DNA of 64,000 nt from Agelas oroides (lineage: Eukaryota; Porifera; Demospongiae; Agelasida; Agelasidae), in NCBI GenBank assembly GCA_949130485.1, contig OX422197.1, forward strand, positions 2,395,603 to 2,459,602, read 5' to 3'. The position numbers were made by a program, and so were the translations under genes. The notes below the pieces were generated by a model. It worked only from the letters and a program-made list of their open reading frames with translations, did no database searches and was not told the DNA's origin. Below are positions 1 to 64,000 of the stretch, piece after piece. How positions within the stretch are numbered: position 1 is the first letter of the stretch; each line of letters starts with the position of its first letter.

Positions 1-3000
1 CTCTACATTGCTCTACGACATTCTACCATGACTCTCCTTGACTCTACTTGACTATACTAAACTCTACTATGGCTCCACTACATTCTACCAAGGCTCTACT
101 TGACTCTACACGACTCTACTACATTCTACCTTGGCTCTACTTGGCTGTAGCTGGCTCTACTACACCCTGCCATGGCTCTACTACATTCTACCTAGGCTCT
201 ACTTGACTCTACACGACTCTACTACTCTCTACCATGACTCTACTTGGCTGTACCTGTCTGCACTACACTCTACCATGATTCTACTACATTCTACCATGGC
301 TCTACCTGACTCTACTTGACTGTACTACACTCTACTATGGTTCTACTACATTCTACCAAGGCTCTACTTGACTCTACACGACTCTACTACTCTCTACCAT
401 GACTCTTCTTGGATGTACCTGTCTGTACTACACTCCACCATGGCTCTCCTACATTCTACCTAGGCTCTACTCGCCTCTACATGACTCCACTCCATTCCAC
501 CATTGCTATTCTTGACTCTACTTAACTGTACTACACTATACCATGACTGTACTTGGTTCTACTTAGCTCTACTACACTCTACCATGGTCTACTACATTCT
601 ACCAAGGCTCTACTTGACTCTATATGACTCTACTACATTCTACCATGGCTCTACTTGGCTGTACCTGGCTGTACTACCCTCTTCCATGGCTCTACTACAT
701 TCTACCAAAGCTCTACTTGCCTATACATGACTCTACTGCATTCTACAAAGGCCCTACTTGACTGTACTTCACTCTACTACACTTCACCATGGCTCTACGC
801 GGCTCTACTTGACTCTACTATGCTCTACCATGTTCTACTTCATTCTACCAAGGCTCTACATGCCTCTACATGACACTACTACATTCTACCCTGGCTCTAC
901 TTGATTCTACTTGACTGTACTAAACTCTACTATGGCTCTACTACATTCTACCAAGGCTCTACTTGACTATACACGACTCAACTACTCTCTACCATGACTC
1001 TACTTGGATGTACCTCTCTATACTACACTCTACCATGGCTCTACAACATTCTACCAAGGCTCTACTTGACTCTACATTGCTCTACGACATTCTACTATGG
1101 CTCTACTTGACTCTACTTGACTATACTAAACTCTACTATGGCTCCACTACATTCTACCAAGTCTCTACTTGACTCTACACGATCCTACTACATTGTACCT
1201 TGGATCTACTTGGCTGTACCTGGCTCTACAACACTCTGCCATGCCTCTACTACATTTTACCAAGCCTCTACTTGACTCTACATGTCTCTACTTCTCTCTA
1301 CCATGATTCTACTTGGCTGTACCTGTCTGTACTACACTCTACAATGGCTCTACTACATTCTACCAATGCTCTACTTGACTCTACATGACTCTACTTCATT
1401 CCACCATTTCTCTTCTTGACTCTACTTGACTGTACTACACTCTACCATGGCTGTACTTTGTTCTACTTAGCTCTACTACACTCTACCATGGTCTACTACA
1501 TTCTCCCAAGGCTCTACTTGACTCTACATGACTCTACTTCATTCCACCATTGCTCTTCTTGACTCTACTTGACTGTACTACACTCTACCATGACTGTACT
1601 TGGTTCTACTTAGCTCTACTACACTCTACCATGGTGTACTTCATTCTACCAAGGCTCTACTTGACTCTACATGACTCTACTACATTCTACCATGGCTCTA
1701 CTTGGCTGTACCTGGCTCTACTACACTCTGCCATGGCTCTATACTACATTCTACCGAGGCTCTACTTGGCTGTACATGACTCTACTACATTCTTCACTCT
1801 CTACCATGACTGTACTTGGATGTACCTGCCTGTACTACACTCTACCATGACTCTGCTACATTCTACCATGGCTCTACTTGACTCTACTTGACTGTACTAC
1901 ACTCTACTATGGTTCTACTGCGCTCTACCAAGGCTCTACTTGACTCTACACGACTCTACTACTCTCTACCATGACTCTAGTTGGCTGTACCTGTCTGTAC
2001 TACACCCTACCATGGCTCTACTACATTCTACCAAGGCTCTACTTGACTGTACATGACTCTACTACATTCTACAAAGGCCCTACTTGACTCTACTTAACTC
2101 TACTACACTTCACCATGGCTCTACGTGGCTCTACTTGACTCTACTATACTCTACCATGGTCTACTACATTCTTCCAAGACTCTACTTGACTCTACACGAC
2201 TCTACTACATTCTACCATAGCTCTACTTGACTCTACTTGACTGTAATAAACTCTACTATCGCTCTACTACATTCTACCAAGGCTCTACTTGACGCTACTT
2301 GACTGTACTAAACTCTACTATGGCTCTACTACATTCTACCAAGGCTCTACTTGACTCTACACGACTCTACTACTCTCTATCATGACTCTACGTGGATGTA
2401 CCTGTCTGTACTGCACTCTACCATGGCTCTACTACATTCTACCAAGCCTTTGCTTGACTCTACATTGCTCTACTACATTCTACCATGGCTCTACTTGACT
2501 CTACTTGACTATACTAAACTCTGCTATGGCTCCACTACATTCTACCAAGGCTCTACTTGACTCTACACGACTCTACCACATTCTACCTTGGCTCTACTAC
2601 ACACTGCCATGGCTCTACTACATTCTACCAAGGCTCTACTTGACTCTACATGTCTCTACTACTCTCTACCATGACTCTACTTGAATGTACCTGTCTGTAC
2701 TACACTCTACCATGACTCTACTACATTCTACCATGGCGCTACTTGACTCTACTTGACTGTAGTACACTCTACTATGGTTTTACTACATTCTACCAAGGCT
2801 CTACTTGACTCTACACGACTCTACTTCTTTCTACCATGACTCTACCTGGCTGTACCTGTCTGTACTACACTCTACCATGGCTCTACTACATTCTACCAAG
2901 GCTCTACTTGACTCTACATGACTCTACTTCATTCCACCATTGCTCTTCTTGACTCTACTTGACTGTACTACACTCTACCATGGCTGTACTTGGTTCTACT

Positions 3001-3040
3001 TAGCTCTACTACATTCTACCAAGGCTCTACTTGACTCTAC

Positions 3041-4390
3041 ATGACTCTACTGCATTCTACCATGGCTCTACTTGGCTGTACCTGGATCTACTACACTCTG
3101 CCATGGCTCTACTTCATTCTACCAAGGCTCTACTTGGCTGTACATGATACTACTACATTCTTCACTCTCCACCATGACTCTACTTGGATGTACCTATCTG
3201 TACTACACTCTACCAATGCTCTACTACATTCTACCATGGCTCTACTTGACTCTACTTGACTGTACTACACTCTACTATGGTTCTACTACATTCTACCATG
3301 GCGCTACTTGACTCTACACGATTCTACTACTCTCTACCATTACTCTACTTGGCTGTACCTGTCTGTATTACACTCTACCAATGTTGTACTACATTCTACC
3401 AAGGCTCTACTTGACTCTACATGACTCTACTACATTCTACCATGGCTCTACTTGACTCTACTTGACTGTACTAAACTCTACTATGACTCTACTACATTCT
3501 ACCAAGGCTCTACTTGACTCTACACGACACTACTACTCTCTACCATGACTCTACTTCGATGTACCTCTCTGTACTACACCCTACCACGGCTCTACTACAT
3601 TCTACCAAGTCTCTACTTGACTCTACATTGCTCTACGACATTCTACCATGGCTCTACTTGACTCTACTTGACTATGCTAAACTCTACTATGGCTCCACTA
3701 CATTCTACCAAGGCTCTACTTGACTCTACACGACTCTACTACATTCTACCTTGGCTCTACTTGGCTGTAGCTGGCTCTACTACACTCTGCCATGGCTCTA
3801 CTACATTCTACCAAGGTTTACTTGACTCTACATGTCTCTACTTCTCTCTACCATGATTCTACTTGGCTGTACCTGTCTGTACTACACTCTACAATGGCTC
3901 TACTACATTCTACCAATGCTCTACTTGACTCTACATGACTCTACTTCATTCCACCATTGCTCTTCTTGACTCTACTTCACTGTACTACACTCTAACATGG
4001 CTGTACTTGGTTCTACTTAGCTCTACTACACTCTGCCATGGTCTACTACATTCTACCAAGGCTCTACTTGACTCTACAATTCTCTACGACATTCTAACAT
4101 GGCTCTCCTTGACTCTACTTGACTATACTAAACTCTACTATGGCTCCACTACATTCTACCAAGGCTCTACTTGACTCTACACGACCCTACTACATTCTAC
4201 CTTGGATGTACTTGGCTGTACCTGGCTCTACAACACTCTACCATGGCTCTACTACATTTTACCAAGCCTCTACTTGACTCTACATGTCTCTACTTCTCTC
4301 TACCATGATTCTACTTGGCTGTACCTGTCTGTACTACACTCTACAATGGCTCTACTACATTCTACCAAGGCTCTACTTGACTCTACATTC
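3041..4390 (+). repeat. Higher-order segment matching 18,826-20,176
   Basis: This block repeats, with scattered substitutions, 15,785-15,786 bp further on. Its markers keep their order and spacing: the TTCACTCTCCACCATGAC region, the CGATGTACCTCTCTG unit, the ACCCTACCACGGC unit, the CTACGACATTC unit, and the CTACAACACT unit (4,202 versus 19,988). The length of collinearity rules out chance similarity between simple monomers. It is visibly more diverged than the 2,656-bp tandem copies, so the duplication is older. Confidence 0.75.
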
Positions 4391-4735
4391 CTCTACGACA
4401 TTCTACCATGTCTCTACTTGACTCTACTTGACTACACTAAACTCTACTATGGCTCCACTACATTCTACCAAGGTTCTACTTGACTCTACACGACTCTACT
4501 ACATTCTACCTTGGCTCTACTTGACTCTACTTGACTGTACTAAACTCTACTATGACTCTACTACATTCTACCAAGGCTCTACTTGACTCTACACGACCCT
4601 CCTACTCTCTACCATGACTCTACTTCGATGTACCTCTCTGTACTACACCCTACCACGGCTCTACTACATTCTACCAAGTCTCTACTTGACTCTACATTGC
4701 TCTACGGCATTCTACCAAGGCTGTACTTTACTCTA

Positions 4736-4780
4736 TAGAGTCAAGTAGAGCCGTGTTAGGGTGTCATGTAGAGTCAAGTA
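4736..4780 (-). repeat. 45-bp inverted satellite fragment, copy 1
   Basis: Here the repeat is read on the opposite strand: the cores appear as GTAGAG and the tails as reversed forms (TCAAGTAGAGCCGTGTTAGG). The left junction is the 12-bp palindrome ACTCTATAGAGT (4,730-4,741). The right junction is the 18-bp perfect palindrome AGTCAAGTATACTTGACT (4,772-4,789). Positions 4,744-4,764 are the reverse complement, with one mismatch, of 4,645-4,665, about 80 bp upstream, so the fragment is a fold-back copy of its neighbour. The normal context elsewhere runs straight through, and here a TA is present on both sides of the insert. Confidence 0.93.
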
Positions 4781-6223
4781 TACTTGACTATACTAAACTC
4801 TACTTTGGCTCCACTACATTCTACCAAGGCTCTACTTGACTCTACACGACTCTACTACATTCTACCTTGGCTCTACTTGGCTGTAGCTGGCTCTACTACA
4901 CTCTGCCATGGCTCTACTACATTCTACCAAGGCTCTACTTGACTCTACATGTCTCTACTTCTCTCTACCATGATTCTACTTGGCTGTACCTGTCTGTACT
5001 ACACTCTACAATGGCTCTACTACATTCTACCAATGCTCTACTTGACTCTACATGACTCTACTTCATTCCACCATTGCTCTTCTTGACTCTACTTCACTGT
5101 ACTACACTCTAACATGGCTGTACTTGGTTCTACTTAGCTCTACTACACTCTGCCATGGTCTACTACATTCTACCAAGGCTCTACTTGACTCTACAATTCT
5201 CTACGACATTCTACCATGGCTCTCCTTGACTCTACTTGACTATACTAAACTCTACTATGGCTCCACTACATTCTACCAAGGCTCTACTTGACTCTACACG
5301 ACCCTACTACATTCTACCTTGGATGTACTTGGCTGTAGCTGGCTCTACTACACTCTGCCATGACTCTACTACATTCTACCAAGGCTCTACTTGACTCTAC
5401 ATGACTCTACTTCATTCCACCATTGCTCTTCTTGACTCTACTTCACTGTCCTACACTCTACCATGGCTGTACTTGGGTCTACTTAGCTCTACTACACTCT
5501 GCCATGGTCTACTACATTCTACCAAGGCTCTACTTGACTCTACATTGCTCTACGACATTCTACCATGACTCTCCTTGACTCTACTTGACTATACTAAACT
5601 CTACTATGGCTCCACTACATTCTACCAAGGCTCTACTTGACTCTACACGACTCTACTACATTCTACCTTGGCTCTACTTGGCTGTAGCTGGCTCTACTAC
5701 ACCCTGCCATGGCTCTACTACATACTACCTAGGCTCTACTTGACTCTACATGTCTCTACTTCTCTCTACCATGATTCTACTTGGCTGTACCTGTCTGTAC
5801 TACACTCTACAACGGCTCTACTACATTCTACCATGGCTCTACTTGACTCTACATGACTCTAGTTCATTCCACCATTGCTCTTCTTGACTCTACTTCACTG
5901 TACTACACTCTGCCATGGCTGTACTTGGTTCTACTTAGCTCTACTACACTCTGCCATGGTCTACTACATTCTACCAAGGCTCTACTTGACTCTATATGTC
6001 TCTACTTCTCTCTACCATGATTCTACTTGGCTGTACCTGTCTGTACTACACTCTACAATGGCTCTACTACATTCTACCAAGGCTCTACTTGACTCTACAT
6101 GACTCTACTTCATTCCACCATTGCTCTTCTTGACTCTACTTGACTCTACTTCACTCTACCATGGCTGTACTTGGTTCTACTTAGCTCTACTACACTCTAC
6201 CATGGTCTACTACATTCTACCAA

Positions 6224-6540
6224 GGATCTACTTGATTGTACATGACTCTACTTCATTCCACCATTGCTCTTCTTAACTCTACTTGACTGTACTACACTCT
6301 ACCATGGCTCTACTTGGCTGTACCTGGCTCTACTACACTCTGCCATCGCTCTACTACATTCTACCGAGGTTCTACTTGGCTGTACATGACTCTACTACAT
6401 TCTTCACTCTCTACCATGACTCTACTTGGATGTACCTGTCTGTACTAAACTCTACATGACTCTACTCCATTCTACCATGGCTCTTCTTGACTCTACTTGA
6501 CTGTACTAAACTCTACTATAGCTCTACTACATTCTACCAA
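6224..6540 (+). repeat. Nested 317-bp duplication, first copy
   Basis: The block starts at GGATCTACTTGATTGTACAT and repeats at 6,541. It includes the GCCATCGCTC variant, the ACCGAGGTTC variant and the TTCTTCACTCTCTACC unit. The two copies differ by one base that I saw (GCTCTTCTTAAC versus GCTTTTCTTAAC). The pair recurs at 8,880 and 9,197 inside the second 2,656-bp copy. Confidence 0.92.
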
Positions 6541-6857
6541 GGATCTACTTGATTGTACATGACTCTACTTCATTCCACCATTGCTTTTCTTAACTCTACT
6601 TGACTGTACTACACTCTACCATGGCTCTACTTGGCTGTACCTGGCTCTACTACACTCTGCCATCGCTCTACTACATTCTACCGAGGTTCTACTTGGCTGT
6701 ACATGACTCTACTACATTCTTCACTCTCTACCATGACTCTACTTGGATGTACCTGTCTGTACTAAACTCTACATGACTCTACTCCATTCTACCATGGCTC
6801 TTCTTGACTCTACTTGACTGTACTAAACTCTACTATAGCTCTACTACATTCTACCAA
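6541..6857 (+). repeat. Nested 317-bp duplication, second copy
   Basis: This is a tandem copy of 6,224-6,540. After 6,857 the sequence changes to GGCTCTACTTGACTGTACAC, so there are only two copies. The diagnostic T in GCTTTTCTTAAC is also present in the corresponding copy at 9,197-9,513, as expected if the 317-bp pair was later carried along in the 2,656-bp duplication. Confidence 0.92.
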
Positions 6858-7500
6858 GGCTCTACTTGACTGTACACGACTCTACTACTCTCTACCATGA
6901 CTCTACTTGGATGTACCTCTCTGTACTACACTCTACCATGGCTCTACTACATTATACCAAGGCTCTACTTGACTCTACATGACTCTACTTCATTCCACCA
7001 TTGCTCTTCTTCACTCTACTTGACTGTACTACACTCTACCATGGCTCTACTTGGCTGTACCTGGCTCTACTACACTCTGCCATGGATCTACTACATTCTA
7101 CCGAGGCTCTACTTGGCTGTACATGACTCTACTACATTCTTCACTCTCTACCATGACTCTACTTGGATGTACCTGTCTGTACTAAACTCTACATGACTCT
7201 ACTACATTCTACCATGGCACTTCTTGACTCTACTTGACTGTACTAAACTCTACTATAGCTCTACTACATTCTACCAAGGATCTACTTGACTCTACACGAC
7301 TCTACTACTCTCTACCATGACTCTACTTGGATGTACCTCTCTGTACTACTCTCTACCATGGCTCTACTACATTCTACCATGGCTCTACTTGACTCTACAT
7401 TCCTCTACGACATTCTACCATGGCTCTAATTGACTCTACTTGACTACACTAAACTCTACTATGGCTCCACTGCATTCTACCAAGGCTCTACTTGACTCTA

Positions 7501-10157
7501 CATGACTCTACTACATTCTACCTTGGCTCTACTTGGCTGTAGCTGGCTCTACTACACTCTGCCATGGCTCTACTACATTCTACCAAGGCTCTACTTGACT
7601 CTACATGTCTCTACTTCTCTCTACCATGATTCTACTTGGCTGTACCTGTCTGTACTACACTCTACAATGGCTCTACTACATTCTACCAATGCTCTACTTG
7701 ACTCTACATGACTCTACTTCATTCCACCATTGCTCTTCTTGACTCTACTTCACTGTACTACACTCTAACATGGCTGTACTTGGTTCTACTTAGCTCTACT
7801 ACACTCTGCCATGGTCTACTACATTCTACCAAGGCTCTACTTGACTCTACAATTCTCTACGACATTCTACCATGGCTCTCCTTGACTCTACTTGACTATA
7901 CTAAACTCTACTATGGCTCCACTACATTCTACCAAGGCTCTACTTGACTCTACACGACCCTACTACATTCTACCTTGGATGTACTTGGCTGTAGCTGGCT
8001 CTACTACACTCTGCCATGACTCTACTACATTCTACCAAGGCTCTACTTGACTCTACATGACTCTACTTCATTCCACCATTGCTCTTCTTGACTCTACTTC
8101 ACTGTCCTACACTCTACCATGGCTGTACTTGGGTCTACTTAGCTCTACTACACTCTGCCATGGTCTACTACATTCTACCAAGGCTCTACTTGACTCTACA
8201 TTGCTCTACGACATTCTACCATGACTCTCCTTGACTCTACTTGACTATACTAAACTCTACTATGGCTCCACTACATTCTACCAAGGCTCTACTTGACTCT
8301 ACACGACTCTACTACATTCTACCTTGGCTCTACTTGGCTGTAGCTGGCTCTACTACACCCTGCCATGGCTCTACTACATTCTACCTAGGCTCTACTTGAC
8401 TCTACATGTCTCTACTTCTCTCTACCATGATTCTACTTGGCTGTACCTGTCTGTACTACACTCTACAACGGCTCTACTACATTCTACCATGGCTCTACTT
8501 GACTCTACATGACTCTAGTTCATTCCACCATTGCTCTTCTTGACTCTACTTCACTGTACTACACTCTGCCATGGCTGTACTTGGTTCTACTTAGCTCTAC
8601 TACACTCTGCCATGGTCTACTACATTCTACCAAGGCTCTACTTGACTCTATATGTCTCTACTTCTCTCTACCATGATTCTACTTGGCTGTACCTGTCTGT
8701 ACTACACTCTACAATGGCTCTACTACATTCTACCAAGGCTCTACTTGACTCTACATGACTCTACTTCATTCCACCATTGCTCTTCTTGACTCTACTTGAC
8801 TCTACTTCACTCTACCATGGCTGTACTTGGTTCTACTTAGCTCTACTACACTCTACCATGGTCTACTACATTCTACCAAGGATCTACTTGATTGTACATG
8901 ACTCTACTTCATTCCACCATTGCTCTTCTTAACTCTACTTGACTGTACTACACTCTACCATGGCTCTACTTGGCTGTACCTGGCTCTACTACACTCTGCC
9001 ATCGCTCTACTACATTCTACCGAGGTTCTACTTGGCTGTACATGACTCTACTACATTCTTCACTCTCTACCATGACTCTACTTGGATGTACCTGTCTGTA
9101 CTAAACTCTACATGACTCTACTCCATTCTACCATGGCTCTTCTTGACTCTACTTGACTGTACTAAACTCTACTATAGCTCTACTACATTCTACCAAGGAT
9201 CTACTTGATTGTACATGACTCTACTTCATTCCACCATTGCTTTTCTTAACTCTACTTGACTGTACTACACTCTACCATGGCTCTACTTGGCTGTACCTGG
9301 CTCTACTACACTCTGCCATCGCTCTACTACATTCTACCGAGGTTCTACTTGGCTGTACATGACTCTACTACATTCTTCACTCTCTACCATGACTCTACTT
9401 GGATGTACCTGTCTGTACTAAACTCTACATGACTCTACTCCATTCTACCATGGCTCTTCTTGACTCTACTTGACTGTACTAAACTCTACTATAGCTCTAC
9501 TACATTCTACCAAGGCTCTACTTGACTGTACACGACTCTACTACTCTCTACCATGACTCTACTTGGATGTACCTCTCTGTACTACACTCTACCATGGCTC
9601 TACTACATTATACCAAGGCTCTACTTGACTCTACATGACTCTACTTCATTCCACCATTGCTCTTCTTCACTCTACTTGACTGTACTACACTCTACCATGG
9701 CTCTACTTGGCTGTACCTGGCTCTACTACACTCTGCCATGGATCTACTACATTCTACCGAGGCTCTACTTGGCTGTACATGACTCTACTACATTCTTCAC
9801 TCTCTACCATGACTCTACTTGGATGTACCTGTCTGTACTAAACTCTACATGACTCTACTACATTCTACCATGGCACTTCTTGACTCTACTTGACTGTACT
9901 AAACTCTACTATAGCTCTACTACATTCTACCAAGGATCTACTTGACTCTACACGACTCTACTACTCTCTACCATGACTCTACTTGGATGTACCTCTCTGT
10001 ACTACTCTCTACCATGGCTCTACTACATTCTACCATGGCTCTACTTGACTCTACATTCCTCTACGACATTCTACCATGGCTCTAATTGACTCTACTTGAC
10101 TACACTAAACTCTACTATGGCTCCACTGCATTCTACCAAGGCTCTACTTGACTCTAC
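7501..10157 (+). repeat. 2,656-bp tandem duplication, second copy
   Basis: This copy directly follows the first and is nearly identical to it. The match ends at about 10,160-10,190, where the sequence changes to CTTGGCTGTACTTGGC and a TAGCTTGCTC variant. It carries its own copy of the nested 317-bp duplication (8,880-9,196 and 9,197-9,513), so the 317-bp event came first. Confidence 0.92.
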
Positions 10158-11326
10158 ATGACTCTACTACATTCTACCTTGGCTGTACTTGGCTGTAGCT
10201 TGCTCTACTACACTCTACTATGGTTCAACTACATTCTACAAAGGTTCTACTTGACTCTACACGACTCTACTTCTCTCTACCATGACTCTATTTGGCTGTG
10301 CCTGTCTGTACTACACTCTACAATGGCTCTACTACATTGTACCAAGGCTCTACTTGACTCTACATGACTCTACTGCATTCCACCTTTGCTCTTCTTGACT
10401 CTACTTCACTGTACTACACTCTACCATGTCTGTATTTGGTTCTACTTAGCTCTGCTACACTCTACCATGGTCTACTACATTCTACCAAGGCTCTACTTGA
10501 CTCTACATGAGTCTACTTCATTCCACCATTGCTCTTCTTGACTCTACTTGCCTGTACTACATTCTACCTTAGCTCTACTTGGCTGTACCTGGATCTACCA
10601 CACTCTGCCATGGCTCTACTTCATTCTACCAAGGCTGTACTTGGCTGTACATGAGTGTACTACATTCTTCACTCTCTACCATGACGCTACTTGGATATGC
10701 CTATCTGTACTACACTCTAACATGACTCTACTACATTCTACCATGGCTCTACTTGACTCTACTGGACTGTACTACACTCTACTATGGTTCTACTACATTC
10801 TACCAAGGCGCTACATGACTCTACACGACTCTACTACTCTCTACCGTGACTCTTGGCTGTACCAGTCTGTCCTACACTCTACCATGGTTCTACTACATTC
10901 TACCAAGGCTCTACTTGACTCTACATGTCTCTACTACATTCTACCATGGATCTACTTGACTCTACTTGACTGTACTAAACTCTACTATGACTCTACTACA
11001 TTCTACCAAGGCTCTACTTGACTCTACACGACTCTACTACTCTCTACCATGACTCTACTTGGATGTACCTCTCTGTACTACACTCTACCATGGCTCTACT
11101 ACGTTCTACCATGGCTCTACTTGACTCTACTTGACTGTACTAAACTCTACTATGACTCTACTTCATTCTACCAAGGCGCTACTTGACTCTACACGATTCT
11201 ACTACTCTCTACCATTACTCTACTTGGCTGTACCTGTCTGTACTACACTCTACCATAGTTGTACTACATTCTACCAAGGCTCTCCTTGACTCTACGTGAC
11301 TCTACTACATTCTACCAAGGCTCTAC

Positions 11327-14050
11327 TTGACTCTACACGACCCTACTACTCTCTACCATGACTCTACTTCGATGTACCTCACTGTACTACACCCTACCAC
11401 GGCTCTACTACATTCTACCAAGTCTCTACTTGACTCTACATTGCTCTACGACATTCTACCATGGCTCTACTTGACTCTACTTGACTATACTAAACTCTAC
11501 TATGGCTCAACTACATTCTACCAAGGCTCTACTTGACTCTACACGACTCTACTACATTCTACATTGGCTCTACTTGGCTGTAGCTGGCTCTACTGCACTC
11601 TGCCATGAGTCTACTACATTCTACCAAGGCTCTACTTGACTCTACATATCTCTACTTCTCTCTACCATGATTCTACTTGGCTGTACCTGTCTGTACTACA
11701 CTCTACAATGGCTCTACTACATTCTACCAAGGCTCTACTTGACTCTACATGACTCTACTTCATTCCACCATTGCTCTTCTTGACTCTACTTCACTGTACT
11801 ACACTCTACCATGGCTGTACTTGGTTCTACTTAGCTCTACTACACTCTGCCATGGTCTACTACATTCTACCAAGGCTCTACTTGACTCTACATTGCTCTA
11901 CGACATTCTACCATGGCTCTCCTTGACTCTACTTGACTATACTAAACTCTACTATGGCTCCACTACATTCTACCAAGGCTCTACTTGACTCTACATGACC
12001 CTACTACATTCTACCTTGGATGTACTTGGCTGTACCTGGATCTACAACACTCTACCATGGCTCTACTACATTTTACCTAGCCTCTACTTGACTGTACATG
12101 TCTCTACTTCTCTCTACCATGATTCTACTTGGCTGTACCTGTCTGTACTACACTCTACAATGGCTCTACTACATTCTAGCAAGGCTCTACTTGACTCTAC
12201 ATGACTCTACTTCATTCCACCATTGCTCTTCTTGACTCTACTTGACTGTACTACACTCTTCCATGGCTGTACTTGGTTCTACTTAGCTCTACTATACTCA
12301 ACCATGGTCTACTACATTCTACCAAGGATCTACTTGACTGTACATGACTCTACTTCATTCCACCATTGCTCTTCTTGACTCTACTTGACTGTACTACACT
12401 CTACCATGGCTCTACTTGGCTGTACCTGGCTCTACTACACTCTGCCATGGCTCTACTACATTCTACCGAGGCTCTACTTGGCTGTACATGACTCTACTAC
12501 ATTCTTCACTCTCTACCATGACTCTACTTGGATTTACCTGTCTGTACTAAACTCTACATGACTCTACTACATCCTACCATGGCTCTTCTTGGCTCTACTT
12601 GACTGTACTAAACTCTACTATAGCTCTACTACATTCTACCAAGGATCTACTTGACTCTACACGACTCTACTACTCTCTACCATGACTCTACTTGGATGTA
12701 CCTCTCTGTACTACACTCTACCATGGCTCTGCTACATTCTACCATGGCTCTACTTGACTCTACTTGACTACACTAAACTCTACTATGGCTCCACTACATT
12801 CTACCAAGGCTCTACTTGACTCTACACGACTCTACTACATTCTACCTTGGCTCTACTTGGCTGTAGCTGGCTCTACTACACTCTACTATGGTTCTACTAC
12901 ATTCTACAAAGGCTCTACTTGACTCTACACGACTCTACTACTCTCTACCATTACTCTACTTGGCTGTACCTGTCTGTACTACACTCTACCATAGTTATAC
13001 TACATTCTACCAAGGCTCTACTTGACTCTACATGACTCTACTACATTCTACCATGGCTCTACTTGATTCCACTTGACTGTACTAAACTCTACTATGACTC
13101 TACTACATTCTACCAAGGCTCTACTTGACTCTACACGACCCTACTACTCTCTACCATGACTCTACTTCGATGTACCTCTCTGTACTACACCCTACCAAGG
13201 CTCTACTACATTCTACCAAGTCTCTACTTGACTCTACATTGCTCTACGACATTCTACCATGGCTCTACTTGACTCTATAGAGTCCAGTAGAGCCGTGGTA
13301 GGGTGTCATGTAGAATCTAGTATACTTGACTATACTAAACTCTACTATGGCTCCACTACATTCTACCAAGGTTCTACTTGACTCTACACGACTCTACTAC
13401 ATTCTACCTTGGCTCTACTTGGCTGTAGCTGGCTCTACTACACTCTGCCATGGCTCTACTACATTCTACCAAGGCTCTACTTGACTCTACATGTCACTAC
13501 TTCACTCTACCATGATTCTACTTGGCTGTACCTGTCTGTACTACACTCTACAATGGCTCTACTACATTCTACCAAGGCTCTACCTGACTCTACATGACTC
13601 TACTTCATTCAACCATTGCTCTTCTTGATTCTACTTCACTGTACTACACTCTACCATGGCTGTACTTGGTTCTACTTAGCTCTACTACACTCTGCCATGG
13701 TCTACTACATTCCACCAAGGCTCTACTTGACTCTACATTGCTCTACGACATTCTACCATGGCTCTCCTTGGCTCTACTTGACTATACTAAACTCTACTAT
13801 GGCTCCACTACATTCTACCAAGGCTCTACTTGACTCTACACGACCCTACTACATTCTACCTTGGATGTACTTGGGTGTACCTGGCTCTACAACACTCTAC
13901 CATGGCTCTACTACATTTTACCAAGCATCTACTTGACTCTACATGTCTCTACTTCTCTCTACCATGATTCTACTTGGCTGTACCTGTCTGTACTACACTC
14001 TACAATGGCTCTACTACATTCTACCAAGGCTCTACTTGACTCTACATGAC
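11327..14050 (+). repeat. Higher-order pair with about 1,845-bp local offset
   Basis: Matching landmarks are separated by 1,845 bp: 11,749 versus 13,594 (unit ATGACTCTACTTCATTC) and 12,016 versus 13,861 (GGATGTACTTGG before CTACAACACT). The corresponding part of the 19.3-22.0 kb segment has the same arrangement with an offset of 1,818 bp (19,721 versus 21,539; 19,988 versus 21,806). The 27-bp difference between the offsets is accounted for by small gains and losses between them. Copy 2 of the 45-bp inverted fragment lies inside this block. Confidence 0.7.
13278..13322 (-). repeat. 45-bp inverted satellite fragment, copy 2
   Basis: This is the same inverted fragment in the same flanking context (after a GGCTCTACTTGACTCTA unit, before TACTTGACTATACTAAAC). 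The left junction is a 14-bp perfect palindrome, GACTCTATAGAGTC (13,271-13,284). The right junction is reduced to an 8-bp palindrome by substitutions. The identical length and position show common descent with the copies at 4,736 and 15,327 rather than independent inversions. Confidence 0.92.
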
Positions 14051-15326
14051 TCTACTTCATTCCACCATTGCTCTTCTTGACTCTACTTGACTGTACTACA
14101 CTCTACCATGGCTGTACTGGGTTCTACTTAGCTCTACTACACTCTACCATGTTCTACTACATTCTACCAAGGATCTACTTGACTCTACATGACTCTACTT
14201 CATTCCACCATTGCTCTTCTTGACTCTACTTGACTGTACTTCACTCTACCATGGCTGTACTGGGTTCTACTTAGCTCTACTACACTCTACCATGTTCTAC
14301 TACATTCTACCAAGGATCTACTTGACTGTACATGACTCTACTTCATTCCACCATTGCTCTTCTTGACTCTACTTGACTGTATTACACTCTACCATGGCTC
14401 TACTTGGCTGTACCTGGCTCTACTACACACTGCCATGGCTCTACTACATTCTACCGAGGCTCTACTTGGCTGTACATGACTCTACTACATTCTTCACTCT
14501 CTACCATGACTCTACTTGGATGTACCTGTCTGTACTAAACTCTACATGACTCTACTACATTCTACCATGGCTCTTCTTGACTCTACTTGACTGTACTAAA
14601 CTCTACTATAGCTCTACTACATTCTACCAAGGCTCTACTTGACTCTACACGACTCTACTACTCTCTACCATGGCTCTACTTGGATGTACCTCTCTGTACT
14701 ACACTCTACCATGGCTCTACTACATTCTACCAAGGCTCTACTTGACTCTACATTCCTCTACGACATTCTACCATGGCTCTACTTGACTCTACTTGACTAC
14801 ACTAAACTCTACTTGACTACACTAAATTCTACTATGGCTCCACTACATTCTACCAAGGCTCTACTTGACTCTACACGACTCTACTACATTCTACCTTGGC
14901 TCTAATTGGCTGTAGCTGGCTCTCCTACACTCTACTATGGTTCTACTACATTCTACAATGGCTCTACTTGACTCTACACGTCTCTACTACTCTCTAACAT
15001 TACTCTACTTGGCTGTACCTGTCTGTACTACACTCTACCATAGTTGTACTACATTCTACCAAGGCTCTACTTGACTCTACATGACTCTACTACATTCTAC
15101 CATGGCTCTACTTGACTCTACTTGACTGTACTAAACTCTACTATGACTCTACTACCTTCTACCAAGGCTCTACTTGACTCTACACGACCCTACTACTCTC
15201 TACCATGACTCTACTTCGATGTACCTCTCTGTACTACACCCTACCACGGCTCTACTACATTCTACCAAGTCTCTACTTGACTCTACATTACTCTACGACA
15301 TTCTACCATGGCTCTACTTGACTCTA

Positions 15327-15371
15327 TGGAGTCAAGTAGAGCCGTGGTAGGGTGTCATGTAGAGTCAAGTA
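15327..15371 (-). repeat. 45-bp inverted satellite fragment, copy 3
   Basis: This is the third copy of the inverted fragment. The left junction has one substitution (CTATGGAG for CTATAGAG). The right junction keeps the 18-bp perfect palindrome AGTCAAGTATACTTGACT (15,363-15,380). The reverse-strand GCCGTGGTAGGGTGTC motif matches copy 2. As in copy 1, the forward version (ACACCCTACCACGGC) lies about 80 bp upstream. Confidence 0.93.
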
Positions 15372-18300
15372 TACTTGACTATACTAAACTCTACTATGGC
15401 TCCACTACATTCTACCAAGGTTCTACTTGACTCTACACGACTCTACTACATTCTACCTTGGCTCTACTTGGCTGTAGCTGGCTTTACTACACTCTGCCAT
15501 GGCTCTACTACATTCTACCAAGGCTCTACTTGACTCTACATGTCTGTACTTCTCTCTACCATGTTCTACTTGGCTGTACCTGTCTGTACTACACTCTACA
15601 ATGGCTCTACTACATTCTACCAAGGCTCTACTTGACTCTACATGACTCTACTTCATTCCACCATTGCTCTTCTTGACTCTACTTCACTGTACTACACTCT
15701 ACCATAGCTGTACTTGGTTCTACTTAGCTCTACTACACTCTACCATGGTCTACTACATTCTACCAAGGATCTACTTGACTCTACATTACTCTACTTCTTT
15801 CCACCATTGCTCTTCTTGACTCTGCTTGACTATACTACACTCTACATGGCTCTACTACATTCTACCAAGGTTCTACTTGACTCTACATTGCTCTACGACA
15901 TTCTACCATGACTCTCCTTGACTCTACTTGACTATACTAAACTCTACTATGGCTCCACTACATTCTACCAAGGCTCTACTTGACTCTACACGACTCTACT
16001 ATATTCTACCTTGGCTCTACTTGGCTGTACCTGGCTCTACTACACTCTGCCATGGCTCTACTACATTCTACCAAGGCTCTACTTGACTCTACATGTCTCT
16101 ACTTCTCTCTACCATGATTCTACTTGGCTGTACCTGTCTGTACTACACTCTACAATGGCTCTACTACATTCTACCAAGACTCTACTTGACTCTACATGAC
16201 TCTATTTCATTCCATCATTGCTCTTCTTGACTCTACTTCACTGTACTACACTCTACCATGGCTGTACTTGGTTCTACTTAGCTCTACTACACTCTGCAAT
16301 GGTCTACTACATTCTACCAAGGCTCTACTTGACTCTACATTGCTCTACGACATTCTACCATGGCTCTCCTTGACTCTACTTGACTATACTAAACTCTACT
16401 ATGGCTCCACTACATTCTACCAAGGCTCTACTTGACTCTAAACGACCCTACTACATTCTACCTTGGATGTACTTGGCTGTACCTGGCTCTACAACACTTT
16501 ACCATGGCTCTACTACATTTTACCAAGCCTCTACTTGACTCTACTTGTCTCTACTTCTCTCTACCATGATTCTACTTGGCTGTACCTGTCTGTACTACAC
16601 TCTACAATGGCTCTACTACATTCTACCAAGGCTCTGCTTGACTCTACATGACTCTACTTCATTCCACCATTGCTCTTCTTGACTCTACTTGACTGTACTA
16701 CACTCTACCATGGCTGTACTTGGTTCTACTTAGCTCTACTACACTCTACCATGGTCAACTACATTCTACCAAGGATCTACTTGACTGTACATGACTCTAC
16801 TTCATTCCAACTTGGCTCTTCTTGACTCTACTTGACTGTACTACACTCTACCATGGCTCTACTTGGCTGTACCTGGCTCTACTACACTCTGCCATGGCTC
16901 TACTACATTCTACCGAGGCTCTACTTGGCTGTACATGACTCTACTACATTTTTCACTCTCTACCATGACTCTACTTGGATGTACCTGTCTGTACTAAACT
17001 CTACATGACTCTACTACATTCTACCATGGCTCTTCTTGACTCTACTTGACTATACTAAACTCTACTATAGCTCTACTACATTCTACCAAGGCTCTACTTG
17101 ACTCTACACGACTCTACTACTCTCTACCATGACTCTACTTGGATGTACCTCTATGTACTACACTCTACCATTGCTCTACTACATTCTACCAAGGCTCTAC
17201 TTGACTGTACATTCCTCTACGACATTCTACCATGGCTCTACTTGACTCTACTTGACTACACTAAACTCTACTATGGCTCCAGTACATTCTACCAAGGCTC
17301 TACTTGACTCTACACGGCTCTACTACATTCTACCTTGGCTCTACTTGGCTGTAGCTGGCTCTACTACACTCTACTCTGTTTCTACTACATTCTACAAAGG
17401 GTCTACTTGACTCTACACGACTCTACTTCTCTCTACCATGACTCTACTTGGCTGTGCCTGTCTGTATTACACTCTACCATGGCTCTACTACATTCTACCA
17501 AGGCTCTACTTGACTCTACATGACTCTACTGCATTCCACCTTTGCTCTTCTTGATTCTACTTGAATCTACTACACTCTACCATGGCTGTACTTGGTTCTA
17601 CTTAGCTCTACTACACCCTATCATTGCTCTTCTACATTCTACCATGGGTCTATTCGCCTCAACATGACTCTACTACACTCTACCATGGCTCTACTTGGCT
17701 GTACCTGGCTCTACTACTCTCTGCCATGGCTATACTACATTCTACCAATGCTCTACTTGACTCTACATGACTCTACTACATTCTCCCATGGTCCTACTTG
17801 ACTCTACTTCACTCTACTACATTCTACCAATGCTCTACTTGGCTGTACCTGGCTCTACTACACTCTGCCATGGCTCTACTACATTCTACCGAGGCTCTAC
17901 TTGGCTGTACATTACTCTACTACATTCTTCACTCTCTACCATGACTCTACTTAGATGTACCTGTCTGTACTACACTCTACCATAACTCTACTACATTCTA
18001 CCATGGCTCTACTTGACTCTACTTGACTATACTACACTCTACTACGGTTCTACTGCATTCTACCAATGCGCTACTTGACTCTACACGACACCACTACACT
18101 CTACCATGACTGTACTTGGCTCTACCTATCTGTACTACACTCTACCATTGTTCTACTACATTCTTCCAAGGCTCTACTTGACTCTACATGACTCTACTAC
18201 ATTCTACCACGACTCTACTTGACTCTACTTGACTGTACTAAACTCTACTATGGCTCTACTACATTCTACCAAGGCTCTACTTGATTCTACACGACTCTAC

Positions 18301-18825
18301 TACTCTCTACCATGACTCTACTTGGATGTACCTCTCTGTACTACACTCTACCATGGCTCTACTACATTCTACCAAGGTTCTACTTGACTCTACATTGCTC
18401 TACGACATTCTACCATGGCTCAACTTGACTCTACTTGACTATACTAAACTCTACTATGGCTCCGCTACATTCTACCAGGGCTCTACTTGACTCTACACGA
18501 CTCTACTACATTCTTCCTTGGCTCTACTTGGCTGTACATTGCTCTACTACACTCTGCCATGGCTCTACTTGACTCTACACGACTCTACTACATTCTTCCT
18601 TGGCTCTACTTGGCTGTACCTGGCTCTACTACACTCTGCCATGGCACTACTACATTCTACCAAGGCTCTACTTGACTCTACATGTCTCTACTTCTGTCTA
18701 CCATGATTCTACTTGGCTGTACCTGTCTGTACTACACTCTACAATGGTTCTACTACAGTCTACCAAGGCTCTACTTGACTCTACATGACTCTGCTTCATT
18801 CCACCATTGCTCTTCTTGACTCTAC

Positions 18826-20176
18826 TTGACTGTACTACACTCTACCATGGCTCTACTTGGCTGTACCTGGCTCTACTACACTCTGCCATGGCTCTACTTC
18901 ATTCTACCGAGGCTCTACTTGGCTGTACATGACTCTACTACATTCTTCACTCTCTACCATGACTCTACTTGGATGTACCTATCTGTACTACACTCTACCA
19001 ATGCTCTACTACATTCTACCATGGCTCTACTTGACTCTCCTTGACTGTACTACACTCTACTATGGTTCTACTACATTCTACCAAGGCGCTACTTGACTCT
19101 ACACGATTCTACTACTCTCTACCATTACTCTACTTGGCTGTACCTGTCTGTACTACACTCTACCATAGTTGTACTACATTCTACCAAGGCTCTACTTGAC
19201 TCTACATGACTCTACTACATTCTACCATGGCTCTACTTGACTCTACTTCACTGTACTAAACTCTACTATGACTCTACTGCATTCTACCAAGGCTCTACTT
19301 GACTCTACACGACCCTACTACTGTCTACCATGACTCTACTTCGATGTACCTCTCTGTGCAACACCCTACCACGGCTCTACTACATTCTACCAAGTCTCTA
19401 CTTGACTCCACATTGCTCTACGACATTCTACCATGGCTCTACTTGACTCTACTTGACTATACTAAACTCTACTATGGCTCCACTACATTCTACCAAGGCT
19501 CTACTTGACTCTACACGACTCTACTACATTCTACCTTGGCTCTACTTGGCTGTAGCTGGCTCTACTACACTCTGCCATGGCTCTACTACATTCTACCAAG
19601 GCTCTACATTACTCTACATGTCTCTACTTCTCTCTACCATGATTCTACTTTGCTGTACCTGTCTGTACTACACTCTACAATGGCTCTACTACATTCTACC
19701 AAGGCTCTACTTGACTCTACATGACTCTACTTCATTCCACCATTGCTCTTCTTGACTCTACTTCACTGTACTACACTCTACCATGGCTATACTTGGTTCT
19801 ACTTAGCTCTACTACACTCTGCCATGGTCTACTACATTCTACCAAAGCTCTACTTGACTCTATATTGCTCTACGACATTCTACCATGGCTCTCCTTGACT
19901 CTACTTGACTATACTAAACTCTACTATGGCTCCACTACATTCTACCAAGGCTCTACTTGACTCTACATGACCCTACTACATTCTACCTTGGATGTACTTG
20001 GCTGTACCTGGCTCTACAACACTCTACCATGGCTCTACTACATTTTACCAAGCCTCTACTTGACTCTACATGTCTCTACTTCTCTCAACCATGATTATAC
20101 TTGGCTGTACCTGTCTGTACTACACTCTACCATGGCTCTACTACATTCTACCAAGTCTCTACTTGACTCTACATGA
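18826..20176 (+). repeat. Higher-order segment matching 3,041-4,390
   Basis: This is the partner of the 3,041-4,390 block at an offset of about 15,785 bp. Part of the same stretch (19,299 onward) also matches 11,327 onward at 7,972 bp and 21,117 onward at 1,818 bp. It therefore belongs to a family of at least four related higher-order segments in zone 1, with amplification at several scales. Confidence 0.75.
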
Positions 20177-23100
20177 CTCTACTTCATTCCACCATTGCTC
20201 TTCTTGACTCTACTTGACTGTACTACACTCTACCATGACTGTACTTGGTTCTACTTAGTTCTACTACACTCTACCATGGTCTACTACATTCTACCAAGGA
20301 TCTACTTGACTCTACATGACTCTACTTCATTCCACCATTGCTCTTCTTGACTCTACTTGACTGTACTACACTCTACCATGGCTCTACTTGGCTGTACCTG
20401 GCTCTACTACACTCTGCCATGGCTCTACTACATTCTACCGAGGCTCTACTTGGCTGTACATGACTCTACTACATTCTTCACTCTCTACCATGACTCTACT
20501 TGGATGTACCTGTCTGTACTAAACTCTACATGACTCTACTACATTCTACCATGGATCTTCTTGACTCTGCTTGACTGTACTAAACTCTACTATAGCTCTA
20601 CTACATTCTCCCAAGGCTCTACTTGACTCTACACGACTCTACTACTCTCTAACATGACTCTACTTGGATGTACCTCTCTGTACTACACTCTACCAAGGCT
20701 CTACTTGACTCTACATTCCTCTACGACATTCTACCATTGCTCTACTTGACTCTACTTGACTACACTAAACTCTACTATGGCTCCACTACATTCTACCAAG
20801 GCTCTACTTGACTCTACACGACTCTACTACATTCTACCTTGGCTCTACTTGGCTGTAGCTGTCTCTACTACACTCTACTATGGTTCTACTACATTCTACA
20901 AAGGCTCTACTTGACTCTACACGACTCTACTACTCTCTACCAATACTCTACTTGGCTGTACCTGTCTGTACTATACTCTACCATAGTTGTACTACATTCT
21001 ACCAAGGCTCTACTTGACTCTACATGACTCTACTACATTCTAACATGGCTCTACTTGACTCTACTTGACTGTACTAAACTCTACTATGACTCTACTACAT
21101 TCTACCAAGGCTCTACTTGACTCTACACGACCCTACTACTCTCTACCATGACTCTACTTCGATTTACCTCTCTGTACTACACCCTACCACGGCTCTACTA
21201 CATTCTACCAAGTCTCTACTTGACTCTACATTGCTCTACGACATTCTACCATGGCTCTACTTGACTGTACTTGACTATACTAAACTCTACTATGGCTCCA
21301 CTTCATTCTACCAAGGCTCTACTTGACTCTACACGACTCTACTACATTCTACCTTGGCTCTACTTGGCTGTAGCTGGCTCTACTACACTCAGCCATGGCT
21401 CTACTACATTCTACCAAGGCTCTACTTGACTCTACATGTCTCTACTTCTCTCTACCATGATTCTACTTGGCTGTACCTGTCTGTACTACACTCTACAATG
21501 GCTCTACTACATTCTACCAAGGCTCTACTTGACTCTACATGACTCTACTTCATTCCACCATTGCTCTTCTTTACACTACTTCACTGTACTACACTCTACC
21601 ATGGCTGTACTTGGTTCTACTTAGCTCTACTACACTCTGCCATGGTCTACTACATTCTACCAAGGCTCTACTTGACTCTACATTGCTCTACGACATTCTA
21701 CCATGGCTCTCCTTGACTCTACTTGACTATACTAAACTCTACTATGGCTCCACTACAATCTACCAACGCTCTACTTGACTCTACACGACCCTACTACATT
21801 CTACCTTGGATGTACTTGGCTGTACCTCGCTCTACAACACTCTACCATGGCTCTACTACATTTTACCAAGCCTCTACTTGACTCTACATGTCTCTACTTC
21901 TCTCTACCATGATTCTACTTGGCTGTACCTGTCTGTACTACACTCTACAATGGCTCTACTACAATCTACCAAGGCTCTACTTGACTCTACATGACTCTGC
22001 TTCATTCCACCATTGCTCTTCTTGACTCTACTTGACTGTACTACACTCTACCATGGCTGTACTTGGTTCTACTTAGCTCTACTACACTCTACCATGGTCT
22101 ACTACATTCTACCAAGGATCTACTTGACTCTACATGACTCTACTTCATTCCACCATTGCTCTTCTTGACTCTACTTGACTGTACTACACTCTACCATGGC
22201 TCTACTTGGCTGTACCTGGCTCTACTACACTCTGCCATGGCTCTACTACATTCTACCGAGGCTCTACTTGGCTGTACATGACTCTACTACATTCTTCACT
22301 CTCTACCATGACTCTACTTGGATGTACCTGTCTGTACTAAACTCTACATGACTCTACTACATTCTACCATGGCTCTTCTTGACTCTACTTGACTGTACTA
22401 AACTCTACTATAGCTCTACTACATTCTACCAAGGCTCTACTTGACTCTACACGACTCTACTACTCCCTACCATGACTCTACTTGGATGTACCTCTCTGTA
22501 CTACACTCTACCATTGCTCTACTACATTCTACCAAGGCTCTACTTGACTCTACATTCCTCTACGACATTCTACCATGGCTCTACTTGAATCTACTTGACT
22601 ACACTAAACTCTACTATGGCTCCACTACATTCTACCAAGGCTCTACTTGACTCTACACGACTCTACTACATTCTACCTTGGCTCTACTTTGTTGTAGCTG
22701 GCTCTACTTCACTCTACTATGGTTCTACTACATTCTACAAAGGCTCTACTTGACTCTACACGACTCTACTTCTCTCTACCATGACTCTACTTGGCTGTGC
22801 CTGTCTGTACTACACTCTACCATGGCTCTACTACATTCTACCAAGGCTCTACTTCACTCTACATGACTCTACTTCATTCCACCATTGCTCTTCTTGACTC
22901 TACTTGCCTGTACTACATTCTACCATAGCTGTACTTGGCTGTACCTGGATCTACTACACTCTGCCATGGCTCTACTTCATTCTACCAAGGCTCTAATTGG
23001 CTGTACATGACTCTACTACATTCTTCACTCTCTACCATGACTCTACTTGGATGAACCTGTCTGTACTACACTCTACCATGACTCTACTACATTCTACCAT

Positions 23101-23325
23101 GGCTCTACTTGACTCTACTTGACTGTACTACACTCTACTATGGTTCTACTACATTCTACCAATGCGCTACTTGACTCTACACGACACTACTACACTCTAC
23201 CATCACTGTACTTGGCTCTACCTATCTGTACTACACTCTACCGTTGTACTACTACATTCTTCCAAGGCTCTACTTGACTCTACATGACTCTACTACATTC
23301 TACCACGACTCTACTTGACTCTACT

Positions 23326-23340
23326 TGACTGACATTCTAC
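23326..23340 (+). other. Truncated-monomer junction ending zone 1
   Basis: The sequence TTGACTGACATTCTAC joins two monomers out of register. In the matching copy about 5,096 bp upstream (near 18,230) TTGACTG continues into TACTAAACTCTAC. Here it jumps straight to ACATTCTACC. To the left the sequence is zone 1 (homologous to 17.8-18.2 kb). To the right it belongs to zone 2 (homologous to 29.9 and 31.6 kb). It is therefore a breakpoint between two higher-order domains. Confidence 0.8.
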
Positions 23341-25845
23341 CAAGGCTCTACTTGACTCTACATGACTCTACTACATTCTACCATGGCTCTACTTGGCTGT
23401 ACCTGTCTCTACTACACTCTGCCATGGCTCTACTACATTCTACCAAGGCTCTACTTGACTGTACATGACTCTATACTGCATTCTACAAAGGCCCTACTTG
23501 ACTCTACTTCACTCTACTACACTTCACCATGGCTCTAAGTGTCTCTACTTGACTCTACTATACTCTACCATGTTCTACTACATTCTACCAAGGCTCTACT
23601 TGACTCTACATGACTCTACTACATTCTACCATGGCTCTACTTGACTCTACTTGACTGTACTAAACTCTACTATGGCTCTACTACATTCTACCAAGGCTCT
23701 ACTTGACTCTACAAAACCCTACTTCTCTCTACGATGACTCAACTTAGCTGTACCTGTCTGTACTACATTCTACCATGTCTCTACTACATTCTACCAGGGC
23801 TCTACTTCACTCTAGATGACTCTACTTCATTCCACCATTGCTCTTCTTGACTCTACTTGACTCTACTACACTCTACCATGACTGTACTTTGTTCTACTTA
23901 GCTCTACTACACTCTACCATTGCTCTACCTGACTGAACATGGCTCTACTACATTCTACCAATACTCTACATGACTCTACATGACTCTACTACATTCTACC
24001 ATGGCCCTATTTGACTGTACTTTACTCTACTACATTCTACCATGGCTCTATGTGGCTCTACTTGACTCTACTACACTCTACCATGGTCTACTACATTCTA
24101 CCAAGGCTCTATATCTACTTGATTCTAAATGACTCTAGTTCATTCTACCATGGCTTTACTTGACTCTACTTGACTGTACTACACTCTACTATGGTTCTAC
24201 TACATTCCACCAAGGATCTACTTGACTCTACTCGACTCTAATACTCTCTACCATGACTCTAATTGGCTGTACCTATCTGAACTACACTCTACCATGGCTC
24301 TACTTGACTGAACATGGCTCTACTACATTCTACCAATGCTCTACATGACTCTACATGACTCTACTACATTGTACCATGGCCCTACTTGACTCTACTTCAC
24401 TCTACTACAGTCTACCATGGCTCTACGTGGCTCTACTTGACTCTACTACACTCTACCATGGTCTACTACATTCTACCAAGGCTCTACTTGACTCTAAATG
24501 ACCCTGCTACATTCTACCACGGCTCTACTTGACTCTACTTGACTGTACTACACTCTACTATGGTTCTACTACATTCTACCAAGGCTCTACTTCACTCTAC
24601 TCGACTCTACTACTCTCTACCATGACTCTACTTGGCTGTACCTGTCTGTACTACACTCTACCATGGCTCTACTACATTCTACTTGGCTCTACTTGAATCT
24701 ACACAATTCTACTACTCTCTACCATGTCTCTACTTGGCTGTACCTGTCTGTACTACACTCTACCATGGCTCTACTACAGTCTACCAAGGCTCTACTTGAC
24801 TCTACATGACTCTACTTCATTCCACCATTGCTCTTCTTGACTCTACTTGACTGTGCTACACTCTACCATGGCTGTACTTGGTTCTACTTAGCTCTACTAC
24901 ACTCTACCATGGTCTACTATATTCTACAAAGGCTCTACTTGACTCTACATGACTCTATTACATTCTACCATGGCTCTACTTGGCTGTACCTACCTCTACT
25001 ACACTCTGCCGTGGCTCTACTACATTCTAACAAAGCTCTACTTGGCTGTACATGACTCTACTACATTCTACAAAGGCCCTACTTGACTCTTCTTCACTGT
25101 ACTACACTCCACCATGGCTCTACGTGGCTCTACATCTCTCTACTATACTCTACCATGGTTTACAAGGCTCTACTTGGCTCTACATGACTCTACTACATTC
25201 TACCATGGCTCTACTTGACTCTACTTGACTGTAGTAAACTCTACTATGGCTCTACTACATTCTACCAAGGCTCTACTTGACTCTACATGACTCTACTTCA
25301 TTCCACCATTGCTCTTCTTGACTCTACTTGACTGTACTACACTCTACCATGGCTGTACTTGGTTCCACTTAGCTCTACTACACTCTACCATGGTCTACTA
25401 CATTCTACCAAGGCTCTACTTGACTCTACATGACTCTACTACATTCTACCATGGCTCTTCTTGACTCTACTTCACTGCAATAAACTCTACTTGACTGTAC
25501 TAAACCCTACTATGGTTCTACTACATTCTCCCAAGGCGCTACTTGACTCTACCCGACTCTACTACTCTCTACCATGGCTAAACTTGGAGGTACCTGTCTG
25601 TACTACACTCTACCATGACTCTACTACATTCTACCATTGCTCTACTTGACTCTACTTGACTGTACTACTCTCTACTATGGTTCTACTACATTCAACGAAG
25701 GCTCTACTTGACTCTACTCGACTCTACTACTCTCTACCATGACTCTACTTGGATGTACCTGTCTGTACTACACTCCACCATCGCTCTACTGCATTCTATC
25801 AAGGCTCTACTTGACTCTACATGACTCTACTACACTCTACCATGG

Positions 25846-26090
25846 CCCTACTCGGTTGTATTTGGCTCTACCACAGTCTACAATGGCTGCACTTGACTCT
25901 ACTTGAATCGACTGCATTCTACAATCGCTCTATTTGAGTCTCCATAGCTCTACTAAACTCTACCATGGCTCTACTTGACTCTACTTGACTCTACTTGATT
26001 CGACTACACTCTACCATTCATCTACTTGGCTCTACTTTTCTCTACTCTACTGTACCATGGGTCTACTTGCATGGCACTCCTTTGCTCTAC
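25846..26090 (+). repeat. Divergent 245-bp variant block, copy 1
   Basis: This block departs from the monomer consensus more than any other part of array A but keeps its order between copies. It begins CCCTACTCGGTTGTA, then has ACCACAGTCTAC, TTGAATCGACTGC, TATTTGAGTCTCCATAGC, TTGATTCGACTAC, ATTCATCTACTTGG, the CTTTTCTCTAC motif, and ends ATGGGTCTACTTGCATGGC plus ACTCCTTTGC. Full copies lie at 25,846, 33,896, 35,900, 37,720 and 38,412. A short partial one is at 39,136, and one at 48,132 is cut off by array B. I see no coding or RNA signature in it. Confidence 0.9.
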
Positions 26091-26579
26091 TACACTCTAC
26101 CATGGCTCTACTTGACTGAACATGGCTCTACTACATTCTACCAATGCTCTACATGACTCTACATGACTCTACTACATTCTACCATTGCTCTTCTTGACTC
26201 TACTTGAGTCTACTACACTCTACCATGGCTGTACTTGGTTCTCCTTAGCTCTACTACACCCTATCATTGCTCTTCTACATTCTACCATGGGTCTATTTGC
26301 CTAAAGATGACTCTCCTACACTCCACCATGGCTCTACTTGGCTATACCTGGCTCTACTACACTCTGCCATGGCTCTACTACATTCTACCAATGCTCTACT
26401 TGACTCTACATGACTCTACTACATTCTACCATCGCCCTACTTGACTCTACTTCACTCTACCACAGTCTACCATGGCTCTACGTGGCTCTACTTGACTCTA
26501 CTACTCTCTACCATGATTCTACTTGGCTGTACCTGTCTGTACTACACTCTACAACGGCTCTACCACATTCTACCAACGC

Positions 26580-27437
26580 TCTACTTCACTCTACATGACT
26601 CTACTTCATTCCACCGATGCTCTTCTTCACTCTACTTGACTGTACTACACTCTACCATGGCTGTACTTGGTTCTATTTAGCGATTCTACACTCTACCATG
26701 GTCTACTACATTCTACCAAGGCTCTACTTGACTCTACATGACTCTACTACATTCTACCAATGCTCTACTTGGCTGTACCTGGCTCTACTACACTCTGCCA
26801 TGGCTCTACTACATTCTACGAAGGCTCTTGGCTGTACATGACTCTACTACATTCTACAAAGGCCCTACTTGACTCTACTTCACTCTACTACACTCCACCA
26901 TGGCTCTACGTGGCTCTACTTGACTCTACTATACTGTACTATGGTCTACTACATTTTACCAAGGCTCTACTTGACTCTACATGACTCTACTTCATTCTAC
27001 CATGGCTCTACTTGACTCTAGTTGACTGTACTACACTCTACCATGGCTGTACTTGGTTCCACTTAGCTCTACTACACTCTACCATGGTCTACTACATTCT
27101 ACCAAGGCTCTAATTGACTCTACATGACTCTACTACATTCTACCATGGCTCTTCTTGACTCTACTTCACTGCAATAAACTCTACTTGACTGTACTACACT
27201 CTACTATGGTTCTACTACATTCTACCAAGGCTCTACTTCACTCTACTCGACTCTACTACTCTCTACCATGACTCTACTTGGCTGTACCTGTCTGTACTAC
27301 ACTCTACCATGGCTCTACTACATTCTACGAAGGCTCTACTTGAATCTACACGACTCTACTACTCTCTACCATGACTCTACTTGGCTGTACCTGTCTGTAC
27401 TACACTCTACCATGGCTCTACTACATTCTACCAAGGC
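26580..27437 (+). repeat. 858-bp tandem duplication, first copy
   Basis: From the CTCTACTTCACTCTACATG unit at about 26,580 the sequence repeats at an offset of 858 bp. Rare markers are shared: ATTCCACCGATGC, TTTAGCGATTCTAC, GAAGGCTCTTGGC (a shortened monomer) and CTGCAATAAAC. I saw no difference between the copies by eye. The left flank differs (CTACCACATTCTACCAACG before copy 1, CTACTACATTCTACCAAGG before copy 2). Confidence 0.92.
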
Positions 27438-28295
27438 TCTACTTCACTCTACATGACTCTACTTCATTCCACCGATGCTCTTCTTCACTCTACTTGACTG
27501 TACTACACTCTACCATGGCTGTACTTGGTTCTATTTAGCGATTCTACACTCTACCATGGTCTACTACATTCTACCAAGGCTCTACTTGACTCTACATGAC
27601 TCTACTACATTCTACCAATGCTCTACTTGGCTGTACCTGGCTCTACTACACTCTGCCATGGCTCTACTACATTCTACGAAGGCTCTTGGCTGTACATGAC
27701 TCTACTACATTCTACAAAGGCCCTACTTGACTCTACTTCACTCTACTACACTCCACCATGGCTCTACGTGGCTCTACTTGACTCTACTATACTGTACTAT
27801 GGTCTACTACATTTTACCAAGGCTCTACTTGACTCTACATGACTCTACTTCATTCTACCATGGCTCTACTTGACTCTAGTTGACTGTACTACACTCTACC
27901 ATGGCTGTACTTGGTTCCACTTAGCTCTACTACACTCTACCATGGTCTACTACATTCTACCAAGGCTCTAATTGACTCTACATGACTCTACTACATTCTA
28001 CCATGGCTCTTCTTGACTCTACTTCACTGCAATAAACTCTACTTGACTGTACTACACTCTACTATGGTTCTACTACATTCTACCAAGGCTCTACTTCACT
28101 CTACTCGACTCTACTACTCTCTACCATGACTCTACTTGGCTGTACCTGTCTGTACTACACTCTACCATGGCTCTACTACATTCTACGAAGGCTCTACTTG
28201 AATCTACACGACTCTACTACTCTCTACCATGACTCTACTTGGCTGTACCTGTCTGTACTACACTCTACCATGGCTCTACTACATTCTACCAAGGC
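27438..28295 (+). repeat. 858-bp tandem duplication, second copy
   Basis: This directly follows and apparently matches copy 1 throughout. After about 28,297 the sequence changes to CTCTACTTGACTCTACATG with the ordinary ATTCCACCATTGC unit, so there are two copies. The apparent identity implies a very recent event or an assembly duplication. Confidence 0.92.
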
Positions 28296-29689
28296 TCTAC
28301 TTGACTCTACATGACTCTACTTCATTCCACCATTGCTCTTCTTGACTCTACTTGACTGTGCTACACTCTACCATGGCTGTACTTGGTTCTACATAGCTCT
28401 ACTACACTCTACCATGGTCTACTACATTCTACAATGGCTCTACTTGACTCTACATGACTCTACTACATTCTACCATGGCTCTACTTGGCTGTACCTAGCT
28501 CTACTGCACTCTGCCGTGGCTCTATTACATTCTACCAAAGCTCTACTTAACTCTACACGACTCTACTATACATTCTACCCTGGCTCTACTTGACTCTACT
28601 TGACTGTACTAAACTCTACTATGGCTCTACTACATTCTACCAAGGCTCTACTTGACTCTACACGACTCTACTACTCTCTACCATGACTCTACTTGGATGT
28701 ACCTGTCTATACTACACTCTACCAAGGCTCTACTACATTCTACCCAGGCTCTACTTAACTCTACATGACTCTACTTCATTCCACCATTGCTCTTCTTGAC
28801 TCTGCTTGAATGTACTACACTCCACCATGGCTGTACTTGGTTCTACTTAGCTCTACTACACTCTACCATGGTCTACTACATTCTACCAAGGCTCTACTTC
28901 ACTGTACATGACTCTACTACATTCTACAAAGGCCCTACTTGACTCTACTTCACTCTACTACACTCCACCATGGCTCTACGTGGCTCTACTGCACTCTACT
29001 ATACTCTACCATGGTCTACTACATTCTACCAAGGCTCTATTTGACTCCACATGACTCTACTACATTCTATACCATGGTTCTACTTTACTCTACACGACTC
29101 TACTACTCTCTACCATGACTCTACTTGGATGTACCTGTCTGTTCTACGGTCCCCCATGGCTCTACTGCATTCTATCAAGGCTCTACTTGACTCTACATGA
29201 CTCTACTTCATTCCACCATTGCTCTTCTTCACTCTACTTGACTGTACTGCACTCTACCATGACTGAACTTGGTTCTACTTAGCTCTACTACACTCTACCA
29301 TGGTCTACTACATTCTACCAAGGCTCTACTTGACTCTACATGAATCTACTACATTCTACCATGGCTCTACTACATTCTACCAAGGCTCAACTTGACTCTA
29401 CATGACTCTACTTCACTGCAATAAACTCTACTTGACTGTACTAAACTCTACTATGGTTCTACTACATTCTACCAAGGCGCTACTAGACTCTACACGACTC
29501 TACTACTATCTACCATGACTCTACTTGGTTGTACCTGTTTGTACTACTCTCTACCATGACTCTACTAGATTCTACCATGGCTCTACTTAACTCTACTTGA
29601 CTGTACTACACTCTTCTATGGTTCTACTACATTCTACCAAGGCTCTACTTGACTCTACATGACTCTACTACTCTCTACCATGGCTCTAC

Positions 29690-31030
29690 TACATTCTACC
29701 AAGGCTCTACTTGACTCTACATGACTCTACTTCATTCCACCATTGCTGTTCTTGACTCCACTTGACTGTACTACACTCTACCATGACTGTACTTGGTTCT
29801 ACTTAGCTCTACTACACTCTACCATGGTCTACTACATTCTACCAAGGCTCTACTTGACTCTACATGACTCTACTACATTCAACCATGGCTCTACTTGGCT
29901 GTACCTGTCTCTACTACACTCTGCCATGTCTCTACTACATTCTACCAAGGCTCTACTTGACTGTACATGACTCTATACTGCATTCTACAAAGTTCCTACT
30001 TGACTCTACTTCACTCTACTACACTTCACCATGGCTCTTCGTGGCTCTACTTGACTCTACTATAGTCTACCATGTTCTACTACATTCTACCAAGGCTCTA
30101 TTTGACTCTACATGACTCTACTTCATTCCACCATTGCTCTTCTTGACTCTACTTGACGGTGCTACACTCTACCATGGCTGTACTTGGTTCTACTTAGCTC
30201 TACTACACTCTACCATGTTCTACTACATTCTACCAAGGCTCTACTTGACTCTACATGACTCTACTACATTCTACCATGGCTCTACTTGACTCTACTTGAC
30301 TGTACTAAACTCTACTATGGCTCTACTACATTCTACCAAGGCTCTACTTGACTCTACAAAACTCTACTTCTCTCTACGATGACTCAACTTGGCTGTACCT
30401 GTCTGTACTACATTCTACCATGTCTCTTCTACATTCTACCAAGGCTCTACTTGACTCTAGATGACTCTACTTCATTCCACCATTGCTCTTCTTGACTCTA
30501 CTTGACTCTACTACACTCTACCATGACTATACTTTGTTCTACTTAGCTCTACTACACTCTACCATTGCTCTACCTGACTGAACATGGCTCTACTACATTC
30601 TACCAATACTCTACATGACTCTACATGACTCTACTACATTCTACAATGGCCCTATTTGACTGTACTTCACTCTACTACATTCTACCATGGCTCTGTGTGG
30701 CTCTACTTGACTCTACTACACTCTACCATGGTCTACTACATTCTACCAAGGCTCTATATCTACTTGACTCTAAATGACTCTAGTACATTCTACCATGGCT
30801 TTACTTGACTCTACTTGACTGTACTACACACTACTATGGTTCTACTACATTCCACCAAGGCTCTACTTGACTCTACTCGACTCTACTACTCTCTACCATG
30901 ACTCTAATTGGCTGTACCTGTCTGAACTACACTCTACCATGGCTCTACTTGACTGAACATGGCTCTACTACATTCTACCAATGCTCTACATGACTCTACA
31001 TGACTCTACTACATTCTACCATGGCCCTAC
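29690..31030 (+). repeat. 1,734-bp offset duplication, first copy
   Basis: This stretch matches 31,424-32,764 at a constant offset of 1,734 bp. Shared rare features include the CTATACTGCATTC unit, GCTCTTCGTGGC, GACGGTGCTACAC, the CTAGATGACTC unit, TATACTTTGTTC and CTATATCTACTTG. Differences are scattered single bases. A more distant third relative lies at about 23,370-24,700. The two copies are separated by about 390 bp, so they are not directly adjacent. Confidence 0.88.
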
Positions 31031-31423
31031 TTGACTCTACTTCACTCTACTACAGTCTACCATGGCTCTACGTGGCTCTACTTGACTCTACTACACTCTA
31101 CCATGGTCTACTACATTCTACCAAGGCTCTACTTGACTCTAAATGACCCTGCTACATTCTACCACGGCTCTACTTGACTCTACTTGACTGTACTACACTC
31201 TACTATGGTTCTACTACATTCTACCAAGGCTCTACTTCACTCTACTCGACTCTACTACTCTCTACCATGACTCTACTTGGCTGTACCTGTCTGTACTACA
31301 CTCTACCATGGCTCTACTACATTCTACGAAGTGCTCTACTTGAATCTACACGAGTCTACTACACTCTCCCATGACTCTACTTGGCTGTACCTGTCTATAC
31401 TACACTCTATACCATGGCTCTAC

Positions 31424-32764
31424 TACATTCTACCAAGGCTCTACTTGACTCTACATGACTCTACTTCATTCCACCATTGCTCTTCTTGACTCTACTTGAC
31501 TGTGCTACACACTACCATGGCTGTACTTGGTTCTACTTAGCTCTACTACACTCTACCATGGTCTACTACATTCTACAAAGGCTCTACTTGACTCTACATG
31601 ACTCTACTACATTCAACCATGGCTCTACTTGGCTGTACCTGTCTCTACTACACTCTGCCATGGCTCTACTACATTCTACCAAGGCTCTACTTGACTGTAC
31701 ATGACTCTATACTGCATTCTACAAAGTCCCTACTTGACTCTACTTCACTCTACTACACTTCACCATGGCTCTTCGTGGCTCTACTTGACTCTACTATACT
31801 CTACCATGTTCTACTACATTCTACCAAGGCTCTACTTGACTCTACATGACTCTACTTCATTCCACCATTGCTCTTCTTGACTCTACTTGACGGTGCTACA
31901 CTCTACCATGGCTGTACTTGGTTCTACTTAGCTCTACTACACTCTACCATGTTCTACTACATTCTACCAAGGCTCTAGTTGACTCTACATGACTCTGCTA
32001 CATTCTACCATGGCTCTACTTGACTCTACTTGACTGTACTAAACTCTACTATGGCTCTACTACATTCTACCAAGGCTCTACTTGACTCTACAAAACTCTA
32101 CTTCTCTCTACAATGACTCAACTTGGCTGTACCTGTCTGTACTACATTCTACCATGTCTCTTCTACATTCTACCAAGGCTCTACTTGACTCTAGATGACT
32201 CTACTTCATTCCACCATTGCTCTTCTTGACTCTACTTGACTCTACTACAATCTACCATGACTATACTTTGTTCTACTTAGCTCTACTACACTCTACCATT
32301 GCTCTACCTGACTGAACATGGCTCTACTACATTCTACCAATACTCTACATGACTCTACATGACTCTACTACATTCTACAATGGCCCTATTTGACTGTACT
32401 TCACTCTACTACATTCTACCATGGCTCTGTGTGGCTCTACTTGACTCTACTACACTCTACCATGGTCTACTACATTCTACCAAGGTTCTATATCTACTTG
32501 ACTCTAAATGACTCTAGTACATTCTACCATGGCTTTACTTGACTCTACTTGACTGTACTACACTCTACTATGGTTCTACTACATTCCACCAAGGCTCTAC
32601 TTGACTCTACTCGACTCTACTACTCTCTACCATGACTCTAATTGGCTGTACCTGTCTGAACTACACTCTACCATGGCTCTACTTGACTGAACATGGCTCT
32701 ACTACATTCTACCAATGCTCTACATGACTCTACATGACTCTACTACATTCTACCATGGCCCTAC
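31424..32764 (+). repeat. 1,734-bp offset duplication, second copy
   Basis: This is the partner of 29,690-31,030. Homology stops at about 32,764, where this copy continues CTACTTGGCTGTACC and the first copy continues CTACTTGACTCTACTTCAC. The sequence after the breakpoint (GCCGTGGC, CTAACAAAGC) instead matches about 24,985-25,250, so the breakpoint joins two different zone 2 segments. Confidence 0.88.
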
Positions 32765-33895
32765 TTGGCTGTACCTAGCTCTACTACACTCTGCCGTGGC
32801 TCTACTACATTCTAACAAAGCTCTACTTCGCTGTACATGACTCTACTACATTCTACAAAGGCCCTACTTGACTCTCCTTCACTGTACTACACTCCACCAT
32901 TGCTCTACGTGGCTCTACATCACTCTACTATACTCTACCATGGTTTACAAGGCTCTACTTGACTCTACATGACTCTACTACATTCTACCATGGCTCTACT
33001 TGACTCTACTTGACTGTACTAAACTCTACTATGGCTCTACTACATTCTACCAAGGCTCTACTTGACTCTACATGACTCTACTTCATTCCACCATTGCTCT
33101 TCTTGACTCTACTTGACTGTACTACGCTCTACCATGGCTGTACTTGGTTCCACTTAGCTCTACTACACTCTACCATGGTCTACTACATTCTACCAAGGCT
33201 CTACTTGACTCTACATGACTCTACTACATTCTACCATGGCACTTCTTGACTCTACTTCACTGCAATAAACTCTACTTGACTGTACTAAACCCTACTATGG
33301 CTCTACTACATTCTACCAAGGCTCTACTTGACTCTACATGACTCTACTTCATTCCACCATTGCTCTTCTTGACTCTACTTGACTGTACTACACTCTACCA
33401 TGGCTGTACTTGGTTCCACTTAGCTCTACTACACTCTACCATGGTCTACTACATTCTACCAAGGCTCTACTTGACTCTACATGACTCTACTACATTCTAC
33501 CATGGCTCTTCTTGACTCTACTTCACTGCAATAAACTCTACTTGACTGTACTAAACCCTACTATGGTTCTACTACATTCTCCCAAAGCGCTACTTGACTC
33601 TACACGACTCTACTACTCTCTACCATGGCTAAACTTGGATGTACCTGTCTGTACTACACTCTACCATGACTCTACTACATTCTACCATGGCTCTACTTGA
33701 CTCTACTTGACTGTACTACACTCTACTATGATTCTACTACATTCTACGAAGGCTCTACTTGACTCTACACGACTCTACTACTCTCTACCATGACTCTACT
33801 TGGATGTACCTGTCTGTACTACACTCCACCATCGCTCTACTGCATTCTATCAAGGCTCTACTTGACTCTACATGACTCTACTACACTCTACCATG

Positions 33896-34140
33896 GTCCT
33901 ACTCGGTTGTACTTGGCTCTACCACAGTCTACAATGGCTGCACTTGACTCTACTTGAATCGACTGCATTCTACAATGGCTGTATTTGAGTCTCCATAGCT
34001 CTACTAAACTCTACCATGGCTCTACTTGACTCTACTTGACTCTACTTGATTCGACTACACTCTACCATTCATCTACTTGGCTCTACTTTTCTCTACTCTA
34101 CTGTACCATGGGTCTACTTGCATGGCACTCCTTTGCTCTA
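33896..34140 (+). repeat. Divergent 245-bp variant block, copy 2
   Basis: The motif order matches the copy at 25,846, beginning TCCTACTCGGTTGTAC and ending ACTCCTTTGCTCTA. It differs by a few substitutions (for example AATGGCTG for AATCGCTC before TATTTGAGTC). It is followed, as in copy 1, by the GACTGAACATGG unit. Confidence 0.9.
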
Positions 34141-35899
34141 CTACACTCTACCATGGCTCTACTTGACTGAACATGGCTCTACTACATTCTACCAATGCTC
34201 TACATGACTCTACATGACTCTACTACATTCTACCATCGACCTACTTGACTCTACTTCACTCTACTACAGTCTACCATGGCTCTACGTGGCTCTACTTGAC
34301 TCTACTACTCTCTACCATGATTCTACTTAGCTGTACCTTTCTGTACTACACTCTACAATGGCTCTACTACATTTTACCAACGCTCTACTTCACTCTACAT
34401 GACTCTACTTCATTCCACCATTGCTCTTCTTCACTCTACTTGACTGTACTACACTCTACCATGGCTGTACTTGGTTCTATTTAGCTATTCTACACTCTAC
34501 CATGGTCTACTACATTCTATCAAGGCTCTACTTGACTCTACATGACTCTACTACATTCTACCAATGCTCTACTTGGCTGTACCTGGCTATACTACACTCT
34601 GCCATGGCTCTACTACATTCTACGAAGGCTCTTGGCTGTACATGACTCTACTACATTCTAGAAAGACCCTACTTGACTCTACTTCACTCTACTACACTCC
34701 ACCATGGCTCTACGTGGCTCTACTTCACTCTACTATACTGTACTATGGTCTACTACATTCTACCAAGGCTCTACTTGACTCTACATGACTCTACTTCATT
34801 CTACCATGGCTCTACTTGACTCTACTTGACTGCACTACACTCTCCTATGGTTCTACTACATTCTACCAAGGCTCTACTTCACTCTACTCAACTCTACTAC
34901 TCTCTACCATGACTCTACTTGCCTGTACCTGTCTGTACTATACTCTACCATAGCTCTACTACATTCTACGAAGGCTATACATGACTCTACACGGTTCTAC
35001 TACTCTCTACCATGACTCTACTTGGCTGTACCTGTCTGTACTACACTCTACCATGGCTCTACTACATTCTACCAAGGCTCTACTTGACTCTACATGACTC
35101 TACTTCATTCCACCATTGCTCTTCTTGACTCTACTTGACTGTACTACACTCTACCATGGCTGTACTTGGTTCCACTTAGCTCTACTACACTCTACCATAG
35201 CTCTACTACATTCAACGAAGGCTATACATGACTCTACACGGTTCTACTACTCTCTACCATGACTCTACTTGGCTGTACCTGTCTGTACTGCACTCTACCA
35301 TGGCTCTACTACATTCTACCAAGGCTCTACTTGACTCTACATGACTCTACTTCATTCCACCATTGCTCTTCTTGACTCTACTTGACTGTACTACACTCTA
35401 CCATGGCTGTACTTGGTTCCACTTAGCTCTACTACACTCTACCATGGTCTACTACATTCTGCCAAGGCTCTACTTGACTCTACATGACTCTACTACATTC
35501 TACCATGGCTCTTCTTGACTCTACTTCACTGCAATAAACTCTACTTGACTATACTAAACCCTACTATGGTTCTACTACATTCTCCAAAGGCGCTACTTGA
35601 CTCTACACGACTCTACTACTCTCTACCATGGCTAAACTTGGATGTACCTGTCTGTACTACACTCTACCATGACTCTACTATATTCTACCATGGCTCTACT
35701 TGACTCTACGTGACTGTACTACACTCTACTATGGTTCAACTACATTCTACGAAGGCTCTACTTGACTCTACACGACTCTACTACTCTCTACCATGACTCT
35801 ACTTGGATGTACCTGTTTGTACTACACTCCACCATCGCTCTACTGCATTCTATCAAGGCTCTACTTGACTCTACATGACTCTACTACACTCTACCATGG

Positions 35900-36144
35900 C
35901 CCTACTCGGTTGTACTTGGCTCTACCACAGTCTACAATGGCTGCACTTGACTCTACTTGAATCGATTGCATTCTACAATGGCTCTATTTGAGTCTCCATA
36001 GCTCTACTAAACTCTACCATGGCTCTAGTTGACTCTACTTGACTCTACTTGATTCGACTACACTCTACCATTCATCTACTTGGCTCTACTTTTCTCTACT
36101 CTACTGTACCATGGGTCTACTTGCATGGCACTCCTTTGCTCTAC
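35900..36144 (+). repeat. Divergent 245-bp variant block, copy 3
   Basis: This is the same block, in the same order and with the same right flank (GACTGAACATGG). It lies about 2,004 bp after copy 2 and shares the surrounding higher-order unit with it. Confidence 0.9.
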
Positions 36145-37719
36145 TACACTCTACCATGGCTCTACTTGACTGAACATGGCTCTACTACATTCTACCAATG
36201 CTCTACATGACTCTACATCACTCTACTACATTCTACCATTGCTCTTCTTGAATCTGCTTGAGTCTACTACACTCTACCATGGCTGTACTTGGTTCTCCTT
36301 AGCTCTACTACACCCTATCATTGCTCTTCTACATTCTACCATGGGTCTATTTGCCTCAAGATGACTCTCCTACACTCTACCATGGCTCTACTTGGCTATA
36401 CCTGGCTCTACTACACTCTGCCATGGCTCTACTACATTCTACCAATGCTCTACTTGACTCTACAAGACTCTACTACATTCCACCATTGCTCTTCTTCACT
36501 TTACTTGACTCTACTGCACTCTACTACAGTCTACCATGGTTCTACGTGGCTGTACTTGACTCTACTACTCCCTACCATGATTCTACTTGGCTGTACCTGT
36601 CTGTACTACACTCTACAATGGCTCTACTACATTCTACCAACGCTCTACTTCACTCTACATGACTCTACTTCATTCCACCATTGCTCTTCTTCACTCTACT
36701 TGACTGTACTACACTCTACCATGGCTGTACTTGGTTCTATTTAGCTATTCTACACTCTACCATGGTCTACTACATTCTACCAAGGCTCTACTTGACTCTA
36801 CATGACCCTACTACATTCTACCAATGCTCTACTTGGCTGTACCTGGCTCTACTACACTCTGCCATGGCTCTACTACATTCTACGAAGGCTCTTGGCTGTA
36901 CATGACTCTACTACATTCTACAAAGGCCCTACTTGAGTCTACTTCAGTCTACTACACTCCACCATGGCTCTACGTGGCTCTACTTGACTCTACTATACTG
37001 TACTATGGTCTACTACATTCTACCAAGGCTCTACTTGACTCTACATGACTCTACTTCATTCTACCATGGCTCTACTTGACTCTACTTGACTGTACTAAAC
37101 TCTACTACGACTCTACTACGGCTCTACTACATTCTACCAAGGCTCTACTTGACTCTACATGACTCTACTTCATTCGACCATTGCTCTTCTTGACTCTACT
37201 TGACTGTACTACACTCTACCATGGCTGTACTTTGTTCTACTTAGCTCTACTACACTCTACACCATGGTCTACTACATTCTACCAAGGGTCTACTTCACTG
37301 TACATGACTCTACTACATTCTACAAAGGCCCTACTTGACTCTACTTCACTCTACTACACTCCACCATGGCTCTACGTGGCTCTATTTGACTCTACTATAC
37401 TCTACCATGGCTCTACTACATTCGACGAAGCCTATACATGATTCTACATGACTCTACTTAATTCCACCATTGCTCTTCTTGATTCTACTTGACTCTACTA
37501 CACTCTACCATGGCTGTAGTTGGTTCTACTTAGCTCTACTACACCCTATCATTGCTCTTCTACATTCTACCATCGGTGTATTTGCCTCAACATGACTCTA
37601 CTACACTCTACCATGGCTCTACTTCGCTGTATCTGGCTGTACTACACTCTGCCATGGCTCTACTACATTCTACCAATGCTCTACTTGACTCTACATGACT
37701 CTACTACACTCTACCATGG

Positions 37720-37964
37720 CCCTACTCGGTTCTACTTGGCTCTACCACAGTCTACCATGGCTGCACTTGACTCTACTTGAATCGACTGCATTCTACAATG
37801 GCTCTATTTGAGTCTCCATAGCTCTACTAAACTCTACCATGGCTCTACTTGACTCTACTTGACTATACTTGATTCGACTACACTCTACCATTCATCTACA
37901 TGGCTCTACTTTTCTCTACTATTCTGTACCATGGGTCTACTTGCATGGCACTCCTTTGCTCTAC
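37720..37964 (+). repeat. Divergent 245-bp variant block, copy 4
   Basis: This is the same block with GGTTCTACTTGG in place of the GGTTGTACTTGG form. The right flank is a decayed version of the GACTGAACATGG unit (CTTGTCTGAACATGG). Small substitutions include ATACTTGATTCG and CATCTACATGGC. Confidence 0.88.
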
Positions 37965-38411
37965 TACGCTCTTCCATGGTTCTTCTTGTCTGAACATGGC
38001 TCTACTACATTCTACCAATGCTCTACATGACTCTACATTACTCTACTACATTCTACCATGGCCCTACTTGATTCTACTTCACTCTACTACATTCTACCAT
38101 GGCTCTACGTGGCTCTACTTGACTCTACTACACTCTACCATGGTCTACTACATTCTACCAAGGCTCTACTTTGACTCTAAATGACTCTACTATATTCTAC
38201 CATGGCTCTACTTGACTCTACTTGACTGTACTACACTCTACTATGGTTCTACTACATTCCACCAAGGCTCTACTTGACTCTACTCGACTCTACTACTCTC
38301 TACCATGACTCTACTTGGCTGTACCTGTCTGTACTACACACTACCATGGCTCTACTACATTCTAGCAATGCTCTACTTGACTCTACATGAGTCTACTACA
38401 CTCTACCATGG

Positions 38412-38657
38412 CCCTACTCGGTTCTGCTTGGCTCTACCACAGTCTACTATGGCTGCACTTGACTCTACTTGAATCGACTGCATTCTATACAATGGCTCTA
38501 TTTGAGTCTCCATAGCTCTACTAAACTCTACCATGGCTCTACTTGACTCTACTTGACTCTACTTGATTCGACTACACTCTACCATTCATCTACTTGGCTC
38601 TACTTTTCTCTACTATACTGTACCATGGGTCTACTTGCATGGCACTCCTTTGCTCTA
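38412..38657 (+). repeat. Divergent 245-bp variant block, copy 5
   Basis: This is the same block with a two-base TA gain (CATTCTATACAATGG) near 38,480 and a CTATACTGTACC variant near 38,610. It lies 692 bp after copy 4. It is followed by GACTGAACATGG and then the start of zone 3. Confidence 0.88.
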
Positions 38658-39135
38658 CTACAATCTACCATGGCTCTACTTGACTGAACATGGCTCTACT
38701 ACATTCTACCAATACTCTACATGACTCTACTACATTCTACCATGGCCCTACTTGACTCTACTTCACTATACTACAGTCTACCATGGCTCTACGTGGCTCT
38801 ACTTGACTCTACTACACTCTACCATGGTCTACTACATTCTACCAAGGCTCTACTTGACTCTACATGACTCTACTACATTCTACCATGTCTGTACTTGACT
38901 CTACTTGACTATACTAAACTCTACTATGGCTCCACTACATTCTACCAAGGATCTACTTGACTCTACACGACTCTACTACTATACCATGACTCTACTTGGC
39001 TGTACCTGTCTGTACTATACACTACCATGGCTCCACTACATTCTACCATGGCTCAACTTGACTCTACTTGATTGTACTACATTCTATACCATGGCTCTAC
39101 CTGACTCTACTTGACTCTACTACACTCTACCATGG

Positions 39136-39180
39136 CCCTACTCGGTTCTACTTGGCTCTACCACAGTCTACCATGGCTCT
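39136..39180 (+). repeat. Partial copy of the divergent variant block
   Basis: Only the first part of the block is present (CCCTACTCGGTTCTAC through ACCACAGTCTACCATGGC). The sequence then returns to ordinary TTGACTATACTAAAC monomers. The short form marks another exchange point near the zone 2 and zone 3 border. Confidence 0.75.
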
Positions 39181-42100
39181 ACTTGACTCTACTTGACTAT
39201 ACTAAACTCTACTATGGCTCCACTACATTCTACCAAGGATATACTTGACTCTACACGACTCTATTACTCTCTATCATGACTCTACTTGGTTGTACCTGTC
39301 TGTACTACACTCTACCCTGGTTCTACTACTTTCTACCAAGCCTCTACTTGACTCTACATGACTCTACTTCATTCCACCATTTCTATTCTTGACTCTACTT
39401 GACTGTACTACACTCTACCATGGCTGTACTTGGTTCTACTTAGCTGTACTACATTCTACCAAGGTCTACTACATTCTACCAAGGCTCTACTTGACTCTAC
39501 ATGACTCTACTACATTCTACCATGGCTCAACTTGACTCTACTTGACCCAACTAAACTCTACTATAGCTCTACTGCATTCTACCAAGGCTTTACTTGACTC
39601 CACACGACTCTACTACTCTCTACCATGACTCTACGTGGATGTACCTGTCTGTACTACACTCTACCATGGCTCTACTACATTCTACCAAGACTCTACTTCA
39701 CTCTACATGACTCTACTTCATTCCACCATTGCTCTTCTTGACTCTACATGACTGTATACTACACTCTACAATGGCTGTACTTGGTTCTACTTAGCTCTAC
39801 TACACTCTACCATGGTCTACTACATTCTACCATGGCTCTACTTGGCTGTACATGACTCTACTACATTCTACAAAAGCCCTACTTGACTCTACTTCACTCT
39901 ACTACACTCCACCATGCCTCTACATGGCTCTACATCTCTCTACTATACTCTACCATGGTTTACAAAGGCTCTACTTGACTCTACATGACTCTACTACTCT
40001 CTACCATGACTCTACTTGGCTGTACCTGTCTGTACTACACACTACCATGGCTCCACTACATTCTACCATCGCTCAACTTGACTCTACTTGATTGTACTAC
40101 ATTCAATACCATGGCTCTACCTGACTTTACTTGACTCTACTACACTCTACCATGGCCCTACTTTGCTGTGCCTGTCTGTACTACACTCTACCATGCCTCT
40201 ACTACATTCTACCAAGGCTCTACTTGACTCTACATGACTCTAATTCATTCCACCATTTCTATTCTTGACTCTACTTGACTATACTACACTCTACCATGGC
40301 TGTACTTGGTTCTACTTAGCTCTACTACACTCTACCATGGTCTTCTACATTCTACCAAGGCTCTACTTAAATCTATATCACTCTACTACATTCTACCATG
40401 GCTCTATACTTGGCTGTACCTGGATCTACTACACACTACCATGGCTCTACTACATCCTACCAATGCTCTACTTGACTGTACATGACTCTACTACATTCTA
40501 CATAGGCCCTACTTGACTCTACTTCACTCTACTACACTCCACCATGGCTCTACATGGCTCTACTTGACTCTACTATACTCTCCCATGGTCTACTCCATTC
40601 TACCAAGGCTCTACTTGACTCTACATGACTCTACTGCATTCTACCATGGCTCTACTTGACTCTACTTGACTGTACTAAACTCTTCTATGGCTCTTGTACA
40701 TTCTACCAAGGCTCTACTTGACTCTACACGACTCTACTACTCTCTACCATGACTCTACTTGGGTGTACCTGTCTGTACTACACTCTACCATGGCTCTACT
40801 ACATTCTACCAAGGCACTATACTTGACTCTACATGACTCTACTTCATTCCACCATTGCTCTTCTTGACTCTACTTGACTGTACTACACTCTACCATGGCT
40901 GTACTTGGTTCTACTTAGCTCTACTACACTCTGCCATGGTCTACTACATTCTACCAAGGCTCTGCTTGACTGTACGTGACTCTACTACATTCTGCAATGG
41001 CCCTACTTGACTCTACTTCACTCTACTACACTCCACCATCCCTCTACGTGGCTCTACATCACTCTACTATACTCTACCATAGTTTACAAGGCTCTACTTG
41101 ACTCTAGATGACTCTACTACATTCTACCATGGCTCTATTTGACTCTACTTGACTGTACTAAATTCTGCTATGGCTCTACTACATTCTACCAGGGCTGTAC
41201 TTGACTCTGCACGACTCTACTACTCTCTACCATGACTCTACTTGACTGTACCTGTCTGTACTACACACTACCATGGCTCCACTACATTCTACCATGGCTC
41301 AACTTGACTCTACTTGATTGTACTACATTCTATACCATGGCTCTACCTGACTCTACTTGACTCTACTACACTCTACCATGGCCCTACTTTGCTGTACCTG
41401 TCTATACTACACTCTACCATGCCTCTACTACATTCTACCAAGGCTGTACTTGACTCAACAAGACTCTAATTCATTCCACCATTTCTATTCTTGACTCTAC
41501 TTGACTGTACTACACTCTACCATGGCTGTACTTGGTTCTACTTAGCTCTACTACACTCTACCATGGTCTACTACATTCTACCAAAGCTATACTTGAATCA
41601 CCATGACTCTACTACATTCTACCATGGCTCTACTTGGCTGTACCTGGCTCTACTACACACTGCCATGGCTCTACTACATTCTACCAATGCTCTACTTGAC
41701 TGTACATGACTCTACTACATTTTACATAGGCCCTACTTGACTCTACTTCACTCTACTACACTCCACCATGGCTCTACATGGCTCTACTTGACTCTACTGT
41801 ACTCTACCATGGTCTACTCCATTCTACCAAGGCTCTACTTGACTCTACATGACTCTACTACATTCTACCATCGCTCTACTTGACTCTACTTTACTGTACT
41901 AAATTCTACTATGGCTCTACTACATTCTACCAAGGCTGTACTTGACTCTACATGACTCTACTACACTCTACCATGACTCTACTTGGATGTACCTGTCTGT
42001 ACTACACTCTACCATGGCTCTACTACATTCTAAGAAGGCTCTACTTGACTCTACATGACTCTACTTCATTCCACCATTGCTCTTCTTGACTCTACTTGAC

Positions 42101-42184
42101 TGTACTACACTCTACCATGGCTGTACTTCTTTCTATTTAGCTCTACTACACTCTCCCATGGTCTACTCCATTCTACCAAGGCTC

Positions 42185-42758
42185 TACTTGTCTCTACATG
42201 ACTCTACTACATTCTACCTTCACTCTACTTGGCTGTAACTGGCTTTACTACACTCTGCCATGGCTCTACTACAATCTACCAAGGCTCTATTTGACTGTAC
42301 ATGACTCTACTACATTCTTCAAAGGCCCTACTTGAGTCTTCTTCACTCTACTACACTTCACCATGGCTCTACGTGGCTCTACTTGACTCTACTATACTCT
42401 ACCATGGTCTACTTCATTCTACCATGGCTCTACTTGACTCTACATGACTGTACTTCATTCCACCATTACTCTTCTTGACTCTACTTGACTGTACTACACT
42501 CTACCATGGCTGTACTTGGTTCTACTTAGCTCTACTACACTCTACCTTGATCTACTACATTCTACCAAGGCTCTACATGGCTGTACCAGACTCTACTACA
42601 TTCTGCAAAGGCCCTACTTGACTCTACTTCACTCTACTACACTCCACCATGCCTCTACGTTGCTCTACATCACTCTACTACATTCTACCATGGCTCTACT
42701 TGACTCTACTTGACTGTACTAAACTCTACTATGGCTGTACTACATTCTACCAAGGCTC
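42185..42758 (+). repeat. 574-bp tandem duplication, first copy
   Basis: From the CTACTTGTCTCTACATG unit the sequence repeats at an offset of 574 bp. Shared rare markers are ACCTTCACTC, TACAATCTACC, TTCTTCAAAGGC, ACCTTGATC, TACCAGACTC and CTACGTTGCTC. I saw two differences (GTAACTGG versus GTACCTGG, TTGAGTCTTC versus TTGAATCTTC). The length equals exactly 14 superunits of 41 bp. Confidence 0.92.
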
Positions 42759-43332
42759 TACTTGTCTCTACATGACTCTACTACATTCTACCTTCACTCT
42801 ACTTGGCTGTACCTGGCTTTACTACACTCTGCCATGGCTCTACTACAATCTACCAAGGCTCTATTTGACTGTACATGACTCTACTACATTCTTCAAAGGC
42901 CCTACTTGAATCTTCTTCACTCTACTACACTTCACCATGGCTCTACGTGGCTCTACTTGACTCTACTATACTCTACCATGGTCTACTTCATTCTACCATG
43001 GCTCTACTTGACTCTACATGACTGTACTTCATTCCACCATTACTCTTCTTGACTCTACTTGACTGTACTACACTCTACCATGGCTGTACTTGGTTCTACT
43101 TAGCTCTACTACACTCTACCTTGATCTACTACATTCTACCAAGGCTCTACATGGCTGTACCAGACTCTACTACATTCTGCAAAGGCCCTACTTGACTCTA
43201 CTTCACTCTACTACACTCCACCATGCCTCTACGTTGCTCTACATCACTCTACTACATTCTACCATGGCTCTACTTGACTCTACTTGACTGTACTAAACTC
43301 TACTATGGCTGTACTACATTCTACCAAGGCTC
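42759..43332 (+). repeat. 574-bp tandem duplication, second copy
   Basis: This is a direct tandem copy of 42,185-42,758. At about 43,332 the sequence changes from the CTTGTCTCTACATG start unit to CTTGACTCTACATG and diverges, so there are two copies. The two substitutions noted for the first copy are the only differences I saw. Confidence 0.92.
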
Positions 43333-46300
43333 TACTTGACTCTACATGACTCTACTACTCTCTACCATGACTCTACTTGGATGTACCTGTCTGTACTACA
43401 CTCTACCAAGTCTCTACTACATTCTACCCAGGCTCTACTTGACTCTACTTGATTCTACATCATTCCACCATTGCTCTTCTTGACTCTGATTGACTGTACT
43501 ACACTCTACCATGGCTGTACTTGGTTCTACTTAGCTCTACTACACTCTACCATAGTCTACTACATTCTACCATGGTCAACTTGACTCTACATGACTCTAC
43601 TACGTTCTACTATGGCTCTACTTGAGTCTACTTGACTGTACTACACTCTACTATGGTTCTACTACATTCTACCAAGGCTCTACTTGACTCTACACTACTC
43701 TACTACTATACCATGACTCTACTTGGCTGTTCCTGTCTGTACTACACACTACCATGGCTCCACTACATTCTACCATGGCTCAACTTGACTCTACTTGATT
43801 GTACTACATTCTATACCATGGCTCTACCTGACTCTACTTGACTCTACTACACTCTACCATGGCCCTATTTTGCTGTACCTGTCTGCACTACACTCTACTA
43901 CATTCTACCAAGGCTCTACTTGACTCAACATGACTCTAATTCATTCCACCATTTCTATTCTTGACTCTACGTGACTGTACTACACTCTACCATGGCTGTA
44001 CTTGGTTCTACTTAGCTCTACTACACTCTACCATAGTCTACTACATTCTACCAAGGCTCTACTTGAATCTACATGACTCTACTACATTCTACCATGGCTC
44101 TACTTGGCTGTACTTGGCTCTACTACACACTGCCATGGTTCTACTGCATTCTACCAATGCTCTACTTGACTGTACATGACTTTACTACATTCTACAAAGG
44201 CCCTACTTGACTCTACTTCACTCTACTACACTCCACTACGGCTCTACATGGCTCTACTTGACTCTACTATACTCTCCCATGCTCTACTCCATTCTACCAA
44301 GGCTCTTCTTGACTCTACATGACTCTACTGCATTCTACCATGGCTCTACTTCACTCTACTTGACTGTACCAAATTCTACTATGGCTCTACTACATTCTAC
44401 CAAGGGTGTACTTGACTCTACATGACTCTACTACTCTCTACCATGACTCTACTTGGATGTACCTGTCTGTACTACACTCTACCATGGGTCTACTACATTC
44501 TACCAAGGCTCTACTTGACTCTACATGACTCTACTTCATTCCACCATTGCTCTTCTTGACTCTACTTGACTGTACTGCACTCTACCATGGCTGTACTTGC
44601 TTCTACTTAGCTCTACTACACTCTACCATGGTCTACTACATTCTACCAAGGCTCTACTTGACTCTACATGACTCTACTACATTCTACCTTCACTCTACAT
44701 GGCTGTACCTGGCTCTACTACACACTCCCATGGCTCTACTACATTCTACCAATGCTCTACTTGACTGTACATGACTCTACTACATTCTACAAAGGCCCTA
44801 CTTGACTCTACTTCACTCTACTACACTCCACCATGGCTCTACATGGCTCTACTTGACTCTACTTGACTCTACTATACTCTTCCATGGTCTACTCCATTCT
44901 ACCAAGGCTCTAATTGACTCTACATGACTGTACTAAATTCTACTATGGCTCTACTGCATTCTACCAAGGCTTTACTTGACTCTACATGACTCTACTACTC
45001 TATACCATGACTCTACTTGGATGTACCTCTCTGTACTACACTCTACCATGGCTCTACTACATTATATCAAGGCTCTACTTGACTCTACATGACTCTACTT
45101 CATTCCACCATTGCTCTTATTGACTCTACTTGACTGTACTACACTCTACCATGGCTGTACTTGGTTCTACTTAGCTCTACTTCACTCTGCCATGGTCTAC
45201 TACATTCTACCAAGGCTCTACTTGACTCTACATGACTCTACTACATTCTACCTTCGCTCTACTTGGCTGTACCTGGCTCTACTACACTCTGCAATGGCTC
45301 TACTATATTCTACCAAGGCTCTACTTGACTGTACATGACTCTACTACATTCTACAAAGGCCTTACTTGAGTCTACTTCACTCTACTACACTTCACCATGG
45401 CTCTACGTGGCTCTACTTGACTCTACTATACTCTACCATGGTCTACTACATTCTACCATGGCTCTACTTGACTCTACATGACTGTACTAAACTCTACTAT
45501 GGCTGTACTACATTCTACCAAGGCTCTACTTGACTCTACACGACTCTACTACTCTCTACCATGACTCTACTTGGATGTACCTGTCTGTACTACACTCTAG
45601 CATGGCTCTACTACATTCTACCAAGGTTCTACTTGACTCTACATGACTCTACTTCATTCCACCATTACTCTTCTTGACTCTACTTGACTGTACTACACTC
45701 TACCATGGCTGTACTTGGTTGTACGTGGCTCTACTACACTCTCCCATGGTCTATTACATTCTGTCAAGACTCTACTTGGCTGTACATGACTCTACTACAT
45801 TCTACAAAGGACCTACTTGACTCTACTTCACTCTACTACACTCCATCATGGCTCTATGTGGCTCTACATCACTCTACTATACTCTACCATGGTTTACAAG
45901 GCTCTACTTGACTCTACATGACTCTACTACATTCTACCATGGCTCTACTTGACTCTACTTGACTGTACGAAATTCTTCTATGGCTCTACTACATTCTACC
46001 AAGGCTGTACTTGACTCTACATGACTCTACTACTCTCTACCATCACTCTACTTGGATGTACCTATCTGTACTACACTCTACCATCGCTCTACTACATTCT
46101 ACCAAGGCTCTACTTGACTCTACATGGCTCCACTTCATTCCACCATTGCTCTTCTTCACTCTACTTGAATGTACTACACTCTACCATGGCTGTACTTGGT
46201 TCTACTTAGCTGTACTACACTCTGCCATGGTCTACTACATTCAACCAAGGCTCTACTTGTCTCTACATGACTCTACATCATTCTACCTTCGCTCTACTTG

Positions 46301-48131
46301 GCTGTACCTGGCTCTACTACACTCTGCTATGGATCTACTACAATCTACCAAGGCTCTACTTGACTGTACATGACTCTACTACATTCTACAAAGGCCCTAC
46401 TTTAGTCTACTTCACTCTACTACACTTCACCATGGCTCTACGTGACTCTACTTGACTCTCCTATACTCTACCATGGTCTACTTCATTCTACCATGGCTCT
46501 ACTTGACTCTACATGACTCTACTACATTCTACCATGACTCTACTTGACTCTATTTGACTGTACTAAACTCTACTATGGCTCTACTACATTCTACCAAGGC
46601 TCTACTTGACTCTACACGACTCTACTACTCTCTACCATGACTCTACTTGGATGTACCTGTCTATACTACACTCTACCGTGGCTCTACTATACATTCTACC
46701 AAGGCTCTACTTGACTCTACATGTCTCTACTTCATTCCACCATTGCTCTTCTTGACTCTACTTGACTGTACTACACTCTACCATGGCTGTACTTGGTTCT
46801 ACTTAGCTCTACTACACTCTACCATGGTCTACTACATTCTACCAAGGCTCTACATGGCTGTACATGACTCTACTACATTGTACAAAGGCCCTACTTGACT
46901 CTACTTCAGTCTACTACACTTCACCATGGCTCTACGTGGCTCTACTTGACTCTCTTATACTGACTACCATGGTCTACTACATTCTACCATGGCTCTGCTT
47001 GACTCTACTTGACTGTACTAAACCCTACTATGGCTCTACTGCATTCTACCAAGGCTCTACTTGACTCTACACGACTCTACTACTCTCTACAATGACTCTA
47101 CTTGGCTGTACCTGTCTGTACTACACTCTAGCATGTCTCTACTACATTCTACTAAGGCTCTACTTGACTCTACATGACTCTACTTCATTCCACCATTGCT
47201 CTTCTTGACTCTACTTGACTGTACTACACTCTACCATCGCTGTACTTGGTTCTATGTAACTCTACTACACTCTACCATGGTCTACTACATTCCATCAAGG
47301 CTCTACTTGGCTGTACATGACTCTACTACATTCTACAAAGGCCCTACTTGACTCTACTTCACTCTACTACACTCCATCATGGCTCTACGTGGCTCTACAT
47401 AACTCTACTATACTCTAACATGGTTTACAAGGCTCTACTTGACTCTAGATGACTCTACTACATTCTACCATGGCTCTTCTTGACTCTACTTGACTGTACT
47501 AAACTCTACTATGGCTCTACTACATTCTACCAAGGCTCTACTTGACTCTACACGACTCTACTACTCTCTACCATGACTCTCCTTGGATGTACCTGTCTGT
47601 ACTACACTCTACCATGGCTGTACTACATTCTACCAAGGCTCTACTTGACTCTACATGACTCTACTTCATTCCACCATTGCTCTTCTTGACTCTACTTGAC
47701 TGTACTACACTCTACCATGGCTGTTCTTGGTTCTACTTAGCTCTACTACACTCTACCATGCTCTACTACATTCTACCAAGACTCTACTTGACTGTACATG
47801 ACTCTACTACATTCTACCATGGCTCAACTTGACTCTACTTCACTATACTAAGCTCTACTATGGGTCTACTACATTCTACCATAGCTCTACTCGACTCTAC
47901 TTGACTGTACAATACTCTACTATGGATCTACTACATTCTACCAAGGCTCTACTTGACTCTACACGACTCTACTACTATACCATGACTCTAATTGGCTGTA
48001 CCTCTCTGTACTACACACTACCATGGCTCCACTACATTCTTCCAGGGTTCAACTTGACTCTACTTGATTGTACTACATTCCATACCATGGCTCTACCTGA
48101 CTCTACTTGACTCTACTACACTCTACCATGG

Positions 48132-48345
48132 CCCTACTCGGTTCTACTTGGCTCTACCACAGTCTACCATGGCTCTACTTGACTCTACTTGAATCGAGTG
48201 CATTCTACAATGGCTCTATTTGAGTCTCCATACCTCTACTACACTCTACCGTGGCACTACTTGACTCTACTTGACTCTACTTGAATCAACTACACTCTAC
48301 CATTCATCTACTTGGCTCTACTTTTCTCTACCACACTCTATCCCG
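48132..48345 (+). other. Junction between array A and array B
   Basis: Array A ends inside a copy of its divergent variant block (see 25,846-26,090). From 48,132 the sequence follows that block through ATTCATCTACTTGG and the CTTTTCTCTAC motif. At about 48,331, where the other copies continue into a segment containing ATGGGTCTACTTGCATGGC, this copy changes directly to CCACACTCTATCCCGTC and array B pattern. Beyond this point the tails change from TTGA/TACA/CATGG to CTCA/CACA/CCCGA with no intermediate monomers. A sharp switch inside a recognisable variant fits a recombination or amplification breakpoint better than gradual divergence. An assembly join cannot be excluded from sequence alone. Confidence 0.85.
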
Positions 48346-49260
48346 TCTCTACCTCACTCTACCACACTCCACCCTGGCTCGACCCGACTCTACCTCACAC
48401 TACCACACTCTACCCTGGCTCAACCCGACTCCACCTCACTCTACCACACTCTACCCTGACTCGACCTGACTCTACCTCACTCTACCACACTCTACCCCGA
48501 CTCTACCTCACTCTACCACACTCTACCCCGACTCTAACTCTCTCTACCACACTCTACCCCAACTCTACCTCACTGTACCACACTCTACCCTGGCTCGAGC
48601 CGACTCTACCTCTCTCTACCACACTCTACCCTGGCTAGACCCGACTATACCTCACTCTACCACACTCTACCCTGGCTCGACCCGACTCTACCTCACTCTA
48701 CCACACTCTACCCCGACTCTGCCTCACTCTTGCACACTTTACCCCGACTCTACCTCACTCTACCACACTCTACCCTGGCTCGACCCAACTCTACCTCACT
48801 CTACCACACTCTTCCCCGACTCTACCTCACTCTACCACACTCTACCCTCGCTCAACCCGACTGTACCTCACTCCACCACACTCTACCCTGTCTCAACGCG
48901 ACTCTACCTCACTCCAGCACACTCTACCCCAACTCTACCTCACTCTACCACACTCTACCCCGACTCTACCTCACTCTACCACACTCTACCCTGGCTCGAC
49001 CCGGCTCTACCTCACTCTACCACACTCTACCCTGGCTAGACCCGATTCTACCTCACTCTACCACACTCTACCCTGGCTCGATCCGACTCTACCTCACTCT
49101 ACCACACTCTACCCCGACTCTACCTCACTCTACCACACTTTACTCCGACTCTACCTCTCTCTACCACACTCTACCCTGTGTCGACCTGACTCTACCTTAC
49201 TCTACCACACTCTACCCTGGATCGACCCGTCTCTCCCTCACTCTACCACTCTCTACCCTG

Positions 49261-50300
49261 GCTCGACCCGACTCTACCTCACTCTACCACACTCTACCCT
49301 GGCTCGACCAGACTCTACCTCACTCTACCACAATCTACCCTAGCTAGACCCGACTCTACTTCACTCTACCACTTTCTACCCCGACTCTACCTCACTTTAC
49401 CACACTCTACCCGGACTCGACGCGACTCTACCTCACTCTACCACACTCTAACCCGACTCTACCTCACTCCACCACACTCTACCCCGTCTCTGCCTCACTC
49501 TACCACATTCCACCCTGGCTCGACCCGACTCTACCTCACTCTACCACACTCTACCCTGGCTCAACCCGACTCTACCTCACTCTACCACACTCTACCCCGA
49601 CTCGACCCAACTCTACCTCACTCTACCACACTCTACCCCGACTCTACCTCACTCTACCACACTCTACCCTGACTCTAACTCTCTCTTCCACACTCTACCC
49701 AAACTCTACCTCACTGTACCACACTCTACCCTGGCTCGACCCAACTCTACCTCTCTCTACCACACTCTACCATGGCTGGACCCGACTCTACCTCACACTA
49801 CCACACTCCACCCTGGCTAGACCGGACTCTACCTCACTCTACCACACTCTATCCTTTCTCGACCCGACTCTACCTCACTCAGCCACACTCCACACCAGCT
49901 CTACCTCACTCTACCACATCCTACCCCGACTCTATCTCACTCTACCACACTCCACCCTAGCTCGACCCGACTCTACCTCACTCTACCAAAGTCTACACCG
50001 ACTCTACCTCACTCTAGCACACACTACCCCAACTCTACCTCACTCTGCCTCACTCTACCCCGACTCTACCTCACTCTACCACAGTCTACTCTGGCTCGAC
50101 CCGACTCTACCTCACTCTACCACACTCTACCCTGGCTCAACCCTACACTACCTCACTCTACCACACTCTACCCTGGGTCGACCCGACTCTACCTTACTCT
50201 ACCACACTCTACCCCGACTCTACCTCACTCTACCCACTCTACCCCAGCTCTACCTCACTCTACCACACTCTACCATGGCTCGACCCAACTCTACCTCACT
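49261..50300 (+). repeat. Array B higher-order segment matching 51,976-53,010
   Basis: The segment is repeated at an offset of 2,705-2,716 bp. Shared rare variants are CTCGACCAGAC, CCCTAGCTAGACC with a following CTTCACTC, ACCACTTTC, CGGACTCGACGCG, ACATTCCACC, the CTAACTCTCTCTTCC unit, CTATCCTTTCTCG and CACACCAGCTC. Gains and losses of a few bases shift the offset slightly along the block. Partial collinearity continues to the left at a larger offset (48,887 versus 51,783). Confidence 0.85.
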
Positions 50301-51975
50301 CTACCACACTCTACCCCGAATCTACCTCACTCTACCACACGCTACCCTGGCTCGACCCGACTCTACCTCACTCTACCACACTCTACCCCGACTCTACCTC
50401 ACTCTACCTCACTCTAACCCGACTCTACCTCACTATACCACACTCTACCCTTGCTCGACCCGACTCTACCTCACTCTACCACACTCTACCCTGGCTCGAC
50501 CCGACTCTACCTCACTCTACCACACCCTTCCCCGACTCTACCTCACTCTACCACACTCTACCCTGGCTCAACCCGACTCTACCTCACTCTACCACACTCT
50601 ATCCTGGCTCGACCCTACACTACCTCACTCTACCACACTCTACCCCGCCTCTACCTCACTCTACCACACTTTACCCTGACTCTACCTCTCTGTACCACAC
50701 TCTACCCTGGGTCGACCCGACTCTACCTTACTCTACCACACTCTACCCCGACTCTACCTCACTCTACCACACTCTACCTCAATCTACCTCACTCTACCAC
50801 ACTCTACCCTGGCTCGATCCGACTCTACCTCACTCTACCACACTCTACCCTGGCTAGACCCGACTCCACCTCACTCTACCACACTCTACCCCAACTCTAC
50901 CTCAGTCTACCACACTCTACCCCGACTCTACCTCATTCTACCACAGTCTACCATGGCTCGACCCGACTCTACCTCACTCTACCACACTCTACCCCGACTC
51001 TACCTCACTCTAGCACACACTACCCCAACTCTACCTCACTCTACCTCTCTCTACCCCGACTCTACCTCACTCTACCACAGTCTACCATGGCTCGACCCGA
51101 CTCTACCTTACTCTACCACAATCTACCCCGACTCTACCTCTCTCTACCACGCTCTACCCCGACTCTACCTCACTCTACCCCGACTCAATCTCACTCTACC
51201 TCACTTTACCCCGACTCTACCTCTCTCTACCACACTCTACCCTGTGTCGACCCGACTCTACCTTACTCTACCACAATCTACCTTGACTCTTCCTCACTCT
51301 ACCACACTCTACCCCAACTCTACCTCACTATACCACACTCTACCCTGGCTCAACCCAACTCTACCTCACTCTACCACACTCTATCCCGACTCTACCTCAC
51401 TCTACCACACTATACCCGAACTCTACCTCACTCTACCACACTCTACCCCGACTCTACCTCACTCTACCACACTCTATCCCGACTCTACCTCACTCTACCA
51501 CACTTTACCCCGACTATACCTCTCTCTACCACAATCTACCCTGGGTCGACCTGACTCTACCTTACTCTACCACACTCTACCCCGACTCTACCTCACTCTA
51601 CCACACTCTACCCCAACTCTACCTCACTCTACCACACTCTACCCTGGCTCGACCCACCTCTACCTCACTCTACCACACTCTTCCCCGACTATACCTCACT
51701 CTACCACACTCTACCCCGACTCTACCTCATTCTACCACACTCTACCCTGGCTCAACCCGACTGTACCTCACTCTACCACACTCTACCCTGGCTCGACGCG
51801 ACTCTACCTCACTCCACCACACTCTACCCCAACTCTACCTCACTCTACCACACTCTACCCCGACTCTACCTCACTCTACCACACTCTACCCTGGGACAAC
51901 CAGGCTCTACCTCACTCTACCACACTCTACCCTGGCTAGACCCGACTCTACCTCACTCCTACCACTCTCTACCCT

Positions 51976-53010
51976 TGCTCGACCCGACTCTACCTCACTC
52001 TACCACACTCTAGCCTGGCTCGACCAGACTCTACCTCACTCTACCACACTCTACCCTAGCTAGACCCGACTCTACTTCACTCTACCACTTTCTACCCCGA
52101 CTCTATCTCACTTTACCACACTCTACCCGGACTCGACGCGACTCTACCTCACTCTACCACACTCTAACCCGACTCTACCTCAATCCACCACACTCTACCC
52201 CGTCTCTACCTCACTCTACCACATTCCACCCTGGCTCGACCCGACTCTACCTCACTCTACCACACTCTACCCTGGCTCAACCCGACACTACCTCACTCTA
52301 CCACACTCTACCCTGACTCAACCCAACTCTACCTCACTCTACGACACTCTACCCCGACTCTACCTCACTCTACCACACTCTACCCCAACTCTAACTCTCT
52401 CTTCCACACTCTACCCAAACTCTACCTCACTGTACCACACTCTACCCTGGCTCGACCCGACTCTACCTCTCTCTACCACACTCTACCTTGGCTAGACCCG
52501 ACTCTACCTCACACTACCACACTCTACCCTGGCTAGACCGGACTCTACCTCACTCTACCACATTCTATCCTTTCTCGACCCGACTCTACCTCACTCAGCC
52601 ACACTCCACACCAGCTCTACCTCACTCTACTACACCCTACCCTGACTCTATCTCACTCTACCACACTCCACCCTAGCTCGACCCGACTCTACCTCACTCT
52701 ACCACAGTCTACACCGACTCTACCTCACTCTAGCACACACTACCCCAACTCTACCTCACTCTACCTCACTCTACCCCGACTCTACCTCACTCTACCACAC
52801 TCTACCCTGGCTCGGCCCTACACTACCTCACTCTACCACACTCTACCCCGAATCTACTTCACTCTACCACACTCTACCCTGGGTCGACCCGACTCTACCT
52901 TACTCTATCACACTCTACCCCGACTCTACCTCACTCTACCCACTCTACCCCAACTCTACCTCACTCTACCACACTCTACCCTGGCTCGACCCAACTCTAC
53001 CTCACTCTAA
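51976..53010 (+). repeat. Array B higher-order segment matching 49,261-50,300
   Basis: This is the partner of 49,261-50,300. Its left part (CTAGCTAGACC, ACCACTTTC, CGGACTCGACGCG) is also shared with 57,177 onward and 61,387 onward. One higher-order element is therefore present at least four times in array B. Confidence 0.85.
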
Positions 53011-53224
53011 CACACTCTATCCCGATTCTACCTCACTCTTCCACACTCTACTCCATCTCTACCTCACTCTACCACACAATACCCCGACTCTACCTCACTC
53101 TACTACACTCTACCCCGACTCTACCTCACTCTACCACACTTTACCCCGACTCTACCTCTCTCTACCACACTCTACCCTTGGTCGACCTGACTCTACCTTA
53201 CTCTACCACTCTCTAACCCGACTC

Positions 53225-54540
53225 TACCTCACTCTACCACACTCTACCCCGACTCTACCTCACTCTACCACACTGTACCCCGACTCTACCTCCCTCTACC
53301 ACACTCTACCATGGCTCAACGCGACTCTACCTCGCTCCACCACACTCTACCCCAACTCTACCTCACTCTACCACACTCTACCTCGACTCTACCTCACTCT
53401 ACCATACTCTAAACTGGCTCGACCCGACTAGACCTCACTCTATCACAGTCTACCCTCGCTCGACCCTAATTTACCTCACTCTACCACACTCTACCCCGAC
53501 TCTACATCACTCTACCACACTCTACCCCAACTTTACCTCACTCTACCACACTCTACCCTGGCTCGACTCAACTCCACCTCACTCTACCACACTCTACCCC
53601 GTCTCTACCTCACTCTACCACACTCTACCACGATTCTACCTCACTCTACCACACTCTACCCCGACTCTACCTCACTCTACCACACTCTACCCTAGCTCGA
53701 TCCGACTCTACCTCACTCTACCACACTCTACTCCGACTCTGCCTCACTCTACCACACACTACCCCGACTCTACCTCACTCTACCACACTCTAGCCTCGCT
53801 CAACCCAACTCTGCCTCACTCTACCACACTCTATCCTGGCTCAACGCGTCTCTACCTCACTCCACCACACTCTACCCCAACTTTACCTCACTCTACCACA
53901 CTCTACCCTGGCTCGACCCGACTCTACCTCACTCTACCACACTCTACCCTGGCTAGACCCTACACTACCTCACTGTACCACACTCTAATCCGACTGTACG
54001 TCACTCTACCACACTTTACCCCGACTCTACCTCTCTCTACCACACTCTACCCTGGGTCGACCCGACTCTACCTTACTCTACCACACTCTACCCTGGCTCG
54101 ACCCGACTCTACCTCACTCTACCACACTCTTCCCCGACTCCACCTCACTCTACCACACTCTACCCTGGCTCAACCCGACTCTACCTAACTCTACCACACT
54201 CTACCCTGGCTCAACCCGACTCTATCCCAATCTACCACACTCTACCCTAGCTCGACCCTACTCTACCTCACTCTACCACACTCTACCCCGACTCTACCTC
54301 ACTCTACCACACTTTACCCTGACTCTACCTCTCTGTACCACTCTCTCCTCTGGGTCGACCCGACTCTACCTTACTCTACCACACTCTACCCCTACTCTAC
54401 CTCACTCTACCACACTCTACCTCACTCTATCTCACTCTACCACACTCTACCCTCGCTCGATCCGAACCTACCTCACTCTACCACACTCTACCCTGGCTAG
54501 ACCCGACACCACCTCACTCTACCACACCCTTCCCCAACTC
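53225..54540 (+). repeat. 1,316-bp tandem duplication, first copy
   Basis: The block is repeated directly at an offset of about 1,316 bp. Shared rare variants are CCTCCCTC, CATGGCTCAACGCG, CCTCGCTCC, CATACTCTAAACTGG, ACCACGATTC, the GCCTCGCTCAACC unit, TACGTCAC, CTCTCTCCTCTGGG and GACACCACC. Substitutions are scattered (for example ACCTCGACTC versus ACCTCAACTC), so it is older than the 1,421-bp event. Confidence 0.85.
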
Positions 54541-55856
54541 TACCTCACTCTACCACACTCTACCCCGACTCTACCTCACTCTACCACACTGTACCCCGAC
54601 TCTACCTCCCTCTACCACACTCTACCATGGCTCAACGCGACTCTACCTCGCTCCACCACACTCTACCCCAACTCTACCTCACTCTACCACACTCTACCTC
54701 AACTCTACCTCACTCTACCATACTCTAAACTGGCTCGACCCGACTAGACCTCACTATATCACAGTCTACCCTGGCTCAACCCGACTCTACCTCACTCTAC
54801 CACACTCTACCCTGACTTTACCTCACTCTACCACACTCTACCCCAACTCTATCTCACTCTACCACACTCTACCCTGGCTTGACCCAACTCCACCTCACTC
54901 TACTACACTCTACCCCGTCTCTACCTCACTCTACCACACTCTACCACGATTCTACCTCACTCTACCACACTCTATCCCGACTCTACCTCACTCTACCACA
55001 CCCTACCCTAGCTTGAGCCGACTCTACCTCACTCTACCACACTCTACCCCGACTCTACCTCACTCTACCACACACTACCCCGACTCTACCTCACTCTACC
55101 ACACTCTAGCCTCGCTCAACCCAACTCTGCCTCACTCTACCACACTCTATCCTGGCTCAACGCGACTCTAACTCACTCCACCACACTCTACCCCAACTTT
55201 ACCTCACTCTACCACACTCTACCCTGGCTCGACCCGACTCTACCTCACTCTACCACACTCTATCCTGGCTCGACCCGACACTACCTCACTCTACGACACT
55301 CTAACCCGACTCTACGTCACTCTACCACACTTTACCCCGACTCTACCTCTCTCTACCACACTCTACCCTGGGTCGACCCTACTCTACCTTACTCTACCAC
55401 ACTCTACCCTGGCTCGACCCGACTCTACCTCACTCTACCACACTCTTCCCCGACTCTACCTCACTCTACCACACTCTACCCTGGCTCAACCCGAGTCTAC
55501 CTCACTCTACCACACTCTACCCTGGCTCGACCCGTCTCCACCCCAATCTACCACACTCTACCCTGGCTCGACCCTACTCTACCTCACTCTACCACACTCT
55601 ACCCCGACTCTACCTCACTCTACCACACTTTACCCTGACTCTACCTCTCTGTACCTCTCTCTCCTCTGGGTCGACCCGACTCTACCTTACTCTACCACAC
55701 TCTACCTCGACTCTACCTCACTCTGCCACACTCTACCTCACTCTATCTCACTCTACCACACTCTACCCTGGCTCGATCCGACCCTACCTCACTCTACCAC
55801 ACTCTACCCTGGCTAGACCCGACACCACCTCACTCTACCACACTCTACCCCAACTC
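54541..55856 (+). repeat. 1,316-bp tandem duplication, second copy
   Basis: This directly follows the first copy and carries the same rare variants in order. Its part from about 54,943 is repeated again from about 57,731 (offset 2,788 falling to 2,717 after a loss of about 71 bp). This gives a third, partial copy. Confidence 0.85.
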
Positions 55857-57730
55857 TACCTCTGTCTACCACACTCTTCCCCGACTCTACCTCACTCTAC
55901 CACACTCTACCCTTGCTCGACCCGACTCTACCTCACTCTACCACACTCTACCCTGGTTCGACCCGACTCTACCTCACACTACCACACTCTACCCCGACTC
56001 TACCTCACTATAGCACACACTAACCCAACTCTACCTCACTCTACCTCACTCTACCCCGACTCTACCTCACTCTACCACAGTCTACCCTTGCTCGACACAA
56101 CTCTACCTTACTCTACCACACTCTACCCCGACTCTACCTCACTCTACCACGCTCTACCCCGACTCTACCTCACTCTACCACCATCTACCCCGACTCAACC
56201 TAACTCTACCTCACTTTACCACGACTCTACCTCTCTCTACCACACTCTACCCTGGGTCGACCCGACTCTACCTTACTCTACCACACTCTCCCTTGACTCT
56301 ACCTCACTCTACCACACTCTACCCCAACTCTACCTCACTATACCACACTCTACCCTGGCTCAACCCAACTCTACCTCACTCTGCCACACTCTATCCCGAC
56401 TCTACCTCACTCTACCACACTCTACCCGAACTCTACCTCACTATACCACACTCTACCCCGAATCAACCTCACTCTACCACACTCTACCCCGACTCTACCT
56501 CACTCTACCACACTTTACCCCGACTATACATCTCTCTACCACAATCTACCCTGGGTCGACCTGACTCTACCTTACTCTACCACACTCTACCCCGACTCTA
56601 CCTCACTCTACCACACTCTACCCCAACTCTACCTCTCTCTACCACAATTTACCCTGGCTCGATCCAACCCTACCTCACTCTACCACACTCTTCCCCGACT
56701 CTACCTCACTCTACCACACTCTACCCCGACTCTACCTCACTCTACCACACTCTACCCTGTCTTAACCCAACTCTACCTCACTCTACCACACTCTACCCCG
56801 ACTCTACCTTACTCTACCACACTCTACCCTGGCTTAACCCGGCTCTACCTCACTATACCACACTCTACCCTGGCTAGACCCGACTCTACCTCACTCTACC
56901 ACACTCTACCCTGGCTCGATCCGACTCTACCTCACTCTACCACACTCTACCCCGACTCTACCTCACTCTACCACACTTTACCCCGACTCTACCTCTCTCT
57001 ACAACACTCTACCCTGTGTCGACCTGACTCTACCTTACTCTACCACACTCTAACCTGGCTCGACCCAACTCTCCCTCACTCTACCACTCTCTACCCTGGC
57101 TAGACCCAAGTCTACCTCACTCTACCACACTGTACCCTGGCTCGACCAGACTCTACCTCACTCTACCACACTCTACCCTAGCTAGACCCGACTCTACTTC
57201 ACTCTACCACTTTCTACCCCGACTCTACCTCACTTTACCACACTCTACCCGGACTCGACGCGACTCTACCTCACTCTACCACACTCTTCCCCAACTCTAC
57301 CTCACTCCACCACTCTCTACCCCGACTCTACCTCACTCTACCACACTCTACCCCGACTCTACCTCACTCTACCACACTTTACCCCGACTCTACCTCTCTC
57401 TACCACACTCTACCCTGGGTCGACCTGACTCTACCTCACTCTACCACACTCTACCCCGACTCTACCTCACTCTACCACACTCTACCCCAACTCTACCTCA
57501 CTCTTCCACACTCTACCCTGGCTCGACCCAACTCTACCTCACTCTACCACACTCTTCCCCGACTCTACCTCACTCTACCACACTCTACCCTGGCTCGACC
57601 CAACTCTACCTCACTCTATCACACTCTACCCTGGCTCAACCCTTCTCTACCTCACTCTACCGCACTCTACCCCGACTCTACCTCACTCTACCACACTTTA
57701 CCCCTACTCTACCTCTCTCTACCACACTCT
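55661..57730 (+). repeat. Array B higher-order segment, oldest copy of the 2,717-bp offset set
   Basis: From the CTCTGGGTCGACC unit at 55,661 this stretch matches 58,378 onward at 2,716-2,717 bp. Its right part (CTAACCTGGC, CTAGCTAGACC, CGGACTCGACGCG) matches 61,261 onward at 4,210 bp. It is thus a composite whose left and right halves were both copied downstream. Several substitutions separate it from the 58-61 kb copies. Confidence 0.82.
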
Positions 57731-58369
57731 ACCACGATTCTACCTCACTCTACCACACTCTATCCCGACTCTACCTCACTCTACCACACCCTACCCTAGC
57801 TCGAGCCGACTCTACCTCACTCTACCACACTCTACACCGACTCTACCTCACTCTACCACACACTACCCCGACTCTACCTCACTCTACCACACTCTAGCCT
57901 CGCTCAACCCAACTCTGCCTCACTCAACCACACTCTATCCTGGCTCAACGCGACTCTAACTCACTCCACCACACTCTACCCCAACTTTACCTCACTCTAC
58001 CACACTCTACCCTGGCTCGACCCGACTCTACCTCACTCTACCACACTCTACCCTGGCTCGACCCGACACTACCTCACTCTACGACACTCTAACCCGACTC
58101 TACGTCACTCTACCACACTTTACCCCGACTCTACCTCTCTCTACCACACTCTACCCTGGGTCGACCCGACTCTACCTTACTCTACCACACTCTACCCTGG
58201 CTCGACCCGACTCTACCTCACTCTACCACACTCTACCCTGGCTCGACCCGACTCTACCCCAATCTACCACACTCTACCCTGGCTCGACCCTACTCTACCT
58301 CACTCTACCACACTCTACCCCGACTCTACCTCACTCTACCACACTTTACCCTGACTCTACCTCTCTGTA

Positions 58370-59790
58370 CCACTCTCTCCTCTGGGTCGACCCGACTCTA
58401 CCTTACTCTACCACACTCTACCTCGACTCTACCTCACTCTGCCACACTCTACCTCACTCTATCTCACTCTACCACACTCTACCCTGGCTCGATCCGACCC
58501 TACCTCACTCTACCACACTCTACCCTGGCTAGACCCGACACCACCTCACTCTACCACACTCTACCCCAACTCTACCTCTGTCTACCACACTCTTCCCCGA
58601 CTCTACCTCACTCTACCACACTCTACCCTTCCTCGACCCGACTCTACCTCACTCTACCACACTCTACCCTGGTTCGACCCGACTCTACCTCACACTACCA
58701 CACTCTACCCCGACTCTACCTCACTATAGCACACACTACCCCAACTCTACCTAACTCTACCTCACTCTACCCCGACTCTACCTCACTCTACCACAGTCTA
58801 CCCTTGCTCGACACAACTCTACCTTACTCTACCACACTCTACCCCGACTCTACCTCACTCTACCACGCTCTACCCCGACTCTACCTGACTCTACCACCAT
58901 CTACCCCGACTCAACCTAACTCTACCTCACTTTACCCCGACTCTACCTCTCTCTACCACACTCTACCCTGGGTCGACCCGACTCTACCTTACTCTACCAC
59001 ACTCTCCCTTGACTCTACCTCACTCTACCACACTCTACCCCAACTCTACCTCACTATACCACACTCTACCCTGGCTCAACCCAACTCTACCTCACTCTAC
59101 CACACTCCATCCCGACTCTACCTCACTCTACCACACTCTACCCGAACTCTACCTCACTATACCACACTCTACCCCGACTCTACCTCACTCTACCACACTC
59201 TACCCCGACTCTACCTCACTCTACCACACTTTACCACGACTATACCTCTCTCTACCACAATCTACCCTGGGTCGACCTGACTCTACCTTACTCTACCACA
59301 CTCTACCCCGACTCTACCTCACTCTACCACACTCTACCCCAACTCTACCTCACTCTACCACACTTTACCCTGGCTCGATCCAACCCTACCTCACTCTACC
59401 ACACTCTTCCCCGACTCTACCTCACTCTACCACACTCTACCCCGATTCTACCTCACTCTACCACACTCTACCCAGTCTTAACCCGACTCTACCTCACTCT
59501 ACCACACTCTACCCTGGCTCGACGCGACTCTACCTCACTCCACCACACTCCTACCCCAACTCAACCTCACTCTACCACACTCTACCCCGACTCTACCTTA
59601 CTCTACCACACTCTACCCTGGCTTAACCCGGCTCTACCTCACTATACCACACTCTACCCTGGTTAGACCCGTCTCTACCTCACTCTACCACACTCTACCC
59701 TGGCTCGATCCGACTCTACCTCACTCTACCACACTCTACCCCGACTCTACCTCACTCTACCACACTTTACTCCGACTCTACCTCTCTCTA
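58370..59790 (+). repeat. 1,421-bp tandem duplication, first copy
   Basis: The sequence from the CTCCTCTGGGTCGACC region (58,378) repeats at 59,799, an offset of 1,421 bp. Rare shared forms include CTGCCACACTC, CTTCCTCGACC, CTGGTTCGACC, CTTGCTCGACACAAC, CTCCCTTGAC, CACACTCCATCCCG, CCCAGTCTTAACC and CACTCCTACCCC. Only a few single-base differences were seen (for example ACACACTACCCC versus ACACACTAACCC), so this is the most recent visible event in array B. Confidence 0.9.
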
Positions 59791-61211
59791 CCACTCTCTC
59801 CTCTGGGTCGACCAGACTCTACCTTACTCTACCACACTCTACCTCGACTCTACCTCACTCTGCCACACTCTACCTCACTCTATCTCACTCTACCACACTC
59901 TACCCTGGCTCGATCCGACCCTACCTCACTCTACCACACTCTACCCTGGCTAGACCCGACACCACCTCACTCTACCACACTCTACCCCAACTCTACCTCT
60001 GTCTACCACACTCTTCCCCGACTCTACCTCACTCTACCACACTCTACCCTTCCTCGACCCGACTCTACCTCACTCTACCACACTCTACCCTGGTTCGACC
60101 CGACTCTACCTCACACTACCACACTCTACCCCGACTCTACCTCACTATAGCACACACTAACCCAACTCTACCTCACTCTACCTCACTCTACCCCGACTCT
60201 ACCTCACTCTACCACAGTCTACCCTTGCTCGACACAACTCTACCTTACTCTACCACACTCTACCCCGACTCTACCTCACTCTACCACGCTCTACCCCGAC
60301 TCTACCTGACTCTACCAACATCTACCCCGACTCAACCTAACTCTACCTCACTTTACCCCGACTCTACCTCTCTCTACCACACTCTACCCTGGGTCGACCC
60401 GACTCTACCTTACTCTACCACACTCTCCCTTGACTCTACCTCACTCTACCACACTCTACCCCAACTCTACCTCACTATACCACACTCTACCCTGGCTCAA
60501 CCCAACTCTACCTCACTCTACCACACTCCATCCCGACTCTACCTCACTCTACCACACTCTACCCGAACTCTACCTCACTATACCACACTCTACCCCGACT
60601 CTACCTCACTCTACCACACTCTACCCCGACTCTACCTCACTCTACCACACTTTACCACGACTATACCTCTCTCTACCACAATCTACCCTGGGTCGACCTG
60701 ACTCTACCTTACTCTACCACACTCTACCCCGACTCTACCTCACTCTACCACACTCTACCCCAACTCTACCTCACTCTACCACACTTTACCCTGGCTCGAT
60801 CCAACCCTACCTCACTCTACCACACTCTTCCCCGACTCTACCTCACTCTACCACACTCTACCCCGATTCTACCTCACTCTACCACACTCTACCCAGTCTT
60901 AACCCGACTCTACCTCACTCTACCACACTCTACCCTGGCTCGACGCGACTCTACCTCACTCCACCACACTCCTACCCCAACTCAACCTCACTCTACCACA
61001 CTCTACCCCGACTCTACCTTACTCTACCACACTCTACCCTGGCTTAACCCGGCTCTACCTCACTATACCACACTCTACCCTGGTTAGACCCGTCTCTACC
61101 TCACTCTACCACACTCTACCCTGGCTCGATCCGACTCTACCTCACTCTACCACACTCTACCCCGACTCTACCTCACTCTACCACACTTTACCCCGACTCT
61201 ACCTCTCTCTA
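59791..61211 (+). repeat. 1,421-bp tandem duplication, second copy
   Basis: This is a direct tandem copy of 58,370-59,790. It ends where CTACCACTCTCTCCTC of the junction is replaced by CTACCACACTCTACCCTGTG near 61,211. Beyond that the sequence continues into the segment shared with 57,001-57,725. Confidence 0.9.
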
Positions 61212-61935
61212 CCACACTCTACCCTGTGTCGACCTGACTCTACCTTACTCTACCACACTCTAACCTGGCTCGACCCAACTCTCCCTCACTCTACCACTCT
61301 CTACCCTGGCTCGACCCAACTCTACCTCACTCTACCACACTGTACCCTGGCTCGACCAGACTCTACCTCACTCTACCACACTCTACCCTAGCTAGACCCG
61401 ACTCTACTTCACTCTACCACTTTCTACCCCGACTCTACCTCACTTTACCACACTCTACCCGGACTCGACGCGACTCTACCTCACTCTACCACACTCTTCC
61501 CCAACTCTACCTCACTCCACCACCCTCTACCCCGACTCTACCTCACTCTACCACACTCTACCCCGACTCTACCTCACTCTACCACACTTTACCCCGACTC
61601 TACCTCTCTCTACCACACTCTACCCTGGGTCGACCTGACTCTACCTCACTCTACCACACTCTACCCCGAATCTACCTCACTCTACCACACTCTACCCCAA
61701 CTCTACCTCACTCTTCCACACTCTACCCTGGCTCGACCCAACTCTACCTCACTCTACCACACTCTTCCCGACTCTACCTCACTCTACCACACTCTACCCT
61801 GGCTCGACCCAACTCTACCTCACTCTATCACACTCTACCCTGGCTCAACCCTTCTCTACCTCACTCTACCGCACTCTACCCCGACTCTACCTCACTCTAC
61901 CACACTTTACCCCTACTCTACCTCTCTCTACCACA
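61212..61935 (+). repeat. Array B segment matching 57,001-57,725
   Basis: Collinear with 57,001-57,725 at an offset of 4,210 bp, marked by TAACCTGGC, CTAGCTAGACC, CACTTTC, CGGACTCGACGCG and CAACCCTTCTC. One single-base loss is seen near 61,766 (CTTCCCGAC for CTTCCCCGAC). Homology ends at about 61,935, where the earlier copy continues into ACCACGATTC. Confidence 0.85.
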
Positions 61936-61984
61936 CTCTACCCTGGGTCGACCAGACTCTACCTTACTCTACCACACTCTACCC

Positions 61985-62380
61985 CGAATCTACCTCACTC
62001 AACCACAGTCCACCCTAGCTCGACCCGACTGTACCTCGCTCTACCACACTCCACCCGGACTCTACCTCACTCTAGCACACACTGCCCCGACTCTACCTCA
62101 CTCCACCTCATTCTACCCCGACTCAATCTCACTCTACCACAGTCTACCCTGGCTCGACCCGACTCTACCTCACTCTACCACACTCTACCCCGACTCTACC
62201 TCACTCTACCACACTCTACCCCGAATCTACCTGACTCTACCACACTCTACCCTGGCTCGACTCGACGCTACCTCACACTACCACACTCTACCCTCACTCG
62301 ACAAGACTCTACCTCACTCTACCACACTCTACCCTGGCTCGACCCGACTATACCTCACTCTACCACACTGTACCCCGACT
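61985..62380 (+). repeat. Array B segment matching 63,580-63,975
   Basis: Shared rare forms are CTAGCTCGACCCGA with a following GTGTACC or CTGTACC, CCTCGCTC, CTGACTCTACC and GGCTCGACTCGACGC, at an offset of about 1,595 bp (62,254 versus 63,849). The second copy is cut by the end of the window. Confidence 0.75.
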
Positions 62381-63579
62381 CTACCTAACTCTACCACACT
62401 CTATCCTGGCTCAACCCTACTCTACCTCACTCTACCACACTCTACCCTCGCTCGACACGACTCTACCTCACTCTACCACACTCTACCCCAACTCTACCTC
62501 ACTCTACCACACTCTACCTCGACTCTACCTCACTCTACCACACTCTATCCTGGCTCGACCCAACTCTACCTCACTCTACCACACTCTACCCTTGCTAGAC
62601 CCAACTCTACCTCACTATACCACACCCTACCCTAGCTCAACACTTCTCTACCTCACTCTACCACACTCTACCCCGACTCTACCTCACTCTATCACACTTT
62701 ACCCCGACTCTACCTCTCTCTACCACACTGTACCCCGACTCTACCTCACTCTACCACAGTCTACCCCAACTGTACCTCACTCTACCACACTCCACCCTGG
62801 CTCGACCCAACTCTACCTCACTCTACCACACTCTACCCCGACTCTACCTCACTCTACCACACTCTACCCTGACTCTACCTCACTCTACCACACTCTACTC
62901 CGACTCTTCCTCACTCTACCACACTCTACCCTGGCTCGACCCGACTCTACCTCACTCTACCACACTCTACCTCGACTCTACCTCACTCTACCACACTCTA
63001 CCCTGACTCAACCCTACTCTACCTCACTCTACCACACTTTATTCTGGCTCAACGCGACTCTACCTCACTCCACCACACTCTACCCAAACTCTACCTCACT
63101 CTACCACACTCTACCCTGGCTCGACCCGACTCTACCTCGCTCTACCACACTCTACCCTGGCTCGACCCTACTCTACCTTACTCTACCACACTCTATCCCG
63201 ACTCTACCTCACTCTACCGCACTTTACCCCGACTCTACCTCCCTCTACCACACTCTACCCTGGATCGACCCGACTGTACCTCACTCTACCACACTCTACC
63301 CCGACTCTACCTCACTCTACCACACTCTACCATGGCTAGACCCAACTCTACCTCACTCTACCGCACTCTACCCCGACTCTACCTCACTCTACCACACTCT
63401 ACCCTTGCTCGACCCGACTCTACCTCACTCTACCACACTCTACCCTGGCTCGACCCGACTCTACCTCACTCTACCACACTCTACCCCGACTCTGCCTCAC
63501 TCTAGCACACACTACCCCAACTCTACCTCACTCTACCCCGACTCTACCTCACTCTACCACAGTCTACCCTGGCTCGACC

Positions 63580-64000
63580 CGACTCTACTTCACTATACCA
63601 CACTCTACCCCGAATCTACCTCACTCAACCACACTCCATCCTAGCTCGACCCGAGTGTACCTCGCTCTACCACTCTCTACCCCGACTCTACCTCACTCTA
63701 GCACACACTACCCCGACTCTACCTCACTCTACCATAGTCTACCCTGGGTCGACCCGACTCTACCTCACTCTACCACACTCTACCCCGACTCTACCTCACT
63801 CTACCACACTCTACCCCGACTCCACCTGACTCTACCACACTCTACCCTGGCTCGACTCGACGCTACCTCACTCTACCTCACTCTACCCTCACTCGACCAG
63901 ACTCTACCTCACTCTACCACACTCTACCCTGGATCGACCCGACTCTACCTCACTCTACCACACTGTACCCCGACTCTACTACACTCTACCACACTCTATC
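63580..64000 (+). repeat. Array B segment matching 61,985-62,380, cut by the window end
   Basis: This is the partner of 61,985-62,380 at an offset of about 1,595 bp. The GGCTCGACTCGACGC form and the following ACCCTCACTCGAC unit appear in the same order. Array B continues beyond the window, so the full length of this higher-order unit is unknown. Confidence 0.72.

Follow-up and report, generated by a model that had tools for sequence, protein, structure and literature searches.

According to TRF, the whole window (the 64,000-nt stretch that was analysed) consists of CTCTAC satellite arrays. The exact motif occurred 3,310 times, compared with 644.5 ± 21 in shuffles. The following features were located:

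1 to 48320 (right end approximate), forward strand: array A, 10/11-bp monomers with the core CTCTAC.
48330 to 64000 (left end approximate), forward strand: array B, same core as array A, in 31- and 41-bp units.
48300 to 48350, forward strand: A/B junction, placed to within a few monomers.
4731 to 4777, reverse strand: patch of inverted monomers (GTAGAG) in array A, with parse steps of 9, 16 and 12 bp.
6400 to 6408, forward strand: example of a 9-bp monomer in array A.
1737 to 1748, forward strand: a 12-bp monomer of array A as an example, containing one additional TA (CTCTATAC).

The main tails between the cores were TACA, TTGA, CATGG, TTGG and CAAGG in array A and CACA, CTCA, CCCGA, CCTGG and CCGA in array B, where CTCGAC was a frequent core variant without TA. 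The elevens of array A were usually separated by one, three or five tens (21, 41 or 61 bp). Array A extends leftward past the window, with exact 67-mer matches starting at C15:2,264,928. The first exact B dimer was found at 48,347, and no foreign sequence was seen at the junction. B-type sequence stops at about C15:2,703,300, where inverted A-type sequence starts (samples L019, L037, L038 and L021). Patches resembling the inverted one lie near 13,273 and 15,322 in array A. The 9-bp monomer repeats in the same context and is an inherited register break; monomers of 12 bp made up 32 of the 5,670 in array A. The 12 open reading frames of at least 150 amino acids, 10 of them in array B, are mechanical.

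Monomers were parsed by a trained segmentation of the window extended by 10 kb at either end, and a flat-spacing parse was dropped because of paired artefacts (6+15, 7+14). Array A yielded 4,082 tens, 1,509 elevens and 79 others (5,591 of 5,670 being 10 or 11 bp long), and array B 1,755 tens, 720 elevens and 3 others (2,475 of 2,478). The autocorrelation of TA positions over the window, proposed as a check in an earlier sequence-only reading, showed that TA repeats about once per helical turn in both arrays. It reached 4.2-fold at lag 10, 3.7-fold at 31 and 4.9-fold at 41 in array A, and 6.6-, 8.1- and 7.8-fold at the same lags in array B. The TA spectrum of array A peaked at 10.2526 bp and that of array B at 10.2884 bp. 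The 10.25 bp claimed for array A was therefore reproduced (10.253 bp), while for array B the spacing of about 10 bp held but not the exact value of 31/3 = 10.33 bp, the peak being at 10.288 bp with 31- and 41-bp units mixed. Runs of tens between the elevens of array B had a length of two in 394 and three in 308 of 716 cases, giving a mean monomer of 10.289 bp. That a TA step occurs every 10 or 11 bp was broadly correct, but among the 10- and 11-bp monomers the core TA was absent from 678 of 5,591 in array A (12%) and 497 of 2,475 in array B (20%), and 1,505 of the 5,591 A monomers (27%) had a second, off-phase TA 3 bp downstream.

The TA amplitude at 10.25 bp, given as the median of 147-bp windows, was 0.078 in array A and 0.074 in array B. 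Dinucleotide shuffles gave 0.019 and 0.018, comparison samples L020, L023, L025 and L031 0.012 to 0.024, mitochondrial sample L029 0.015 and a 72-bp satellite (L024) 0.028. The best vector strength of monomer starts was 0.34 in A versus 0.85 in B, and array A is not fully coherent in phase. Over 1,000 monomers the phase spread was 1.6 bp in B, compared with 20 bp under independent spacings (random-walk null), and 13.5 compared with 23 in A. This coherence was set aside as a sign of selection, because 31/3 and 41/4 are nearly equal and whole units can be mixed in any proportion without loss of coherence.

Genome-wide, the CTCTAC pattern gave 278,333 matches, compared with 137 for a reversed control. 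The family was found on C1, C3, C5, C10, C12, C15, C17, C19, C21 and C23, and its long head-to-tail arrays, present in high copy on several chromosomes, are satellite DNA. One main array per chromosome, as in centromeric DNA, was not found on C15, with arrays at 2.10, 2.26-2.70 and 5.2-5.6 Mb, or on C1, with many small ones. Fourteen further stretches were parsed from C1, C3, C5, C10, C12, C15, C17, C21 and C23. Ten of them had a mean monomer of 10.24-10.30 bp with 10,10,10,11 runs; the exceptions were L128 (10.32), L132 (10.45) and L133 (10.48), all from C1, and L035 from C15 (10.39, 28 monomers). The commonest five-base tails were alike between arrays, CATGG recurring in those of A type and CCTGG and CCCGA in those of B type, which by eye suggests tail homology across the family. 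A 150-base B pattern gave no matches and a shorter B pattern was used instead. Rfam at the gathering threshold gave no matches in samples L013, L024 and L021.

It had further been proposed that spacing rather than sequence is conserved. Spacing was indeed kept better than tail sequence, but TA was hardly singled out within the core. Rates of core and tail are biased, as tail counts take in minor bases, and within-core comparisons alone were used. TA was substituted at 0.75 times the rate of the other core bases in array A (p=0.02) and at 0.92 times in array B (p=0.63), and T4 changed 1.1 times as often as T2 in A (not significant) and 2.2 times as often in B (p=0.02). Gap lengths were taken from nearest-copy alignments. 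In array B, 47 of 77 gaps were 10 bp long, and 64 measured 10, 11, 20, 21, 31 or 41 bp. In array A, gaps of 9-11, 20-21, 30-32 or 40-41 bp accounted for 58 of 149; 78 were shorter than 9 bp, so turnover in this array was not mainly by whole units. Register-breaking and whole-unit net shifts numbered 31 and 27 in A versus 5 and 48 in B. Register breaks as common as whole-unit shifts, which the same reading had named as evidence against itself, were thus present in A and absent from B.

Small indels per substitution were fewer in array B (12/1,001) than in array A (78/2,357, p=0.0004) or the 72-bp satellite (20/444, p=0.0003). Another figure for the latter, 57/661, was left unused because a 71-base alignment consensus creates false 1-bp gaps. 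Homopolymers do not explain the few indels of B, since its content of bases in runs of at least four (4.8%) differs little from the 6.1% of the 72-bp satellite. A dispersed element with 16 copies gave 15/107 relative to the majority and 6/117 between nearest pairs, a weak control in which 12 of the 16 copies carry an indel against the majority, probably in part at one shared site. Other tandem arrays, also weak controls, gave 1/54, 0/0, 0/4, 20/45, 3/3, 4/30 and 0/15. BLAST matches among non-satellite samples (e.g. gap openings/mismatches of 5/26, 7/47, 2/21 and 2/16) were too few and too diverged for a firm indel control. Array B holds its register better than these weak controls predict.

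Pitches of 10.25-10.29 bp are close to the nucleosomal helical repeat, and scores for nucleosome-type sequence were compared with the 95th percentile of background. The TA-only rotational contrast exceeded this value in 99% of A blocks and 99.9% of B blocks, and the contrast of TA with SS in 76% and 99%. The full W/S contrast, for which the background omits the tandem arrays L058, L063 and L069, exceeded the cut-off in 1.0% of blocks in A and 54% in B. The same score was above the cut-off in 93% and 97% of blocks of the 72-bp satellite, 6.7% in A-type L058, 37% in the 21-bp array L069, 1.3% in the 42-bp array L020 and 0% in the 55-bp array L022. The contrast of TA/AA/TT with GC gave 32% in A and 16% in B, compared with 93-99% in the 72-bp satellite, and the combined WW-SS amplitude exceeded the background 95th percentile in 88% of B windows and 3.4% of A windows.

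GC and GG lay about half a turn off TA in both arrays, and all SS steps together at 168 degrees from TA in A (5-kb sample) and 98 degrees in B. In array A the steps AA, TT and AT were positioned 3-4 bp from TA, which accounts for its SS-WW angle of 117 degrees (5-kb L016 sample) and its W/S contrast at background. In array B the dominant CC lay 2.35 bp from TA, about a quarter turn, and the SS-WW angle was 102 degrees (5-kb sample). The 72-bp satellite had an angle of 172 degrees; by their angles, neither A nor B has WW steps recurring at about 10.2 bp in opposite phase to SS. Curvature by A-tracts looks unlikely in these arrays, since homopolymer runs of at least four bases cover 0.2% of A, and AA and TT are rare in B (1.2-1.3% each).

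The 72-bp satellite, which lies on the chromosome of the window, scored higher than A and B in W/S contrast and carries a fuller nucleosome-type pattern than the CTCTAC arrays. It had first been taken as an unphased control and proved more phased than the window. Among the matches listed (for two of three lists, the best 100 of 8,030 and the best 100 of 259) it was present on at least 15 contigs, mostly in one interval each, except that C12 had two and C1 had a stray match. It was not found in one sample of C8. It is a candidate centromere repeat, and a limited literature search turned up no sponge centromere DNA.

The TA pitch is probably best explained by inheritance from a 41-bp unit, with the register kept by whole-unit turnover, and the passive origin from unit length, which the sequence-only reading held in reserve, fitted best. 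The family to which the window belongs is estimated at 9-16 Mb of 259 Mb, in what is probably a demosponge genome. Its ancestor would have been a 41-bp unit in which three CTCTAC monomers of 10 bp were followed by one of 11 bp, and the arrays would owe to it their mean pitch of about 10.25 bp; inheritance is the simplest account because ten of the 14 other stretches keep to this pitch. Whole monomers or groups of monomers would then have been gained and lost, giving variants of 21, 31, 41 and 62 bp and keeping the pitch, as such turnover adds or removes whole units and largely preserves the register, while tails and even the TA step have drifted or been replaced. The unit layout, the spacing, the mutation counts and the distribution were observed in the samples, and the single ancestor and this turnover are inferred. 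The similar tails, the gap lengths in array B, the spread of CTCGAC there despite its loss of TA, and the poor conservation of TA (at best 0.75 times the rate of other core bases in A, none in B) were counted in favour of inheritance; the many gaps below 9 bp in A and the scarcity of indels in B were counted against it.

A nucleosome lattice in heterochromatin, with the TA spacing kept by selection because it fixes rotational phase, is unlikely. The pitch falls in the nucleosomal range, the TA-only and TA-SS contrasts were high, the WW-SS amplitude of B was mostly above background and register breaks in B were very scarce. However, the full W/S contrast was at background in A and intermediate in B, the WW-SS amplitude of A was low, the contrasts of TA/AA/TT with GC in both arrays fell below those of the 72-bp satellite, AA, TT and AT in A and CC in B were out of phase with TA, A has many off-phase TA steps and B has lost many TA steps, and register breaks in A matched whole-unit shifts. 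The lattice proposed from sequence was partly supported: TA scored alone was far above background in both arrays, and the full W/S contrast was raised in B. Nucleosomes on B probably have a weak rotational preference, as a by-product and not as the demonstrated reason for the spacing. It is highly improbable that CTCTAC is a protein site, with one-turn spacing bringing the sites to the same side of the helix and TA mattering solely as part of the site. The constant part is the whole core and not TA, and Drosophila Prodsat, which takes its name from a satellite-binding protein, offers a parallel. We know of no protein binding CTCTAC, the core variants CTGTAC, TTCTAC and CTCGAC have each multiplied, and exchange between monomers would also give a constant core. 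Chance, or an artefact of low complexity or assembly, is almost out of the question: the sequence is repetitive and large assembled arrays may contain errors, but TA amplitude exceeded that of dinucleotide shuffles about fourfold, similar spacing was parsed on eight further contigs, and random assembly or read errors should add indels, which were few.

Still quite doubtful is a broader reading, in which two unlike satellite families share a 10.25-10.29 bp pitch in one sponge genome, B actively resists register-breaking indels and the 72-bp satellite forms the centromere. CTCTAC would then be the TA-based family and the 72-bp satellite one of seven turns with full WW/SS antiphase, and if true, satellites of a non-bilaterian animal would be under selection for helical register. 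Under the inherited 41-bp unit, a periodic TA step and nucleosome-type sequence, often merged, come apart here. Spacing alone is weak evidence of positioning, as a TA phase can come with the repeat unit while a published type of score stays at background. The comparison also exposed a concrete candidate for sponge centromere DNA in the 72-bp satellite, which occurs on many chromosomes and whose phasing is almost that of a textbook case.

The 'strong nucleosome' sequences of Trifonov share a visible TA periodicity with the CTCTAC arrays; theirs is reportedly near 10.4 bp, and they are said to be enriched at centromeres and not to form a one-unit megabase satellite. Closer in unit length are the 5- and 10-bp centromeric satellites of Drosophila (Prodsat AATAACATAG, AATAG and AATAT), which are bound by cenH3 in native ChIP, have interruptions that keep to an AANRN period of 5 bp, as credited there to Lohe and Brutlag (1987), and are proposed to gain an advantage from rotational phasing (PMC5844345). 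As in the present arrays, short units near half or one helical turn preserve their spacing, but the Drosophila units are AA-based, whereas CTCTAC is TA-based, mixes 10 and 11 bp and occupies several internal sites per chromosome (PMC5844345). On maize CentC, a centromere satellite of about 156 bp, nucleosomes are described as tracking a dinucleotide periodicity of about 10 bp and not the monomer register, as expected for a uniform lattice (PMC3053214). With its AA/TT periodicity, nucleosome-length unit and in vivo data, CentC resembles the 72-bp satellite more closely than it does the CTCTAC arrays (PMC3053214). That WW steps recur every 10 bp in many satellites, and that this favours rotational phasing, is already on record (PMC8997354); unlike these satellites, array A has its WW steps, except TA itself, out of phase with TA.

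The CTCTAC satellite filled the entire window (C15:2,395,603-2,459,602, in a genome of 259 Mb; C numbers denote contigs and L numbers sampled stretches). Genome-wide, the pattern CTCTACNNNNCTCTAC gave 278,333 matches versus 137 for the reversed control. Its density in the window was 17 matches per kb in array A and 32 per kb in array B, and division of the match count by these densities gave an estimate of about 9-16 Mb of CTCTAC satellite. A-type sequence on C15 started at or before 2.265 Mb, with a sample at 2.25 Mb lying outside the array, and ended at window position ~48,320. B-type sequence followed to the right in the C15 samples up to ~2.7033 Mb (C15:~2,703,300, L021 ~3,300), where inverted A-type sequence started at an abrupt boundary; samples at 2.725 and 2.75 Mb were outside the CTCTAC array. 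The A flanks of B are thus in opposite orientations, which suggests an expansion of B inside A, or an inversion. Further CTCTAC arrays were present on C15 at 2.10 Mb and 5.2-5.6 Mb, and samples at 5.1 and 5.8 Mb lay outside them. An exact B 79-mer occurred 62 times (C5, C10, C12, C15, C17, C21) and an exact A 67-mer 97 times (C12, C15, C19, C23). On C12, A matches at 1.957-2.030 Mb and B matches at 2.106-2.109 Mb were ordered as on C15. Short patches of inverted monomers, similar in sequence, were seen in array A at window positions 4731, 13273 and 15322. Odd monomers common to the window and L016 were 5,537 bp apart and point to a segmental duplication.

The sequence-only reading had placed a TA step about once per helical turn. 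This was confirmed by spectral peaks at 10.2526 bp in array A and 10.2884 bp in array B, the proposed value for B having been 10.33 bp. Within the window and 10 kb on each side, monomers of 10 or 11 bp were nearly universal (5,591 of 5,670 in A and 2,475 of 2,478 in B). Dinucleotide shuffles reached roughly a quarter of the TA amplitude of the arrays. Runs of tens between elevens were mostly 1, 3 or 5 monomers long in A (355, 937 and 120 of 1,438); in B their usual length was 2 or 3 (394 and 308 of 716). Ten of the 14 other CTCTAC stretches parsed had a mean monomer of 10.24-10.30 bp and runs of 10,10,10,11. The deviating stretches, L128, L132 and L133 on C1 and L035 on C15, had means of 10.32-10.48 bp, and L132 contained many irregular spacings. 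One 41-bp ancestor may be common to the CTCTAC arrays; loss and gain of whole monomers from this unit would yield 21, 31, 41 and 62 bp, and such turnover would require no selection on pitch. Inheritance of the pitch from the 41-bp unit is the explanation that we consider likely.

Conservation of the register had been proposed as well, to be doubted where register-breaking indels are as common as whole-monomer ones. Net shifts were counted in pairs of less than 8% divergence (120 in A, 57 in B), with 10, 11, 20-22, 31-32, 41 and 62 bp taken as whole units by a grouping of our own. Register-breaking and whole-unit shifts were about equally common in A (31 versus 27) and not in B (5 versus 48), a change of monomer length by 1 bp (10 to 11) being scored as register-breaking although it lies within the proposed 10-11 bp. 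Small indels in A were also more numerous than any single class of whole-unit gaps, a point against turnover mainly by whole monomers there. Nearest-copy alignments comprised 145 segments of A, 62 of B (1 more skipped) and 24 of a second repeat on C15, the 72-bp satellite (1 more skipped). Indels of <9 bp per substitution were 78/2,357, 12/1,001 and 20/444, respectively. The rate in A did not differ from that of the 72-bp satellite (p=0.26), while that of B was below both the 72-bp satellite (p=0.0003) and A (p=0.0004); these p-values are optimistic, as events can be common to neighbouring pairs. Other tandem arrays, compared with their own consensus, gave 1/54, 0/0, 0/4, 20/45, 3/3, 4/30 and 0/15. 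The following dispersed element served as a control:

C15:2,200,711-2,201,079, element of ~367 bp that contains inverted repeats and looks like a MITE; scored at 39 further full-length places

Its indels per substitution were 15/107 against the majority and 6/117 between nearest pairs. Other copies were 92-94% identical to the C15 copy, and 15 examined copies were closer to one another. The shortage of small indels in B is not accounted for by the proposed 41-bp ancestry.

Recent substitutions in A affected TA at 84/8,631 versus 210/16,143 in the rest of the core (0.75-fold, p=0.02), and in B at 56/3,935 versus 127/8,223 (0.92-fold, p=0.63). The T4/T2 substitution ratio was 1.1 in A (p=0.79) and 2.2 in B (p=0.02). 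TA was missing from 12% of the cores in A and 20% in B, and 27% of A monomers had a second TA 3 bp off.

Likeness to nucleosome DNA depended on the scoring. With TA scored alone, 99% of blocks in A and 99.9% in B exceeded the background 95th percentile (72-bp satellite, 13% and 17%), in agreement with the proposed nucleosome-positioning lattice. The full W/S rotational contrast (W, A or T; S, G or C) did so in 1.0% of blocks in A (n=5,814) and 54% in B (n=2,534); this puts A at background and B at an intermediate level, and argues against the lattice. The same measure gave 93% and 97% for two 72-bp satellite samples (n=484 and 134), 6.7% for the A-type stretch L058, 37% for a 21-bp array (L069), 1.3% for a 42-bp array and 0% for a 55-bp array. 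The scheme followed PMC4261538, with the sign rule taken from its description there and not from an explicit formula, and with sites put at SHL x 10.45 bp, which reproduced the one site quoted in that description. The background was drawn from 19 samples free of the listed satellites, after removal of three that held tandem arrays. TA versus SS scoring gave 76% in A and 99% in B; TA/AA/TT versus GC scoring placed 32% of A, 16% of B and 93-99% of 72-bp satellite blocks above background. A simpler WW-SS amplitude exceeded background in 3.4% of A, 88% of B, and 95% and 100% of the 72-bp satellite.

In A, AA, TT and AT were centred 3.1-4.0 bp from TA, and the GC and GG steps lay roughly half a helical turn from it; in B, CC was centred at 2.35 bp and GC, GG and CG at 4.2-4.8 bp. 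The SS-WW angle was 117, 102 and 172 degrees and the SS-TA angle 168, 98 and 177 degrees in A, B and the 72-bp satellite, respectively, A and B being represented by one 5-kb sample each (for A, L016 1-5000, directly left of the window). The 168 degrees in A speak for a lattice. AA, TT and AT carry weight in the W/S scheme as PMC4261538 describes it, and A was at background in W/S but not in TA-only scoring; the verdict on A therefore hinges on the weighting of these steps. Overall, a nucleosome-positioning lattice appears unlikely.

The 72-bp satellite was found at C15 ~3.93-4.2 Mb (L024, L071, L082, L083) and lacked CTCTAC (L024). Its WW and SS peaks were at 10.28-10.30 bp and in antiphase, 72 bp being 7 x 10.28 bp. 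Pattern matches and short samples placed it on at least 15 contigs (C1-C7, C9-C15, C18). Among the matches listed, it mostly formed one interval per contig of up to ~0.32 Mb, with two intervals on C12 and one stray match on C1 as exceptions, and the main interval lay at 0.35-0.64 of the contig on 14 of 15 contigs and at 0.82 on C1. On C2, samples 100 kb to either side of the match were without the satellite. The two families were apart on C5, C10, C12 and C15, the contigs with both mapped. Position and phasing make the 72-bp satellite a candidate centromere repeat of a demosponge.

Both ends of C15 carried TTAGGG telomeres. A 55-bp repeat with near-identical copies adjoined the telomere on C15 and C3 (L022 428-4265; L027 729-2861), with 0 substitutions/3,600 bp (L022) and 4/2,121 bp (L027) against each array's consensus. 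The 22.4-kb contig C141 (L009-L014, L029) was mitochondrial, with TGA read as Trp and atp9 present; among the 22 mtDNAs of PMC2444032, atp9 is given for every demosponge except Amphimedon queenslandica. Its cox1 was interrupted after ...FFGH by a stretch with an ORF containing LAGLIEGDG and LAGFLDADG (LAGLIDADG type), motifs reported for the cox1 introns of Plakortis and Tetilla in PMC2444032, which mentions such an intron in corals too; intron positions in sponges are treated in PMC5360047. Telomeres, cox1 interruption and atp9 together indicate that the host is probably a demosponge, with atp9 as the trait that speaks for a sponge. The 16.8-kb contig C107 (L011, L015, L028) carried a frame resembling cox1 that lacked internal TGA, together with a long CRISPR-like array of regular repeats and spacers, and probably derives from a bacterial symbiont or contaminant.

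Helical phasing has been described in satellites (PMC8997354, PMC3053214, PMC5844345). In Drosophila 5-mers, spacing was kept while the sequence changed (PMC5844345), and units of 5-10 bp are a common satellite class (PMC8122249). As these features are already published, the CTCTAC satellite belongs, on the statements of these papers, to a known kind of satellite.
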